Assembly (NCBI RefSeq): GCF_001999765.1
Contig: NZ_MTIC01000003.1
Span: 372,001-436,000 of the forward strand
Length of the DNA: 64,000 nucleotides
Direction: 5' to 3'
Source: Sinomonas mesophila
GTDB taxonomy: Bacteria; Actinomycetota; Actinomycetes; Actinomycetales; Micrococcaceae
Notes under the pieces: model-generated
What the model was told of the DNA's origin: nothing
What the model saw: the letters and a program-made list of their open reading frames with translations, nothing else
Database searches by the model: none
Program-made: the position numbers and the translations under genes
Part shown: in pieces, positions 1 to 64,000 of the stretch
Layout of the letters: every line of letters starts with the position of its first letter
Position numbering within the stretch: position 1 is the first letter of the stretch

Positions 1-509
1 TGCGCTTCGGCAACGTCATGGGCAGCCGTGGGTCCATGCTGCCGCTCTTCTCGGAGCAGATCCGCAACGGCGGGCCCGTGACTGTCACGCACCCCGAGGT
101 CACGCGCTTCTTCATGACGATCCCCGAGGCCTGCCAGCTCGTGATCCAGGCCGGGGCCATCGGCACCGGGGGAGAGGTGCTCATCCTCGACATGGGCGAG
201 CCCGTGCGGATCCTTGACGTCGCGCGGCGCATGATCGCGATGTCCGGGAGGGACATCGAGATCGTCTACACAGGCCTGCGGCCGGCGGAGAAGCTCCACG
301 AGGACCTCGTCGATCCGGACGTCGCGGACGTGCGGCCCCTCCACCCGAAGATCTCGCACGCGGCCGCCTCCGGCATGCCGCCCGAGCAGCTCGACTACGA
401 GCGCTGGCTCGCCGAGTGCGAGCGCTCGGAGGAGGCCATGTTCGAGGCCCAGGTGCAGGAGGAGACCGAGCTCTCGCACGAGAGCCTGCGCGGATCGGGC
501 GCGGCATGA
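1..509 (+). CDS. CapD/WbpM-like polysaccharide biosynthesis protein, C-terminal part
   Basis: The gene is cut by the window edge; its reading frame enters at base 3. The visible part starts with [11 protein letters not shown], the conserved block of CapD/WbpM/FlaA1-type UDP-GlcNAc 4,6-dehydratases (extended short-chain dehydrogenases), followed by the typical [11 protein letters not shown] and [21 protein letters not shown] segments. These enzymes make deoxy-sugar nucleotides for surface glycans and usually carry N-terminal membrane helices, which would lie outside the window. The stop overlaps the next start (ATGA at 506-509), so the two genes are translationally coupled. The family call is firm; the exact sugar product cannot be read from this fragment. 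Confidence 0.88.
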
Positions 510-1537
510 GCGCCCTGCCGGGCGACGCGCTCCTGGTCCTCCTCGCGGGGATCGTCGCCTTCGCCGTGAGCGCGGCGCTGCCCGTCGTCGCGCACCCGCT
601 CCTCGCGCGCCTGGGGGTTGTGGACCTGCCGAGCGAGCGCTCCTCGCACACGCAGCCCACCGTCCGCGGCCTCGGCCTGACGATCGCGGCGGGGCTCGCG
701 GCGGGCTGGGCCCTCGCCTTCGCCACGGGCGCCGCGGACGACGGCGTGTGGCTGGCCGTGTGCGTCGTCACCGGCTCCGCCGCGGCGGCCGCGGTGGGCT
801 GGGCCGAGGACCTGCGCGGCCTGTCGATCGTGAGCCGGGCGGGCCTGCAGCTCGCGCTCGGCGCGGCGGGGACGCTCGCGCTCCTGCTCATCACGGGCAA
901 GGGCCTCTGGTGGCTGCCCTTCGGCGCGCTCGCGGTTGCCGCGTACATCAACGTGGCCAATTTCATGGACGGGATCAACGGGATCTCGGGCCTCCACGCC
1001 GTCGCCGTGGGCGGGCTCTATGCCGCCGCGGGCGCCGTCGTGGGCCAGGCCTGGCTCGTGGCCGCGGGTGTCCTGCTCGCGGCCGCCTTCGCCGGCTTCC
1101 TGCCGTGGAACCTCGTGCGCGGCCGCATGTTTATGGGCGACGTCGGCAGCTACCTCCTCGGGGCGGGCATCGCCTTCGCGGCGGTCGCCGCCTTCCTCGC
1201 CGAGATCCGGCTCGAGTACGTCTTCTCGCCCGTCCTCGTGTACCTTGCGGACACGTTCACGACGCTCGTGCGGCGCATGGCCGCCGGGAAGCGGTGGTAC
1301 GCCTCGCACCGCGAGCACGTGTACCAGAAGCTCACGGACGTCGGGTTGAGCCACGTCGCCGTCGCCGCGCTCGTCACCGCCGCGACGCTCCTTGTCGGGG
1401 CCGCCGGGTTCTACGCGGTGTCCGCGACGCCTGCGGGGACCGTCGCCGCCCAGACGGGTGCCGCCGTCGTCCTCGTGGCCTACCTAACGGCGCCGCGCTG
1501 GATCGGCGTGCTGCTGCGCGTGCGACGCAGGGCGTAG
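506..1537 (+). CDS. WecA/WbpL-type glycosyltransferase (MraY superfamily)
   Basis: This 343-residue integral membrane protein would transfer a sugar-1-phosphate from a UDP-sugar to undecaprenyl phosphate, the first step of lipid-linked glycan assembly. It has about ten hydrophobic segments plus the family signatures: [14 protein letters not shown] in mid-protein, [11 protein letters not shown] after it, and SHREHVYQK, the His-rich cytoplasmic loop. The [16 protein letters not shown] block near the N terminus is typical of the WecA/WbpL branch rather than MraY itself. The ATG at 506 sits in an ATGA overlap with the CapD-like gene, so the pair is one operon. Start choice is good because an upstream in-frame extension would be antisense-like, arginine-rich sequence. 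Confidence 0.88.
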
Positions 1538-1559
1538 CACTGGGGGAGCGGGCGCGAAC

Positions 1560-1642
1560 CGCAAGTTCTATGGCGTGTAGAATAGTGATGACCCTCCCAC
1601 CGCGGGCCTCTTGACACGCAGGCCGCCGACGATCGGCATGAC
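1560..1642 (+). promoter_or_regulatory. possible promoter region of the ATP synthase operon
   Basis: This gap separates the glycan genes from the atp operon. It contains a good -10 hexamer, TAGAAT at 1578-1583, in a locally AT-richer stretch, without a clear -35. A consensus -35, TTGACA, lies at 1611-1616 but has no convincing -10 at the right distance. Either could drive the operon; the choice is inference. Confidence 0.35.
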
Positions 1643-2116
1643 ATGACCCGAATGACGCACCGACCGGGCCCCTCCGGCCCCCAGGGCGTCGTCGGCTCCC
1701 CATGGCTAGGCCTCGCGGCACGCTGCACGGGCGCCAGCGCGGCGGCCGCGGCGGTGCTCGCCGGCGTCGCCCTGGCCGCGGCAGGACCCCCCGCCGCCGG
1801 CAGCGTCGCCTTCGCGGCCAGCGTCGTCATCGCGTTCTTCGCGATCAGCCTCCTGGCCGGTCACGCGATCGGACGCCGGAACCCCTCCGGCGCGATCGGC
1901 GCGTTCGCGGTGGTCTACGTGCTCAAGATCGTCGGCTTCGCCGCGCTGCTGCTGTGGCTCGGCCGGCCCGGGTGGGTCGACGGCCCCTGGTTCGGTGCGT
2001 CCGGCATCGTCACGGTGGTGGTGTGGCAGGTGGTGGAGGTCCTCTCCTTCAGCCGGCTGCGCCTGCTGATCTTCGGTGACTCCGACGGCTCTTCCGAGGA
2101 GGGACCCCGTGGCTGA
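1643..2116 (+). CDS. AtpI-like small membrane protein leading the atp operon
   Basis: The product is a 157-residue protein with about four hydrophobic segments (roughly residues 25-45, 55-75, 85-105 and 115-135), a proline/glycine-rich N terminus and an acidic tail ending SDGSSEEGPRG. Actinobacterial atp operons often begin with a poorly conserved protein of this size and topology, related to AtpI, which in other bacteria assists c-ring assembly or Mg2+ handling. Sequence similarity to AtpI is weak, so the call rests on position and topology. An alternative start at ATG 1652 would remove three residues. Its stop overlaps the next gene by 8 bases. Confidence 0.6.
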   Translation: MTRMTHRPGPSGPQGVVGSPWLGLAARCTGASAAAAAVLAGVALAAAGPPAAGSVAFAASVVIAFFAISLLAGHAIGRRNPSGAIGAFAVVYVLKIVGFAALLLWLGRPGWVDGPWFGASGIVTVVVWQVVEVLSFSRLRLLIFGDSDGSSEEGPRG

Positions 2117-2429
2117 CCCGGACCCGCGTGCCAGCGGCCGCGAGAACGAGCCCGAAAACGGCCCGGAGAACGGCCCCGACGGCGACGGCGGCTACAACGC
2201 CGGCATGGCTGTCTTCAGCTACGTCATCGGCGGGATCGTTGTCTGGAGTTTGATAGGGTGGGGGCTGGACAATCTCCTGAAAACCCGCTGGCTCGTGCTC
2301 GCTGGCGCCCTTGTGGGGATTGCCGGCGGCATCTACCTGACCATCAAGCACGGGCTCTTCTCGCAGCGTCGCACGGATCCCCACGGGAGCACCGACGGCC
2401 GGGATGCGAGGGGCGAGGACCGCGACTGA
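2109..2429 (+). CDS. AtpZ/AtpI-family F1Fo-associated membrane protein
   Basis: The product has 106 residues: a charged, Glu/Asn-rich N terminus (about 35 residues), two membrane segments (AVFSYVIGGIVVWSLIGW and WLVLAGALVGIAGGIYLTI) and a polar tail. The pair of helices with a GWGLD turn resembles AtpZ/AtpI-type proteins encoded ahead of atpB. The start is GTG at 2109, preceded by a strong ribosome site (AGGAGGGA, 2097-2104). The ATG at 2076 would give a much longer overlap with the previous gene and has no such site. Role in ATP synthase assembly or in ion supply to it is inference from family and position. Confidence 0.62.
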   Translation: MADPDPRASGRENEPENGPENGPDGDGGYNAGMAVFSYVIGGIVVWSLIGWGLDNLLKTRWLVLAGALVGIAGGIYLTIKHGLFSQRRTDPHGSTDGRDARGEDRD

Positions 2430-2516
2430 TGGAGCACCCGAAAATTTCACATGTGGGGGTCGAAGCCACTCGCCCCAGCATCTGCCCGACGATGGACACT
2501 GCAGAGAGGAATTGCG

Positions 2517-3317
2517 TTGACCCCGCTCGCGCTTCCGGCCGCTGACGGCGGCACCTTCACCCCGCCCACCCTCGAGGACATGCACCTCCCGGCCATCTTC
2601 CCGTGGGGCGAGGGCGAGGGCTTCTCGAAGCAGATGCTGCTCGTGCTCCTCTCCGTCGTCTTCATCGCCTGGTTCTTCATCGCCGCGTCGCGCAAGGGCC
2701 AGCTCGTCCCGGGCAAGCTGCAGTTCCTCGGCGAGAGCGCGTACGGCTTCGTGCGCAACTCGATCGGCAAGGACATCATCGGCGGCAGGGACTTCATGAA
2801 GTTCGTCCCGCTCCTGTTCGCGCTCTTCTTCTTCATCCTCGTGAACAACATCTACGGCGCGATCCCGTTCTTCCAGCTGCCGACGATGTCCCACGTGGGC
2901 GGCGCGTACTTCCTCGCGGGCTTCGTATACATCACCTGGATCGGCGTCGGCCTGCGCAAGTACGGCCCGCGCTTCATCAAGCTCACGATCGTCCCGAGCG
3001 GCGTGCCGTGGTTCATCCTCCCGATCGTCGTCCCGATCGAGATCATCTCGAACTTCATCGTCCGCCCGATGACGCACAGCCTCCGTCTCTTCGCGACCAT
3101 GCTGGCCGGCCACCTCGTCGTCGCCCTCGCCGGCTCCGGCATCGCGTTCCTCATCGCCCAGGAGAACGTCCTCCTCCAGGGCACGTCGCTCCTCGTGCTG
3201 GTCGGCGCCACCGCCATGTACGGGCTCGAGGCGCTGATCATGGTCCTGCAGGCCTACGTCTTCACGCTGCTGACCGCGATCTACATCCAGGGCGCGCTTC
3301 ACGCCGACGCCCACTGA
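2517..3317 (+). CDS. atpB: ATP synthase F0 subunit a
   Basis: Subunit a (266 residues) forms the proton half-channels next to the c-ring. The essential arginine of the fourth conserved helix is present in [12 protein letters not shown] (Arg190), and the [13 protein letters not shown] block near the C terminus carries the conserved Gln. The N terminus [22 protein letters not shown] matches Micrococcaceae subunit a, which supports the rare TTG start at 2517. A GAGAGGA ribosome site lies 6 bases upstream (2504-2510). An ATG at 2451 is in frame but would add 22 unrelated residues. Confidence 0.95.
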
Positions 3318-3385
3318 GACTTCCCCCTCACCGGGGGATGAACCGAACCCAACACTGCCCGCGCGGGCAACCTGAAAGGAAAACA

Positions 3386-3589
3386 ATGGAAGGCAACCTC
3401 AACCTCGTCGGCTACGGTCTCTCCGCTATCGGTGGTGCCATCGGCGTGGGTCTCGTCTTCGCTGCCTACATCAACGGTGTGGCCCGTCAGCCGGAGGCCC
3501 AGCGTGTGCTCCAGCCGATCGCGTTCCTTGGCCTCGCGCTGACCGAGGCGCTCGCGATCCTCGGTCTCGTGTTCGCCTTCGTGCTCTGA
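3386..3589 (+). CDS. atpE: ATP synthase F0 subunit c
   Basis: This 67-residue hairpin of two helices builds the rotating c-ring. It begins [17 protein letters not shown] and has the polar loop [10 protein letters not shown] (residues 30-39). The proton-binding carboxylate is Glu54 in [11 protein letters not shown], as in proton-driven synthases, and the Na+-ligand pattern is absent. The start is preceded by GAAAGGAAAAC. It lies between atpB and atpF in the standard order. Confidence 0.96.
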
Positions 3590-3626
3590 TCCAGCACCAG
3601 GCAGACACGGAGCCAGTACCGAGTAG

Positions 3627-4195
<569 letters not shown>

Positions 4196-4196
<1 letters not shown>

Positions 4197-5029
4197 TGGC
4201 AGGAGTATCGAGCGAATCGCTGGCCGCAGCGCTTGCGGACCTGGAGACCACGCTGCCCACGGCCTCGCTGTCGCTGGCGCGCGAGCTGTTCGGCGTCCTC
4301 GGCATCCTTGACAGCTCCGCGGGCCTGCGCCGGGCGCTGACCGATCCGTCCCGCGAGGGCGCGGAGAAGTCGGCCCTCGTGCGCAGCCTCCTGGAGGGCA
4401 AGGTGTCCGCCGACGCCGTCGAGATCACGGCCAGGCTGGCCGCCTCGCGGTGGGCTGACGCCCGCGACATCAGCGATGCACTCGAGACCCTCGCCTCGAC
4501 CGTGGCGATCGCCGTGGCGGAGCAGGGCATCGGCGCCTCGAACGGGCTCAGCGGTCTGGAACGCCTCCAGAACGACCTGTTCGCGTTCAACCGCGTGGTC
4601 GAGGGCAACCACGAACTCCAGGCTGCCCTGACCGAGCCGCAGGCATCGACGGATGCCAAGCGCTCCCTCGCGCTCCGGGTCGCCCCGGAGGCGTCCGAGG
4701 AGGCGAAGCTCCTCATCGGCCAGGCGGCCGCGGCCCCGCGCGGGGCCAAGCCAACGGCGCTCGTCGAGAAGTTTGCCGCGCTCGCCGCGGGTCGCCAGAA
4801 GCGCTGGATCGCCGAGGTCGCCGTCGCGCGCCCGCTCAACGGCGGCCAGGCCGAGCGTCTTCAGTCCGGGCTCAATCGCCTCTACGGGCGCGAGCTCAAG
4901 ATGAACACGACCGTGGACCCGCGGTTGATCGGCGGGCTCCGCGTGACGGTCGGCGATGAGGTGCTCGATGCCTCGACCGTGGCACGGCTCGGCGAGCTGC
5001 GCCGCCAGCTGGCCACGCACGCCCGCTGA
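4196..5029 (+). CDS. atpH: ATP synthase F1 subunit delta
   Basis: The 277-residue delta subunit caps F1 and binds the b stalk. It is longer than the roughly 180-residue enterobacterial protein, as is usual in actinobacteria, where an extra N-terminal region precedes the OSCP-type domain. The C-terminal OSCP signature is visible as MNTTVDPRLIGGLRVTVGDEVLDASTVARL. Translation is coupled to atpF through TAATG at 4194-4198. An 87-base gap with no obvious hairpin follows before atpA. Confidence 0.94.
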
Positions 5030-5116
5030 GGCAGCACACTTCGTAGTAGACAATCCGGTCATCGCAGACAGATCCGCTCCGATGACCATGACACTCAAGA
5101 GAGCAGGGACTGCAAG

Positions 5117-6754
5117 ATGGCCGAATTGACCATCAATGCCGACGACGTCCGCAATGCGCTGAATGACTTCGCGGCTTCCTACGAGCCCGGTACGGCTGAG
5201 CGCGTCGAGGTCGGCCGTGTGACCACCGCCGGTGACGGCATCGCCCGTGTCGAGGGCCTCCCCTCGGTCATGGCGAACGAGCTCCTCCGCTTCGAGGACG
5301 GCACGCTGGGCCTGGCCCAGAACCTCGACGTCCGCGAGATCGGCGTCATCATCCTCGGCGACTTCACCGGCATCGAGGAGGGCCAGGAGGTGCACCGCAC
5401 CGGCCAGATCCTCTCGGTCCCGGTGGGCGATGCCTTCCTCGGCCGCGTCGTGGACCCGCTGGGCCAGCCGATCGACGACCTCGGCCCGATCGCCGCGGAG
5501 TCCTCCCGCGCGCTCGAGCTCCAGGCCCCCGGCGTGACCCAGCGCAAGTCGGTCCACGAGCCGATGCAGACCGGCCTCAAGGCCATCGACGCGATGATCC
5601 CGATCGGCCGCGGCCAGCGCCAGCTCATCATCGGCGACCGTCAGACGGGCAAGACCGCCATCGCCGTCGACACGATCATCAACCAGAAGGCCAACTGGGC
5701 CTCGGGCGACGTCACGAAGCAGGTCCGCTGCGTCTACGTCGCGATCGGCCAGAAGGCCTCCACGATCGCGGCCGTGCGCCAGACCCTCGAGGACCGCGGC
5801 GCCCTCGAGTACACGACGATCGTCGCCTCCCCGGCGTCCGACCCGGCCGGCTTCAAGTACCTCGCGCCGTACGCGGGCTCCGCGATCGGCCAGCACTGGA
5901 TGTACGGCGGCAAGCACGTCCTGATCATCTTCGACGACCTGTCCAAGCAGGCCGAGGCGTACCGCGCCGTGTCGCTCCTCCTCCGCCGCCCGCCGGGCCG
6001 CGAGGCGTACCCGGGCGACGTGTTCTACCTGCACTCCCGCCTGCTCGAGCGCTGCGCGAAGCTCTCCGACGAGCTCGGCGCGGGCTCGATGACCGGCCTG
6101 CCGATCATCGAGACCAAGGCGAACGACGTCTCGGCCTACATCCCGACGAACGTCATCTCGATCACCGATGGCCAGATCTTCCTCCAGTCGGACCTGTTCA
6201 ACGCGAACCAGCGTCCCGCGGTCGACGTCGGCATCTCGGTGTCCCGCGTCGGCGGCGCCGCCCAGGTCAAGTCCATGAAGAAGGTCTCGGGCACGCTCAA
6301 GCTCGACCTCGCCCAGTACCGCGACATGCAGGCGTTCGCGATGTTCGCATCGGACCTCGATGCGGCCTCCCGCCAGCAGCTCACCCGCGGCGCGCGTCTC
6401 ATGGAGCTGCTCAAGCAGGGCCAGTACACGCCGTTCCCGGTCGAGGAGCAGGTTGTGTCCATCTGGGCCGGCACGAACGGCCACCTGGACGACGTCCCGG
6501 TCGAGGACGTGCGCCGCTTCGAGGGCGACTTCCACGACTACCTCAAGCGCAAGACCTCGGTCCTGACGACGCTCGCCCAGACCAACGTGCTGGACGACGA
6601 CACCGTCGAGGCCCTCAAGTCCGCCGTGGCGGACTTCAAGAAGGGCTTCTTCGGGGAGGGCGACAGCCGCCTGGTCGGCGCCGGCCACGAGGAGCACGAT
6701 GCTCTGGCCGAGGGCGACGTCACCCAGGAAAAGATCGTCAAGCAGAAGCGCTGA
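5117..6754 (+). CDS. atpA: ATP synthase F1 subunit alpha
   Basis: The non-catalytic nucleotide-binding subunit of F1 has 545 residues. The Walker A motif GDRQTGKT lies at residues 173-180 and the Walker B strand in [12 protein letters not shown] at about 266-277. The ATP synthase alpha/beta signature appears as [14 protein letters not shown]. The tail beyond residue 505 is charged and slightly extended, as in other actinobacteria. Nothing is broken; codon use matches its neighbours. Confidence 0.98.
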
Positions 6755-6831
6755 TTCCCTGCTGCTGAGCGGATGGGCCGGGGCGAACGGCCCCGGCCCG
6801 TCCGTCAAGCGAGGGTGAGGAAAGGACAAGA

Positions 6832-7722
6832 ATGGGAGCCCAGATCCGGGTCTACCGCCAGAAGATCGCCTCGACGACGTCGATGCGCAAGATGTTCAAG
6901 GCGATGGAGCTGATTGCCACCTCCCGCATCGGCAAGGCGCGCGCCCGCGTGGCCGCCTCCCTGCCGTACGCGAATGCCATTACTCGCGCCGTTTCTGCTG
7001 TCTCCTCTTCGTCCGAGATCGACCACCCGCTGACCACCGAGCCCACTCAGGTGCGTCGTGCGGCGGTGCTGGTCCTCACGGCAGACCGGGGCCAGGCCGG
7101 CGCCTACTCGGCCAGCATCCTCAAGCAGACCGAGTCGCTCACCGAGCTGCTGCGCGGAGACGGCAAGGAGGTGGCCACCTACTTGGTCGGCCGCAAGGGC
7201 CAGGCCTACTTCGACTTCCGTGGCCGCGAGTACGCGCGGGTGTGGACCGGTGGCACCGACAACCCCGAGTTCGCCACGGCCCGGGAGATCAGCGAGGTCC
7301 TCCTCGAGGCCTTCGCGACCCGGTACGAGGACGGTGGGGTCGACGAGATCCACGTCGTCTACACGCAGTTCAAGTCGATGGTGGTGCAGGAGCCGACCGT
7401 CGTCCGCCTGCTTCCCCTCGAGGTCGTCGAGGAGAACGCTGCGGAGGCGAAGGAGCTCCTTCCGCTGTACGAGTTCGAGCCGGAGCCCGAGCAGGTGCTC
7501 GACGCGCTCCTGCCGCGCTACATCGAGTCGCGGATCTTCGCGGCGATGCTGCAGTCGGCGGCCAGCGAGCTGGCGTCGCGCCAGCGGGCGATGAAGAACG
7601 CGGGCGACAACGCGACGGACCTGATCAAGAAGTACACGCGACTGCGCAACACCGCCCGCCAGGCGGAGATCACGCAGGAGCTGACCGAGATCATCGCCGG
7701 CGCCGATGCCCTCAACGCCTGA
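6832..7722 (+). CDS. atpG: ATP synthase F1 subunit gamma
   Basis: The central rotor shaft (296 residues) begins [33 protein letters not shown] and ends [22 protein letters not shown], the two long helices that form the coiled coil inside the alpha3-beta3 ring. The ATG at 6832 follows GAGGAAAGGACAAG, a good ribosome site. The length is normal for actinobacteria. Confidence 0.97.
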
Positions 7723-7756
7723 GCCGACGGTTCGCAGGCACCACTGAATAGACTGA

Positions 7757-9238
<1,482 letters not shown>

Positions 9239-9520
9239 ATGGCTGAGCTCGAGGTCGAGATCGTCGCGGCGGACCACTTCGTGTGGTCCGGCCCGGCGAA
9301 GATGGTCAAGGCCCGCACGGCGGACGGCGAGGTCGGGATCCTTCCCGGCCACACGCCGCTGCTGGCAATCCTGCATGCGGGCGAGATTGCGATCGAGCCG
9401 GTCACCGGCTCGCGGATCACGGCCACGGTCGACGCTGGCTTCTTCTCCGTCGACAGCAACCGTGTCGTGATCGTCGCCGACAACGCGAAGATCGGCGAGT
9501 CGGCCGCGGGGATCCGTTAG
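9239..9520 (+). CDS. atpC: ATP synthase F1 subunit epsilon, short form
   Basis: The start codon follows the atpD stop with no gap. The 93 residues cover only the N-terminal beta-sandwich (LEVEIVAADHFVWSGPAKMVKARTADGEVGILPGHTPLLAIL), ending soon after VVIVADNAKIGE. The C-terminal two-helix domain, which in Escherichia coli (about 138 residues) inhibits ATP hydrolysis, is essentially missing. Short epsilon subunits occur in related actinobacteria, so this is probably normal rather than a truncation. Confidence 0.93.
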   Translation: MAELEVEIVAADHFVWSGPAKMVKARTADGEVGILPGHTPLLAILHAGEIAIEPVTGSRITATVDAGFFSVDSNRVVIVADNAKIGESAAGIR

Positions 9521-9530
9521 CCAGACCTCG

Positions 9531-9962
9531 ATGGACGAATCCGCCATTCCGTTCATCGTTCTGGCAGCGGTCTTCCTGCTCCTTGCAGCGATGCTCTGTG
9601 TCCTCGGGGTGCGCCGCGCCGTCCTGCGGCGCACCCTGGGGACGGTGGACGCCTCCATCTCCATGGCCTCCGGGCCGTGGCGGATGGGGGTTTGCCGCTA
9701 TCAGGACGCCGAACTGGAATGGTTCCACCTGCTCTCGCTCAGTCCCGTGGCCAAGCACCGCTTCACCCGCAGCTCCCTCGAGCTGCTCGGGCGGCGCGCC
9801 CCCACAGAGGATGAGCGGGCCAAGGTCCAGTCCGACGTCGTGATCGTCGACCTCCGCTACTTCGACGAGAGCGTCCGCTTCGCAATGGACTTCAACGCCT
9901 ACGCGGGCCTCGCCGCCTGGCTCGAGGCCGGGCCCGTCGTGGGCGTCGGCCACTGGCGCTGA
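9531..9962 (+). CDS. DUF2550 single-pass membrane protein
   Basis: The product has 143 residues: one N-terminal membrane helix (about 7-28) and a soluble domain with WRMGVCRYQDAELEWFHLLSLSP, the conserved core of DUF2550. Genes of this family commonly follow atpC in actinobacteria. No function is established. It starts 10 bases after atpC with no clear ribosome site and is probably the tail of the atp transcript. Confidence 0.82.
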   Translation: MDESAIPFIVLAAVFLLLAAMLCVLGVRRAVLRRTLGTVDASISMASGPWRMGVCRYQDAELEWFHLLSLSPVAKHRFTRSSLELLGRRAPTEDERAKVQSDVVIVDLRYFDESVRFAMDFNAYAGLAAWLEAGPVVGVGHWR

Positions 9963-9973
9963 GCCGCGACGCG

Positions 9974-11293
9974 ATGGACGCCGTGCTCGAGCTGCGCGTG
10001 GTGGACGGCCCCGTCGCGGTGGCCTGCTGGGCCCTCGCCGCAGCCGGCGTCGCCTACCTCGCCTGGAGCCTCGTCTCCCGCCGCCCGCGCGTACGCGGCG
10101 CGGCCCTCCTCGCAGGTGCGGCCCTCGCCGCCCCCGCCCTCACGCTCCTCGTCCACCGATTCCTCGTGGACATCGCGAGCGTCTTCCCCTCGGACCTGCC
10201 GCCCGAGGTCCTGTTCTTCACGGGCCTCGGCCTCTTCGGCGTGCTCCTCGCCGCCGCGTGCCTCGTGCGCTGGGGCCGCTCGGCGCGCTCGTGGGGCCGC
10301 CGGACCCTTGCCGTGGCGTCCGCACTCGCCGTCGCCCTCCTGGCCGCGCAGCAGATCAACGCCTACTTCGGCCTCAACCTCACGGTCGGAGACCTGACAG
10401 GCTCGAGCCTGAGCCGGATCGAGGCCCTCGAACCGGCCCTCGAGCGCGGGGGAGCCTCGAGCGTGCCGCTGACCGGCTGGACCGCCCCGGAGGAGCTCCC
10501 GCCCACGGGCGAGCTGCGGCGCGTGCGGCTTCCCAACGCGGCCTCGGGATTCGCCGCCCGCGAGGCCTTCGTCTACCTCCCCCCGGCGTATTCCGCCGCC
10601 GTCCGCCCTGAGCTGCCGGTCCTCGTCCTCATGGCGGGGCAGCCCGGCGGGCCGGCCGACTGGCTCACCGGCGGTCAGCTGCGCGGCCGCATGGACCGCT
10701 TCGCCCGTGAGCACGGCGGCGTGGCGCCGGTCGTCGTCGTCGCGGACCCGATCGGGAACCCCTCGGCCAACACGCTCTGCATGGACACGAAGCTGGGCCG
10801 GGCCGAGACGTACCTCCTCGACGACGTCGTGCCGTGGGTCAAGGAGCACCTGAGCGTCGCGACGGACGCGCGCGCGTGGGCGGCCGGCGGCTTCTCCTTC
10901 GGCGCGACGTGCTCCGTCCAGCTCCTCGCGAAGCACCCCGAGGCGTTCGGCTCGGCCCTCGCCTTCGCGGCCGAGAAGGAGCCGGCGCTCGCGAAGGAGC
11001 GGTCGAAGACGATCCAGGGGGCGTTCGACGGCGACACGGCCGCCTTCGAGGATCAGCTCCCCTCACATTTCTTCGCCCAGGGCGGCCATGAGGGCCAGTT
11101 CCTGTTCCTCGCCGCGGGCGGCCGAGACCCGGACTTCGTCTCGCAGGCGCAGGTCATCGCTGGCCAGGCCAGGGGCGGCGGGGCCGACGTGCACGAGGAG
11201 GTCGTGCCCGGCGAGGGCCATTCGTGGGAGATGATCGGCAAGGCCATGCCCGTCGGGCTCGAGCGGCTCGCCGAGCGCTGGGGCCTGCCGTGA
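9974..11293 (+). CDS. membrane-anchored alpha/beta-hydrolase esterase
   Basis: The 439-residue protein has four hydrophobic segments in its first 140 residues and then an esterase-D/mycolyltransferase-like alpha/beta-hydrolase domain on the outer face. The nucleophile is the Ser of AAGGFSFGATCS (about residue 311). The acid is probably the Asp in AAGGRDPDF and the base the His in VPGEGHSWEM. It overlaps the next gene, an aminoacyl-lipid synthase, by GTGA. Hydrolases paired with such synthases are known to remove amino acids from aminoacylated lipids in some Gram-positives, so a lipid deacylase role is a reasonable inference, not a proof. Confidence 0.72.
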   Translation: MDAVLELRVVDGPVAVACWALAAAGVAYLAWSLVSRRPRVRGAALLAGAALAAPALTLLVHRFLVDIASVFPSDLPPEVLFFTGLGLFGVLLAAACLVRWGRSARSWGRRTLAVASALAVALLAAQQINAYFGLNLTVGDLTGSSLSRIEALEPALERGGASSVPLTGWTAPEELPPTGELRRVRLPNAASGFAAREAFVYLPPAYSAAVRPELPVLVLMAGQPGGPADWLTGGQLRGRMDRFAREHGGVAPVVVVADPIGNPSANTLCMDTKLGRAETYLLDDVVPWVKEHLSVATDARAWAAGGFSFGATCSVQLLAKHPEAFGSALAFAAEKEPALAKERSKTIQGAFDGDTAAFEDQLPSHFFAQGGHEGQFLFLAAGGRDPDFVSQAQVIAGQARGGGADVHEEVVPGEGHSWEMIGKAMPVGLERLAERWGLP

Positions 11294-13797
11294 GCCTCCG
11301 GGGCACCGCAGGGGCGGCGGCCGTGGCCGCGGCGCGCAGCGTCCGCAAGGTCCCCCTCACCGTCTCGCTCATCGCGGCGCTCTGGGTGGTCGGACTCGCG
11401 ACCGGGAGCATCCTCGCTGGCCCGCCCGAGGACGTCCTCGCGGTCGTCGGGGGCGACATCGGCTCGCTGCGCTCGGGCCAGTGGTGGGGCGCCGTCACGT
11501 CGATCTTCTTCGTCACGAACCCGCTCGCCTACGCCGCCGCGACTGTGGTCCTCGCCGTCCTCGTCCCCGTCGCCGAGACGGCCTATGGAGCGCTCCGGGC
11601 CGCCGCACTCTTCGTGGGGGGCCACGTCGCCTCGATCACCGTGTTCTTCGCCGTCACGCAGCTCGCACGGCTCGGCGGCGACGGGTGGCTCGGGTCGATG
11701 GTCGAGGACCCCGTGCTCGGCCCCTACCCCGCGGCCCTGTTCGCGGCCATGGCGGCGAGCCCAGCCCTCGGCGTCCTCTGGCGGCGCCGGCTGCGCGCTG
11801 CCGTCCTCGGGATCGCGGGCATGCTCACCCTCTACGTGGGGCACTCGGAGACTGTCCTCGGACTCACCGGGGCGCTCCTCGGGCTCGTGGCCTGCTGGTG
11901 GTCCGCGGCGGCCCATCCCGAGCCGCACGTCGTCCTCCCGAGCGTGCGCGAGCGGCGCAACCTCCTGGCCCTGCTCGTGACGCTCGCCGCCGTCGGCCCG
12001 GTCCTGACGGCCCTCTCGCGCAGCCCCTCGGGGCCGCTCGCACTCGTGCGGGACATCGTCCTGAACCCCCTGCCCGCGCTCACCCAGCTCCAGGAGGACT
12101 GCCGGGGCGCCGTCGACGCCGCGTGCCTCCAGGCGGCCCAGCCGAATGCCCTCTCGCCGGTCGGCTACGCGACGGCGCTCGTGCCCATGCTCATCCTGCT
12201 CGTGTGCGCGGAGGGCCTGCGGCGCGGGCGCTCCGTGGCCCTGCGCGTCGCCGTCGCGGTCCAGCTTGCGATCGGCGCCCTTGCGGTCGGCTACCTCGCG
12301 CTCTTCCTCCGGATCCCCTTCACGCCGCGCACTCCGCGCCTCGGCATCGTGACGTCGGGGTTCGTGCACCTCCTGCCGATCGCGCTCACGGCCGTCGCCC
12401 TCGGAGCCGTCCTCTGGCTCGGCCGCGACCTGTTCCGCGTCGAGACAGCCCGCGGCCTGCGCCGCCGGCTCGAGATCGTGGGGGCCGGCCTCGGCCTCGC
12501 CCTCGTGCTCTCGTACGCCCTCCTGTGGTGGCAGGGCGGCGGGGCCGGGCGGCGGGACGGCATCTGGGGCCTCGCCGCGGAGCTGGTCCGGCAGTACCTC
12601 CCGGCGCCGATCCCGAGCAGCTACGCGGCGGCGTTCCGCGGCCGCGGCGACGCCGAGCTGTGGCTGTTCACGCACAGCGGGCTCATCCTGTGGGCCGCGG
12701 CGCTCGTCATCGTCGCCTTCGCCGTCCTGCGCGGGCGGCAGACCCTCGGGACGCGCGACGACAGCCTCGAGCTCGCCCGCTCGCTCGCCCGCAAGGGCGG
12801 GGGCTCGCTGTCCTGGATGACGCTGTGGCCGCCCAACAGCTTCTGGTTCGACTCGCACGCGACGGCGGGGCTCGCCTTCCAGCAGCACGGCGCCGTCGCA
12901 CTCTCCGTCGCGGGGCCGATCGGGGCGCCGGGACGCGGGCCGACCGCGGTCACCGAGTTCATCGCCCACTGCGCCGAGCACGCCCTCATCCCCTGCTTCT
13001 ACTCGGTCACGGATGAGCTCTGGCCGACCCTCCGCGCGAAGGGCTTCAGGAGGGTCGAGGTGGCCCAGGAGACGCGGCTGTCCGTGCGCGAGCTCGAGTT
13101 CGTGGGCAAGGAGTGGCAGAACGTGCGCACCGCCGTCAACCGTGCCCGCAAGCTCGGGGTGCGCGCCGTCTGGACGCGTTACCACGAGCTCGCTCCGTCC
13201 CAGCGCGCCCAGCTGAGCGTCCTGTCGGAGGAGTGGTCCGCACAGAAGGCCCTGCCGGACATGGGGTTCACGCTCGGCGGCCTCGACGAGCTCGATGACC
13301 CCGACGTCAGGCTGTGCCTCGCGCTCGACGACGAGGAGCGGCTCCACGGGGTCACGAGCTGGCTGCCGGTCTTCGAGCACGAGCGGATCGTCGGCTGGAC
13401 CCTGGACTTCATGCGCCGCGGCCCCGACGGCTTCCCGGGCGTCATGGAGTTCCTCATCTCCTCGGCCGTCACGGAGCTGCGCTCCTCGGTCGAGTGGATC
13501 TCGCTCTCGGGCTCGCCGCTCGCGGCGGACCCGACGGGGGAGCGGGCCGCGGTCGACCGCGGCGACGAGCTGCTCTCGAGGATCCTCGACGCCGTCGGCC
13601 GCGTCCTCGAGCCCGTCTACGGCTTCCGCTCGCTCGCCAAGTTCAAGTCGCGGTTCCAGCCCGAGTACCACGCGCTCTACATGTACTACCAGGACCCACT
13701 CCAGCTGCCCGCGATCGGGCAGGCGCTCGCGGCCGCCTACCTTCCCGGGCTCACGATGAGGCACCGCATGCGGCTCCTGCGCAGCCTCGTGGGCTGA
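11290..13797 (+). CDS. MprF-like aminoacyl-lipid synthase (DUF2156 domain)
   Basis: The product has 835 residues. The first ~500 form about 12 membrane segments, the first of which resemble a rhomboid-like core (GQWWGAVTSIFFVTNPLAYAA). The C-terminal ~320 residues are the cytosolic GNAT-fold DUF2156/phosphatidylglycerol lysyltransferase domain: GGSLSWMTLWPPNSFWF, HGAVALSVAGPIG, EWQNVRTAVNRARKLG, and MEFLISSAVTEL. Such proteins move an amino acid from aminoacyl-tRNA to a membrane lipid and flip it outward, lowering surface charge. The start is GTG at 11290 within GTGA, coupled to the esterase. Which amino acid and lipid are used cannot be told. Confidence 0.75.
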   Translation: MSLRGTAGAAAVAAARSVRKVPLTVSLIAALWVVGLATGSILAGPPEDVLAVVGGDIGSLRSGQWWGAVTSIFFVTNPLAYAAATVVLAVLVPVAETAYGALRAAALFVGGHVASITVFFAVTQLARLGGDGWLGSMVEDPVLGPYPAALFAAMAASPALGVLWRRRLRAAVLGIAGMLTLYVGHSETVLGLTGALLGLVACWWSAAAHPEPHVVLPSVRERRNLLALLVTLAAVGPVLTALSRSPSGPLALVRDIVLNPLPALTQLQEDCRGAVDAACLQAAQPNALSPVGYATALVPMLILLVCAEGLRRGRSVALRVAVAVQLAIGALAVGYLALFLRIPFTPRTPRLGIVTSGFVHLLPIALTAVALGAVLWLGRDLFRVETARGLRRRLEIVGAGLGLALVLSYALLWWQGGGAGRRDGIWGLAAELVRQYLPAPIPSSYAAAFRGRGDAELWLFTHSGLILWAAALVIVAFAVLRGRQTLGTRDDSLELARSLARKGGGSLSWMTLWPPNSFWFDSHATAGLAFQQHGAVALSVAGPIGAPGRGPTAVTEFIAHCAEHALIPCFYSVTDELWPTLRAKGFRRVEVAQETRLSVRELEFVGKEWQNVRTAVNRARKLGVRAVWTRYHELAPSQRAQLSVLSEEWSAQKALPDMGFTLGGLDELDDPDVRLCLALDDEERLHGVTSWLPVFEHERIVGWTLDFMRRGPDGFPGVMEFLISSAVTELRSSVEWISLSGSPLAADPTGERAAVDRGDELLSRILDAVGRVLEPVYGFRSLAKFKSRFQPEYHALYMYYQDPLQLPAIGQALAAAYLPGLTMRHRMRLLRSLVG

Positions 13798-13860
13798 GCG
13801 GCGAAAGTTTATTTACAGCTCACGTTAATAATGTGTCGCGGGCGTTGCGCACGAGACGAC

Positions 13861-13890
13861 GATGGGCCCCGGATTTCTCCGGGGCCCATC
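13861..13890 (-). terminator. terminator hairpin for the cold-shock gene
   Basis: A perfect 12-bp inverted repeat (arms 13861-13872 and 13879-13890, loop ATTTCT) begins 30 bases past the cold-shock gene stop. No T-run follows on either strand, so it may end transcripts from both sides; the MprF-like gene ends 64 bases away on the other side. An unusually AT-rich stretch lies at 13806-13835. Confidence 0.7.
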
Positions 13891-13919
13891 GCTGCGCTGT
13901 CGAGACGCAGTGGCGTCGA

Positions 13920-14123
13920 TCAGAGGGCGGTGACGCCCGTGGCCTGCGGGCCCTTGGCGCCCTGGCCGATCTCGAATTCGACGCGCTGGTTCTCCTCGAG
14001 CGTGCGGAAGCCGTTCGACTTGATTTCCGAGTAGTGGACGAAGACGTCAGCCTCAGCGTCGTCCGGGGTGATGAAGCCGAAGCCCTTCTCAGCGTTGAAC
14101 CACTTGACGGTTCCCTGTGCCAT
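13920..14123 (-). CDS. cspA: cold-shock protein, CspA family
   Basis: This 67-residue single cold-shock domain binds single-stranded RNA/DNA and acts as an RNA chaperone. The RNA-binding motifs KGFGFI (RNP1) and DVFVHYSEI (RNP2) are intact, and the start is [14 protein letters not shown]. The ATG at 14123 has AGGAG upstream; a further in-frame ATG at 14159 would add 12 unrelated residues. It has its own long leader with hairpins and its own terminator, so it is monocistronic. Confidence 0.96.
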
Positions 14124-14260
14124 GACCTTGCGTTCTCCTGTGGAATTGCAACGGGACACCGGCGCTTTCTGCGCCGGTCGAGTTACTCCGCGGGAGGACC
14201 CGGTCTAGCCGGGAACTCCACGCTCGCAACGGTCTTGCGAGCATGCATTGCATGGAAAAA
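14124..14260 (-). promoter_or_regulatory. structured 5' leader of the cold-shock gene
   Basis: Three short perfect hairpins lie upstream of the start: arms 14159-14165/14171-14177 (7 bp), 14199-14203/14209-14213 (5 bp) and 14223-14229/14235-14241 (7 bp). Long structured leaders on csp mRNAs act in cold-dependent stability and translation in other bacteria. Here that role is inference. The promoter probably lies beyond 14260, where AT-rich sequence (14240-14360) contains several TTG-type -35 candidates, none clearly best. The rest of the gap to nagA shows no gene. Confidence 0.5.
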
Positions 14261-14417
14261 CACTGCTACCTACATCAAGACTGGTCCTAGCCAATCACGA
14301 TGTCAGAACGCCGGTCAACGGCATTGACATGTTTTCCGCAGACATTTGGAGAATTTCCGGTAACGGCACGTAAAACGCCCGTCCCCTCGCCAGGGGGCAG
14401 TGTCGTTCAGGCGATGC

Positions 14418-15680
14418 CTACACGCCGCGGGAGGCGCCCAGGAGTCTGCCGGCGCGCACGACGGCGAGCGGCCGCAGCTGGGCGTCGGCGGCCACGAGGT
14501 CGGCGCGGAGCCCCCTGCGCAGGCTGCCGATCTCGTCCGAGCGGCCGAGCACGGCCGCGGGCACGGCCGTGGCCGCGACGACGGCCTCCTCGAGCGGGAC
14601 ACCCATCGCAGCTGTCTGGGCGACGACCTCGATGAGGGTCGCGGTGCCGCCCGCGATCGAGCCCGTTGCGTCGAGGGTCGCGACCCCGTCATCGACGGTC
14701 ACGGCGGAGGGGCCGAGCGTGTAGTGCCCGTCGCCGAGCCCTGCGGCGGCCATCGAGTCCGTCACGAGGGCGATGTTGGCCGCCCCGACGAGCTCGAACA
14801 CGGTGCGCACCGTCGCCGCGTCGAGGTGGACGCCGTCGGCCACGAGCTCGACGACGGCGCCTCCCCGCGACGCCGCGCGCAGGCAGGCGGCGACGGGCCC
14901 GGGGGCGCGGTGGTGCAGGCTGGGCATCCCATTGAAGAGGTGCGTGACGGTCGGAATGCCCTCGGCGCCGTCGAACCCCGCGGCCGCGAGGCCGTCCCGG
15001 GCCTGCTCGAGGGACGCCGCGGCGGTCGCGTCGTCGCAGTCCGTGTGACCGAGCGAGGGCGTGACGCCGTGTGCCGTGAGCAGGTCCACGAGGGCCGCGG
15101 CCCGGGGGAGCTCGGGGGCGTAGGTCATGGTGACGAGTCGGCCGTCCGAGGCCTCGATGAGCTCGGCGGCGAGGTCGACGTCAGGGGCGAGGAGGAAGTC
15201 GGGATTCTGGGCGCCGCAGCGCGCGTGCGAGAGGAACGGGCCCTCCAGGTGGATCCCCGCGACGAGGCCCTCGGCGTCGAGGCGCGAGAAGAGGCCGATG
15301 CCGGAGAGCAGCGCCTCGCGCGGCGCCGTGACGAGGCTCGCGAGCAGCGTCGTCGTGCCCCGCCCGTGCAGGAACGCGAGGGCCCGCCTCGCCTCGTCCT
15401 CATCGGCGTTCGGGAAGTCGACGCCCGCGGCGCCGTGGCAGTGCAGGTCGACGAGCCCCGGCATCAGGACCGCGTCCGCCGGGAGGTCCAGCTCGGTCCC
15501 GCCGAACTCGGCGCCGAATTCGGCATCAAACTCAGTGCTGGGGCCCGCGAAGACGATCCGGTCGTCCTCGGTGGCGACGACGCCGCCGTCGATCGCCATC
15601 CCGTCGCTCACGATGCGCCCGCGCGCGACGAGGCGGACCAGGGCGCCGGCTTCGGGGGGCGGGGGCGTGGCAGAGGTCAT
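14418..15680 (-). CDS. nagA: N-acetylglucosamine-6-phosphate deacetylase
   Basis: NagA (420 residues) removes acetate from GlcNAc-6-phosphate, feeding amino-sugar catabolism and cell-wall recycling. Amidohydrolase motifs are in order: VDLHCHG, GIHLEGPFLS, SLGHTDCD, THLFNGMPSLHHR, VADGVHLDA and LVTDSMAAAG, whose last Asp is catalytic. The ATG at 15680 lies 6 bases after a -10 box (TAAGAT, 15687-15692), so the mRNA should be leaderless. Its partner nagB is 10 kb away (24583), so the pathway is not one operon here. Confidence 0.93.
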   Translation of the reverse strand: MTSATPPPPEAGALVRLVARGRIVSDGMAIDGGVVATEDDRIVFAGPSTEFDAEFGAEFGGTELDLPADAVLMPGLVDLHCHGAAGVDFPNADEDEARRALAFLHGRGTTTLLASLVTAPREALLSGIGLFSRLDAEGLVAGIHLEGPFLSHARCGAQNPDFLLAPDVDLAAELIEASDGRLVTMTYAPELPRAAALVDLLTAHGVTPSLGHTDCDDATAAASLEQARDGLAAAGFDGAEGIPTVTHLFNGMPSLHHRAPGPVAACLRAASRGGAVVELVADGVHLDAATVRTVFELVGAANIALVTDSMAAAGLGDGHYTLGPSAVTVDDGVATLDATGSIAGGTATLIEVVAQTAAMGVPLEEAVVAATAVPAAVLGRSDEIGSLRRGLRADLVAADAQLRPLAVVRAGRLLGASRGV

Positions 15681-15756
15681 AGCACGATCTTAGGGGAGTG
15701 CCCTTGCGGCGCCGGTCCTACCGGCGTTGGAGCACGGTGGCAGAAGGCGCCGACGC

Positions 15757-16452
15757 TCAGAAGAGGCGGGACTCGACGTCATCCACGCCGCGCATCGCGT
15801 CGTAGTCGAGCGTCACGCAGTCGATCCCGCGGTCCTGGGCGAGCACGCGGGCCTGGGGCTTGATCTGCTGGGCCGCGAAGATGCCTCGCACGGGGGCGAG
15901 CAGCGGGTCGCGGTTGAGCAGGTCGAGGTAGCGCGTGAGCTGCTCGACGCCGTCGATGTCGCCGCGGCGCTTGAGCTCGACGGCGACGGTGGCGCCCGCG
16001 GCGTCGCGGGCGAGGATATCGACCGGCCCGATCGCCGTGAAGTACTCCCGGCGGATGAGCGTGAAACCGGGGCCGAGCGTCTCGATCTGCTCGGCCAGGA
16101 GCCGCTGGAGGTCGGACTCGACACCGTCCTTGATGAGGCCCGGGTCGATCCCGAGCTCGTGGCTCGAGTCGTGCAGGTGCTCGTGGATGTTCACGATGAG
16201 GCGGTCGTCCGTCTTGGCCGACTGGACCGACCACTGCTCGACGACGCCCGTCTCGAGCTCGGCCTCCTCGGGCGTGCTCACGCGCAGGGTCGCGGGCGGG
16301 CTCATCCAGTTGAGCGGCTTGTACGAGCCGCCATCCGAGTGCACGAGGACCGAGCCGTCCGCCTTGACTACGAGCAGCCGGGTCGCGAGCGGGAGGTGGG
16401 CCTTGAGCCGGCCGACGTAGTCCACGGAGCACCGGGCAATGACGAGTCGCAC
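15757..16452 (-). CDS. nucS: mismatch-specific endonuclease NucS/EndoMS
   Basis: NucS (231 residues) cuts both strands at mismatches and replaces MutS/MutL repair in many actinobacteria. The N-terminal dimerisation/DNA-binding domain (to about 110) is followed by a RecB-like nuclease domain with GPVDILARD and [13 protein letters not shown], carrying the catalytic Asp, Glu and Lys. The C terminus ESRLF fits the clamp-binding tail reported for this family. The GTG at 16452 lies 6 bases after TAGAGT (16459-16464), pointing to a leaderless mRNA. Confidence 0.93.
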
Positions 16453-16549
16453 CCGAGCACTCTACCGGAGCCGCCGTGGCCCGCCCGGGCGGCGGCCCGG
16501 AACGTCGCCGGGGAAGGGCACAGTCCTGGGGCACGGCACAATGGTGACC

Positions 16550-16894
16550 ATGCCCCGCTCCAACCGTCCCCGCCGCCGTCCGTCGCCGCCCCGCACCGCG
16601 CGGGAGGCAGTGGACCGAAGCGAGGACCGCGAAGACTTCGACCCCGAGCGCGTGCTTGCCGGCTTCGCGCGGCTCGAGTCCGCGCCCGACGGCGAGTGGC
16701 GGGTCCGCCGGGTCACGACGCGCAGCGCGGCCAAGGACTACACGTGCCCGGGCTGCTCGCGCACGATCCCGCCCGGTACGGCGCACCTCGTGGTCTGGGC
16801 CGACGACCACCTCTTCGGCGAGGCCGCAGGGATCGCCGAGCGCAGGCACTGGCACACGCACTGCTGGCGCACCCGCAAGTACAGGTTCCGGTGA
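16550..16894 (+). CDS. small zinc-ribbon-like protein
   Basis: The product has 114 residues. The N-terminal half is basic and proline/arginine-rich (MPRSNRPRRRPSPPR); the C-terminal half contains YTCPGCSRTIPPGTAHLVVW and RRHWHTHCWRTRKYRF, i.e. a CxxC pair and an HxHC pair suited to one zinc ion. Related actinobacterial genes are often labelled ATP/GTP-binding protein, but no nucleotide motif is visible. The ATG at 16550 is favoured over ATG 16541 because it sits 7 bases after a weak -10 (CACAAT). It is divergent from nucS, with start regions about 100 bases apart. Confidence 0.7.
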   Translation: MPRSNRPRRRPSPPRTAREAVDRSEDREDFDPERVLAGFARLESAPDGEWRVRRVTTRSAAKDYTCPGCSRTIPPGTAHLVVWADDHLFGEAAGIAERRHWHTHCWRTRKYRFR

Positions 16895-16911
16895 ATCGCT
16901 AGGCTGTCACC

Positions 16912-17712
16912 ATGCCCTTCGACCCCGCGTCCTATGAGTTCAGCCCGTCCGCAGGCCCTGTCGAGATCCGCGCCAACACGGTCCTCCCCGCGCGCCGGGA
17001 GAACATCGAGCTGCGCACGCAGGACGGCCTGACGCTCGTCGGCGAGCTGGCCCTCCCGGCGGACCGGGAGCCAGAGGCGACGCTCGTGACGCTCCACCCG
17101 CTGCCCACGCACGGCGGCTTCATGGACTCGCACGTCTTCCGCAAGGCCTCCTTCCGCCTCCCCGCGCTCGCGGGCCTTGCGGTCCTGCGTTTCAACACGC
17201 GCGGGACCTCCAGCCCACGCGGGACGAGCGAGGGCCGCTTCGAGGAGGGCGTGGGCGAGCGCGCCGACGTCGAGGCCGCCGTCGGGTTCGCCGTCGAGCG
17301 CGGCCTCCCGGCGCGCTGGCTCGTGGGCTGGTCCTTCGGCACCGAGCTCGCGCTCAAGTACGGGGCGGTCGAGCCCGTCGCCGGGGCGACCGAGGGCGCC
17401 GTCCTGCTCTCCCCGCCCCTCCACCGGGCCGTCGACGCCGACCTCGACGCGTGGGCCGCCGCGGGTCGACCGCTCACGGCGCTCGTCCCCGAGCACGACG
17501 ACTACCTGCGCCCCGCCGAGGCGGCCGACCGCTTCGCCCGGGTCCCCCAGGCGCGCGTCGTCGGCGTCGACGGCGCCAAGCACCTCTGGGTGGGGGAGAA
17601 GTTCGTCCACCGCGCCCTCAGCGAGATCGTGGACGAGGTCACCGACGCCGGCTCGGGCGCCGAGGGGCTCCCGACGTCGTGGGACGGCCCGGTCGCGACG
17701 GCCGTCGGCTAG
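16912..17712 (+). CDS. alpha/beta-hydrolase
   Basis: This is a 266-residue soluble hydrolase of the dienelactone-hydrolase/YdjP-like type. The catalytic Ser is in LVGWSFGTELAL (about residue 144), the acid is probably an Asp of VPEHDDYLRP, and the base is the His of DGAKHLWVG. The oxyanion region reads TLHPLPTHGGFMDSHV and the cap NTRGTSSPRG resembles hydrolases that follow an RFNxRG motif. Substrate is unknown. The start ATG lies 6 bases after TAGGCT (16900-16905), a leaderless arrangement. Its stop overlaps the convergent AI-2E-type gene by three bases. Confidence 0.8.
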   Translation: MPFDPASYEFSPSAGPVEIRANTVLPARRENIELRTQDGLTLVGELALPADREPEATLVTLHPLPTHGGFMDSHVFRKASFRLPALAGLAVLRFNTRGTSSPRGTSEGRFEEGVGERADVEAAVGFAVERGLPARWLVGWSFGTELALKYGAVEPVAGATEGAVLLSPPLHRAVDADLDAWAAAGRPLTALVPEHDDYLRPAEAADRFARVPQARVVGVDGAKHLWVGEKFVHRALSEIVDEVTDAGSGAEGLPTSWDGPVATAVG

Positions 17713-19007
17713 TGCTGGTCCTGCCGGACGATGTAGACCTCTCTGACGAGGAGCATGATCGCGGCCGCCGTGGGGATCGCGATGAGCGCCCCGAGGACGC
17801 CCAGGAGGCTGCCGCCGGCAATGACCGAGATGACCGCGACGGACCCCGGGACCGCGACCGCCTTCTGCATGATCCGAGGCGAGATGAAGTATGCCTCGAA
17901 CTGCAGATAGGCGAAGTACGCGATCGCCAGGACGAGCGCCGTCTGCCAGCCGCCCGTGAGCGCGACGAGCGAGATGAGCACGCCCGCGACGACCCCGCCG
18001 ACGAGCGGGATGAACGCGAGGAAGCCGACGACGAACGCGAGCAGGGCCGCGAACTGGATTCCCAGGAGCCCCATGACGACGAACGCGAAGGTCGCGTTGA
18101 GGACGGCGACGCACACCTGGCCGATGACGTAGTTGCCGACCGAGCGCGTGATCTCCTCGCTCAGGGCCTCGACGCGGAGTCGGCGCGAGCGCGGCGCGAG
18201 CCGGAAGCTCCACGCCTTCATGGCGGGCAGGGCCGAGAGGAAGTACAGGCTCAGGACGACGACGATGAGCACGCCGAAGAGCGAGTTGGCGACCGTCGTG
18301 CCGAATCCGAGCACGCCGCCGAACACGTTCGTGATGGCCTCCGAGTTCTGCCCGAGCTTCTGCAGCTCTTCGGTCACGCGGTCCTTGACCCCGAACTGCT
18401 CGTCGATGCTGCGGTAGAAGTCGGACTCGAGGACGTCCTGGATCCATCGGGGGACGTTGCCCACGAGCTCGCCCACCTGCTCGATCATGGTCGGGATGAG
18501 TGTGCCGAAGAAGGCCCCGAGGACGGCGAAGAGGCCCAGGATCGTCCCCGCGATGCCGACGGCGCGGGGAACGCGCCGCCTCTCGAGCCAGCGCACGACG
18601 GGGTCGAGGCCGAGGGCGATGAAGAGCGCCGCGAGGATCCACAGGAGCAGCTGCGTCGTATGGGACGCGATGTAGTAGAGCGCGAGGGCGATCCCGACGC
18701 CGACGGTGCCCATGAAGCCCATGTACAGCGGGTGCTTGCTCGACATCCGTGGCCCCGGCCTGCCGAACGGCGCGGCCTCGGACGGCTCCGTGGCGGTCTC
18801 CTCGCCCCCGCGCTCCGGCGGCATCTCGAAGCGCACGCGCGGCTGCGCTCCGGGAAGGGGCGTTCTCAGCTTCCGGGCCGCACCGTGGAGGAATGCCCCG
18901 AACCCGCCGTGCGGCTGGGGCGGGAGGCCGCCCTGGCCGGTCGAGGAGGAGTCCCCCCCGCTGTTGCCGCCGGCCGCGTCCGACCCGGCCTGGCGGTGTT
19001 CTGCCAC
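17709..19007 (-). CDS. AI-2E family (YdiK/TqsA-like) membrane permease
   Basis: The product has 432 residues with a 90-residue polar, Gly/Pro-rich N terminus and then about eight membrane segments of the AI-2E/UPF0118 family: paired helices at the start, an amphipathic middle (about 160-220), and the conserved GFLAFIPLVGG and FISPRIMQKAVAVPG blocks. Members export small molecules or act as Na+/H+ antiporters, so the substrate is open. GTG 19007 is chosen because GGGGAAGG precedes it by 8 bases and a -10 (TAGGGT, 19075-19080) lies upstream; GTG 19076 would overlap that promoter. Confidence 0.85.
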   Translation of the reverse strand: MAEHRQAGSDAAGGNSGGDSSSTGQGGLPPQPHGGFGAFLHGAARKLRTPLPGAQPRVRFEMPPERGGEETATEPSEAAPFGRPGPRMSSKHPLYMGFMGTVGVGIALALYYIASHTTQLLLWILAALFIALGLDPVVRWLERRRVPRAVGIAGTILGLFAVLGAFFGTLIPTMIEQVGELVGNVPRWIQDVLESDFYRSIDEQFGVKDRVTEELQKLGQNSEAITNVFGGVLGFGTTVANSLFGVLIVVVLSLYFLSALPAMKAWSFRLAPRSRRLRVEALSEEITRSVGNYVIGQVCVAVLNATFAFVVMGLLGIQFAALLAFVVGFLAFIPLVGGVVAGVLISLVALTGGWQTALVLAIAYFAYLQFEAYFISPRIMQKAVAVPGSVAVISVIAGGSLLGVLGALIAIPTAAAIMLLVREVYIVRQDQH

Positions 19008-19159
19008 AGGATGCGCCTTCCCCTTGGGTGACCTCGTCCAGGCCCGCGCCGGAAGCCGTCGCAGCCCTCCGGCCACCCTACCAGCCGGTCCGGATCGGGT
19101 TTTTGATCACGATTTGGTTACCATTGGAGGGTCTGTGTCCCCAACGCAAAGGTGTACCC

Positions 19160-20884
19160 GTGCGACTGAAGACCGCAGCTGCGATCCTGCTGCTCGGCCT
19201 CATAGCCCTCGTGGCCGGCATCGGCCAGCTCTCCTGGTGGGCTCCCGACGAGCATGTGACCGCCGTGCTCCCGGCCGACGCCCAGGACGCCCCGCTGACC
19301 GTCATCGACACGGGGCTGCGCGACCTGCGTGGAGGCGATGCAACCCTCACGGTCCGCTCCGAAGGAAGCTTCACGCTCTCCGCGGCCCGGCCCGATGACA
19401 TCGAGGCCTGGGTCGGCCCGGCGGCCCACAACACCATCGACGGCGCGTCGGAGGACGGCCGCACCCTCACGGTCGCCCACACCGACGGCGAGGCGACCTC
19501 GCCGGACCCCGCCGGCGCCGACCTCTTCGCTGCGAGCCAGAGCGCGTCCGGCACCCTCGAGTACCGCTGGGAGCTCCCGGACGACGGCGAGTGGCAGCTC
19601 CTGCTCGCGAGCGACGGCTCCGCGCCGGCGCCCCGCGACGTGACGATCACGTGGCCGAGCAACGCGACCACCCCGTGGGGCGTCCCGCTCATCGTCGTCG
19701 GCGCCCTCGCGATCCTCGCGGCCGTCGCCCTCGTCCTCCTCGGTGCGCGCCGCGGCCCGGGCTCCGGCATCGGCCGCGGCTCCGCCGCCCGCCGCCCGCA
19801 GGCCGGCTGGCCGGCTGCTCCCACCCGGCGCGGTCGCCCGGGCTCCGCGCCGCGGATGGCGGGGCCGTCGTCCGCCCCCCGCGACCGGGGTGCCCAGGGC
19901 CGCGGCCTGCGCGCCGCGGCGGCGGGGACGGCCATCGTCGCTGGCCTTGCCGGGCTCGGGGCCGCGGTGCCCGCCGCGAACGCGGCGACGTCCCCCGCCC
20001 CGGCCGCCTCCGAGAAGGTCCTCATCGACGAGCAGCTCACCCGCATCCTCGAGCAGACCGGCAACGCGGTCCAGGCCGGCGACGACGCGAAGGACGCCGC
20101 CAAGCTCGCCCCGCGCGTCGACGGCACCGCCCTGCTGACCCGCACGCAGAACTACAAGGTGCGCGCCGCCGTTGCGAGCGCCCCCGCGCTCTCCCCGGTC
20201 CGGGCGTCCGACCTGCTCACGAGCGTCGTCACGACGCGCCGCGAGTGGCCCCGCACCGTCGTCGCCGTGACCCAGGGCGAGGGCAACACAACGCCCCAGC
20301 TGCTGACGCTGCGGCAGGCGAGCGCCCGCGAGAACTACAAGCTCATCGAGGCGGCCCCCCTCCTGCCGGGCGCGACCTTCCCGAGCACGTCGCGCGCGGG
20401 CGTCGAGCAGCTCCCGCTCGATGACAAGGCCGGCCTCGTCAACACCCCCGGGGAGGCCATCGCCGGGCTCGCCGACCGGCTCACGTCCCCGGACAGCAGC
20501 TGGAAGGACCGCATCCCCGAGAACGCGTACATCGCGGACACGCAGGGCTACCAGGCCGACATCGTCGCGAGCAGCCCCAACGGCGACTTCGCCTTCAGCC
20601 ACTCCCTCGTGGGCGACGAGGCGGTCGCGTTCCGCACGGCCGACGGCGGGGCGATCGTCCTCGCGCCTCTCGATTTCACCGTCGAGGGCACGCCCAAGGC
20701 CGAGGGCGACAAGGTGACCCTTGCCGACGACGCTGCCGCGCTCGCCGGCGGCAAGGAGGCCACGTCCAAGATGGTGCTCACCTTCCGCGAGACCGTCATG
20801 CTCTACGTGCCCAAGGAGGGCGCCAGCCAGAACGTGACCCTCATCGGGGCGACGCGCAACCTCTCCGGGGCGAGCGTGGGCTGA
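19160..20884 (+). CDS. membrane protein of unknown function with two extracytoplasmic domains
   Basis: This 574-residue protein is not recognised. It has an N-terminal helix (about 6-26), a beta-rich outside region ending near residue 172, a second helix (about 174-196), an Arg/Pro-rich cytosolic linker (about 200-255), and a third hydrophobic stretch (RAAAAGTAIVAGLAGLGAAVPAANAA) followed by a long soluble domain with several acidic helices. The third stretch with its AANAA ending looks like a signal peptide, so the gene may be a fusion of two exported units. The start is GTG 19160 with AAAGG 8 bases upstream. The following terminator suggests a single-gene transcript. Confidence 0.7.
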   Translation: MRLKTAAAILLLGLIALVAGIGQLSWWAPDEHVTAVLPADAQDAPLTVIDTGLRDLRGGDATLTVRSEGSFTLSAARPDDIEAWVGPAAHNTIDGASEDGRTLTVAHTDGEATSPDPAGADLFAASQSASGTLEYRWELPDDGEWQLLLASDGSAPAPRDVTITWPSNATTPWGVPLIVVGALAILAAVALVLLGARRGPGSGIGRGSAARRPQAGWPAAPTRRGRPGSAPRMAGPSSAPRDRGAQGRGLRAAAAGTAIVAGLAGLGAAVPAANAATSPAPAASEKVLIDEQLTRILEQTGNAVQAGDDAKDAAKLAPRVDGTALLTRTQNYKVRAAVASAPALSPVRASDLLTSVVTTRREWPRTVVAVTQGEGNTTPQLLTLRQASARENYKLIEAAPLLPGATFPSTSRAGVEQLPLDDKAGLVNTPGEAIAGLADRLTSPDSSWKDRIPENAYIADTQGYQADIVASSPNGDFAFSHSLVGDEAVAFRTADGGAIVLAPLDFTVEGTPKAEGDKVTLADDAAALAGGKEATSKMVLTFRETVMLYVPKEGASQNVTLIGATRNLSGASVG

Positions 20885-20895
20885 TGGGCACCCGG

Positions 20896-20951
20896 GCACG
20901 GCTCCCACGGGCACGGCTCCCGTGAGCACGGCCCCGTGAGCACGGCTCGAA
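20896..20951 (+). repeat. tandem repeat after a stop codon (14-15 bp period)
   Basis: Four near-identical units beginning GCACGG start at 20896, 20911, 20926 and 20940, just after the stop of the unknown membrane protein. Unit ends vary (CTCCCACGG, CTCCCGTGA, CCCCGTGA). No coding role is evident. Confidence 0.75.
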
Positions 20952-20960
20952 GCACAGGTG

Positions 20961-20998
20961 CCAAGGGCGCCGGCCGCGTGTGCGGCCGGCGCCCCTGG
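20961..20998 (+). terminator. strong GC-rich terminator hairpin
   Basis: A perfect 13-bp inverted repeat (arms 20965-20977 and 20982-20994, loop GTGT) is extended by CCA/TGG around a mismatch. It lies about 80 bases past the stop of the membrane protein gene and upstream of the next promoter. No T-tract follows. Confidence 0.75.
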
Positions 20999-21048
20999 TC
21001 GCTCCCGGACGTTGCTGCCCGTTCTCTGGGCTTCGCTAAGGTGGAGTC

Positions 21049-22074
21049 ATGAGCGTTCCCGGTTCCCGCCAGCCCCAGCCGCAGCTGAACCTCCGCGGCG
21101 CCGTCGACCTCTCGGCCCTCAAGGCCCGCGCCACGGCCTCGCCGCCCGCCTCGCCCCAGGCGCCGGCCTCCGGCACGACCCCCCCGGACGAGTCCCTCGC
21201 GGGCGCCCCGGGCGCGGGAGCCGAGGCGGCCTCCGGCGCTGAGGCAGGCGCCGCCGGAGCCGTCGAGATCGACGAGAGCAGCTTCCCCGAGCTCGTCCAG
21301 CGCTCGGGCGAGGTGCCCGTCGTCGTGCTCCTGTGGGCGTCCTACTCTCCAGAGTCGCTGCGCGCCCGGGACGAGCTCGCGGGCATCGTCGCCTCCTACG
21401 CGGGCCGTCTCCTCTACGCGACGGCGGACGTCGAGGCCTTCCCGCAGCTCGCCCAGGCGTTCCAGGCGCAGGCCGTGCCGACCGCCGTCGCGATCCTCAA
21501 GGGCCAGCCCATCCCGCTGTTCCAGGGCACCGCCGCCGAGGCGCAGGCGCGCCAGCTCTTCGACGAGCTCCTGCGCGTCGCCGCGGCGAACGGGGTCACC
21601 GGCAGCGCGGGGGGCCCGGCGCAGGGAGCGGGCGCGCCCGCCGAGCCCGAGCTCCCGCCCCTGCACCAGGAGGCCTTCGACGCCATCGACCGCGGGGACT
21701 TCGCCGCGGCCGAGGCCGCGTACCGCAAGGCACTCGCCGAGCAGCCCGCGGATCGCGAGGCCAAGGCCGGCCTCGCGCAGGTCCAGCTCATGGCCCGCGG
21801 CGCGGGGATCGACCAGCCCGCCGCAGACCGGCTCCGTGCCGCGGCCGCGGATGCCCCGGACGACGTCGAGGCCCAGCTCGCCGTCGCGGACCTCGACATC
21901 ATGGGCGGGCACGTCGAGGACGCCTTCGCTCGGCTCGTGGGCCTCGTGGGGCGAACCGCGGGGGACGACCGCGAGCGAACCCGCGTGCGCCTGCTCGAGC
22001 TGTTCGAGATCGTCGGCGGGACGGACCCACGCGTGTCGGCGGCCAGGGCGCAGCTGGCCCGGGCTCTCTTCTGA
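21049..22074 (+). CDS. YbbN/CnoX-like thioredoxin-fold protein with TPR region
   Basis: The product has 341 residues in three parts: a disordered Ala/Pro/Gly-rich N terminus (about 1-70), a thioredoxin fold (about 70-190, with VVVLLWASYSPESLRARDEL and VPTAVAILKGQPI) and a TPR-like C-terminal region (about 205-341). The redox CxxC is replaced by SYSPES, so it cannot be a thiol oxidoreductase. YbbN/CnoX proteins act as holdases and chaperone helpers; that role is inferred. ATG 21049 lies 6 bases after TAAGGT (21037-21042), a leaderless start. Confidence 0.84.
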   Translation: MSVPGSRQPQPQLNLRGAVDLSALKARATASPPASPQAPASGTTPPDESLAGAPGAGAEAASGAEAGAAGAVEIDESSFPELVQRSGEVPVVVLLWASYSPESLRARDELAGIVASYAGRLLYATADVEAFPQLAQAFQAQAVPTAVAILKGQPIPLFQGTAAEAQARQLFDELLRVAAANGVTGSAGGPAQGAGAPAEPELPPLHQEAFDAIDRGDFAAAEAAYRKALAEQPADREAKAGLAQVQLMARGAGIDQPAADRLRAAAADAPDDVEAQLAVADLDIMGGHVEDAFARLVGLVGRTAGDDRERTRVRLLELFEIVGGTDPRVSAARAQLARALF

Positions 22075-22098
22075 CCCCGGGCGCTCTTCCGACCCCGG
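22063..22098 (+). repeat. 18-bp tandem duplication spanning a stop codon
   Basis: Two adjacent 18-base units (22063-22080 and 22081-22098) match at 16 positions. The first contains the TGA stop of the YbbN-like gene; the second has CGA there. The layout shows a recent duplication of the gene's last bases. Confidence 0.8.
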
Positions 22099-22105
22099 CC
22101 CCGCA

Positions 22106-22151
22106 GGATCCTCCCCGCGGATGAGGTCGGCCTCGTCCTCGCGGAGGATCC
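22106..22151 (+). terminator. imperfect hairpin between YbbN-like gene and ABC genes
   Basis: Arms of 21 bases (22106-22126 and 22131-22151, outer ends GGATCCTCC/GGAGGATCC) pair with three mismatches around a TCGG loop. It lies before the TAGCGT promoter of the ABC ATPase and probably ends the upstream transcript. Confidence 0.6.
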
Positions 22152-22183
22152 CGCGGCGCCGGGCGCCTTGCTAGCGTGGGGCC

Positions 22184-22990
22184 ATGAGTGGCCTCGTCCC
22201 GCCGTCGGCGGCCTCTGCCCCCTCGCCAGCCGCTGTCCCCTCCGCCGCCCTGTCGCTGCGCGGCCTCGTCAAGGCCTTCGGCGGAAAGCCAGCGGTCAGC
22301 GGGATCAGCCTCGATGTCCCCGTCGGCTCCCTCTACGGGCTCGTCGGGCCCAACGGCGCGGGGAAGACGACCACGCTGTCCATCGCCACGGGCCTCCTGC
22401 GCCCCGACGCCGGGACGGCGCACGTCTTCGGCGTCGACGTGTGGGGTGACCCGCTGGCCGCCAAGCGGCTCATGGGGGTCCTGCCGGACGGCGTGCGCCT
22501 CTTCGACCGGCTCACGGGCGCGCAGCTCATCACCTACGCCGCGCTCCTGCACGGGCTCGACAGGCGCACCGCGGTCGAGCGGACGCACGAGCTGCTCGAG
22601 GCGTTCGGGCTCGCCGACGCCGCGGCGACGCTCGTCGTCGACTACTCCGCCGGCATGGCGAAGAAGGCGGCCCTCGCGGCGTCGCTCGTGCACGCCCCGC
22701 GCCTCCTCGTCCTCGACGAGCCGTTCGAGTCGGTCGATCCGGTCTCGGCGGCGAACATCCGCGGCATCCTTGCGGACTTCGTCGCGGGGGGCGGGTCCGT
22801 GATCGTCTCGAGCCACGTCATGGACCTCGTCCAGCGCATGTGCGACCACGTCGCCGTCGTCGCGGCCGGGTGCATCCTCGCCGCCGGGACCGTGGACGAG
22901 GTCCGGGCGGGCTCGACCCTCGAGGAGCGCTTCGTCGAGCTCGTCGGCGGGCCGGGCCGCACGGAGGGGCTGACATGGTTGCGCACCTGA
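22184..22990 (+). CDS. ABC transporter ATP-binding protein
   Basis: This 268-residue ATPase belongs to a two-gene ABC system. Walker A is GPNGAGKTT (about 56-64), the signature is the divergent VDYSAGMAKKAAL, Walker B reads LLVLDEPFESVDP and the switch His is in IVSSHVMDL. The weak signature motif resembles bacitracin- or Pxp-type exporters. The ATG at 22184 lies 6 bases after TAGCGT (22172-22177), a leaderless start. The downstream permease starts inside its last codons. Confidence 0.9.
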   Translation: MSGLVPPSAASAPSPAAVPSAALSLRGLVKAFGGKPAVSGISLDVPVGSLYGLVGPNGAGKTTTLSIATGLLRPDAGTAHVFGVDVWGDPLAAKRLMGVLPDGVRLFDRLTGAQLITYAALLHGLDRRTAVERTHELLEAFGLADAAATLVVDYSAGMAKKAALAASLVHAPRLLVLDEPFESVDPVSAANIRGILADFVAGGGSVIVSSHVMDLVQRMCDHVAVVAAGCILAAGTVDEVRAGSTLEERFVELVGGPGRTEGLTWLRT

Positions 22991-24567
22991 TCTCGCTCAA
23001 GCTGCTCCTGCTGGCCAACGGCCTGCGCCGGAACGTGTGGCAGGCGGTCGGGCTGGGCATCGCCACCCTGTACGGGTTCGGCCTCGTCACCGCCTGCGCC
23101 GTGGGGCTCGCGGCCCTGCGCTTCGCGGACGCGGCGACGGCGGAGACGGCCCTGGTCCTGGGCGGCTCGGCGCTCGTGGCCGTCTGGGCCCTGGCCCCGA
23201 TCGCCGTCGCCGGCGTGGACCTCACGCTCGACCCCGCCCGCTTCGCGCCCTACCCGATCCCGCGCGGGCAGCTGCTCGCGGGCCACGCGCTGGCGGCGCT
23301 CATCGGCGTGCCCGGCCTCTGTACGGCCCTCGTCCTCGCCGCGACGACGCTCACGTGGACACGGGGGCTCGCGCCCTTCGCGGCCTCCGTGGCCGGCGCG
23401 GCCCTCGCCCTGGGCCTGTGCGTCGTCGTGAGCCGGCTGGTCGCGAGCCTCGCCTCGGAGCTCGCGGCCTCACGCCGCTTCCGGGACGGCAGCAGCCTCG
23501 TCCTGCTTGTCCCGCTCGTGCTGCTCGCGCCCCTCGTGAGCCTCGCGCTGCCCGCGCTCTCCGATGTGGCCGCCCTGGGCGGGGCCGCCGAGGTCCTCGT
23601 CTGGACGCCCCTCGGTGCAGCCTTCTCCGCCCCCGCCGACGCGGCCCAGGGCCTCGGGGCCACGGCCGCCGCCAAGCTCGCCATCGCCGCCGCGTCCCTG
23701 GCGCTCGCAGCGTGGGCCTGGTCCGGGACCCTCGGACGGGCCCTTGTGCGTCCGAGCAGCGGCGGGCGTGCGCGTGCGGCCCGGGGAGGCCGGGACGGGC
23801 TCGGGCTCTTCGCCCTCGTGCCCGCGACGGCCGCCGGCGCCGTGGCCGCGCGGAGCCTCGTCTACTGGGTCCGCGACCCCCGCTACGGCGGCGGGCTCAT
23901 CGTCGTCCCGCTCCTGCCCGTCGTCCTGTACGCTGCGTCCCTCGGCCAGGACGGCGGGGGCGGGCCGCTCGCGGGGCCGTTCGCCCTGAGCGGCCCGCTC
24001 GTCGCGTTCGTCCTCGCGTGGAGCATCTCGGCCGACGTCTCCTACGACTCGACGGCCTTCGCCGGTCACCTCGCCGCGGGCGTGCGCGGGCGCGATGACC
24101 GGTGGGGCCGGGCCCTCGCGCTCCTGGCGTTCGGGCTGCCGGTGACGCTCGTCGTCACGGCAGTGCCGTTCGCCGTCGCGGGGGAGTGGGCAACGTTCCC
24201 CGCGGTGCTCGGACTCGCGGTCGGCGTCCTGCTGAGCGGGACGGGCCTGTCCTCCGTCGTCTCCGCCCGCTACGCCGTCGCGGTGCCGCTGCCGGGGGAG
24301 AGCCCCTTCAAGAAGCCCGCGGGCAACATGGGCCTCACGATGGCCGTCCAATGCGGAGGGATGGTCCTCCTCTGCGTCCTCGCGGCTCCGGAGGTGGCCC
24401 TCACGGTGCTGGCGCTCGCGACGGGCGAGCCCGCCTACGGGTGGGCCTCGCTCGCCGTCGGCACCGTCCTCGGCGCGGCGCTCCTGGCCGGCGGAGCTGC
24501 CCTCGGCGGGCGCGTGCTCGACGCGCGGGGGCCCGAGCTCTACGCTTCCCTCGTGCGCGTGGCGTGA
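22975..24567 (+). CDS. ABC transporter permease
   Basis: The 530-residue membrane protein has roughly 12 hydrophobic segments and no extracellular solute-binding domain. MVAHLISLKLLLLANGLRRNVWQAVG at the N terminus and FALVPATAAGAVAARSLVYWVRDPRY in the middle are typical of large actinobacterial exporter permeases. It overlaps the ATPase gene by 16 bases and so forms an obligate pair with it. Substrate is unknown; no drug-resistance or lantibiotic genes lie nearby. Confidence 0.85.
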   Translation: MVAHLISLKLLLLANGLRRNVWQAVGLGIATLYGFGLVTACAVGLAALRFADAATAETALVLGGSALVAVWALAPIAVAGVDLTLDPARFAPYPIPRGQLLAGHALAALIGVPGLCTALVLAATTLTWTRGLAPFAASVAGAALALGLCVVVSRLVASLASELAASRRFRDGSSLVLLVPLVLLAPLVSLALPALSDVAALGGAAEVLVWTPLGAAFSAPADAAQGLGATAAAKLAIAAASLALAAWAWSGTLGRALVRPSSGGRARAARGGRDGLGLFALVPATAAGAVAARSLVYWVRDPRYGGGLIVVPLLPVVLYAASLGQDGGGGPLAGPFALSGPLVAFVLAWSISADVSYDSTAFAGHLAAGVRGRDDRWGRALALLAFGLPVTLVVTAVPFAVAGEWATFPAVLGLAVGVLLSGTGLSSVVSARYAVAVPLPGESPFKKPAGNMGLTMAVQCGGMVLLCVLAAPEVALTVLALATGEPAYGWASLAVGTVLGAALLAGGAALGGRVLDARGPELYASLVRVA

Positions 24568-24582
24568 CGAAGGGGGAAGGTC

Positions 24583-25365
24583 ATGGAAATCGTCATCCTC
24601 CGGGACACGCGCGAGGTGGGCCGCATGGCGGCCTCGGTGTTCGCGCGGCTCGTGCGCTCGCGGCCGGACGCCGTGCTCGGCCTCGCGACGGGGTCCTCGC
24701 CGCAGCCCGTGTACGAGGAGCTCGCGCGCCTCGTGCGCGAGGAGGGGCTCGACTTCTCGCGCGCGACCGGCTTCGCGCTCGACGAGTACGTCGGGCTGCC
24801 GCCCGGACATCCCGAGTCCTACCGCGAGGTGATCCGGCGCGACTTCGCCGACCCCGTCGGGCTCGATCCCGCGCGCATGCACAGCCCGGACGGCGGCGCG
24901 GCGGACCTGCCCGCGGCGTGCGCGGCCTACGAGGACGAGATCCGGGCCGCGGGCGGCATCGACCTGCAGATCCTGGGCATCGGCACCGACGGGCACATCG
25001 GCTTCAACGAGCCAGGCTCCTCGCTCGCGTCCCGCACGCGGATCAAGACCCTCACCGAGCAGACCCGGCGGGACAACGCTCGCTTCTTCGGTTCGCCTGC
25101 CGAGGTTCCGCACCACGTCGTGACCCAGGGCGTCGGGACCATCATGGAGGCACGGCACGTCGTGCTCGTCGCCACCGGGGCGACGAAGGCCGAGGCCGTC
25201 CATGGGCTGGTCGAGGGGCCTGTCTCCGCGATGTGCGTCGCCTCGGTGCTCCAGTTCCATCCCCACGCGACGGTGATCACCGACAACGCCGCCGCGTCCT
25301 CCCTGAAGCTCGCCGACTACTACCGGCATGTCTACGACAACAAGCCGGACTGGCAGGAGCTCTGA
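24583..25365 (+). CDS. nagB: glucosamine-6-phosphate deaminase
   Basis: NagB (260 residues) converts glucosamine-6-phosphate to fructose-6-phosphate and ammonia. The motifs GLATGSSPQPVYEEL, GFALDEYVGLPPGHPESY (catalytic Asp) and LGIGTDGHIGFNEPGSS (active-site His) are intact. The start has GAAGGGGGAAGG just upstream, an ordinary leadered start. It follows the ABC permease by 15 bases on the same strand and completes the pathway begun by nagA. Confidence 0.95.
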   Translation: MEIVILRDTREVGRMAASVFARLVRSRPDAVLGLATGSSPQPVYEELARLVREEGLDFSRATGFALDEYVGLPPGHPESYREVIRRDFADPVGLDPARMHSPDGGAADLPAACAAYEDEIRAAGGIDLQILGIGTDGHIGFNEPGSSLASRTRIKTLTEQTRRDNARFFGSPAEVPHHVVTQGVGTIMEARHVVLVATGATKAEAVHGLVEGPVSAMCVASVLQFHPHATVITDNAAASSLKLADYYRHVYDNKPDWQEL

Positions 25366-25403
25366 CCCGGGACCCGTGAGGGCCGCGCGACTACCATGAG
25401 TCC

Positions 25404-25706
25404 ATGACCACGATGCCACCAGACCCCTTCGACTCCGATCCCCGAGACCCCTCCCGCGGCGGCTCGACCGCCACGATCGAGCGCGAGGAGCTGCGCGAAG
25501 AGCTCGAGCCGGGCGACCGCGAACGCTTCTCGCACTACGTGCGCAAGGAGAAGATCATGGAGTCCGCCCTGACGGGCGAGCCCGTGATCGCCCTGTGCGG
25601 CAAGGTCTGGACGCCCGGTCGCGACCCCAAGAAGTTCCCCGTGTGCCCCACGTGCAAGGAGATCTACGAGGGCCTGCGCCCCGGCAGCGACGACGACAAG
25701 TCCTGA
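25404..25706 (+). CDS. DUF3039 protein
   Basis: The product is 100 residues and acidic, with the DUF3039 core ERFSHYVRKEKIMESALTGEPVIALCGKVWTPGRDPKKFPVCPTCKEIYEGL. Three cysteines (one in ALCGKVW and the pair CPTC) suggest a metal site. The family is actinobacterial and of unknown function; it often precedes a DEAD/DEAH helicase, as here after one intervening MFS gene. ATG 25404 is 6 bases after TACCAT (25392-25397), a leaderless start. Confidence 0.88.
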   Translation: MTTMPPDPFDSDPRDPSRGGSTATIEREELREELEPGDRERFSHYVRKEKIMESALTGEPVIALCGKVWTPGRDPKKFPVCPTCKEIYEGLRPGSDDDKS

Positions 25707-27194
25707 GTGCCACCCGTTCGCCGCGCCCGCGGGCGCGGCGCCGTCCCTGAGGAGGCCCCGGCGGACGCCGGACCGCGCGCCGGGCTGATGGCGCCCGCAC
25801 GCCGGGCGCTCGTCGTCGGGCTCCTCGCGATCGTCACGTGCGGCGCGTTCGAGGCCATGGCCGTCACGACGGCGATGCCGGTGGTGGCAGCCGAGCTCGG
25901 CGGGCAGGGGGCCTACGGGCTCGCGTTCTCGCTCTTCCTCACGGCCTCCATGGCCGCCACCGCGGCTGCCGGGCCCTGGTGCGACCTCCGCGGCGCCCGC
26001 CCCGCGCTCCTGACCGGACTCGGCCTCATGTGCGCCGGCCTCGTCCTCGGCGGGGCGGCGTCCGACTTCGCCGTGTTCACCCTCGGGCGCATGGTCTCGG
26101 GACTCGGCGCGGGCTTCATGATCGTCGCCGTTTATGTCGTCATCGGCCAGGTGCTGCCCTCGGCGCTCCAGCCCGTCATGTTCGGCTGGTTCTCCGCCGC
26201 CTGGGTCGTCCCGTCCCTCGTGGGGCCGTACGTCTCGGGCCTGCTCGCCCAGCACGTGAGCTGGCGCTGGCCCTTCCTCGGCGTCGTCCCGATCGTCGTG
26301 GCCGCCATGGCCCTCGTCTGGCCCCGCGTCCGCTCGCTCGGCCCGCCCGCCCCCGATGAGTCGTCTGGGTCCGGCTCGCCCACGGATGGACGACGGCGCG
26401 CCCTCCTCGGACTCGTGCTCGCCGCCGGAATTGCCGGGGCCCAGTGGGCGGCCGTGGCCGCGGCCGACCCGACGTCGCCAGTGCGCGCAGCCGCGCCGGC
26501 GCTGCTCGCCGTCGTCGGCGTCGTGGGGGCCGCGCTCGCGGCGGGGGCCGCCCGGCGTCTCATCCTCCGCGGCACGTGGACCGCCCGGCGCGGGCTGCCG
26601 GCCGTCATGGCCGTGCGCGGGCTCATCACCTTCGCGTTCTTCGGTGCCGAGGCCTTCATCCCGCTCTTGCTCGTGGACCGGTACGGGCTCGAGCCCTCGA
26701 TCGCCGGCCTCGCGCTCACCGGAGGCGCCCTCGGCTGGACCGCCGGCTCGTTCGCACAGGCCCGCGCCTGGCTCCCGCGGTCGGCCTACCTCGTGCTCGG
26801 GCCCGCCGCCGTCGCCGCGTGCCTCGCCGCTGTCGCCGCGTCCGTCGCCGCAGCCGCGCCCGCGTGGGCCATCCCGGCGGCGTGGGTCCTCGCCGGCGCG
26901 GGGATGGGCCTGGCCATGTCCACGACCTCCGTGGCGATGCTGGACCTCAGCGACGCGGCCGAGCGCGGGAGGAATTCGGCCAGCCTCCAGTTGGCCGATA
27001 TGCTCGGTGGAGTGATTGGAACCGCCGGCGCCGGAAGCCTCTATGCCCTGCTGCTTGACGCCTCACGCACTCCCGGGGCCCTCGGGTTCGCCCTCCTGAC
27101 CGGGGTCCTGGCGGTTCCCGCCCTCGTCGGCGCGTTCGCCGGCACGCGCACGCACGCGCCGTCGTCCGCCGACCGGAAGGCCCCCCGCGCATGA
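25707..27194 (+). CDS. MFS transporter, 14-helix drug-efflux type
   Basis: The 495-residue protein has about 14 membrane helices, with VTTAMPVVAAELGGQGAYG (DHA2 motif) in the first helix and GRMVSGLGAGFMIVAVYVVIG in the fourth. GTG 25707 directly follows the DUF3039 stop; ATG 25788 (MAPARRALVVG) is an equally possible start that would drop 27 basic residues. It overlaps the helicase gene by ATGA, so DUF3039, this pump and the helicase share a transcript. The exported compound is unknown. Confidence 0.85.
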   Translation: MPPVRRARGRGAVPEEAPADAGPRAGLMAPARRALVVGLLAIVTCGAFEAMAVTTAMPVVAAELGGQGAYGLAFSLFLTASMAATAAAGPWCDLRGARPALLTGLGLMCAGLVLGGAASDFAVFTLGRMVSGLGAGFMIVAVYVVIGQVLPSALQPVMFGWFSAAWVVPSLVGPYVSGLLAQHVSWRWPFLGVVPIVVAAMALVWPRVRSLGPPAPDESSGSGSPTDGRRRALLGLVLAAGIAGAQWAAVAAADPTSPVRAAAPALLAVVGVVGAALAAGAARRLILRGTWTARRGLPAVMAVRGLITFAFFGAEAFIPLLLVDRYGLEPSIAGLALTGGALGWTAGSFAQARAWLPRSAYLVLGPAAVAACLAAVAASVAAAAPAWAIPAAWVLAGAGMGLAMSTTSVAMLDLSDAAERGRNSASLQLADMLGGVIGTAGAGSLYALLLDASRTPGALGFALLTGVLAVPALVGAFAGTRTHAPSSADRKAPRA

Positions 27195-28978
27195 CGGACA
27201 CCCTCTTCGGCGGGCCTGCCCCACCTTCTTTGCCCCCTGCATATCCCGAGCGCGCCGCCTGGGGCACCGCCCCCAAGCTCCGCGCGTGGCAGCAGGAGGC
27301 CCTCGACAAGTACCTCGCCCTCGCCCCGCGCGACTACCTCGCCGTCGCGACGCCGGGCGCCGGCAAGACGACGTTCGCGCTCCGGGTCGCGTCGACCCTC
27401 ATCGAGCGCGGCGTCGTCAACCGAGTCACGATCGTCGCCCCGACCGACCACCTCAAGCGGCAGTGGGCCGACGCCGCTGCGCGCGTCGGGATCGCGATCG
27501 ACCCCAACTTCAAGAACTCCGACGGCCAGCACGGGCGTGGCTTCATGGGCGTCGCGGTCACGTACGCCCAGGTCGCGAGCAAGCCGCTCCTGCACCGCGC
27601 CAAGACGGAGGCCGCACGCACCCTCGTGATCCTCGACGAGATCCACCATGGCGGCGAGTCGCTCTCGTGGGGCGACGGGCTCCGCGAGGCCTTCGACCCC
27701 GCCGTCCGCCGCCTCGCCCTGACGGGAACCCCGTTCCGCTCCGACACCTCGCCGATCCCGTTCGTGGACTACGCCGAGGACAAGGACGGGATCCGGCGCT
27801 CGAAGGCCGACTACACCTACGGCTACGGGCAGGCGCTGCGCGACCACGTCGTGCGGCCCGTCATCTTCATGGCCTACTCGGGCCAGATGCGCTGGCGCAC
27901 GAGCGCGGGCGAGGAGATGGCCGCCTCCCTCGGCGAGGCCGCGGTGACCAAGGATGTCACGGCCCAGGCTTGGCGCACCGCGCTCAACCCGCAGGGGGAG
28001 TGGATCCCGGCCGTGCTCGCCGCGGCGGACCGGCGGCTCACCGAGGTGCGCCGCTCCGTCCCCGACGCCGGCGGCCTCGTCATCGCGACCGACCACGAGG
28101 ACGCGCGCGCCTACGCGGGGCTCCTGAAGAAGATCACGGGCCAGTCGCCGTCGGTCATCCTCTCCGACGACGCGAAGGCGTCGGGCAAGATCGAGGAGTT
28201 CGCCGAAGGGCAGCAGCGCTGGATGGTCGCGGTGCGCATGGTGTCCGAGGGCGTCGACGTGCCCCGTCTCGCCGTGGGCGTCTACGCGACGTCGACCTCG
28301 ACCCCGCTGTTCTTCGCCCAGGCCGTGGGCCGCTTCGTGCGCGCACGACGGCGGGGGGAGACGGCGTCGGTCTTCCTGCCGTCGGTGCCGCAGCTCACCG
28401 TCCTCGCCAACACGATGGAGGCCGAGCGCGACCACGCGCTGGACCGCCCCGTCAACGACGAGGACGGGCTCATGGACCTCGAAGAGTCGCTCATCGACGA
28501 GGCCAACCGCGAGGAGAAGGCCTCCGACACGCTCACGAAGGGCAAGTACGAGGCGCTCGAGTCGCAGGCGGCGTTCGACAGGGTCCTGTTCGACGGCGGC
28601 GAGTTCGGCACGGGCGGCGAGGTCGGCTCCGACGAGGAGCTCGACTTCCTCGGCATCCCCGGCCTCCTCGACGCGGACCAGGTGGCCACGCTCCTGCGGC
28701 AGCGGCAGCAGGAGCAGGTGTCGCGGCGGAGCAAGCGGCCGACGTCCTCCGCAACGTCCTCCCCGTCGGGAGTGCCCGACCACCGCCTCCTCATGGACCT
28801 GCGGAACGAGCTCGCCAGGAACGTCTCGGCGTGGAGCGCCCGGACCGGCACGCCGCACGGCATGGTGCACAACAAGCTGCGCGAGCTGTGCGGCGGGCCC
28901 GCCGTCGCGCAGGCGAGCGAGGAGCAGCTTCAGGCGCGGCTCGCCAAGCTCCGGGACTGGTTCGTCGGCCGCACCTGA
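27191..28978 (+). CDS. SF2 DEAD/DEAH-box helicase
   Basis: The 595-residue superfamily 2 helicase is of the SSL2/restriction-subunit type. Motif I is ATPGAGKTT (53-61), motif II DEIHH (149-153), motif III TGTPFR (178-183) and motif VI AQAVGRFVRARR (about 380-390). The C-terminal 150 residues are charged and coiled. Related genes are widespread in actinobacteria next to DUF3039 and lack a nuclease partner. A role in nucleic-acid repair or remodelling is inferred. Confidence 0.9.
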   Translation: MTDTLFGGPAPPSLPPAYPERAAWGTAPKLRAWQQEALDKYLALAPRDYLAVATPGAGKTTFALRVASTLIERGVVNRVTIVAPTDHLKRQWADAAARVGIAIDPNFKNSDGQHGRGFMGVAVTYAQVASKPLLHRAKTEAARTLVILDEIHHGGESLSWGDGLREAFDPAVRRLALTGTPFRSDTSPIPFVDYAEDKDGIRRSKADYTYGYGQALRDHVVRPVIFMAYSGQMRWRTSAGEEMAASLGEAAVTKDVTAQAWRTALNPQGEWIPAVLAAADRRLTEVRRSVPDAGGLVIATDHEDARAYAGLLKKITGQSPSVILSDDAKASGKIEEFAEGQQRWMVAVRMVSEGVDVPRLAVGVYATSTSTPLFFAQAVGRFVRARRRGETASVFLPSVPQLTVLANTMEAERDHALDRPVNDEDGLMDLEESLIDEANREEKASDTLTKGKYEALESQAAFDRVLFDGGEFGTGGEVGSDEELDFLGIPGLLDADQVATLLRQRQQEQVSRRSKRPTSSATSSPSGVPDHRLLMDLRNELARNVSAWSARTGTPHGMVHNKLRELCGGPAVAQASEEQLQARLAKLRDWFVGRT

Positions 28979-28998
28979 GCCGCCCCCCGTCCGCCCAC

Positions 28999-29035
28999 GT
29001 TGCGGGGTCACCTCCCTGCGTTGCGGGGTCACCTC
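28999..29035 (+). repeat. 21-bp-period repeat, left array
   Basis: The 16-base string GTTGCGGGGTCACCTC occurs at 28999-29014 and 29020-29035, giving a 21-base period. The 17 bases at 29004-29020 recur in inverted orientation at 29657-29673 on the far side of pncA. Confidence 0.8.
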
Positions 29036-29060
29036 GGGGCTTCTGCGCGAGAATGGACGT

Positions 29061-29648
29061 ATGGCATCCCGAGCGCTCGTGATCGTCGACGTCCAGAACG
29101 ACTTCTGCGAGGGCGGCAGCCTCGCCGTCGACGGCGGCGGGGCGGTGGCCTCCCGGCTCACCGCATTCCTCGCCGACCACGCGCGTGACTACAACGCCAT
29201 CGTGACGACGCAGGACTGGCACGTCGACCCCGGCAGCCACTTCTCGGCACAGCCTGACTTCGTCGACTCGTGGCCTCCGCACTGCGTCGCCGGCACCGAG
29301 GGTGCCGCGTTCCACCCGAACCTCGAGACGGATCAGGTGGACGCCATGTTCCGCAAGGGCCAGCACGCAGCTGCCTATTCGGGATTCGAGGGCAGGCTCG
29401 CATCGCCCGAGGACGTCCTCGGCGCCTCCGAGAATGCTGCGTCCTTGGACGAGTGGCTCCGGGCCGAGGGGATCGACGCTCTCGACGTCACCGGCATCGC
29501 GACCGACTACTGCGTCAAGGCGACGGCGGTCGACGCTGCGCATGCCGGCTACTCGACTCGTGTGCTCACCGGGCTGTGCGCAGGGATCGCGGACGACCTT
29601 GAGCCCACCTACCGCGATCTGGAGAAGGCAGGAGTCGTCCTGGCCTGA
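29061..29648 (+). CDS. pncA: nicotinamidase (isochorismatase superfamily)
   Basis: PncA (195 residues) hydrolyses nicotinamide to nicotinate for NAD salvage. The catalytic triad is visible as Asp10 (VIVDVQNDF), Lys99 (FRKGQ) and Cys151 (GIATDYCVKATA). Metal ligands Asp52, His54 and His60 lie in TQDWHVDPGSHFS. WPPHCVAGT is the conserved substrate loop. The ATG lies 6 bases after a weak -10 (GAGAAT). It faces the convergent pncB, which uses its product. Confidence 0.94.
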   Translation: MASRALVIVDVQNDFCEGGSLAVDGGGAVASRLTAFLADHARDYNAIVTTQDWHVDPGSHFSAQPDFVDSWPPHCVAGTEGAAFHPNLETDQVDAMFRKGQHAAAYSGFEGRLASPEDVLGASENAASLDEWLRAEGIDALDVTGIATDYCVKATAVDAAHAGYSTRVLTGLCAGIADDLEPTYRDLEKAGVVLA

Positions 29649-29657
29649 GCCCGGCTC

Positions 29658-29699
29658 GCAGGGAGGTGACCCCGGGTCGCAGGGAGATGACCCCGGGTC
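29658..29699 (-). repeat. 21-bp-period repeat, right inverted array
   Basis: Two 21-base units (29658-29678 and 29679-29699, core GCAGGGAGGTGACCCC and a variant) lie between the convergent stops of pncA and pncB, and the second runs into the pncB stop codon. They are the inverted counterpart of the array at 28999-29035. Confidence 0.8.
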
Positions 29700-31026
29700 A
29701 GGCGTCCTCGTAGAGGGTCGGGATCGCGGGCTCTCCGCGGTGCATGCGGTGCACCGACGCGGGCAGCTCGGCGAGGGAGGCCGCGTGCCGGGCCCGGGCC
29801 CGCTCGACGCCCTCGGGCCCGGTCCAGCCCGGCTTGAGGTCCCCGTCGACGATGAAATGCTCGAGCAGCGGCCGGTCGTTGCCGTCGTCCTCCGGGCGGC
29901 GCCCGATCCCGACGACCTCGGCGCTCGCGACGCCGCGCCCGTCGAGCCGGCGCAGCGCGTACTTGCGCCCGCCCATGCTCACCTTGTTCTTGGCGGCCTT
30001 CGCGACGGAGACGAACTCGCCGTCGTCATCCGTGCGGCTCACGAGCTTGTAGACCATCGACGCCGTCGGCGCCCCCGACCCCGTCACGAGCGCGGTGCCG
30101 ACGCCGTAGGCGTCCACGGGCGCCGACTGCAGCGCCGCGATCGCGTACTCGTCGAGGTCGGACGTGACCACGATGCGCGTGTTGACGTTGCCGAGGTCGT
30201 CGAGGAGGGCCCGGACCCAATGCGCCTGCTCGATGAGGTCCCCCGAGTCGAGCCGCACTGCTCCGAGCCCGTCCCCGGCGATCTCGACGGCCGTGCGGAC
30301 GGCCGTCTCGACGTCGTACGTGTCCACGAGGAGCGAGGTGCCGGCGCCCATCGAGCTGACCTGCGCCTCGAAGGCGTCCCGCTCGGTGTCGTGCAGGAGC
30401 GTGAACGAGTGCGCGGCCGTTCCGACGGTCTTGATCCCGTAGCGCAGGCCCGCGGCGAGGTTCGACGTGCTCGAGAAGCCCGCGATGACGGCGGCGCGGG
30501 CCGCGGCGACGGCAGACTCGTCGTGGGTGCGGCGCGAGCCCATCTCGATGCACGGCCGGCCGCCGGCCGCCGTCGTCATGCGCGAGGCCGCCGAGGCGAT
30601 GGCCGAGTCGTGGTTGAGCACGGAGAGGATGTACGTCTCGAGGATGCATGCCTCGGCGAACGTGGACTCGACGATGAGGACCGGCGAGTTCGGGAAGTAC
30701 GCCTCGCCCTCGGCGTAGCCGAACACGTTCCCGGAGAAGCGGTAGTCCGCGAGCCAGTCGAGCGTCTCGCGGTTGACGACCTGTGTGCGCTCGAGGAAGG
30801 ACAGCTCCTCGTCGGTGAAGCGGAACTTCATGATGCCCTCGAGGACGCGGCCCGTCCCGCCCACGACCCCGTACCGGCGCCCGTCCGGGAGGCGGCGCGC
30901 GAAGGCCTCGAAGACGCACCGGCGGTGCGCGGCCCCCGAGTGGAGCGACGCCTGGAGCATCGTGAGCTCGTAGTGGTCCGTGAAGAGCGACGTGCGGGGC
31001 TGGTCCCAGAGGCTCATGTCAGTCAC
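29698..31026 (-). CDS. pncB: nicotinate phosphoribosyltransferase
   Basis: The 442-residue enzyme joins nicotinate to PRPP to give nicotinate mononucleotide. Family blocks are TSLFTDHYELTMLQA at the N terminus, FGYAEGEAYFPNSPVLIVE, the catalytic-His segment MGSRRTHDESAV, VDTYDVETAV, AVRLDSGDL and VTSDLDEY. The start is GTG 31026, 7 bases after TAGAGT (31034-31039), consistent with a leaderless mRNA; ATG 31017 is the alternative. It runs divergently from clpS and convergently with pncA. Confidence 0.93.
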   Translation of the reverse strand: MTDMSLWDQPRTSLFTDHYELTMLQASLHSGAAHRRCVFEAFARRLPDGRRYGVVGGTGRVLEGIMKFRFTDEELSFLERTQVVNRETLDWLADYRFSGNVFGYAEGEAYFPNSPVLIVESTFAEACILETYILSVLNHDSAIASAASRMTTAAGGRPCIEMGSRRTHDESAVAAARAAVIAGFSSTSNLAAGLRYGIKTVGTAAHSFTLLHDTERDAFEAQVSSMGAGTSLLVDTYDVETAVRTAVEIAGDGLGAVRLDSGDLIEQAHWVRALLDDLGNVNTRIVVTSDLDEYAIAALQSAPVDAYGVGTALVTGSGAPTASMVYKLVSRTDDDGEFVSVAKAAKNKVSMGGRKYALRRLDGRGVASAEVVGIGRRPEDDGNDRPLLEHFIVDGDLKPGWTGPEGVERARARHAASLAELPASVHRMHRGEPAIPTLYEDA

Positions 31027-31104
31027 GCGCTTCACTCTAGCGGCCCGCCGCGGCGCCGGTGCCCTTGCCGGAAGGCGCCGGTGCCCCTGCCTAGAATGGA
31101 GCGC

Positions 31105-31422
31105 ATGAGCATGAGCGTCGCCACTGAGCCCTCGCAGGAGGTCGCGGGCCAGACAGTCCCGGACCCCACGGCAGCGCGGCAGACGCCGTGGAATCTCATC
31201 GTCTGGAACGACCCCGTCAACCTCATGAGCTATGTCAGCTATGTGTTCCAGACTTACTTCGGCTTCTCCGAGGCCAAGGCGGACGCCCTCATGATGCAGG
31301 TCCACACCGAGGGCCGATCGGTCGTGACGCAGGGCTCGAAGGAGTCGGTCGAGCAGCACGTGGTCGCGATGCACACCTATGGCCTGTGGGCCACGATCGA
31401 GAGGTCCGGCGAGGATGGCTGA
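31105..31422 (+). CDS. clpS: ClpS, N-degron adaptor of the Clp protease
   Basis: ClpS (105 residues) delivers proteins with destabilising N-terminal residues to ClpA/ClpC-ClpP. The substrate-binding region WNLIVWNDPVNLMSYVSYVFQ and MQVHTEGRSVVTQGSKESVEQHV are intact. ATG 31105 lies 7 bases after TAGAAT (31092-31097), a leaderless start, with an equivalent ATG two codons later. The next gene begins inside its last codons. Confidence 0.95.
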   Translation: MSMSVATEPSQEVAGQTVPDPTAARQTPWNLIVWNDPVNLMSYVSYVFQTYFGFSEAKADALMMQVHTEGRSVVTQGSKESVEQHVVAMHTYGLWATIERSGEDG

Positions 31423-31999
31423 TCCGTTCGTCTACGGCCTGCGAGGGATCACGGGGCGCCTGGAGGACGCCGAGCGGGAACTCCTGCGCGGCCTGTTCAA
31501 CGACGTCGTCGGCATGCTCGAGCCCGAGGAGGGCACGCACGCCGACCCGCTCGAGGCGCTCGTCGGGCTGAGCCCGAACGCGAGCGAGCCGGAGGACCCG
31601 GCGCTCGCGCGCCTCCTGCCCAACGCCGTCAAGGACGACGCCGAGGCCTCCCTCGAGTTCCGCCGGCTCACCGAGCGCTCCCTGCGCCAGGGCAAGGCCG
31701 GCGCCCTGCGCGCGGCAGCCCTCGGCCTCGACTCGGCGCACCTTGTGCTCGACGATGCCGCGGCGGGCCACTGGTCGACGGCGCTGAACGACGTGCGCCT
31801 CGTCCTCGCCGAGCGCCTCGGGATCCGCTCGGAGGACGACGCCGAGAGGATCCACGCGAAGACCGACTGGTCCGAGGCGGAGGACGTCGAGACCTACCTC
31901 GCGCTCGTGTACAACTTCGTCACGTGGCTCCAGACGACGCTCATCGAGGCGATGCTCGACGCTCACCGCGTGCGCTCGGAAGGGAGCGGCAATGAGTGA
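31415..31999 (+). CDS. DUF2017 protein
   Basis: The product has 194 mostly helical residues with the family start [31 protein letters not shown] and the end [22 protein letters not shown]2017 always accompanies clpS and murI in actinobacteria, and its function is not established. The ATG at 31415 overlaps clpS by 8 bases with GAGG just ahead. It in turn overlaps murI by 8 bases, so these genes are tightly coupled. Confidence 0.88.
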
Positions 32000-32942
32000 G
32001 CTGCCCCGCTCCGAGCGGCCGATCGGCATCTTCGACTCGGGCGTCGGCGGCCTCACCGTTGCCCGCGCGGTGATCGACCAGCTCCCGCAGGAGTCGATCG
32101 TCTACGTCGGGGACACGGCGCACGGCCCGTATGGGCCGCTCCCGATCGCCGAGGTCCGCGCCTTCGCCCTCGGCGTCATGGACGAACTCGTCGACTCGGG
32201 GGTCAAGGCGCTCACGATCGCGTGCAACTCTGCCTCGGCCGCCGTCCTGCGCGACGCGCGCGAGCGGTACACGGCCCGCTACGGCATCCCCGTCATCGAG
32301 GTCATCCAGCCCGCGGTGCGCCGCGCCGTCGTCGCCACCCGCAACGGGAAGGTCGGCGTGATCGGGACGAGCACGACCATCGGCTCGCGCGCGTACGATG
32401 ACACGTTCGCCGCCGCGCCCGGGCTGAGCATCACCTCGGCCGCGTGCCCGGAGTTCGTGCGCTTCGTCGAGGCCGGCGTCACGACCGGCCCCGAGCTCCT
32501 CGAGGCCGCGGAGGCGTACCTCGCCCCGCTCAAGGCCGCGGGCGTGGACACGCTCGTGCTCGGCTGCACGCACTACCCGCTGCTCACGGGCGTCATCTCC
32601 TACGTCATGGGGGACGGCGTCACGCTCGTCTCGAGCGCCGAGGAGACCGCCAAGGACGTCTACCGTGCCCTCGTGGGCCACGGCCTCGAGCGCACGGGCG
32701 CGGCGCCCCCCGTGCACCGCTTCGTGGCCACCGGGGACCCGGGGCAGTTCGAGGTCCTGGCCCGGCGCTTCCTCGGGCCCGAGGTGCAGGGCGTCCAGCA
32801 CGCCGACCACGTCTCCGCCCGGTACCCCACGGCGAGCCTCGCCCAGATCACGCCCGAGATGATCGAGGATGCCCGCGCGCGCGGCGGGTCGGCGCGGATC
32901 TCCCACTTCGCGGCGGGCGAACCGGGCAGGATGTCACCGTGA
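31992..32942 (+). CDS. murI: glutamate racemase
   Basis: MurI (316 residues) supplies D-glutamate for peptidoglycan. The two catalytic cysteines are Cys78 in [11 protein letters not shown] and Cys192 in LGCTHYPLL, and the N-terminal [16 protein letters not shown] block is intact. It is some 30 residues longer than many homologues because of a C-terminal extension after [19 protein letters not shown] precedes the start. It overlaps the next gene by GTGA. Confidence 0.95.
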
Positions 32943-33736
32943 AACTCACCATCGTCGGCTGCTCGGGATCGTTCCCGGGCCCGAGTTCGCCCGCCTCGTG
33001 CTACCTCCTCACGGCGAATGACGGCAAGCGCGACTGGCGCATCCTGCTCGACCTTGGCTCGGGCGCCCTCGGCGTGCTCCAGCGCTACATCCACCTCTCC
33101 GACATCGACGGCGTCCTCCTGAGCCACCTGCACCCGGACCACTGCATCGACCTCACGGGCCTGCACGTGGCAGTCCACTGGGACCCACACGGCTGGCCCT
33201 CGGGGCGCATCCCGGTATGGGGGCCGGAGGCCACGGCCAAGCGCATCACGATGGCCCTCGACATGGAGCCGCCTGCCGACCTCACGGAGGACTTCGAGTT
33301 CCACCGCTGGACCCCGGGGGAGAAGGTCGAGTTCGGGCCGTTCCGCTTCGAGGCCATCACGGTGCGCCACCCCATCGCCGAGTCCTACGCGATCCGCGTC
33401 GAGTCGGTCGAGCCCGACGGCGCGGACGGCGAGCGGCGCCGCGTGCTCGCCTACTCGGGGGACACCGACTCGTGCCCGGGCCTCATCGAGGCCGCCCGGG
33501 ACGCGGACATGTTCCTGTGCGAGGCCGCCTACCACGAGGGCCGCGACGACGCGATCGAGGGCGTGCACCTCACGGGCCTGCGGGCCGGGCAGGCGGCGCA
33601 CGATGCCGGCGCCCGCCGCCTGCTCCTGACGCACCTGCCCGTGTGGAACGACGCGAACCGCTCGGTCGAGGAGGCCCAGCGCGCGTACGACGGCCCGATC
33701 GCGGTAGCCGTCGCTGGGGTGCACTACACGATCTGA
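32939..33736 (+). CDS. MBL-fold metallohydrolase
   Basis: The 265-residue metallo-beta-lactamase-fold protein resembles RNase Z and phosphodiesterase families. It has [23 protein letters not shown] at the start, the metal motif LSHLHPDHC (His63-His68), GDTDSCPGL and a late LLLTHLP with a further His. The start is GTG 32939 in a GTGA overlap with murI. Orthologues between murI and rph are common in actinobacteria; substrate is unknown. Confidence 0.88.
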
Positions 33737-33771
33737 CCCGGGACGATCTGACCGAGACGATCTGACCCGAG
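33728..33771 (+). repeat. tandem repeat starting at a stop codon (14-15 bp period)
   Basis: The unit ACGATCTGACC(C)GRG begins at 33728, 33743 and 33757, followed by a degenerate copy. The first unit contains the last codons and TGA stop of the MBL-fold gene, so it is a duplication of the gene end. Confidence 0.8.
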
Positions 33772-33812
33772 AGGATCGAGCCCGGCGATCCGACTCTGGA
33801 TAAGCTGGGGTC

Positions 33813-34577
33813 ATGATCCCGAGCTCTGAGCACCCTCTCTCCACCGTGCGCGCCGACGGCCGCTCCCCGGACCAGCTGCGCCCGATCTCGATCACTCGCG
33901 GGTGGTCCAAGCAGGCGGAGGGCTCGGCCCTCATCGAGTTCGGGAACACGCGCGTGCTGTGCACGGCGTCCTTCACCGAGGGCGTGCCGCGCTGGCTCAA
34001 GGGCGAGGGCCGCGGCTGGGTCACGGCCGAGTACGCGATGCTCCCGCGCGCGACGAACACGCGCTCCGACCGCGAGTCGGTCAAGGGCCGCATCGGCGGC
34101 CGCACGCACGAGATCTCGCGCCTCATCGGCCGGTCGCTGCGATCGATCATCGACACGAAGGCGCTCGGCGAGAACACGGTCGTCCTCGACTGCGACGTCC
34201 TCCAGGCCGACGGCGGGACCCGCACCGCCGCGATCACCGGGGCCTTCGTCGCGCTCGCCGAGGCCGTGCGGTGGGCCAAGGAGAAGGGCCTCATCGAGCC
34301 CGGCGCCGACCCGCTCATCGACACGGTCTCGGCCGTGTCGGTGGGGATCATCGACGGCGTGCCCATGCTCGACCTGCCCTACGTCGAGGACGTGCGCGCC
34401 GAGACCGACATGAACGTCGTCGTGACCGGCTCGGGGAAGTTCGTCGAGGTCCAGGGCACGGCCGAGGGCGCGCCGTTCGACCGGGAGGAGCTTGACAGCC
34501 TCCTCGACCTCGCGCTCCTGGGCACGGCTCAGCTCGCGGACATCCAGCGGGAGACACTTGCGGAGGCGCTCAGGTGA
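33813..34577 (+). CDS. rph: ribonuclease PH
   Basis: RNase PH (254 residues) trims tRNA 3' ends by phosphorolysis. The family blocks [27 protein letters not shown] type start, [42 protein letters not shown] and [19 protein letters not shown] are intact. ATG 33813 lies 6 bases after TAAGCT (33801-33806), a leaderless start and an internal promoter for rph-rdgB. It overlaps rdgB by GTGA. Confidence 0.96.
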
Positions 34578-35230
34578 CATACGACGGCGAGCGGCCGGCC
34601 GCCGCTGACCTCGCGCCGAGGCTCGTCCTCGCCACCCACAACCAGGGCAAGCTCGCCGAGCTGCGGGCGCTCCTGCGCGGCCAGGTGGCCGGCCTCGACG
34701 TCGACACGCAGGTCGTGGACGCGGGCGCCGTGGGCGGGCCGGACGTGGTCGAGGACGGCGTGACGTTCGCCGAGAACGCCCTGCTCAAGGCTCGCGCGGT
34801 CGCCGCCGCGACGGGTCTGCCAGCGATCGCGGACGACTCCGGACTCGCCGTCGACGTCCTCGGCGGCGCGCCCGGCATCTTCTCGGCCCGCTGGGCCGGC
34901 CGCCACGGCGACGACCGGGCGAACCTCGAGCTCCTCCTCGCCCAGCTCTCCGACGTGCGGGACGAGCACCGGCAGGCGGCCTTCGTCTGCGCGGCCGCGC
35001 TCGTCGACCCGGGGGCGAGGGTGCCGGAGACGGTCGAGACGGGCCGGCTCGAGGGCACGCTCCTGCGCCAGCCGCAGGGCGAGGGCGGCTTCGGCTACGA
35101 CCCGATCCTGCGGCCGGCCGGCCTCGAGGTCAGCTGCGCCGAGCTCACGCGCGAGCAGAAGAACGCCATCAGCCACCGCGGCCGGGCCTTCCGGGCGCTC
35201 CTGCCCGCGATCATCGCGGCCCTCCGCTGA
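34574..35230 (+). CDS. rdgB: non-canonical purine NTP pyrophosphatase (RdgB/HAM1)
   Basis: RdgB (218 residues) hydrolyses ITP, XTP and dITP to keep them out of nucleic acids. The motifs [51 protein letters not shown] and [10 protein letters not shown] are present. GTG 34574 overlaps the rph stop. The gene ends six bases before the first copy of the long palindromic repeat. Confidence 0.95.
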
Positions 35231-35236
35231 AGACAG

Positions 35237-35299
35237 CAACGCCGCATCGCAACACGCCGAAAAGGACGGATCTTTCCAGCGTGTTGCGATGCGGCGTTG
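35237..35299. repeat. long palindromic intergenic repeat, copy 1
   Basis: Perfect 21-bp arms (35237-35257 and 35279-35299) share the core GCATCGCAACACGC and enclose a 21-base centre. It fills the gap between the convergent ends of rdgB and the DedA gene, where it could terminate both. Two relatives occur at 50312 and 62961. Confidence 0.88.
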
Positions 35300-35311
35300 A
35301 GGTGTGAGGGA

Positions 35312-36121
35312 CTACTTCCCGTCCGGGTGCGTCTTGCGCTCCTCGACGGGCTCGTGCTCCTCGATGAACTCGTCCACGACGTCGGTGCCGAAGCGCTCCG
35401 CCTGCTTCTTCGCGGAGATGCCGCGGACGAACTCGAGGATGATCGGCAGGACCGAGACGAGGACGATCGCGATGAAGATGATGTCGATGTTGTCCCCGAC
35501 CCACTGGTACTGGCCGAGCCACGCGCCGAGCAGCGTCACGCCGCCGCCCCACAGGAGCGCGCCGATGACGTTGTAGAGGAAGAACTTGCCCTTCCCCATC
35601 TGGGCGACCCCCACGATCACGGGCACGAAGGTGCGGATGATCGGCACGAAGCGGGCCAGGATGAGGGCCTTGCCGCCGTGCTTCTCGAAGAACGCGTGCG
35701 CCTTCTCGACGTTCTCGCGCTTGAACAGGCGCGAGTCCGGACGGTTGAAGATGGCCGGGCCGGCCTTCGAGCCGATGAGGTATCCGGCCTGGTTGCCGAT
35801 GACCGCGGCGACGATGATGAGGCCCGCCATGGCCCAGAGGTTGAACTGGATGGCCCCCGTCGCGACGAGGAGCCCGGCGGTGAAGAGCATCGAGTCGCCG
35901 GGAAGGAAGAAGCCCACGAGCAGCCCGGTCTCGGCGAAGACGATGCCGCACACGAGGAGCACGACCCACGGCCCCAGCGGTGAGTTGCGCAGGAACACGT
36001 CCGGGTTGAGCCAGTCGGGCAGGAACGAGGCCATGTGCGGCTGCACGGCGAGGGCCTGCACGGCCAGCCCGTTGAGCGCCTCGGTCGCAGCGGGCAGGGA
36101 GGTCAGGAGCGTCGGAGTCAC
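35312..36121 (-). CDS. DedA/VTT-domain membrane protein
   Basis: The 269-residue polytopic protein belongs to the DedA family, some of whose members transport undecaprenyl phosphate or phospholipids. It has ETGLLVGFFLPGDSMLFTAGLL (re-entrant loop with the key Glu and Pro), then FFEKHGGKALILARFVPIIRTFVPVIVGVAQM with the conserved Arg residues. GTG 36121 lies 6 bases after TAGGCT (36128-36133), a leaderless start. It is divergent from the DnaQ-BRCT gene. Confidence 0.9.
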   Translation of the reverse strand: MTPTLLTSLPAATEALNGLAVQALAVQPHMASFLPDWLNPDVFLRNSPLGPWVVLLVCGIVFAETGLLVGFFLPGDSMLFTAGLLVATGAIQFNLWAMAGLIIVAAVIGNQAGYLIGSKAGPAIFNRPDSRLFKRENVEKAHAFFEKHGGKALILARFVPIIRTFVPVIVGVAQMGKGKFFLYNVIGALLWGGGVTLLGAWLGQYQWVGDNIDIIFIAIVLVSVLPIILEFVRGISAKKQAERFGTDVVDEFIEEHEPVEERKTHPDGK

Positions 36122-36208
36122 CCCCCAAGCCTACGGGAGAAAGCCTGTGCACCCGCTGTGGCGTGTGGCTCACGGGCGCGGGGCCCGGGCGCGGCTAGAC
36201 TCGTCGCC

Positions 36209-37264
36209 GTGCCCCTGGACTTCACTGCGATCGACTTCGAGACGGCCAATGGGTTCCGGGGCTCCCCCTGCTCGGTGGGCCTCGTGCGCGTCCGGGACGG
36301 GCGCGCGGTCGAGCGCGCGCACTGGCTCATGCGGCCCCCGGAGGGCCATGACCACTTCGACCCGCGCAACGTCGCGGTCCACGGCATCAGGCCGGAGGAC
36401 GTGGCGCACGCTCCGCGCTTCGCCGACGTCTTCGCGGAGATCGGCGGGTTCATCGGCGACGACGTCCTCGCCGCCCACAACGCGGCCTTCGACCTCGGCG
36501 TGATCCGCTCGGCCCTCGAGGTCAGCGCCCTGCCGGCCCCGGCCTACGACTACGCGTGCACCGTGGTCCTCTCGCGCCGCACCTACGACCTGCCCTCGCA
36601 CTCGCTGCCCTTCGCCGCGCGCGCCGCCGGCGTCGAGCTCGAACGCCACCACGACGCCGCCGAGGACGCCGCAGCGTGCGCCGGGGTCCTCGTGGACATC
36701 GCCCGGCGGCACGGGGCGGACAGCGTCGGGGGCGTCTACGGCGCGCTGGGCCTCTCGCTCCCGCGCCAGGACGGCTTCGTCCCCGGGGTCGACGAGCCCT
36801 CGCGCCCCACCGCGCGTGCCATCGCGCGCACGGGCCCGGGCGCCCCGGACAGGGGACGCACGACGGCGGGACGCGCCCCGCGATCGCGCCCCGCCGGCAC
36901 GGGGCGTGCGTGGGCGCCGTGGCCGACCGAGGGCGCGAACCCGCTCGCCAACGCCGCCGCAGACCCCAACCATCCCCTCTTCGGGCACCGCATCGTCTTC
37001 ACGGGCACGCTCGGCATGACGCGTTCCGAGGCCAAGGAGCGGGCCGCAGCCCTCGGCGCGCAGCCCGCGAGCACGGTCACGCGCGCGACGACGATCCTCG
37101 TCGTCGGGGACGGCTTCGTCGCCTCGGACCTCGTCTCCGGCCGCGTGACGTCCAAGGCCCGCCGGGTGCTCGAGCTGCGCGAGCGGGGCCAGCGGGTCGA
37201 GGTCCTCTCCGAGGCCGAGTTCCTGCAGATGCTGGGCGGGCGGTGGCCCGCCCGCAGCGCCTAG
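36209..37264 (+). CDS. DnaQ-like 3'-5' exonuclease with C-terminal BRCT domain
   Basis: The 351-residue protein has an exonuclease domain (1-175) with Asp9/Glu11 in AIDFETANG, a second Asp in AAHNAAFDLGV, and HHDAAEDAAA carrying the last motif. A proline/arginine linker (about 200-250) leads to a BRCT domain (about 255-345: GHRIVFTGTLGMTRSEAKERAAALGA). This architecture suggests DNA proofreading or repair. GTG 36209 lies 7 bases after TAGACT (36196-36201). The residue pattern follows the DEDDh branch. Confidence 0.88.
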   Translation: MPLDFTAIDFETANGFRGSPCSVGLVRVRDGRAVERAHWLMRPPEGHDHFDPRNVAVHGIRPEDVAHAPRFADVFAEIGGFIGDDVLAAHNAAFDLGVIRSALEVSALPAPAYDYACTVVLSRRTYDLPSHSLPFAARAAGVELERHHDAAEDAAACAGVLVDIARRHGADSVGGVYGALGLSLPRQDGFVPGVDEPSRPTARAIARTGPGAPDRGRTTAGRAPRSRPAGTGRAWAPWPTEGANPLANAAADPNHPLFGHRIVFTGTLGMTRSEAKERAAALGAQPASTVTRATTILVVGDGFVASDLVSGRVTSKARRVLELRERGQRVEVLSEAEFLQMLGGRWPARSA

Positions 37265-37338
37265 CCGAGGAGGTCCGGCCGGTCACGCGACGCAACAGTC
37301 CTTCCGGGGCGGCTCGCCGGATCCCTAGGCTGGTGGGC

Positions 37339-37914
37339 ATGACCGAGAGCCAGACCGGATTCGCGCAGACCGGATTCGCCCACGTCGATGCTACTGAGGT
37401 GGTCAGCGTCGCACCCCGCCAGAGCCTTCTGCGGCGCGCGTTCGCCTTCCCCAACCCCGTCAACGAGTACGCGGCGCGCGCGACGGCGGGCATCGTGGTC
37501 GTCCTGAGCCTCGCCGCGCTGCTGACCCAGTCCGGGTGGGCGCTGTGGGCCATCGCTATCGGCTTCGCGCTGCGCGTCGCGGGCGGGCCCCGCTACTCCC
37601 CGGAGGGCCGGCTCGCGGTGCACGTCATCGCCCCGCGCCTCGGCCCGGCGCGCCTCGTGGCGGGACCGCCCAAGCGCTTCGCCCAGGGGATCGGGCTCGT
37701 CGTCTCGACGGCCGCCGCGATCCTGCACGCGTCGGGCCTCGTCGTCGCCGCCTGGAGCGTCCTCGGCATCCTCATCGTGGCCGCGTCGCTCGAGGCCTTC
37801 GTGGGCTTCTGCCTCGGCTGCTGGATCTTCGGCCGGCTCCAGGACGCTGGCCTGATCCCGGCATCGGTGTGCGAAGCCTGCTCGAGCGTCGGCAGCGCCC
37901 GCAGCGGACGCTGA
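37339..37914 (+). CDS. DUF4395 membrane protein
   Basis: The product has 191 residues with about four helices and the DUF4395 layout: FAFPNPVNEYAARATAGIVVV, GPRYSPEGRLAVHVIAPRL, GPPKRFAQGIGLVVSTAAAIL and a Cys-rich FCLGCWIFGRL. A duplicated TGFAQTGFAH near the start and Cys pairs at the end (CEACS) are notable. Such proteins often sit near thioredoxin-like sulfur carriers; none is adjacent here. ATG 37339 lies 7 bases after TAGGCT (37326-37331). Confidence 0.85.
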   Translation: MTESQTGFAQTGFAHVDATEVVSVAPRQSLLRRAFAFPNPVNEYAARATAGIVVVLSLAALLTQSGWALWAIAIGFALRVAGGPRYSPEGRLAVHVIAPRLGPARLVAGPPKRFAQGIGLVVSTAAAILHASGLVVAAWSVLGILIVAASLEAFVGFCLGCWIFGRLQDAGLIPASVCEACSSVGSARSGR

Positions 37915-37926
37915 CCGAGGCCGCGC

Positions 37927-38889
37927 TCAGGCCCCCGTGACCGCCGCGAGGCGCGCCGCCACGCCGTCGGCCGCCGCCATCCCCGCCGTCCGCTCCGCCC
38001 AGGCGGAGGGCACGGCGGCCGGGCCCCACAGCGTGCCCAGGAGCGCGCCCGCGATGGCCGCCGCGTCGCTCCCGTGCCCCGCGGCGAGGCCGACGCCCGC
38101 CGCGAACGCCCCGTCCAGAGGCTCGCCGGACCGCCCGGCGCTCTCGGCCGCGAGGACCGCCGACGCCGCACGGCCGAGGGCCTGGGCGGCGGGTCCCGCC
38201 CCGACGCCCACGCCACCGATCCCGTCCAGTGCGGACAGGACGTCCGGGTCCGGGACCCGCAGCGAGGCGACCTGCGCGCGCGCCGAGCCGAGCGCCGTCG
38301 CGGCGTCGGCGCCGAGCGCGAGGTAGTGGGCCGTCGCGGCGACGGCGACGGCGGCCTGGACGGCAGGCGCGGCCCCGTGGGTCAGATGGGCGGCGTCCGC
38401 GCTCATCTTGGCGACGGCGGCCGCCGGGATGTGGGGGACGAGGCCGAAGGGGGCCGTGTGCGCGGCGGCCCCGGCGTCGTCGTGTGCGAGGCCGAGCGGG
38501 CGCGCCGGCGTGCCCATCTCGCCCGAGGCGAGCGAGTCCACCCACGCCGGCAGCGGGCGCGCGGGCACCCGCACGCCCTCCTGGCCGTCGAGCCAACGCG
38601 CCTGCGCAACGGGGGCAGAGGGGGCGATCGGCACGCCCTGGCCGCCGAGCCAGCGCAGGGACGCGAGCCACACGCACGCCGCCTCGTCCGCGTGCACGCC
38701 GTCGTTCGCCCACTCGATGGCCTCGGCGAGCGCATCCGCGGTGAAGAGCGTGAGCTGGCCGGCGGCGCCGAGGGGGCGCGAGGCCGGGCCCGGCGCGTCG
38801 GTGCCGGCGGGGTCGAGGGCGGCCGCCTCGGCGACGGCGGTGCCCGCGAGGCAGCCGTGGATCCGCTCGGCGGCAGTGGGAGTGCTCAT
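37927..38889 (-). CDS. ADP-ribosylglycohydrolase-family protein with altered metal motifs
   Basis: The 320-residue all-helical protein resembles DraG/ARH ADP-ribosylglycohydrolases: a start like RIHGCLAGTAVAEAA and a late GHGSDAAAIAGALLGTLWG, the position of the usual GGDTDSxAAIAGA. Several metal-binding Asp/Thr positions are changed: the N-terminal GD is AE, and the late DTD is GSD. It may be inactive or use another substrate. ATG 38889 lies 7 bases after TAGATT (38897-38902), a leaderless start. It converges with the DUF4395 gene. Confidence 0.75.
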   Translation of the reverse strand: MSTPTAAERIHGCLAGTAVAEAAALDPAGTDAPGPASRPLGAAGQLTLFTADALAEAIEWANDGVHADEAACVWLASLRWLGGQGVPIAPSAPVAQARWLDGQEGVRVPARPLPAWVDSLASGEMGTPARPLGLAHDDAGAAAHTAPFGLVPHIPAAAVAKMSADAAHLTHGAAPAVQAAVAVAATAHYLALGADAATALGSARAQVASLRVPDPDVLSALDGIGGVGVGAGPAAQALGRAASAVLAAESAGRSGEPLDGAFAAGVGLAAGHGSDAAAIAGALLGTLWGPAAVPSAWAERTAGMAAADGVAARLAAVTGA

Positions 38890-38983
38890 GGGCCACAATC
38901 TACCGGGTATCCTTCACGGGCAGAGCCGTGCCCGCAGTGCACCGGAGCCGGCCGACGCGAGGCCGAAGGGACGAGAGGGACTC

Positions 38984-39340
38984 ATGCGCGAACCCGCGTG
39001 GCGCAGGACAGGGACGACCCCCGACTACCGCTTCTCGCTCGCGAACGAGCGCACGTTCCTCGCGTGGCTGCGCACGGCGCTCGCGCTCCTGGCCGGCGCC
39101 GTCGCGCTCGACCAGCTGACGCCCAACATCGCGCCCGCCCTCGTGCGCGGGATCCTGGCGGTGGCCCTCGCGGGCGTCGGGGCGGCCCTCGCGGCGCTTG
39201 CGTACCGGCGCTGGTCGCTCGCCGAGCAGGCCATGCGCCACGGGCGCGAGCTGCCGTTCTCGAGGGTCATGCTCGGGATGACCCTCGTCGTGGCCCTCGC
39301 CGCGCTTGCCTTCGCCGTGCTCGTCGTGGTCCGGCCGTGA
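38984..39340 (+). CDS. DUF202 (YidH-like) membrane protein
   Basis: The product has 118 residues and three helices. The family signature is RFSLANERTFLAWLRTALALLAGAVALDQL, and the rest spans two further helices. The ATG at 38984 has GAGAGGGA ahead. It overlaps by GTGA with a second DUF202 gene, and such pairs are common. Function is unknown. Confidence 0.88.
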   Translation: MREPAWRRTGTTPDYRFSLANERTFLAWLRTALALLAGAVALDQLTPNIAPALVRGILAVALAGVGAALAALAYRRWSLAEQAMRHGRELPFSRVMLGMTLVVALAALAFAVLVVVRP

Positions 39341-39702
39341 CCGTCCCGGCCGCCCCGGGCGCGGGGGGAGAGGCGCGGGACCCGGGCCTGCAGCCCGAGC
39401 GCACTTCCCTGTCCTGGCGGCGCACACTCCTCTCGCTCATCATCCTGGACCTGCTCGTGTGGCGCGCGTGGCTCGTCGCGGCGGACGACGGCGGGCGCGG
39501 CCCCGGCGTCGTGGCCGCGCTCGGCGTGTGCGCGGGCGCCGCGGCGACGGCCACCGCCGTCCTCGCCCTGTGCGCGCGGGCCCGCCGGCGTGAGCTTCGT
39601 CACGGCACTCAGGCGCCGCCCGCCGCCCTCATGCGCTGGGCCACGGCGGCCCTCGTGGTGCTCGGAGCGGCGACGATCGCCGTCATCCTGCTCGGGCGGT
39701 AA
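39337..39702 (+). CDS. second DUF202 membrane protein
   Basis: The product has 121 residues. The shortened DUF202 signature is LQPERTSLSWRRTLLSLIILDLLVWRAW, and two further helices follow. It begins with GTG inside the preceding gene's stop (GTGA at 39337-39340) and probably forms a heteromer with it. The N terminus is Ala/Gly-rich and disordered. Confidence 0.85.
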   Translation: MTVPAAPGAGGEARDPGLQPERTSLSWRRTLLSLIILDLLVWRAWLVAADDGGRGPGVVAALGVCAGAAATATAVLALCARARRRELRHGTQAPPAALMRWATAALVVLGAATIAVILLGR

Positions 39703-39785
39703 CCTTCACTGGGACCGGCGCAGGCCCCGCCGAACCGCTGCGGACACCCGCAGAGACCACGAAAGCTCCACGAAAGAGGACTTCC

Positions 39786-40790
39786 ATGACCACCACCGTG
39801 GCCGACCGCACGCCTGCGACGGCGCCCGAATACGGCGTCGTCGCCAAGCTCTCCGCCGAGGCCTTCGGCACCTTCCTGCTCGTCTTCGGCGCGCTCGGCG
39901 TGGCCCTGTTCAGCAACCCCTCGGCGGCGCCGATCCCGACGCCGCTCGCGCTCGGCCTGGCCCTCGCGGTCGGCATCGCCGCGGTGGGCCACGTCTCCGG
40001 CGGCCACTTCAACCCGGCCGTGACCCTCGGCCTCGCGGTCGCGGGGCGCACCAACTGGCGGCTCGTCCCCGGATACATCGCGGCGCAGCTCGTCGGCGGC
40101 CTCCTGGGCGCGCTCGTGCTCTGGGTCAGCGTGCGCACGCTGCCGAACCTGAGCAACGTCCAGACGATCTTCTCCCAGCTCTCCAACGGGTTCGGCGAGC
40201 ACTCGCCGAACCAGTTCCCGCTCGCCGCGGGCCTCCTTGCCGAGGTCGTGTCGGCTGGCGCCTTCGTGGCGGTCGTCCTGGCCGTGACGAGCCGCCGCGC
40301 CATCAAGGGCATGGCGCCGTGGGCCATCGGGCTCGGCCTCGCCGTCCTCGTCCAAGGCATCGCGCCGATCACGAACGCGGGCCTCAACCCCGCCCGCTCG
40401 ACCGCGACGGCGGTGTTCGCCGAGCCCGGCGTGCTCGCCCAGCTGTGGCTCTTCTGGGTCGCCCCGATCCTGGGCGCCGTGATCGTCGGCCTCATCTTCC
40501 GCGGCTTCGGCTCGCCCGAGGACCTCCACCGCGCCACCGCAGGCGCCCTCGCCGACGTGACAGCCGAGGCCACGCGCGACGACGGCGCCCGCGCCTCGGA
40601 CGCGGCGGTGGCCGCCGCCGCTGCGGAGACGGCTGAGGACGCGGCCGCCGCGGAGGCCCAGGGAGAGACCGCCGGGACCGCGACGGCGGAGCCCCAGGCC
40701 GCCCAGCCCCAAGCTGCCGAGACCCCGGCCGCCGAGACCCCGCGCAGCCCGGAGGACGACGCGCGCGACTTCTTCGACAAGAACCGCTGA
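39786..40790 (+). CDS. MIP-family channel (aquaporin/glycerol facilitator)
   Basis: The 334-residue protein has six helices and both pore motifs: GGHFNPAVTLGLAV (first NPA) and GLNPARSTATA (second NPA). The core ends near residue 245 and is followed by about 85 residues rich in Ala, Glu and Pro, ending DDARDFFDKNR, which is unusual for this family and probably disordered in the cytosol. AAGAGGA precedes the start. Water rather than glycerol is suggested by the general AqpZ-like look, but this is not certain. Confidence 0.9.
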   Translation: MTTTVADRTPATAPEYGVVAKLSAEAFGTFLLVFGALGVALFSNPSAAPIPTPLALGLALAVGIAAVGHVSGGHFNPAVTLGLAVAGRTNWRLVPGYIAAQLVGGLLGALVLWVSVRTLPNLSNVQTIFSQLSNGFGEHSPNQFPLAAGLLAEVVSAGAFVAVVLAVTSRRAIKGMAPWAIGLGLAVLVQGIAPITNAGLNPARSTATAVFAEPGVLAQLWLFWVAPILGAVIVGLIFRGFGSPEDLHRATAGALADVTAEATRDDGARASDAAVAAAAAETAEDAAAAEAQGETAGTATAEPQAAQPQAAETPAAETPRSPEDDARDFFDKNR

Positions 40791-40858
40791 GCCGAGAACC
40801 TGCGCCGCGGGCCGGTGGCGCCGCAGAAATGTCGGTGCCACCGGCTAGCCTCGCTCGC

Positions 40859-42022
40859 ATGAAGATCCTGCACACCTCGGACTGGCACCTCGGCCGCTCC
40901 TTCCACGGCGTCGGCATGCTCGCCGCTCAGGCCGAATGGCTCGACGGGCTTGTGCGCTTCGTCGAGCAGGAGGAGGTCGGGGCGGTCCTCGTCGCGGGGG
41001 ACGTCTACGACCGTGCGCTGCCGGCGGTCGACGTCGTGGACCTCCTCGACTCGGCCCTCGTGCGCCTCGTCGGGGCCGGAACGCAGGTCGTCATCAGCAG
41101 CGGAAACCACGATTCCGCCGTGCGCCTCGGGTTCGCCTCGCGACTGCTCGAGCGCGGCGGCGTCCACCTGCGCACGCGCGTGGAGGAGATCGGCTCGCCC
41201 GTGCTCCTGCCCCTCCTCGGGGGCGCGCAGCTCGCCGTCTACGCCCTGCCGTACCTCGAGCCCCGGCTCGTCGGCGACGCGCTCGGGGTCTCGGAGCAGG
41301 GGCACACCGCCGTCACGCGCGCGGCGCTCGACCGCGCCCGCGCGGACCTCGAGGCCCGCCGTCAGGCCGGGCCGGTCCATTCGATCGTCATGGCGCACAC
41401 GTTCGCTGGCGGGGGAGCGCCCTCGGACAGCGAGCGGGCGCTCTCGATCGGAGGACTCGACGTCGTCCCGGTGGGCCTCTTCGACGGCTTCGACTACGCC
41501 GCGCTCGGCCACCTGCACGGCCGGCAGGAGCTCACGCCGACCGTCCGGTACTCCGGATCGCCGCTGGCCTACTCCTTCTCGGAGGCGCGCCAGGCCAAGG
41601 GAGCCTGGCTCATCGAGGCCGGACCGGAGGGCATCGAATCCGTCGAGCCCGTGGCCTGGCCGAGCAGCCACCGCCTCGCGGTCCTGCGGGGACGCCTCGA
41701 CGAACTCCTCGCGGACCCGGCCCACGCCGAGGCCGAGGGCGCATACTGCCACGTCACGCTCGTCGACGACGACCGTCCGCAGCGGGCCATGGAGCGCCTC
41801 CGGGCGAGGTTCCCGCTCGCGGTGGCCCTCGCGTTCGAGCCCGAGGGCGGGGCGAAGGACGGCGGCGAGAGCTACCGTTCGCGGCTCGCCGCGGCACAGA
41901 CGGACCTCGACGTGTGCTGCGGCTTCCTCGAGCATGTGCGCGGGCGGGGCCCGAGCGGCCCCGAGAGGGCCGCCCTCGGCGAGGCCCTCGATGCCGTCCG
42001 GCTCGCGGAGGTGTCCGCATGA
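40859..42022 (+). CDS. sbcD: exonuclease subunit SbcD
   Basis: SbcD (387 residues) is the Mre11-like nuclease that with SbcC opens DNA hairpins and trims ends. The phosphoesterase motifs are MKILHTSDWHLGRSF, LVAGDVYDRALP, SSGNHDSAVRL, VMAHTFAGG and ALGHLHGRQ. ATG 40859 lies 7 bases after TAGCCT (40846-40851), a leaderless start. It overlaps sbcC by ATGA. Confidence 0.95.
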   Translation: MKILHTSDWHLGRSFHGVGMLAAQAEWLDGLVRFVEQEEVGAVLVAGDVYDRALPAVDVVDLLDSALVRLVGAGTQVVISSGNHDSAVRLGFASRLLERGGVHLRTRVEEIGSPVLLPLLGGAQLAVYALPYLEPRLVGDALGVSEQGHTAVTRAALDRARADLEARRQAGPVHSIVMAHTFAGGGAPSDSERALSIGGLDVVPVGLFDGFDYAALGHLHGRQELTPTVRYSGSPLAYSFSEARQAKGAWLIEAGPEGIESVEPVAWPSSHRLAVLRGRLDELLADPAHAEAEGAYCHVTLVDDDRPQRAMERLRARFPLAVALAFEPEGGAKDGGESYRSRLAAAQTDLDVCCGFLEHVRGRGPSGPERAALGEALDAVRLAEVSA

Positions 42023-45000
42023 GGCTCCATCGGCTCGAGATCACGTCCTTCGGCCCCTTCGCCGGGACCGAGCACATCGACGTCGACGCGCTCGCGGAGC
42101 ACGGGCTCTTCCTGCTCAACGGCCCCACGGGGGCGGGCAAGACGTCCATCCTGGACGCCGTGTGCTTCGCCCTCTACGGGAGCCTCCCGGGCGCTCGGCA
42201 GGGAAGCCGCGCGCTCAAGAGCCACCACGCCGCCGCGGACGCCGAGCCCTCCGTGCTCCTCGAGTTCACCGCGCAGGGCCGCCGCTTCGAGGTGCGCCGC
42301 ACCCCCGAGTGGTCCAAGCCGAGCCGCCGTGCCGCAGGCGGCTGGTCGGTGCAGAAGGCCTCGACCCACCTGAGGGAGCACGTCGACGGGGAGTGGGCAG
42401 CCCTCAGCGCGCGCAACGACGAGGTCGGAGCGGTCCTCGCCGACGTCCTCGGCATGGGGCGCGAGCAGTTCACGCGCGTCGTCATGCTGCCCCAGGGCGA
42501 GTTCGCGTCCTTCCTGCGCTCGAAGGCCGCCGAGCGCGTGGCCCTGCTCGAGAAGCTCTTCGGCACGCAGCGGTACGCCGACGCCGAGGAGCAGCTCGCC
42601 CATCTCGCTCAGGCCGCCCGCGGGGAGGCCGAGCAGGCCGAGCGCGCCGCGGCGCTGCCCATCGCCCAGCTCGAGGCCGAGCTCGCCGCGGCCCCGGCCG
42701 AGGGTGCCGATCATGACGCGGACTCCACGCCGCAGCGCCCGTCGCGGGTCGAGGCCGAGTCCGCGCGCTCCCTGTTCCGCGCGGCGGAGCGCGCCTACGC
42801 CTCCCAGTCGGCCGCCGCGGCCGAGGCCCAGGCCCGTGCCAAGACCGATCTCGAGGCGGCGCGAGAGGCCGCGGAGGCAGCCGCGCGCTCGCTCGAGGAC
42901 GCCGAGGAACTGGCACGAGCGCGGACCAGCCGCGCCGTCTGGGAGGACGCGGGCCCCGAGCATGCCCGGCACGTCGCCGCGCTCGCCGCCCACCGCGAGG
43001 CCGTGGGCCTGCGCCCGCACCTCGCCGAGTCGGAGCGCAGCGCGGCCGAGGAGCGCCGCACCGTGCGGGAGGCCCTCGCGGCGCTCGAGGATGCGCAGGC
43101 CGCGGGCTGGGTCCCGGGGGCGTCGGAGGAGGACGGCGCCGGGGACGCGCTCGGCCTTCCGTCTGCGGGCCTCGTGCATCGCGCCTCGGCGGCGGCCTCG
43201 GCGGAGGCCGCCGTGCTCGCCGAGCGGCTCCCGGCCGAGCGCGAGCTCGAGGAACTCGAGGCCCGGCATGAGCGCGAGGCCGCCGAGGCCCGGCGGCTCG
43301 CCGAGGCGAGCGCCCGCGCCGCGCAGGACCTTGGGGAGGCGACGGAGCACGCGGAGGGGCTCGCGGCCTCGCGCGCGCAGCTCGAGCCGGTTGCCGCCAC
43401 GCTCGGCCTCGCCCGCGTCGAGGCGGACGCCGCGCGGGCCGTCATGGAGGCCGTCCAGGAGCACGCCGAGGCCGCGCCCGCCGCGTCTGCGGCCGCCGAG
43501 GCACACACGCGCCTGCGGCAGGAGTCGCTCGACGCGCGCGAGCGTTGGCTCGCCCTGCGGGAGCGTCGGCTCGACCAGTCGGCCGCCGAGCTCGCGGCCC
43601 GGCTCGAGCCGGGCGCGGCCTGCCCGGTGTGCGGCTCCCCGGAGCACCCGCAGCCCGCGCATGGCGCCGAGGAGCCCCTCGGCCTCGTCGACGCCGAGCG
43701 CGCCGCCGCCCAGGAGGCGGAGGCCGCCGTCGCCAGGGAGCGCACGGCGAACGACGCCGTCGCGGCAGCCCGGGAGCGGCTCGCCGCGGTCGACGCGCGC
43801 GGCGGCGCGACCGACCCCGACAAGGCGGCGAGGACCCTCGAGGAGGCGCTGTCCGAGTTCCGGCACGCGGAAGCCGCCTCGGCCGAGCTCGTCGCCGTCC
43901 TGAGCCGGCTCGAGGCAGCGGCCCGCCGCCGCGACCTCGCCGCCGTCGCGCTCGCCGACGCGACAGCCGCCCAGGCTGGCGCCGAGGGGTCCCTCGCCCG
44001 CCTCGCCTCGGACGCGCGATGCAGGCGCGACGAGCTTGCCGTCTGGAGGGCCGGCTATCCCTCGCTCGCCGCGCGCCAGGCCGACGTCGCCGCCCGGGCG
44101 CGCACCCTCGACTCCCTCGAACAGTCGGTCCTGCGCCACGGCTCCGCGGCCGCGTCGCTCGAACGCGCCCGCGTCGCCTTCGCCGAGGCGCTCGCGGCCA
44201 CCCCGTTCGCCGACGAGGCAGCGGTGCGCGAGGCCCTCGTCCCCGAGCAGGCTGCCCGCGCGCTCGAGGACGCCGTCCGGGCCCACGAGGCCGAGGGGCA
44301 GCAGCTCGGAGGCCTGTTCGATGCGGCGGCCGTGCGGCGCGCGCTCGAGGCCGAGTCCGCCGGGCGTGCCGTCCGGCCCGAGGAGCTCGCGATGCTGCGC
44401 GCCCGGGAGGCCGAGGCCGAGGCGCGCCGCAGCCGGGGCGAGGTCTCGGCCCACGCCGCCTCCGCCGCGGAGGATCGGCGGCGCCGGCTCGAGGCAGAGT
44501 TCGAGGCCTGCCTCCCGGCACTCGCAAGTGCCCGCGACCGGGCGGACCTGCTGGCCGAGCTCCTGCGCACGGTGCGCGGCCAGGGCGAGAACGCCAAGCG
44601 CATGTCCCTGCACAGCTACGTCCTCGCGGCCCGGCTCGAGCAGGTGGCCCACGCGGCGACCGAGCGGCTCCTGGCCATGACCGACGGCCGCTTCACGCTC
44701 GAGCACAGCGACGCGCTCGCCGCCCGCGGCGCCGCCTCGGGCCTCGGCCTCGAGGTCCACGACGGCTGGACCGGCCAGCGGCGCGACCCGTCGACGCTGT
44801 CCGGGGGAGAGTCCTTCATGGCCTCCCTCGCGCTCGCTCTCGGGCTCGCGGACGTGGTCCAGCACGAGTCCGGGGGCATCGACATCGAGACGCTCTTCGT
44901 GGACGAGGGCTTCGGCAGCCTCGACGAGCAGTCGCTCGAGCAGGTCATGGACGCGATCGAGGGCCTGCGCGCCGGCGGGCGCGTCGTCGGGCTCGTGAGC

Positions 45001-45126
45001 CACGTGCCCGAGCTCAAGCAGCGGATCCCCGCCCAGATCCGCGTCGTCAAGGGCAGGACGGGATCCCATGTGAACCTTGTCGGGGTCAGCGGGGAGCCTA
45101 GGCGGGAGGGCTCGGCCCCGGGCTAG
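42019..45126 (+). CDS. sbcC: exonuclease subunit SbcC (Rad50-like)
   Basis: SbcC (1035 residues) is an SMC-like ATPase. The N-terminal lobe carries Walker A GPTGAGKTS (about 35-43) and the Q-loop LPQGEFASFL. Long Ala/Glu/Arg-rich coiled coils flank a zinc hook, CPVCGS, at residues 535-538. The C-terminal lobe has the signature STLSGGESFMASLALALGLADVV and Walker B ETLFVDEGFGSLDE. It is coupled to sbcD. Cleavage of long DNA hairpins by this complex is relevant to the palindromic repeats found in the window. Confidence 0.96.
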   Translation: MRLHRLEITSFGPFAGTEHIDVDALAEHGLFLLNGPTGAGKTSILDAVCFALYGSLPGARQGSRALKSHHAAADAEPSVLLEFTAQGRRFEVRRTPEWSKPSRRAAGGWSVQKASTHLREHVDGEWAALSARNDEVGAVLADVLGMGREQFTRVVMLPQGEFASFLRSKAAERVALLEKLFGTQRYADAEEQLAHLAQAARGEAEQAERAAALPIAQLEAELAAAPAEGADHDADSTPQRPSRVEAESARSLFRAAERAYASQSAAAAEAQARAKTDLEAAREAAEAAARSLEDAEELARARTSRAVWEDAGPEHARHVAALAAHREAVGLRPHLAESERSAAEERRTVREALAALEDAQAAGWVPGASEEDGAGDALGLPSAGLVHRASAAASAEAAVLAERLPAERELEELEARHEREAAEARRLAEASARAAQDLGEATEHAEGLAASRAQLEPVAATLGLARVEADAARAVMEAVQEHAEAAPAASAAAEAHTRLRQESLDARERWLALRERRLDQSAAELAARLEPGAACPVCGSPEHPQPAHGAEEPLGLVDAERAAAQEAEAAVARERTANDAVAAARERLAAVDARGGATDPDKAARTLEEALSEFRHAEAASAELVAVLSRLEAAARRRDLAAVALADATAAQAGAEGSLARLASDARCRRDELAVWRAGYPSLAARQADVAARARTLDSLEQSVLRHGSAAASLERARVAFAEALAATPFADEAAVREALVPEQAARALEDAVRAHEAEGQQLGGLFDAAAVRRALEAESAGRAVRPEELAMLRAREAEAEARRSRGEVSAHAASAAEDRRRRLEAEFEACLPALASARDRADLLAELLRTVRGQGENAKRMSLHSYVLAARLEQVAHAATERLLAMTDGRFTLEHSDALAARGAASGLGLEVHDGWTGQRRDPSTLSGGESFMASLALALGLADVVQHESGGIDIETLFVDEGFGSLDEQSLEQVMDAIEGLRAGGRVVGLVSHVPELKQRIPAQIRVVKGRTGSHVNLVGVSGEPRREGSAPG

Positions 45127-45148
45127 GATGGTGAGGCTACCGGGTCCT

Positions 45149-45175
45149 GCACGGCGGGTGGCAGGGACGCCGTGC
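45149..45175 (+). terminator. possible hairpin downstream of sbcC
   Basis: Arms GCACGGCG (45149-45156) and CGCCGTGC (45168-45175) form a perfect 8-bp stem with an 11-base loop 22 bases past the sbcC stop. A -10-like TAGGAT overlaps the stop codon, so the hairpin could also sit in the leader of the next gene. Confidence 0.4.
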
Positions 45176-45193
45176 GCTCCCTGAGGTGTGCCT

Positions 45194-46429
45194 GTGCCCG
45201 TCCGCGTCTCCTTCCTGGCCCGCTACGCCGCCCTGCCTTCCCTGGCCGGGACGTCGTTCATCCCCATCGCCTTCGTCGCGAGGCTGCCCCTCGCGATGCT
45301 CACCGTCGGGACGCTCACCGCCGTGGCCGTCGCGTCGGGTTCCTACGCCCTCGGCGGGCTCGCGGCGGGAGCCGTCGGGCTCGGCGCCGCCCTGGGGGCG
45401 CCCCTGCTCGGCGGTCTGGCCGACAGGCACGGGCAGCGCCACGTGGTCCTCGCCGCCGGGCTGCTTAACGCCGCCGGCATGCTCGCCGTCGTCCTTGCGA
45501 GCTATCCGCCGCCGCTCGCAGGCGAGACCCCGCCGTGGGCCGTCGTGGCGGCGTCCTTCGCCGCCGGCCTCACGACGCCGCAGGTGGGGCCCCTGGCCCG
45601 CGCCCGCTGGATGGCGCTCACCGCCGGGAGGGCCCGACGGGCGCTCGAGCTCGACGCAGCCCTCTCCTACGAGGGGACGGCGGACGAGGTGACGTTCGTG
45701 CTCGGCCCCGCGCTCGTGGGCGCCCTCGCGGCGCTCCTCGGCCCCGGCGTCCCCCTCGGCGTCGCGGCCGCCCTCACGGCCGTGTTCGTGGGCGCCTTCG
45801 CGCTGCATCCCACGGCCGTGGCCGCCCATCCCGCAGGGCGGGACCCGCACGCCCGCGTCCCCGCGCGCGCGTGGCTCATCGTCCTGGTTCCCGTCGCGGC
45901 GATGACGGCCATGGGGACCTTCTTCGGCGCGATGCAGGCGGCGGTCACGGCGTTCGCCGGCGAGCGCGGTGCGGCCGAGGTCGGCGGGCTGCTCTACGCT
46001 GCGGTCGGGGCGACCTCGGCCGTGACGGCGCTGAGCGTCGCCGCGTGGAGTCCGCGCATCGCCCTGCCTGTGCGCTGGGCGGCCTGCGCCGCCGCCATGG
46101 TCCTGGCCGCGCTCCTGCCCTTGGCCGCCGATTCGTTCGAGAGCCTCACGGCGGCGCTCCTGGTCCTCGGCCTCCCTGTCGGCCCCATCATGGTCACGGT
46201 CTACGCCGTCGGCGGCCGCGTGGCCCCGGACGGCAGGGCCGGGACGGTCATGACCGCCCTCGCGAGCGGCCTCGTCGCCGGCACGGCCCTCGGCTCGGGC
46301 CTCGCGGGGGCGCTTGCCGAGTCCGGGGGAGTGGCCGCCGCGTTCGGCGCGCCGCTGGGGGCAGCGGCGGGCCTCCTCGTGCTCGGCGCGGTGGCGGCAG
46401 CAGCGGGGTGGGGGAACCACGTCGACTGA
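45194..46429 (+). CDS. MFS transporter
   Basis: The 411-residue protein has about 12 helices, with the motif LLGGLADRHGQRHVVLAAGLL between helices 2 and 3. It resembles small sugar/drug efflux MFS proteins of actinobacteria. GTG 45194 is favoured by TGAGG 7 bases upstream; GTG 45188 is in frame too. Substrate is unknown, and no regulator is adjacent. Confidence 0.8.
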   Translation: MPVRVSFLARYAALPSLAGTSFIPIAFVARLPLAMLTVGTLTAVAVASGSYALGGLAAGAVGLGAALGAPLLGGLADRHGQRHVVLAAGLLNAAGMLAVVLASYPPPLAGETPPWAVVAASFAAGLTTPQVGPLARARWMALTAGRARRALELDAALSYEGTADEVTFVLGPALVGALAALLGPGVPLGVAAALTAVFVGAFALHPTAVAAHPAGRDPHARVPARAWLIVLVPVAAMTAMGTFFGAMQAAVTAFAGERGAAEVGGLLYAAVGATSAVTALSVAAWSPRIALPVRWAACAAAMVLAALLPLAADSFESLTAALLVLGLPVGPIMVTVYAVGGRVAPDGRAGTVMTALASGLVAGTALGSGLAGALAESGGVAAAFGAPLGAAAGLLVLGAVAAAAGWGNHVD

Positions 46430-46560
46430 GCCGCGCCGTCACTACGCGCGAGCCTTCCTCGGAATGCAGCACCTGCCAGCTTCGGCTCGGCTCGGGACAC
46501 GTACAAGCTCCGGGACTGGATCCCTTGCTGGCGATCCAGACGGGGCCGCCCCCGGGCGAG

Positions 46561-46962
46561 CTAGCAGACCTTATCGGACCTACTCGTGCGCGTCTGACCA
46601 TTGGTGGTGACTGACTGGGAGTTGACGCGGCAGGTCTCGCCATTCTCGGTAAACGTGTTCTGGCTAGTCAGCTTTATCACCTTGTCGTTCAAGTGATAGT
46701 GCTGTTTATAGTCGGACGTGTAACCCTCAAGAACTTCTTGATCGCGGTTATTGCTCGTGTAGTACTCATTCGCAATGTATCGAGTCACGGAGCGGTACTC
46801 ACGGGTGTATGACCCATCGGGACTGCTGTATTCGAGGTATTCCACCTGGGCGGGGTTGCTGGGCGAGCCCGATGGCGGCGCGGCCAGCGCCGGCGAGGCA
46901 GTGAGGGCGAGAGCCAGGCCAGCGCCGGCGGCGGCGGTGACCAAGCGCGTCAAACGGTGCAC
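46561..46962 (-). CDS. small secreted protein of unknown function
   Basis: The 133-residue product has a Sec signal peptide (basic MHRLTRL, hydrophobic VTAAAGAGLALALTASPALA, cleavage near AAPP) and a polar mature part rich in Tyr, Asn, Ser and Thr with only two Cys, one of them the last residue (DKVC), suited to one disulfide. Base composition is clearly less GC-rich than its neighbours, a hint of transfer or relaxed codon use. I do not recognise a family. A good promoter lies about 50 bases upstream. It is divergent from the large SBBP protein. Confidence 0.75.
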   Translation of the reverse strand: MHRLTRLVTAAAGAGLALALTASPALAAPPSGSPSNPAQVEYLEYSSPDGSYTREYRSVTRYIANEYYTSNNRDQEVLEGYTSDYKQHYHLNDKVIKLTSQNTFTENGETCRVNSQSVTTNGQTRTSRSDKVC

Positions 46963-47344
46963 TGTGGGAGGTCCTTTCGTTTTTGTCCGGGCTCCCCAGC
47001 GCGCAGTGAAGAAATCTTAGCTATCGCAAATTGCTCGGTCAATCAATTGACCACCCGGCATGCAGACGCTGGTTACCGTCATCGCCCCGGGCTCTTGCGG
47101 CAGCAGGGGCGAGGTCCCATCGATCGGGCATCCTGCGGCGAGGTGGTCCATGACAGGTGATTCTCTGATGCGCAGTCCCCTCAAACGAGTACACGCTACT
47201 CGTGCGCGTTGAGATGCCGTCGGGTTGAAATGTTGGCACGCGTGCAACGTGGAGCTTTCGGGGGCCGCATGCGTCGGGGTGTTCACGTTGGGGTTCGCCG
47301 CCCGTGGGCTGTATGGCGGGACGTTCGGAGAAGAGGGTACGGCT
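46963..47344. promoter_or_regulatory. divergent promoter region between two secreted-protein genes
   Basis: A near-consensus promoter points left: TTGACC (complement of 47037-47042), 17 bases, then TAAGAT (complement of 47014-47019), giving a leader of about 45 bases for the small secreted protein. The -35 lies in a perfect dyad, GGTCAATCAATTGACC (47037-47052), which offers a second TTGACC toward the right. The remaining ~290 bases before ATG 47345 show no separate gene. Confidence 0.65.
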
Positions 47345-50290
47345 ATGGCACTGGTGACCGAATACGCGTCTGCGGGAGTGATCGGCTCGGGCGTTGGCCC
47401 GGTCCGGGCGGGCCGGCATCGGGCGGGGTTCACTTTGGTCCTGATCGTCCTGGCCATGCTCGCCGTCGCGTCGATTGTGCTGGCGCAGATGACCTTGAGA
47501 GTTGCTGGAGGCCCCGCGCCTGCGGCGGCCGGGCCGGTGCCTGCCGTTCAGGCCTTGGGCCTTCCCCAGCCCGGGATTGCGGGCTCGGACGGTCTCTCGC
47601 GGGCGAGCAGGGAAGACGCCCTGGACGCCTATGGGAAGCTGCCTCTGTCCTTCGTGGCGAATGCCGGCCAGACCGATGAGAGCGTGCGGTACTACGCGCA
47701 GGGAGCCGGCTTCGGCTTCTTCTTCACCGAGGGCAAGGCCGTCCTGTCCTTGGCCAAAGGCGACCGCGGCCATGCGCTTGAACTTGGTTTTCTCGGCTCC
47801 AGCCCGGACGCGACGCTCGAGGCGGGCGAGCCCGCTGCCGGGACGGTGAACTACCTGACGGCGGGCGAGAGCCACACCAGCCTGCCCACCTACCAGCAGG
47901 TCGTCTACCGGGGGCTCTGGCCGGGCATCGACATGGTCTTCGCCGGCCGGGACGGAACGCTGAAGTACGAGTTCCACGTGGCGCCCGGAGCCGATCCCGG
48001 CGACATCCGCCTCTCCTACGGCGGCGCCGACGGGCTCGCGCTCGGCCCTGCCGGTGCGCTGCTCATCGACACCCCGCTGGGGGCCTTGCGGGACTCTGCC
48101 CCTACGAGTTACCAGCTCATCGACGGCAGGTCCGTCCCGGTCGAGAGCCGCTACGCGCTCGAAGATCACTCCTATGGCTTCGCGCTCGGCGGCTACGACC
48201 GAAGCCAGCCGCTGGTGATCGACCCGGCCCTCGCGTACTCGACCTACCTCGGCGGGAGCGGCATTGACGCCGGCCTCAGCATTGCCGTCGACGCCTCCGG
48301 CAACGCGTACGTGACCGGGTCCACGAACTCGACCGACTTCCCCACCACCGTCGGCGCCTTCGACACCACCATCAATGGCGACGATGCATTCGTCACCAAG
48401 CTCTCGCCCACCGGGTCAAGCCTGGTCTACTCGACCTACCTCGGGGGGAGCGGCTTCGACACCGGCGCCGGCGTCGCCGTTGACGCCGTGGGCAGCGCCT
48501 ACGTGACCGGCACAACGGATTCGGCCGACTTCCCGACCACGGCCGGCGCCTTCGACACCACCTTCAACAGCGGCAACGACGCCTTCGTCACCAAGCTCAA
48601 CCCGGCCGGCTCGGCGCTCGTCTACTCGACCTACCTGGGCGGGACGTCGTTTGACAACGGCTTCGGCATAGCCCTCGACGCGGCCGGCAGCGCCTACGTG
48701 ACCGGCGAGACGAGCTCGACCGATTTCCCGACCACCGCCAGCGCCTTCGACACCATCCACAATGGCGGCATCCGCGACGCCTTCGTCACCAAGCTGGACC
48801 CCACCGGATCGAGCCTCCTTTACTCGACCTACCTCGGGGGGAGCGACGACGACAACGGCTTCGGCGTCGCCGTCGACGCCGCGGCCAGCGCCTACGTGAC
48901 GGGCGCGACGGGCTCGACGAATTTCCCGACCACGGCCGGCGCCTTCGATACCACCCTCGATGGCGGCGGCGACGCCTTCGTCACCAAGCTCTCGCCCACC
49001 GGGTCGAGCCTCGTCTACTCGACCTACCTCGGGGGTGGCAACTTCGACCCCGGCAACGGCGTCGCCGTCGATGCCACGGGCAGCGCCCACGTGACCGGGT
49101 CCACGACCTCGACCGACTTCCCGACCACGGCCGGTGCCTTCGACACCACCGCCAACGGCAGCAACGACGCCTTCGTCACCAAGCTCTCGCCCACCGGGTC
49201 GAGCCTCGTCTACTCGACCTACCTCGGGGGGAGCGGCTTTGATCGCGGCCTCGGCGTCGCCGTCGACGCCGCGGGCAACACCTACATCACCGGCAACACG
49301 AGCTCGACCGATTTCCCAACCACCGCTGGCGCCTTGGATACCACCCTAAATGGCGGCGGCGACGCGTTCGTCACCAAGCTCTCGCCCACCGGATCGAGTC
49401 TCCTGGACTCGACCTACCTAGGGGGGAGCGGCTTCGACAACGGCGCCGGCGTCACCGTCGACGCCGTGGGGAGCGCCTACGTCACCGGGTCCACGGGCTC
49501 GGCCGACTTCCCGACCACCGCCGGCGCCTTCGACACCATCTTCGATGGCGTCGCCGATGCCTTTGTCGCCAAGCTCACGTTCGGCCCGGGCGCGCCGGCG
49601 ACAATCACGCTCGCCCCTAAGACGGACACCAACGACATCGGCACCCAGCATTGCGTGACCGCGACGGTCAAGGACGCGTCGGGCAACCCGATTCCGGGTA
49701 TCACCGTGCGCTTCACGGTCACCGGCTCGGTGACCACCAGCGGATCGGACACCACGGACGCGAACGGGGAAGCGACCTTCTGCTACCCGGGCCCCCAGCT
49801 CCCCGGCGCGGACGCGATCACAGCCTTCGCCGACACCGACAACGACACCACCCAGGATCCGGGTGAACCCTCCGACACCGCGGCCAAGGCCTGGACGCTT
49901 CCGACTACCACGCCACTCTGCCAGGTCAAGACCGAGACGGGTGGCACGATCATCGCCAACAACGGCGACAAGGCCACGTTCGGCGGCAACGCCCAGTCAA
50001 ACGCCGTCGGCAACGTCAAGGGCCAGCAGCAGTACCAGGACCACGGTCCCGCCCAGCCACAGAGGGTGAAGTCCATCCGGATCCTCGCGTTGACCTGCAA
50101 CCCGCAGCACACCCAGGCGACGATTTTCGGCCGCGCCACGATCGACGGTCAGGGCTCGCACCTGTTCCGGATCGATGTCCAGGACTTCGGTGAGCCCGGC
50201 AAGGGCAACGACACCTACTGGATCCGACTCGAGACCGGCTACGACTCGGGCTCGCACACGCTCGAGGGAGGCAACATCCAGATCCGCTAG
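47345..50290 (+). CDS. large secreted SBBP beta-propeller protein with Ig-like and C-terminal domains
   Basis: The 981-residue exported protein has a membrane/signal helix (about 29-48), a DUF7948-type region (about 85-295, LPLSFVANAGQTDESVRYYAQGAG), seven SBBP repeats (about 298-746; each opens YSTYLGG and contains AYVTGxTxSTDFPTTxGAFDT), one Ig-like Big domain (about 750-855, VTATVKDASGNPIPGITVRF) and a C-terminal beta domain like those that follow other bacterial Ig-like repeats (about 862-981). Seven repeats fit one closed seven-bladed propeller. ATG 47345 is chosen for the GAAGAGGG ahead of it. Adhesion or surface binding is likely; no catalytic residues are evident. Confidence 0.85.
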   Translation: MALVTEYASAGVIGSGVGPVRAGRHRAGFTLVLIVLAMLAVASIVLAQMTLRVAGGPAPAAAGPVPAVQALGLPQPGIAGSDGLSRASREDALDAYGKLPLSFVANAGQTDESVRYYAQGAGFGFFFTEGKAVLSLAKGDRGHALELGFLGSSPDATLEAGEPAAGTVNYLTAGESHTSLPTYQQVVYRGLWPGIDMVFAGRDGTLKYEFHVAPGADPGDIRLSYGGADGLALGPAGALLIDTPLGALRDSAPTSYQLIDGRSVPVESRYALEDHSYGFALGGYDRSQPLVIDPALAYSTYLGGSGIDAGLSIAVDASGNAYVTGSTNSTDFPTTVGAFDTTINGDDAFVTKLSPTGSSLVYSTYLGGSGFDTGAGVAVDAVGSAYVTGTTDSADFPTTAGAFDTTFNSGNDAFVTKLNPAGSALVYSTYLGGTSFDNGFGIALDAAGSAYVTGETSSTDFPTTASAFDTIHNGGIRDAFVTKLDPTGSSLLYSTYLGGSDDDNGFGVAVDAAASAYVTGATGSTNFPTTAGAFDTTLDGGGDAFVTKLSPTGSSLVYSTYLGGGNFDPGNGVAVDATGSAHVTGSTTSTDFPTTAGAFDTTANGSNDAFVTKLSPTGSSLVYSTYLGGSGFDRGLGVAVDAAGNTYITGNTSSTDFPTTAGALDTTLNGGGDAFVTKLSPTGSSLLDSTYLGGSGFDNGAGVTVDAVGSAYVTGSTGSADFPTTAGAFDTIFDGVADAFVAKLTFGPGAPATITLAPKTDTNDIGTQHCVTATVKDASGNPIPGITVRFTVTGSVTTSGSDTTDANGEATFCYPGPQLPGADAITAFADTDNDTTQDPGEPSDTAAKAWTLPTTTPLCQVKTETGGTIIANNGDKATFGGNAQSNAVGNVKGQQQYQDHGPAQPQRVKSIRILALTCNPQHTQATIFGRATIDGQGSHLFRIDVQDFGEPGKGNDTYWIRLETGYDSGSHTLEGGNIQIR
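48236..49600 (+). repeat. seven tandem ~195-bp coding repeats (SBBP blades)
   Basis: Repeat units start at 48236, 48428, 48623, 48821, 49016, 49211 and 49406, spaced 192-198 bases. Similarity is high at DNA level, e.g. CTCGCCCACCGGGTCGAGCC recurs, so blades have spread by duplication or conversion. The last unit has lost its first Tyr (GAC for TAC). Confidence 0.9.
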
Positions 50291-50311
50291 ACCGGATCGT
50301 TCCGACCTGAG

Positions 50312-50374
50312 CAACCCCGCATCGCAACACGCCGTTATGGTCTCCCCATAGCGGCGTGTTGCGATGCGGGGTTG
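50312..50374. repeat. long palindromic intergenic repeat, copy 2
   Basis: Perfect 23-bp arms (50312-50334 and 50352-50374) share the core GCATCGCAACACGC. After a T/G pair a further 5-bp stem (TATGG/CCATA) closes on a 5-base loop. It lies between the convergent ends of the SBBP gene and the IclR gene. Compared with copy 1, the fifth arm base is C instead of G and its partner is changed too, so pairing is kept. Confidence 0.9.
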
Positions 50375-50403
50375 TGTGCATGGCCGCCGCGCCGGCCCGG
50401 CTC

Positions 50404-51117
50404 TCAGCCGATGGCGTCCTGGATACGTCCGGCCGCGGCCGCGAGGGCCGCGCCGATGCGTGCGTGGTCGGTGATCCCGCCGAAGTAGACGACGGCGAGG
50501 GCGGCGGGGCGCTGGTGCGGGATCCGGAGGGGCACGGCCACGGAGGAGAAGCCCGGGATGACCTCGTCGTGGCTCAGCGAGTACCCGCGCTCCCTGGCCG
50601 CGTCCGCGTCGTCGCGATACGGGATCTCCGGCGCCCGCTGTTCCCACTCCTCCCGCCCGAGGGCGGACTGGATCGCGATCCCGGGCGCGCCCTGGTCGAG
50701 GCTGTGCCGCGTCCCCGGCCGCACGGCGAGCGTAGCTCCGTTGTGCTGCGGCTCGACGGTCGCGAGCGTGATGCATTCGGCGCGGTCCCAGACGGCCACG
50801 AAGGCCGTCATCTTCAGCTCCGAGGCGAGCCGGCTCAGCTCGGGCAGCGAGGCCGTCTGGAGGTCCCTCGACACCGAGCGCGCGAGCACCGAGAGGCCCG
50901 CGCCGGGGCTGAGACGGCCGGACTCGTCCCTCGTGACGAGGGCGTGGTCCTCGAGGGTGCGCACAATGCGGTAGGCGATCGAGCGGTGCACCTCGAGCGC
51001 CGCGGAGAGCTCGGCGATCGTGAGCGGGTTCCGGGCCTCCGCGAGGACCTCGAGGGCGCGGATCCCCCGGGAGAGGGTCTGCGAGTGCGGACCGGACTCC
51101 GCGGCGGTGCGTGGCAT
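50404..51117 (-). CDS. IclR-family transcriptional regulator
   Basis: The 237-residue regulator has an N-terminal winged helix (SLSRGIRALEVLAEARNPLTIAELSAALEVHRSIAYRIVRTL) and the IclR effector domain (VLARSVSRDLQTASLPELSRLASELKM to the C terminus). It is divergent from the flavin reductase/HpaB genes and most likely controls them in response to an aromatic acid; this is inferred from position. ATG 51117 lies 6 bases after TAGGAT (51124-51129), a leaderless start. Confidence 0.9.
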   Translation of the reverse strand: MPRTAAESGPHSQTLSRGIRALEVLAEARNPLTIAELSAALEVHRSIAYRIVRTLEDHALVTRDESGRLSPGAGLSVLARSVSRDLQTASLPELSRLASELKMTAFVAVWDRAECITLATVEPQHNGATLAVRPGTRHSLDQGAPGIAIQSALGREEWEQRAPEIPYRDDADAARERGYSLSHDEVIPGFSSVAVPLRIPHQRPAALAVVYFGGITDHARIGAALAAAAGRIQDAIG

Positions 51118-51234
51118 CTGACCATCCTAGGATTCAGGCTCGGGCGGGGTTCGGGGCAGGCTCGGCGTCGCTGGGCCTTGTGCCACGGGTCGCACGCGAC
51201 CTACAGTGTGGTTGTTCTATATAAGCACGGACAG

Positions 51235-51247
51235 TTCGATATTCGAA
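51235..51247. promoter_or_regulatory. palindrome overlapping the flavin reductase start
   Basis: TTCGATATTCGAA is a perfect palindrome about a central base and ends on the A of the ATG. It follows a TATATAA sequence at 51218-51224 that looks like a -10. It is a good candidate operator for the divergent IclR regulator. Confidence 0.5.
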
Positions 51248-51783
51248 TGCCAGACACCAGCAGTATTGAACACTCGGGCACCTCACACAAGTGGACGGGC
51301 GGCGCCCAGGCCCACCACTTCCGCGGCAGCCTCGGCCGCTTCGCCACGGGGGTGGCCATCGTGGCCTTCGACGGCCCGAGCGGCCGCCACGGCATCACCG
51401 TCAACTCCTTCATCTCGGTCTCGCTCGAACCCCCGCTCGTGCTCGTGAGCATCGCGCGCACCGCCCGGGCCCACAACGAGCTCGCGGGCCGGCCGTTTTC
51501 GGTCAACATCCTCGGCGCCGAGCAGAAGGCCCTCGCCCTGCACTTCGCGGGGAGGCCGGGACTGCAGCCGGAATGGGTCGAGGGCCCGACGGCGCCGCGC
51601 CTCGCCCGGCCGCTGGCCTACTTCGTCTGCACCCCGTGGGCCGCCTACGACGGCGGGGACCACACCCTCTACGTCGGCGAGGTCGTGGACTTCAACCACC
51701 GCCCCGGCGACGCCCTCGCCTTCCAGGGGGGCCGCTTCACGACCATCCCCGAGAGCGAGCTGGGCGTCGAGGACCTCCTCTAG
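51247..51783 (+). CDS. hpaC: flavin reductase, HpaC-like component
   Basis: The 178-residue FMN-binding split-barrel reductase has FRGSLGRFATGVAIVAF, HGITVNSFISVSLEPPLVLVSI (flavin-binding strand) and RPFSVNILGAEQKALALHFAG. It would supply reduced flavin to the HpaB-type oxygenase encoded 60 bases downstream. The ATG at 51247 is the first plausible start after the TATATAA promoter. The N-terminal 20 residues are polar and not part of the fold. Confidence 0.85.
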   Translation: MPDTSSIEHSGTSHKWTGGAQAHHFRGSLGRFATGVAIVAFDGPSGRHGITVNSFISVSLEPPLVLVSIARTARAHNELAGRPFSVNILGAEQKALALHFAGRPGLQPEWVEGPTAPRLARPLAYFVCTPWAAYDGGDHTLYVGEVVDFNHRPGDALAFQGGRFTTIPESELGVEDLL

Positions 51784-51843
51784 CCCTTCCGGGGCACGGA
51801 CCCCGGCACCATCCCGCCACCGACGACGACTGGAGTGACAGCC

Positions 51844-53295
51844 ATGGGCATCCGCACTGGGGAGCAGTTCCTCGCGAAGCTGAACGCGATGCGTCCGCAC
51901 CTCGTGATCGACGGCGAGGTCGTCTCCGAGAACCTCACGGAGCACCCCTCCTTCAGGGGCCTTGCCCGCAGCTTCGCGGCGCTCTTCGACCTCCAGCACG
52001 ACCCCGAGCACCGGGATGCGCTGACCTACGGCTCCCCCACGACGGGCGAGCCCGTCAACGTCTCCTTCCTCGTGCCCCGCACAAGGGAGGACCTTGAGCG
52101 GCGGCGCGCCGGCATGACCGTCTGGGCGCAGTACTCCCACGGCTTCCTGGGCCGCACCGGCGACTACATGAACTCCGCGCTGACGGCCCTGGGCTCGGCC
52201 AAGAAGTTCTTCACCCAGGCCGATCCCGCCTACGGCGAGCGCGTCGAGGCGTACTACGAGATGTGCCGCGAGAAGGACCTCCTGGCGACCCACACCCTCA
52301 TCCCGCCGCAGGCCAACCGCTCCGTGTCCGGCTCCGAGCAGCTCGGCGGACAGCTCGCCGCGCGTGTCGTCGAGGAGCGCGACGACGGCGTCGTGGTCCG
52401 CGGCGCGCGCATGCTCGCGACCATCGCCCCGATCGCCGACGAGCTGCTCGTCTTCCCGTCGACTCTCCTGCGCGGCGGGCCCGACGACGTGCCGTACTCG
52501 TTCGCGTTCGCGATCCAGAACGACGCCCCCGGCCTCCGCTACCTCTGCCGCACGGGCCTGCACCACGGCGGCGGCCACCACGACGAGCCGCTCGCGAGCC
52601 GCTTCGAGGAGGTCGACGCCGTCGTCGTCTTCGACGACGTCTTCGTGCCGAGCGAGCGCGTGTTCATGCTCGGGCGCCCCGACCTGTGCAACGCGTGGTA
52701 CGCCGAGACCGGCGCGGGGCCGCTCATGGCCCACCAGGTCGTGACCCGCACGCTCGCCAAGAGCGAGTTCTTCCTCGGGCTCGCTTCGGAGATCGCCGCG
52801 GCGATCGGCATCGACGGCTTCCAGCACATCCAGGAGGACCTCGCGGAGCTCATCCGCAACGTCGAGATCGGCAGGGCGCTCATCGTCGCGGCCGAGGCGC
52901 AGGCGGCGCTGTCCGACGACGGCGTCATGCTCCCGCACTGGCCCACCCTCAACGCGGCCCGCAACTGGTACCCGAAGGCTTCGCAGCGCTACCCGGAGAT
53001 CATCCGGAAGTTCTGCGCGTCCGGCCTCATGGCCCTGCCGGGCGAGGCGGATCTGGACGTCGCCCGCGGGGACATCGAGATGTACCTCCAGGGGAAGTCG
53101 CTCACAGGCCCCGAGCGCATCCGCCTCTTCAAGCTCGCCGCCGACGCCTCGGTCACGGGGTTCGCCGGCCGGCAGGCGCTGTACGAGTACTTCTTCTTCG
53201 GCGACCCCGTCCGGATGGCCGGCGCCCTCGTCAACAGCTACGACCGCGAACCCCTCCGCGAGCGGATCCGTGAGCTCCTTCACCATGAGGACTGA
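51844..53295 (+). CDS. hpaB: HpaB-type flavin-dependent aromatic monooxygenase
   Basis: The 483-residue oxygenase subunit belongs to the 4-hydroxyphenylacetate 3-monooxygenase family. It has the N-terminal RTGEQFLAKLNAMRPHLVIDGEVV, a central THTLIPPQANRSVSGSEQ and the late KFCASGLMALPGEADLD. It hydroxylates a phenol ortho to the OH using reduced flavin from its partner. Substrate is inferred from the amine oxidase region nearby; chlorophenol-type oxygenases are close relatives and not excluded. ATG 51844 has TGGAG 8 bases upstream; GTG 51835 is the alternative. Confidence 0.85.
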   Translation: MGIRTGEQFLAKLNAMRPHLVIDGEVVSENLTEHPSFRGLARSFAALFDLQHDPEHRDALTYGSPTTGEPVNVSFLVPRTREDLERRRAGMTVWAQYSHGFLGRTGDYMNSALTALGSAKKFFTQADPAYGERVEAYYEMCREKDLLATHTLIPPQANRSVSGSEQLGGQLAARVVEERDDGVVVRGARMLATIAPIADELLVFPSTLLRGGPDDVPYSFAFAIQNDAPGLRYLCRTGLHHGGGHHDEPLASRFEEVDAVVVFDDVFVPSERVFMLGRPDLCNAWYAETGAGPLMAHQVVTRTLAKSEFFLGLASEIAAAIGIDGFQHIQEDLAELIRNVEIGRALIVAAEAQAALSDDGVMLPHWPTLNAARNWYPKASQRYPEIIRKFCASGLMALPGEADLDVARGDIEMYLQGKSLTGPERIRLFKLAADASVTGFAGRQALYEYFFFGDPVRMAGALVNSYDREPLRERIRELLHHED

Positions 53296-53365
53296 GCGCC
53301 GGACGGCCGCCCGTGGAGGGCCGGGGGTGTGCGGCACCTCACACTTCATGTATTCTCTTCTTTAT

Positions 53366-53383
53366 TGACCGACCAATCGGTCA
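53366..53383. promoter_or_regulatory. TetR-type operator upstream of the MHS transporter
   Basis: TGACCGACCAATCGGTCA has 7-bp inverted arms around CCAA, a layout typical of TetR-family operators. It overlaps a TTGACC that could act as -35, in an AT-rich stretch (53341-53390). The only TetR gene in the window is 5 kb away and its own promoter lacks this sequence. Confidence 0.55.
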
Positions 53384-53429
53384 GTAATAGGCCCCCCAGC
53401 CCCGCACCCTGAAGAACGACGGAGTTCGA

Positions 53430-54797
53430 ATGTCCAAAGCAGTGAACGCCGCGCGGCCAGCCTCCCACCAGATGTCCCGGGAAGAGCGCAAGGTCCTCGC
53501 CGGCACCCTCGTCGGCACCACGATCGAGTGGTACGACTTCTTCATCTACGCCCAGGCGGCCGGCGTCGTCCTAGGGCCGCTCTTCCTGGCGCCCGTCGCG
53601 CAGGAGAGCCCCGGCCTCGCGCAGATCATCGCCTTTGCGACCATCGGCATCTCCTTCCTGTTCCGTCCCCTCGGCGCCATCGTCGCGGGCCACCTCGGGG
53701 ACCGGCTCGGGCGCAAGAAGATGCTCGTGTTCACCCTCATCCTCATGGGCGCCTCGACCTCGCTCATCGGCGTCCTGCCCACCTACGCCCAGATCGGCGT
53801 CCTGGCCCCGGTGCTGCTCATCTTCCTGCGCATCCTCCAGGGCTTCTCGGCCGGCGGCGAGTGGGGCGGCGCCGCGCTCATGTCGGTCGAGCACGCCCCG
53901 GCACACCGGCGCGGCTTCTTCGGAGCGTTCCCGCAGATCGGCGTCCCGATCGGCATGATCCTCGCGACCGCCACCCTCTGGGTCCTCACGACCTCGATGG
54001 GCCCGGCGTTCAACGAGTGGGGCTGGCGCATCCCGTTCCTGTTCTCGATCGTCCTCATCGTCGTGGGCTACCTGATCCGACGCGCGGTCGAGGAGAGCCC
54101 CGTGTTCAAGCAGCTGCAGCAGCGGCACAAGGAGTCCTCGGCCCCGCTCGGCCAGCTGTTCCGCTGGAACTGGCGGCAGGTCATCCTCACGGCCGTCATC
54201 TTCATCGCCAACAACGCCGCGGGCTACCTGCTCATCGCGTACTTCGCGACCTACGCCGTCGGCGTGCTGAAGATGGACCGCCCGAGCGTGCTCCTCGCGA
54301 CCACGCTGGCCTCGTTCGGCTGGCTCGCCTTCACTCTGTGGGGCGGCATCGTCTCTGACAGGCTCGGCCGCGTCCGCACCTTCCAGATCGGCTACGCCTT
54401 CCTGGCACTGTGGGCCGTGCCGATGTGGTTCCTCATCGACACGAGGAACGTGGTCTGGTACTTCGTGGCCCTGTTCGTCATGACGTTCGGCCTCGGCCTG
54501 AGCTACGGCCCGCAGTCGGCGCTCTACGCCGAGATGTTCCCGGCCAAGGTGCGCTACTCCGGCGTCTCGATCGGCTACGCGCTCGGCGCCATCCTCGGCG
54601 GCGCGTTCGCCCCGATGATCGCCGAGGTGCTCATGAACGCCTTCCGCGCGTCGTGGACGATCGGCCTCTACATCGCGATCGCCGCGGTCATCTCGCTCAT
54701 CGGCGTCTCGCTCGTGCGCGAGACGAAGGGCGTGGACCTGCACGTCGCCGAGGCACATGCCGAGTACGTCAAGGAGCACCCGGAGGCCGCACGCTGA
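53430..54797 (+). CDS. MFS transporter, metabolite:H+ symporter (MHS) type
   Basis: The 455-residue protein has 12 helices and is close to MHS-family uptake systems (shikimate, alpha-ketoglutarate, aromatic acids). Family motifs are GTTIEWYDFFIYAQAAGV at the start, GHLGDRLGRKKMLVFTL, LQGFSAGGEWGGAALMSVEH and RLGRVRTF. The C-terminal VRETKGVDLH is typical. CGGAG precedes the start. It probably imports an aromatic acid for the HpaB pathway, an inference from location. Confidence 0.88.
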   Translation: MSKAVNAARPASHQMSREERKVLAGTLVGTTIEWYDFFIYAQAAGVVLGPLFLAPVAQESPGLAQIIAFATIGISFLFRPLGAIVAGHLGDRLGRKKMLVFTLILMGASTSLIGVLPTYAQIGVLAPVLLIFLRILQGFSAGGEWGGAALMSVEHAPAHRRGFFGAFPQIGVPIGMILATATLWVLTTSMGPAFNEWGWRIPFLFSIVLIVVGYLIRRAVEESPVFKQLQQRHKESSAPLGQLFRWNWRQVILTAVIFIANNAAGYLLIAYFATYAVGVLKMDRPSVLLATTLASFGWLAFTLWGGIVSDRLGRVRTFQIGYAFLALWAVPMWFLIDTRNVVWYFVALFVMTFGLGLSYGPQSALYAEMFPAKVRYSGVSIGYALGAILGGAFAPMIAEVLMNAFRASWTIGLYIAIAAVISLIGVSLVRETKGVDLHVAEAHAEYVKEHPEAAR

Positions 54798-54836
54798 CGG
54801 GTCTCTGACGCTGGCCGCTCCGGCCCTGCGGTGCGC

Positions 54837-54878
54837 ACGACGGCGGGCCTCCCCCTGCGCGGGGAGGCCCGCCGTCGT
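54837..54878 (+). terminator. strong terminator after the MHS transporter
   Basis: A perfect 18-bp stem (54837-54854 and 54861-54878) with a 6-base loop CTGCGC lies 40 bases past the transporter stop. Both arms are very GC-rich and there is no long T-run after it. Confidence 0.8.
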
Positions 54879-54988
54879 CGCCGTCTCCTGGGGGCTCCGG
54901 GGTGAGCGTCGCCATTCGTGCGCTCGCGGTCAAGCGCCGTGCGCTCGTGCCCCGGCGGGCAGGGCCGTTCGCGCGGCATCGTGGGTGC

Positions 54989-55537
54989 ATGAGCAGTGTG
55001 GCCTTCAGCGCGCCGACCCGGACGACGTCGGGCGCCGGCACAGCGGGCGCCGGCACCCCCGCGTACGACGGCGCGGCTCCCGCGCGCCTGAGGGGCCGGC
55101 TCGCCGCCGCGGCGGCCGCCGCGGGCGCAGCGGCCCACCTCGCGATGGTTCCCTCCGGGGGGTGGATGGCGGCCCTCGGCCTCGCGATGGCCGCCGCCTG
55201 CGTCCCGTGCGCGTGGCACCTGTGGCGCCGCCCGGCTGCCCGCACCGCCAGAGCGCTCCTCGGCATGTCCCTCGCCATGGTGTTCATCCACGCGGTTCTC
55301 GTGCTCCGCCCCGAGCCCGCGGCCGCGCACGGAGTGGCGGCCCACGCGCATGCCCAGCCCGGAGGAGCCGGCGTTGCGCCAGTCGCGGGGCACCCGGTCG
55401 CGGGGCACCCAACGGCAGGGCACGCCGAGGCGATGCTCGCCGTCGTCGGCGCGGACCTCCTCGCGGCGTTCCTCGCCGCCGCGTGGCTGGGTGCGGCCCG
55501 CAGGGCCCGGCCCCAGCCTGCGGCCCCGTCTGCGTGA
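54989..55537 (+). CDS. small His-rich membrane protein of unknown function
   Basis: The product has 182 residues with about four helices (from residue 40 on) and a His-rich loop between helices 3 and 4 (AAAHGVAAHAHAQ ... GHPVAGHPTAGH, with a repeated VAGHP). The layout recalls metal-related membrane proteins, but no family is recognised. ATG 54989 is chosen; upstream in-frame codons are Arg-rich and unlikely. The gene at 57058 has a similar layout. Confidence 0.6.
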   Translation: MSSVAFSAPTRTTSGAGTAGAGTPAYDGAAPARLRGRLAAAAAAAGAAAHLAMVPSGGWMAALGLAMAAACVPCAWHLWRRPAARTARALLGMSLAMVFIHAVLVLRPEPAAAHGVAAHAHAQPGGAGVAPVAGHPVAGHPTAGHAEAMLAVVGADLLAAFLAAAWLGAARRARPQPAAPSA

Positions 55538-55590
55538 GGCGTCCGCCACATCTCCCCGCCCGGGCCCGATCCGCGGCTTAGGGTGGCCCG

Positions 55591-56384
55591 GTGAGCACGA
55601 CGGCCAATCCCGACGACGGCACCCCGATCCACTTCGAGGTGGCGGGGGAGGGGCCCGCCGTCGTGCTCCTGCACGGCTCGGCGCTGTCCAAGGCGATCTG
55701 GCGCGGGCTCGGCTACACCGCCGCGCTCGAGGGGCACACCGTGGTCCGGGTGGACCTGCGCGGCCACGGGCGCAGCGGCAAACCGCACGACCCCGAGTGC
55801 TACCGCATGGCCCGGCACGCCGGGGACGTCCTCGCGGTCCTCGACACGGCGGGGATCAGCCGCGCGCATGTCGTGGGCTACTCCTCGGCTCGCGCGTCGC
55901 GTTCTCCCTCGCGGCCACGTCCCCGGGCCGCGTCGCGAGCCTCACGACGCTCGGCGGGACCTTCCGGCCGCAGCGTGGCGAGGTCGAGAAGGTCTTCTTC
56001 TCCGGCTACCTCGACGCGCTCCGCACGGGCGGCGTCCAGGCCTTCGTCGACGGCTTCGCCGCCGCGGGCCGGCCGCTCGACCCCGGCACGCGCGCCGCGT
56101 TCCTCGCGAACGACGGCGCGGCGCTCGCCGCGTGCTTCACGGCCACCGAGGAGGACCCGGGCCTGCCCGAGGCCGTCGTCGCGCAGCTCGCGCTCCCGGC
56201 CCTGCTCATGGCCGGCACCCGCGACCGGGCGAGGCTCGCGGACTCCAGCCTCGCCGCGGAGCTCATGCCGCGGGCCAGGTTCGTCGAGCTGCCCGGCCGC
56301 ACGCACGCGGGCACCCTCGCGCCAGCCGCGCCCGTGCTCGACGAGCTCGTGCCCTTCCTGCTCGGCCAGCCACGCACGAGCTGA
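55591..56384 (+). pseudogene. alpha/beta-hydrolase with a one-base frameshift at the nucleophile
   Basis: The first frame (55591 to about 55884) gives a normal hydrolase start: GEGPAVVLLHGSALSKAIW and VVRVDLRGHGRSGKPHD. It then reads AHVVGYS and loses sense. The next frame from 55887 continues GSRVAFSLAATSPGRVASLTTLGG and runs to TGA 56384 with a late LPALLMAGTRDRA (acid) and ELPGRTHAGTL (His). One base missing at 55885-55886 would restore GYSxG, the catalytic-serine motif. The GTG start lies 6 bases after TAGGGT (55579-55584). Either the gene is freshly broken or the assembly has an error. Confidence 0.8.
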
Positions 56385-57057
56385 GCATCGCCGCGAGCGA
56401 GTCGGCGAGGAACTCGGGGTTCTCCCCCAGGAGTGCGGCATCGATGGATCTGGTCGAGTTGGTCATGCGCTCGGGGAGTCGATGGGGATGGACCGGAAGA
56501 CCGGGCGCAGAGCCGGAGTTCGATGTCTGGATCGAGTGGGATGAGGAGCAGTTGCAGCCCGGGGGTCGCCGGGGCGTTCGTCCACGGTCGTGCAGGACTC
56601 CCCTCCGTAGACCTCTCCATACCGCGCAGCTCCGCAGCGGCGACTGGCACTCGAGGTCGAGGTTGACACGTCCAGCCCTTCTGGAAGTCGAAATCAGGAT
56701 CCCTTGTCCCCTGTTTCGAGATGCTCCAGAGGCGTATGCTCGTTACAGGCCTGCGGGACGGGCGAGGGAGCCGAAAGGCTGAGAGGCCAGAAGGTCGAAA
56801 GATCGACTGGCGACCCCAACTACCTGATCCGGACAATACCGGCGAAGGGAAATCGCCTCGCAGGTCTTGTCATGCCCCCGGCAGACTGATGGAACTTTTG
56901 GGATGTTCTTCGAGCCTCTCAGCGCTCGGCTCCCACCCGCGACGTCAACCACATGGTCCGGGGCATTGCGCAGAATTCCGTGGGTCGGCGTGCCCGAACT
57001 CGTGTGGACCGGCATCCAAGGACGGAGTTGACGGCTCACTCCAGAGTGAAGCCCGAG
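56385..57057. other. about 0.67 kb without an intact gene
   Basis: No reading frame here looks like a complete protein: frames are short, drift between strands and lack the third-position GC pattern of neighbours. On the minus strand a short frame (MTNSTRSIDAALLGENPEF, start 56466) looks protein-like but runs out at the hydrolase boundary, and one more (56743-57039) includes HGILRNAPDHVVDVAGG. These may be remnants of deleted genes. The clear element is the TPP riboswitch at about 56745-56866. Confidence 0.6.
56745..56866 (+). ncRNA. TPP riboswitch (THI element) without a downstream gene
   Basis: The aptamer core is unmistakable: GGCTGAGAG at 56777-56785 and CTGATCCGGACAATACCGGC then GAAGGGA ending near 56850. 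The variable P3 arm (about 56786-56812) sits between them. Outer bases CCTGCG (56750-56755) and CGCAGG (56859-56864) can close the P1 stem. Such elements sense thiamine pyrophosphate and control thiamine genes, but only a five-codon ATG frame follows (56871) and no thiamine gene lies within the window. Confidence 0.88.
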
Positions 57058-57579
57058 TCAGTTGCCCTTGGTCGCCGTTGCGCGTTCGGCTTCTTCGTGG
57101 AGCCGGGAGGACCGGGCGAGCGCGAGGGAGACCACGACGGCCGTGAGCACCGCCGCCCCGAGGTGGGCCGTGACCAAGAGGTGGAGGTCCCCGTGCGACG
57201 CATCGGCCGCCGCGGCGCCAGGATCGAGCGCCGGGTCGGGGACGGCGTTCAGGACCGGATCAGCCGGCGTTGTCCGGCCGTGGTGGCCCGTGACGTCCTG
57301 GGACCCGGCGGCGAAGGCTGTGGACGCGAAGACGAGGTGGAGCGCCTGCTGCGAGAGCCCGCAGAAGAGCGCGATGGCCCACGTGGGCACGAGGGTGCGT
57401 GATACTCCGGCGGCCGCCGCGAGACCCAGGAGCGTCGCGCACGCGACGGCGACGCCAGGGGACGGGAGGGCGCCGCCCGCGAGGACGTGCGCGGCAGCCC
57501 CGAGCGCCGTCCCGCCGGGACCGGCGGCGAGGGCCGCGGCGATGGCACGGCGTCGTGAGCGTCGTGTCCGGGCGTCCAT
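57058..57579 (-). CDS. small membrane protein of unknown function
   Basis: The product has 173 residues with about four hydrophobic segments and a loop with His pairs (DVTGHHGRTTP, DASHGDLHLLVTAH) between helices 3 and 4. The C terminus is charged (LHEEAERATATKGN). The layout parallels the protein encoded at 54989. The ATG at 57579 has GGGAG ahead. It is the third gene of the TetR-AraC operon, 45 bases after AraC. No family recognised. Confidence 0.65.
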   Translation of the reverse strand: MDARTRRSRRRAIAAALAAGPGGTALGAAAHVLAGGALPSPGVAVACATLLGLAAAAGVSRTLVPTWAIALFCGLSQQALHLVFASTAFAAGSQDVTGHHGRTTPADPVLNAVPDPALDPGAAAADASHGDLHLLVTAHLGAAVLTAVVVSLALARSSRLHEEAERATATKGN

Positions 57580-57624
57580 GCACTCCCTTCGGAGCGCGCG
57601 CCTGGATCGGATGGGGCGGGAGCT

Positions 57625-58566
57625 CTAGCCGGCGGCCCGGTACGACGACGGCGGCTCGCCGAAGGCGGCGCGGAAGATCCGGCTGAAGTGGGCCGAGTCC
57701 GTCAGGCCCCAGCGCGCGGCGATCGCCGTGACGGGCCGGTCCGCGAGCACCGGGTCGCGCAGGTCGCGGCGGCAGCGCTCGAGCCTGCGCTCGCGGATCG
57801 AGGCCGAGACCGTGGTGCCGTGCTCCCGGAAGAGGTCGTGGAGGTGCCGCGTCGAGATGTAGTGCGCCGTCGCGATCGCCCCGGGGGAGAGCTCCGGGTC
57901 GCCCAGGTTCGCCTCGATGAAGTCGTGGATGCGGGCCCGGAGCACTTGGTGCGGGTCGCGGGACGCGGCCGAGCGCGCGTCGAGCTCACCGTTGAAGAGC
58001 GTCGTGACGAGGTCCAGGGCGTTGTGCGCGAGCCGCGTTCCGTTCGGGCCCGCGACGGCGCCGAGGTTCTCGGACAGCCGCACGAGGAACGGCGCCACGA
58101 GCGCGCCGAGGCCGTGCTCCCCGCTCATCGCCGTGGCCGTGATCTGGGACATCGCGTCGGCCGGGAGGTCGAGGGCCGAGTGCGGGAACATGAGCACGAG
58201 CGAGCGGAAGTCGCCGTCGAACGCGAGCGTGTACGGCCGGTCCGTCGAATAGACGGCGAGGGTACCCGGCTGCAGGACCGCCTCGCGGCCGTCCTGGAGG
58301 AGCAGCCCCGTGCCGGCGAGCTGGATGCTGAGCTTGAAGTAGCGCCGGTCGGCGGCAGCGATGAGCTTCGGCGTGCGCATGACGGCGTGGCTGCTCGCGG
58401 CGACCTCGATCATGCTGAGGTCCTCGCGGGCGATGTGCTTGCCGCGCATACTCCCGTGGAAGGTCCCGCTGCGGTCGGCCTCGACGGCGAGCGGGACGAA
58501 GGACGCGGACACGGCCCGGCGCCACGTGTCGAAGTCGTGGGCGAGGGTCACGTCCAAGGCGCTCAC
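57625..58566 (-). CDS. AraC-family transcriptional activator
   Basis: The 313-residue regulator has an N-terminal sensor domain of the AraC_binding_2 type (about 10-190: [34 protein letters not shown]) and a C-terminal two-helix-turn-helix domain (about 210-313: [33 protein letters not shown] and [25 protein letters not shown]). Related activators control aromatic amine or acid oxidation, which fits the divergent amine oxidase. GTG 58566 overlaps the TetR stop by GTGA. Confidence 0.9.
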
Positions 58567-59174
58567 GACGCGCTCCCGAGGATGCCGTCGAGGAGGCAGT
58601 CGAGCTGGGCCACGAGCTGGCCGGGGGAGTGGTGGGCCGGCGAGAGCGTCGCGGTGATCTGGGCGCCGAGGACGAGGTCCATGATGGCGCCGACGTGCGC
58701 CTCGAGGGCTGCTTCGCCCCCGCTCCCGGCATCCCCGCCGGTGCCTTCGGCCTCGTTGCGCAGGAACCCGGCCATCGCGGAGCGCCACTGCTCCATCGAG
58801 CGTTCGTGCAGCGCGGTCTTCGCCGGGTCGCGCAGGGCCTTCTGCCAGAAGGCGATCGCGACGCGGGCCTCGGCCAGCTTCTCGTCATCGAGGGGCAGGA
58901 TCTCGTGGCAGTAGGCCCGCAGGGCGGCGCGGCCGAACAGGCCCGCCGTCGCGGCCTCCATGCGGCGGTTCGTCTGGGCGAAGATGTGCTCGAACGCGAA
59001 GTCGAGGAGCCTGTCCTTCGTGGCGAAGTAGGGCTTGAGGGCGCCGTTGGCGAAGCCTGCCTCGGCAGCGATGTCCCGCATCGTCGCGGCATCGAGCCCG
59101 CGCTCCGCGATGATCCGCCACGTCGCGTCGACGAGCTCGAGGCGACGCTGGTCGTGGTTCACGATCTTCGGCAT
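58563..59174 (-). CDS. TetR-family transcriptional regulator
   Basis: The 203-residue regulator has an N-terminal helix-turn-helix ([44 protein letters not shown]) and a BetI/TetR_C-like sensing domain. ATG 59174 is chosen because GGAGG lies 6 bases upstream, whereas ATG 59180 directly abuts it. It is divergent from the amine oxidase and leads an operon with AraC. Repression of the shared intergenic region is likely. Confidence 0.9.
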
Positions 59175-59189
59175 CCCCATCCTCCGGTC

Positions 59190-59254
59190 TTTTTTTCTAC
59201 GCCTGTTGTGATTCACCTTACAGGGCCGTTATTGTCTACGTCCATAGAAAAAAA
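59190..59254. promoter_or_regulatory. widely spaced A/T-tract inverted repeat between tetR and amine oxidase
   Basis: TTTTTTTCTA (59190-59199) and its exact complement TAGAAAAAAA (59245-59254) lie 45 bases apart, flanking the region where both divergent promoters must be. A rightward promoter may be TTGTGA (59206-59211), 17 bases, TTATTG (59229-59234). The symmetry suggests paired regulator sites or DNA bending. Confidence 0.5.
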
Positions 59255-59276
59255 CTCAGCGACCTCCGGAGGAGCC

Positions 59277-61283
59277 ATGAGCACCGAGACGACCACGCAC
59301 CCCTGCCACAGCCGCGGCCACACCGCTGACGGCGCTGCAGCCCAGCCGGCCGCCGGCGCCTACGCGCTCGCCACGCCCGAGGAGATCACCGCCGTCCGCG
59401 GCATCCTCGACGCCGCCGGGCTGTGGCACGAGACCACCCGCATCGCCTACCTCGGCCTCGTGGGGCCGGCCCGCGGCTCCGCGGCGAAGGGGGCGACCGC
59501 GGTCGACAGGCGCTTCCGCGCCTTCCTGCACGACGTCGGCGGCGCCCGCCCGCACGACGTCACCGTCTCGGTCACGCGCGGAGAGGTCGATTCCGCCGTC
59601 GAGCTCGACACCGCCGTCACCGGCGAGCTGCCCGTTCTGGAGGAGGAGTTCGAGGCCGTCGAGGAGATACTCAACGCCGACGCGCGGTGGCTCAGGGCCC
59701 TCGCGGATCGCGGCCTCAACGTGTCCACCGTGCGCGTCGCCCCGCTCTCGGCGGGCGTGTTCGAGTACCCGGAGGAGAGAGGCCGGCGGATCCTGCGTGG
59801 GCTCGCGTTCGTGCAGGAGCACGCCACGGACAGCCCGTGGGCGCACCCCGTGGACGGCCTCGTCGCCTACATCGACATCGTGAACCGCAGCGTGGACCAG
59901 GTCCTGGACTTCGGGCCCGTCCCGATCCCCGCGGAGCACGGCAACTTCACCGACCCTGAGCTCACGGGCCCGGTCCGCACGAGCCAGAAGCCGCTTCTCA
60001 TCACCCAGCCCGAGGGCCCGAGCTTCACCGTCACGGGCGGCAACCACGTCGAATGGGAGAAGTGGAGCCTCGACGTCGGCTTCGACGTGCGCGAGGGCCT
60101 CGTGCTGCACAACATCTCGTTCGACGACGACGTGGCCGGCAACCCTGGCAGCCCCCGCACCACCCGCCGTCGGCGGATCCTCGACAGGGCGTCAATCGCC
60201 GAGATGGTCGTCCCCTACGGCGACCCGTCCCCGGTGAGGTCGTGGCAGAACTACTTCGACACGGGCGAGTACCTCGTGGGCCAGTACGCCAACTCGCTCG
60301 AGCTCGGCTGCGACTGCCTCGGCGAGATCACGTACCTGAGCCCCGTTGTGAGCGACGCGTTCGGCAACCCGCGCGAGATCCGCAACGGCGTGTGCATGCA
60401 CGAGGAGGACTGGTCCATCCTCGCCAAGCACTCGGACCTGTGGACCGGGGTCAACTACGTCCGGCGCAACCGCCGCCTCGTCATCAGCTTCTTCACGACG
60501 ATCGGCAACTACGACTACGGCTTCTACTGGTACCTCTACCTCGACGGAACGATCGAGTTCGAGGCCAAGGCCACGGGCGTCGTCTTCACGAGCGCCCAGC
60601 CCGAGGGCGACTACCGGTTCTCGTCCGAGATGGCTCCCGGGCTCGGCGCCCCGTTCCACCAGCACCTGTTCAGCGCGCGCCTGGACTTCGCGCTCGACGG
60701 CGGGCCGAACCGCGTCGAGGAGGAGGACGCCGTCCGCGTGCCGATGGGCCCGGGCAACGAGCGCGGCAACGCCTTCACCCGCAGGCGCACGGTCCTGTCC
60801 CGCGAGTCGGAGGCAGCGCGCGACGCCGACATGGCCGCGGGCCGGAGCTGGATCGTGAGCAACCCGACCTCGCTCAACCGCCTCGGCGAGCCCGTCGGGT
60901 ACAAGATCCACCCGCAGGGCCACCCCACCCTCCTGGCCGACCCGGCGTCGTCGGTCGCCGGCCGCGCCGCCTTCGCGACCAAGGCGCTGTGGGTGACCCA
61001 GTACGACGAGGCCGAGCGCTACCCGACCGGCGACTTCGTCAATCAGCACCCCGGCGGCGCCGGCCTGCCCGCCTACCAGGCCCAGGACCGCGACCTCGAC
61101 GGGACGGACCTCGTCGTGTGGCACACGTTCGGCCTCACGCACTTCCCGCGGCCCGAGGACTGGCCGATCATGCCCGTCGACCACGTGGGCTTCACGATCC
61201 GCCCCGAGGGCTTCTTCGACCGCAGCCCCGTCCTCGACGTCCCCGCCCCCGCCAAGGGCGACGGCGGGCACTGCCACCGCTGA
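59277..61283 (+). CDS. copper-containing primary-amine oxidase
   Basis: This 668-residue TPQ-dependent enzyme oxidises primary amines to aldehydes with release of ammonia and H2O2. The TPQ precursor is Tyr412 in [10 protein letters not shown] and the catalytic base is Asp328 in [10 protein letters not shown]. Copper ligands are His461 and His463 (FHQHLF) and His622 ([12 protein letters not shown]). These blocks match the Arthrobacter globiformis phenylethylamine/histamine oxidases, so tyramine or phenylethylamine are likely substrates. A short His/Cys-containing N-terminal extension precedes the fold. CCGGAGGA lies ahead of the ATG. Divergent TetR/AraC probably control it. Confidence 0.95.
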
Positions 61284-61340
61284 GTCCCTCGCCCCGGGAT
61301 CTCTCCCGCGGACAAGAGCCGTTCGCTGTGGGACAAGTCA

Positions 61341-61387
61341 CGGGCACGGCCGCCGCAGCACGATAGGTGCAGCGGCCGCCGTGCCCG
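61341..61387 (+). terminator. long hairpin between amine oxidase and permease genes
   Basis: Arms of 16 bases (61341-61356 and 61372-61387) pair with a single mismatch, followed by TTT. It lies 58 bases past the amine oxidase stop and 53 bases before the permease start, so it may end or limit read-through into the permease gene. Confidence 0.65.
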
Positions 61388-61440
61388 TTTCCGCAATCCA
61401 CCCGAAGACGCCATCCACCCCACTACTTGCTGGAGGACCC

Positions 61441-62949
61441 ATGAGCATCTCGACGAGCTCGCACCGGACGCCGGGGGAGGTGGCCGTGACCCGACAGCGC
61501 CGCCTCGGCGTCGCCTCCGTGACCCTCATGATCATCGCGGCCTCCGCGCCCCTGACCGTCCTCGCTGGCGGCGTGACGACGACGTTCGCCGTCACCGGGC
61601 TGCTCGGCGTCCCGCTCTCGTACCTCGCCCTCGGCGCCGTCCTCGCGGTCTTCGCGGTCGGCTACGCGGCAATGAGCCGCCACGTGACCAACGCGGGCGC
61701 CTTCTACGCCTACGTCTCCCAGGGCATCTCGCGGCCCGCGGGCGTGGGCGTCTCCCTCGTCGCGCTCATGGCGTACAACCTCATGCAGGTGGGCATCTAC
61801 GGGCTCTTCGGGTTCACCGTCTCCTCGCTCCTCGCCGAGCGGTTCGGCGTCGACCTCCCGTGGTGGATCCCGGTCCTCGCGTGCATCGCCGTCGTGGCCG
61901 TGCTCGGCGTCAACCGCGTGGACCTCTCCGCGAGGGTCCTCGGCGCGCTCGTCGCCCTCGAGTTCCTCGTCGTCATCGTCTACGACGTCGCAGCGTTCGC
62001 CGTCGCCCCCGAGGGCATCACCGCCGAGCCGCTCGCGCCCTCGAGCCTCCTTCTCCCCGGCGTCGGCGCCGTCCTGTCGTTCGGCATCGCCGCCTTCATG
62101 GGCTTCGAGTCCGCGGCTATCTACGGCGAGGAGGCCAAGGACCCCCACCGGACCATCCCGCGGGCCACGTACACCGCCGTTGGCGTCATCGCGGTGTTCT
62201 ACGCAGTGTCCGCCTGGGCCATGGCCGTCGGGGCGGGGCCGTCGCAGCTCGCGGCCGTCGCGGGGGAGCAGGGGCCCGGGCTCGTCTTCGCCTTCCTGTC
62301 CGAGCGCCTCGGCGTCATCGTCGCCGACATCGCCCAGCTGCTCTTCGTCACGAGCCTCTTCGCCGCCCTCGTGAGCTTCCACAACGCCGTGGCCCGGTAC
62401 TTCTTCTCGCTCGGCCGGGAGCGCGTCCTGCCCGCATGGCTCGAGGGGACGAGCCGCCACGGGGCGCCGCGGGCGGGCTCGCTCGTGCAGACGGGCATCG
62501 CGATCCTCGTCACCGCCGGGTTCGCCGTGGCCGGCATGGGCTCCGAGCTCGGCCCGCTCTACCCCGTCCTGACCATGTTCACGTGGCTCACTAACGCGGG
62601 CGCACTGGGCCTCGTGCTCCTCATGGCGGTCGTCTCCGCCGCCGTCGTCGGCTTCTTCCGCCGCCGGGGCGAGCTCGCCGCCGGGCCCTGGACGGCCATC
62701 GTCGCGCCGTCCCTCGGCGCCGTCGCGCTCGCGGCCGTCTTCGGCCTCATCGTGGCCAACTTCGACGTCCTGCTCGGCCAGACCGAGCCCAGCCCGCTCA
62801 GCTGGGTCCTGCCGGCGATCGTCGTCCTGCCCGGGCTCGCGGGCATCGCGTGGGCGCTGTGCCTGCGCCGGACGGACGCGCAGCTCTACCGACGGATCGG
62901 CCACGGCGAGGAGGTTCGGGAGGCCCACCACCTCGGCGAGGACGCCTAG
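61441..62949 (+). CDS. APC-superfamily amino acid/amine permease
   Basis: The 502-residue permease has 12 helices and APC motifs: VTLMIIAASAPLTVLAGG in helix 1 and AAFMGFESAAIYGEEAKDPHRTIPRATY in helix 6 and its loop. Its place directly after the amine oxidase suggests uptake of the amine substrate, which is inference. GGAGG 5 bases before the ATG gives a strong start. The gene ends 12 bases before the third palindromic repeat. Confidence 0.88.
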   Translation: MSISTSSHRTPGEVAVTRQRRLGVASVTLMIIAASAPLTVLAGGVTTTFAVTGLLGVPLSYLALGAVLAVFAVGYAAMSRHVTNAGAFYAYVSQGISRPAGVGVSLVALMAYNLMQVGIYGLFGFTVSSLLAERFGVDLPWWIPVLACIAVVAVLGVNRVDLSARVLGALVALEFLVVIVYDVAAFAVAPEGITAEPLAPSSLLLPGVGAVLSFGIAAFMGFESAAIYGEEAKDPHRTIPRATYTAVGVIAVFYAVSAWAMAVGAGPSQLAAVAGEQGPGLVFAFLSERLGVIVADIAQLLFVTSLFAALVSFHNAVARYFFSLGRERVLPAWLEGTSRHGAPRAGSLVQTGIAILVTAGFAVAGMGSELGPLYPVLTMFTWLTNAGALGLVLLMAVVSAAVVGFFRRRGELAAGPWTAIVAPSLGAVALAAVFGLIVANFDVLLGQTEPSPLSWVLPAIVVLPGLAGIAWALCLRRTDAQLYRRIGHGEEVREAHHLGEDA

Positions 62950-62960
62950 CCCCACCCCTC

Positions 62961-63025
62961 ACAACGCCGCATCGCAACACGCCGTTACGGGATGCCCATA
63001 ACGGCGTGTTGCGATGCGGCGTTGT
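62961..63025. repeat. long palindromic intergenic repeat, copy 3
   Basis: Perfect 27-bp arms (62961-62987 and 62999-63025) with the core GCATCGCAACACGC enclose an 11-base centre that can add GGG/CCC pairs. It lies just past the permease stop and before a rightward promoter, the only copy between co-directional genes. It is the longest perfect copy of the three. Confidence 0.9.
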
Positions 63026-63085
63026 CGGCCTGAGGAGGCCATCCCTACGCCGAGGGACTCCGGACGCAGGGCGATACTGGTGTCC

Positions 63086-63727
63086 ATGGAGAACCGGCGC
63101 GAGGAGGAACAGCGCCAGCGGCTCGAGCGCCTCGCGGAGCTGCGCGCCGCCGGCGGCGCCCAGTCGCCCGAGGAGGCGGAGGAGCTCGCGCGCGAGGAGG
63201 AGCTCAACCGCCGACGGCGGGAGATCGACACGGCGCGCCGGGCCGACTACCTCATCCGGGAGGCCATGGCGCGCGGCGAGTTCGACCACCTGAAGTACGC
63301 GGGCAAGCCCATCCCCAACCTCGACAACGTCAACGACCCCGACTGGTGGATCAAGGGCCTCATCCAACGGGAGCAGCTCACGGGGCTCGGGCCCGAGGCG
63401 CTCCTCCTGCGGGTCGAGGATGGCCGGCTCGCCGACACGCTCGACGCCCTGCACACCGAGAAGCAGGTCCGCGACGCCGTGGAGTCGTTCAACCGCAGGG
63501 TCATCGAGGCCCGCCGGCAGCTCCTCGGCGGGCCGCCCGTCGTCACGAAGACCCGCGACGTCGAGGCCGAGGTGGGCGCCTGGCGGGCCCGGCGGGAGGC
63601 GCGCGAGGCGGCGGCAGCCCGCGCCGAGGAGGCGCACGACGCCGCAGGGACGCCGCCGTCGGGCTGGCGGCGCCTGGTCTCCCGGCTGGGCAGGGCGACG
63701 CGCTCTGCCCACGGAGGGCGTCCATGA
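63086..63727 (+). CDS. DUF1992 (DnaJ-C28-like) protein
   Basis: The 213-residue, highly charged helical protein has the DUF1992 core RADYLIREAMARGEFDHLKYAGKPIPNLDNVNDPDWWIKGLIQREQLTG. The Arg/Glu-rich start and end are probably coiled or disordered. Function is unknown despite the DnaJ-related name of a eukaryotic member. ATG 63086 lies 7 bases after GATACT, a weak -10. It overlaps the next gene by ATGA. Confidence 0.85.
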   Translation: MENRREEEQRQRLERLAELRAAGGAQSPEEAEELAREEELNRRRREIDTARRADYLIREAMARGEFDHLKYAGKPIPNLDNVNDPDWWIKGLIQREQLTGLGPEALLLRVEDGRLADTLDALHTEKQVRDAVESFNRRVIEARRQLLGGPPVVTKTRDVEAEVGAWRARREAREAAAARAEEAHDAAGTPPSGWRRLVSRLGRATRSAHGGRP

Positions 63728-64000
63728 TGGCCGAGCGCATGATCACGGTGCGGGGAGTGCAGCTGTGCGCCGAGTCCTTCGGCGACCCGGGGCGGCCGCC
63801 AGTGCTGCTGATCATGGGGAACGGCGCATCGATGATGTGGTGGGAGGACGATTTCTGCCGCGGGCTTGCCGCGGAGGGAATGGCGAACGGACGGTTCGTG
63901 ATCCGCTACGACCACCGCGACACCGGTCGGTCCGTCGTCTACGAGCCGGGGCACCCGGGCTATGACGCGGGCGACCTGGCGGAGGACGCAGCCGGCGTGC
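63724..64000 (+). CDS. alpha/beta-hydrolase, N-terminal part
   Basis: The gene runs off the window; about 92 codons are visible. It begins MITVRGVQLCAESFGDPGRPPVLLIMGNGASMMWWEDDFCRGLA and continues RFVIRYDHRDTGRSVVYEPG, the start, oxyanion and DxRGxG-like regions of a hydrolase similar to aclacinomycin-methylesterase-type enzymes. The catalytic Ser and His lie beyond the edge. ATG 63724 overlaps the DUF1992 stop, with a second ATG right after it. Confidence 0.85.
   Translation, partial: MMAERMITVRGVQLCAESFGDPGRPPVLLIMGNGASMMWWEDDFCRGLAAEGMANGRFVIRYDHRDTGRSVVYEPGHPGYDAGDLAEDAAGV

Follow-up and report, generated by a model that had tools for sequence, protein, structure and literature searches.

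A fixed-length palindrome family at gene 3' ends in Sinomonas mesophila and its likely AbiEi/DUF559-type nuclease partner

REP elements and REPINs with their RAYT tyrosine transposases, together with TIRtrons, are described as dispersed extragenic palindromes in which the gene for the enzyme is flanked by the same repeats (PMC3733652; PMC8049555). The REP palindromes treated in one of these sources are 20-40 bp long and have one end tagged with GTAG or CGTC, and CGTC REPs without a dedicated transposase are also recorded there (PMC3733652). For the EDxHD homing endonuclease I-Bth0305I, dimerisation on a target of almost 60 bp is reported (PMC3943268), and the AbiEi antitoxin of the type IV AbiE toxin-antitoxin system is described as binding paired 23-bp inverted repeats that lie 3 or 13 bp apart (PMC7319586).

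The window analysed here is a 64,000-nt stretch of Sinomonas mesophila (contig NZ_MTIC01000003.1, positions 372,001 to 436,000), and it contains three copies of a palindrome family that we term F1 (Table 1). The initial annotation had described three palindromes with perfect arms of 21, 23 and 27 bp and a common core, and both their positions and their arms were borne out by the sequence. The core, GCATCGCAACACGC, begins at 35244, 50319 and 62969, and its reverse complement begins 35 bp further on in every copy. Copies 2 and 3 have related centres, unlike that of copy 1, as had been stated; in addition, the F1 centre is variable in sequence and constant in length. The double change of G and C at arm position 5 is also real: over 29 copies the pair is G-C in 18, C-G in 5 and unpaired in 6. 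Copy 1 lies between the convergent genes 34574-35230 (+) and 35312-36121 (-), and copy 2 between convergent genes that end at 50290 (+) and 50404 (-), whilst copy 3 follows the stop codon of gene 61441-62949 (+) by 12 nt, with the next gene at 63086-63727 (+). Rfam gave no matches in the window at the gathering score, and a known RNA family was rejected as the identity of the palindromes on that result.

Table 1. Coordinates of the F1 palindromes in the window
Feature	Position	Strand	Perfect arms	Variable centre
F1 palindrome copy 1	35237..35299	.	35237-35257 + 35279-35299	35258-35278
F1 palindrome copy 2	50312..50374	.	50312-50334 + 50352-50374	
F1 palindrome copy 3	62961..63025	.	62961-62987 + 62999-63025	

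The family is dispersed through the whole 4.0-Mb genome. It had been predicted that three copies in the window implied many per genome, and a whole-genome covariance-model search, which had been proposed at the same time, found 34, each of 67 nt over 67 model positions, with a palindromic consensus of fixed length (CAACGCC...GGCGTTG) spanning 63 bp. The core has 53 exact matches genome-wide vs 0 for a reversed control pattern, and a chance origin was rejected on this comparison. Placement at gene ends, the preference that was to be checked, was confirmed: a gene 3' end adjoins 31 of the 34 copies at a median of 14 nt from the stop codon, nine copies lie between convergent genes and three between divergent ones, 21 of the 22 co-directional copies are closer to the stop than to the next start, and a single copy falls within a called ORF. 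The expected excess of paired substitutions was also found, with a covariation score of 0.128 over 29 copies that was reached by none of 500 shuffles (slid structures scored 0.038-0.054); many central pairs are nevertheless broken. The two half-centres are unlike in 10/34 copies, and 4/34 pass a strict mosaic test. Read in the sense of the transcript, the mismatches comprise 13 G-U, 9 A-C and 40 others, an asymmetry that gives no clear signal of selection on RNA.

These features sustain the earlier reading of the elements as REP-like, since F1 is a scattered family at gene ends, mostly just past stop codons. As in REP-RAYT systems and TIRtrons, there are many dispersed extragenic palindromes whose sequence is genome-specific, and an enzyme gene lies between the same repeats. 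There are also differences. Here a single full dyad of 56-67 bp makes up the unit, as against the 20-40 bp of REP, and the 63-bp F1 consensus is not a 20-40-bp palindrome with a GTAG or CGTC end tag. A search for a REP-associated tyrosine transposase, which the initial annotation had suggested, gave no PF01797 match in this genome vs matches in 5/14 control genomes; RAYT was therefore rejected as the partner enzyme, and the candidate enzyme here is AbiEi-like/Vsr-like. In related genomes the F1 family is present with inner arms that differ and still pair. Eight genomes of the genus hold 1-5 F1-like copies each with no flanked F1 nuclease seen, and a lone core match in G012 has no matching left arm. 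At orthologous sites (that of copy 3 was readable in four of seven relatives) the relatives often bear unrelated hairpins; for the site of copy 2, the gene on its left did not turn up in the stretches of the relatives that were covered. No insertion boundary or target-site duplication was seen; the intergenic flanks of the relatives are too diverged for a clean empty site.

The partner gene of F1 lies outside the window, at 75142-76131 of contig C2, and has F1 palindromes on both flanks in this genome (G000) and in its relative G005; the arm sequences of the two genomes are unlike, and the nuclease flanked in each is orthologous. One of the flanking palindromes stands just upstream of the nuclease start. 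The neighbouring genes are ino1, an FAD oxidase and a MerR regulator. The closest ino1 among the matches listed for named genomes is from Arthrobacter, at 86-87%. The N-terminus of the protein is AbiEi-like, with PADLOC AbiEi models matching three proteins (E 2e-14 for the G005 protein, 3e-6 and 5e-11) and Pfam AbiEi models scoring at or under cut-off; unlike the AbiEi antitoxin, it has a nuclease-like C-terminus added, and no AbiEii toxin gene was seen among the examined neighbours at the F1 locus. Neither F1 protein matched a Pfam nuclease domain, and NCBIfam gave no match for four proteins; the C-terminus is predicted to be a DUF559/Vsr-like nuclease by homology to relatives of the F1 protein. 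The protein of family F6 scores above cut-off for DUF559. The best match of its C-terminal domain in a profile search was the catalytic domain of I-Bth0305I (E 0.011), which also emerged from a fold search (prob 1.00, TM 0.70 on target, E 0.04) made with a structure model that is poor overall. The proteins differ from I-Bth0305I in their AbiEi-like N-terminus, in being encoded by a free-standing gene between palindromes and in having sites scattered genome-wide.

The association with nuclease genes is not restricted to F1. Same-family palindromes stood on both flanks of 10/59 nuclease genes vs 1/836 control genes (Fisher 8e-12), and the 10 flanked genes are spread over five families whose palindromes are unrelated to one another. 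One-sided palindromes (12/59 vs 97/836 controls) were not telling, and 37/59 nuclease genes had no palindrome at either end. A further 20 paralogues included none flanked on both sides, and the idea that DUF559 genes are flanked in general was rejected, there being no same-family pair at 30 loci from the Pfam DUF559 model; the flanked genes are an exception within their protein family. Every palindrome family with at least two rows corresponds to one nuclease clade, and F1, F4, F6, F7 and F9 have one clade each with 100% bootstrap. Palindromes and nucleases also co-occur across genomes, in tests that are not independent because the genomes compared are related. F4 is dispersed in G004 (11 places), G008 (18) and G011 (16), all three of which hold an F4-clade nuclease, and has 0 copies in the other 12 genomes of the genus. 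F6 is present in 6/30 named genomes, and its clade of nuclease in 5/6 genomes with F6 vs 0/24 without; G077 has eight F6 copies and no cognate nuclease, and in A. oryzae an F6 copy and the nuclease, each located by its own search, are adjacent. Within 380 kb of G070 the only F7 copies were the two beside the nuclease, with none dispersed, and 400 kb of G061 held no dispersed F8 copy. Weakly related genes occur in three plasmid records and one phage record; no relative was confirmed in a scan of IMG/VR.

That similar families lie on both sides of the gene for a predicted DNA-cutting protein, itself unstudied, suggests that they spread by a REP-like system. The reading that we favour, with some reserve, takes the F1 copies for non-autonomous REP-like elements partnered by an AbiEi/DUF559-type nuclease that binds them, cuts near the centre and drives their spread to 3' ends through repair. 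In this two-part protein the N-terminus would be AbiEi-like and bind DNA, and the C-terminus would be a DUF559/MTES_1575 nuclease of the type found in Vsr/EDxHD homing endonucleases. Each conserved arm would be bound by one protein, and we therefore propose a dimer over the whole 63-bp dyad, which would cut near the dyad centre; repair or joining of the break could then shuffle half-centres among copies, carry palindromes to the 3' ends of genes and make them uniform there. A hairpin at such a place may do no harm, or may serve as a two-way terminator. That palindrome and nuclease are partners we regard as very likely, and that the protein recognises the palindrome as likely; for spread driven by the nuclease the chances look even. 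The dispersed palindromes would then be binding sites of the cognate nuclease, probably its cutting sites and perhaps terminators too, and would be mobile.

Termination was the other role proposed in the initial annotation. The stable hairpin shortly past the stop codon, the many copies beside gene 3' ends and between convergent genes, and the unrelated hairpins at orthologous sites would all suit intrinsic terminators that act in both directions and owe their likeness to selection or gene conversion, with the nuclease genes being merely some of those served. Terminators would require neither a fixed length nor a common arm sequence, the mismatches lack a clear RNA signature, and no T run follows any of the three window copies when the sequence is read, unlike an intrinsic terminator. 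Actinobacterial terminators may be without a T run. Termination thus stands as a possible second role; alone it leaves unexplained the fixed length, the conserved and genome-specific arms, the nuclease pairing with palindromes on both sides of genes of one protein family, the palindrome upstream of the start and the match of one family to one clade, and we consider it unlikely as the full account.

It is less probable again that the palindromes are operators. On this view the AbiEi-like protein is a regulator, the upstream palindrome is where it shuts down its own gene, the dispersed copies are further sites of action, and the nuclease domain does something else. AbiEi antitoxins are described as autoregulating through inverted repeats (PMC7319586), and the upstream palindrome is suitably placed, but few copies lie between divergent genes, the co-directional ones favour the stop, autoregulation needs no downstream palindrome and copy number varies widely among genomes. 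Slightly more doubtful still is a mobile cassette of the nuclease gene with half a palindrome at each end, of which solo palindromes are the remains after recombinational loss between its two palindromes. The following would fit: ino1 and the MerR gene, adjacent in G013 (where both were identified from sequence), are separated in G000 and G005 by the nuclease and its palindromes; a 146-codon remnant in Arthrobacter sp. U41 is bracketed by both F6 palindromes; and some copies have unlike half-centres. Yet 34 solo copies would require an equal number of insertions and losses, and no intermediate besides the U41 remnant was recognised. In several Arthrobacter a related nuclease also lies downstream of ino1 and lacks F6 palindromes, which favours inheritance in place.

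A literature search found no report of a palindrome-nuclease partnership, and an AbiEi/Vsr-like enzyme has not previously been linked to a REP-like system. We suggest, tentatively, a new class of dispersal in which a dimer of an AbiEi-Vsr fusion nuclease cuts the palindromes of its own clade at the variable centre, repair spreads and homogenises them, and protein and palindrome are re-matched. If true, this would be a counterpart of RAYT/REP with an unrelated enzyme, and specificity would have switched several times among the sampled Actinobacteria. For some REP-like repeats no enzyme is known. In this case each of several unrelated palindrome families is tied to a single clade of a nuclease-like protein that has yet to be characterised, and these natural protein-DNA pairs of matched specificity open binding, cutting and spread to direct tests. 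A function would also follow for many genes that now carry only a DUF559 or AbiEi-like annotation, and the proteins may provide a range of nucleases whose long targets are specific to the clade.

Re-reading the sequence recovered all three palindromes of the initial annotation at their stated positions (perfect arms, 21, 23 and 27 bp; see table), in a window of 72% G+C that corresponds to contig C2 372001-436000. The prediction that they would have many relatives was borne out: in the Sinomonas mesophila genome (G000; 4.0 Mb, 47 contigs) the 14-bp core of the family, termed F1, has 53 exact matches (reversed control, 0), and a covariance model built from 29 copies finds 34 places at E 2e-9 or better, each 67 nt long and matched on both strands, alongside five additional weak strand matches. 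The arms are near-invariant and the centre variable. The expected excess of paired substitutions was also seen, as the covariation score of the 29 copies (0.128) exceeded those of 500 of 500 shuffles and of slid structures; 90.6% of cells pair and both sides have changed at nine pairs. Roughly one copy in three has lost pairing at the innermost positions. The two half-centres within a copy differ at a mean of 2.62 of 8 positions, compared with 3.60 under random pairing (5000 shuffles, minimum 2.71), and at five or more positions in 10 of the 34 copies. We read this pattern as breakage and rejoining at the F1 centre; independent mutation combined with palindrome correction is a possible alternative source of it.

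Placement was judged with a home-made, uncurated codon-usage gene caller. Of the gaps that hold copies, 9 are convergent, 21 co-directional and 3 divergent, one further copy falling in a called ORF, and the suggested preference for gene ends holds: 31 of 34 adjoin a 3' end (median 14 nt; 26 of the 31 at 30 nt or less), and the stop is closer than the next start in 21 of 22 co-directional cases, including the in-ORF copy (sign test 1e-5). Terminator activity is plausible and compatible with other roles. At the site of window copy 1, four of ten relatives (G009, G002, G003, G014) carry other hairpins and four (G013, G005, G004, G012) have 26-38-nt spacers without a hairpin, G008 and G001 being unclassified; at that of copy 3, another hairpin is found in G013, G009, G002 and G003. 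Beside ino1, the gene adjoining the F1 partner gene, F1 is present in G000 and G005 and a different perfect hairpin, no more than 170 nt away and with 12-23-bp arms, in G013, G002, G012, G008 and G010, the rest of the 15 genomes being unclassified. F1 thus occupies places that in relatives are taken by terminator-like hairpins or by short spacers. Gene ends of the genus also carry a second and more common type of hairpin, with ACGACGGCGGG/ACGACGCCGGG arms, including ino1 3' flanks (L230, L233, L235), and repeated short palindromes like TGGGATCCCAAAT, possibly operators, lie up to 310 bp after ino1 in G011, G001 and G008 (L239, L240, L234).

The covariance model matches (E 0.01) 10 of the 15 genus genomes, its own included; outside the genus, the 80 named loci (1.5 Mb, parts of genomes) gave a single weak place. 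The outer arm AACGCCGCATC is common to many genomes and the inner is not, being GCAACACGC in G000 versus AGGACATGC in G005, where eight strong copies are alike except for single differences. Eight other genus genomes hold one to five mixed F1-like copies each. G000 also has a minor set with GCGACACGC arms; two of these enclose a SnoaL-like gene, on the far side of which there is a repeated piece resembling the end of the adjacent GntR regulator.

Coordinates of the palindromes and genes discussed (G, genome; C, contig; L, individual locus)
Feature	Position	Strand	Remark
F1 copy 1	window 35237-35299
F1 copy 2	window 50312-50374
F1 copy 3	window 62961-63025
F1 partner gene	L042 5140-6132; G000 C2:75142-76131	minus	330 codons, adjoins ino1
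FAD oxidase gene	L042 6196-7896 (G000 C2)
Palindromes at F1 nuclease ORF ends	L243 1476-1536; L076 4006-4072
Minor F1 set	G000 C5:43660, C6:140157, C12:37225		GCGACACGC in both arms
Minor F1 set	G000 C12:36375		one extra difference in one arm
SnoaL-like gene and flanking F1	L095 3078-3990 (G000 C12:36375-37291)
U41 nuclease ORF	L169 11100-11671		146 codons
F6 copies, near-identical centre	G079 C11:1219243; G064 C140:4439; G077 C14:35777
CAATTGTYGGCTTGA-like palindrome	L407 2475-2531 (G000 C12)		also L268, L404, L406
ACGACGGCGGG/ACGACGCCGGG hairpin	window 54837-54878
TGACCCCGC-armed repeats	L096 (G000 C2:212776-212848); L101 (G000 C16:62402-62437)

The partner gene is surrounded by three F1 copies within 2.8 kb, and its G005 orthologue (69% identity) has F1 copies with other arms on both flanks; in G013, ino1 directly adjoins a MerR-like gene (identity judged from sequence), with a different hairpin in the gap. 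The ORFs of both nucleases terminate within the downstream palindrome, which supplies the last codons and the stop. Two F1 copies likewise enclose the FAD oxidase gene that separates the nuclease gene from the MerR gene. The G005 protein has an N-terminal AbiEi match (PADLOC, E 2e-14); for the G000 protein, the Pfam AbiEi_4 score falls short of the cut-off. Neither F1 protein has a Pfam nuclease match, and they are assigned as nucleases because relatives match nuclease models: DUF559 is above cut-off in the proteins beside families F6 and F7, and MTES_1575 below it in five of seven proteins tested. In an AlphaFold2 model of the F6 protein (mean pLDDT 61; blocks of 68-93 in the last 100 residues), the top Foldseek match was the I-Bth0305I catalytic domain (probability 1.00, TM 0.70 on target, E 0.04; none below 0.001), also the top sequence-profile match (E 0.011).

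The same arrangement recurs with unrelated palindromes. F4 (CGACTGCTCCGTAASTGTCG) flanks paralogues of the F1 nuclease in G004, G008 and G011, where it is dispersed at 11, 18 and 16 places, and is absent from the other 12 of the 15 genus genomes; its arm spacing is 36 nt in 36 of 36 readings (some copies read twice), and the copies read are convergent in 12 of 21 cases, co-directional in 9 and divergent in none. None of 20 further paralogues has an F4-clade nuclease as closest relative, one distant protein having that clade as third-best match (28%). F6 (TTGCNCTATCACTT; arm spacing 48 nt in 7 of 7) lies on both sides of a nuclease gene downstream of ino1 at three loci of Arthrobacter-like genomes, and on one side at a fourth, at a contig end. 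From the 80 named loci, 30 were selected, most of them Arthrobacter-like, and their genomes were searched: six held F6 (4, 19, 15, 2, 8 and 12 copies; reversed control, 0) and 24 did not; an F6-clade nuclease (at least 79% identity; in Arthrobacter sp. U41 a 73-residue match only, 85%) was present in five of the six and none of the 24 (Fisher 4e-5, the genomes not being independent). In A. oryzae, F6 and the nuclease, each located by a separate search, are 20 bases apart. Of 17 F6 loci read for placement, two misplaced by a contig end were excluded, leaving 5 convergent, 8 co-directional, 1 divergent and 1 open. The U41 nuclease has been reduced to a short ORF between two intact F6 copies in a genome with 12. 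Three genomes share one F6 copy with a near-identical centre, and some copies could thus be old ones retained at their sites. F7 flanks the nuclease on both sides in A. agilis and, when a wider interval is considered, A. bussei; F8 does so in Arthrobacter sp. Y81 and an F4 relative in A. celericrescens. The partial genomes searched held no dispersed F7 or F8 copies.

Same-family palindromes were found on both flanks of 10 of 59 nuclease genes (60 loci from searches, minus one without a gene match) versus 1 of 836 control genes, taken from the 80 named loci (Fisher 8e-12), the ten representing five families rather than ten independent cases; with the 20 further paralogues the count would be 10 of 79. 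One-sided palindromes (12 of 59 versus 97 of 836) are weak evidence. An unbiased 1.6-Mb scan gave 44 strong palindromes, among which only the two around what is left of the U41 nuclease formed a same-family pair. A lenient 1.96-Mb scan gave 12 pairs, four enclosing a nuclease gene (L076, L154, L169 and, together with the adjacent gene, L042), one the F1 pair around the SnoaL gene, three sharing short F1-like words (L073, L090, L091) and four resembling other or G+C-rich repeats. In a maximum-likelihood tree of the 59 proteins, F1, F4, F6, F7 and F9 each form one side of a branch with 100% bootstrap, and palindrome labels require 6 changes, against a mean of 14.8 after shuffling and with none of 200 shuffles reaching so low a value, F8 being one row and F9 assigned from one-sided palindromes. 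In several genomes, the genes of a further clade of orthologous nucleases have a related CAATTGTYGGCTTGA-like palindrome at one end, and TGACCCCGC-armed repeats resemble the F9 palindrome beside the nucleases of L345 and L346.

Searches of open-licence papers (broader searches by top matches; subscription journals mostly outside their scope) found none linking such nucleases to palindromes. Related work concerns a DUF559 Vsr-like protein of Caulobacter (PMC12907096) and the source of the MTES_1575 domain name (PMC3710099). Paired 23-bp inverted repeats, separated by 3 or 13 bp, are bound by AbiEi antitoxins (PMC7319586). I-Bth0305I is described as forming a dimer on a target almost 60 bp long (PMC3943268). 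A fusion of AbiEi with an I-Bth0305I-like nuclease could need a 56-67-bp dyad with fixed spacing.
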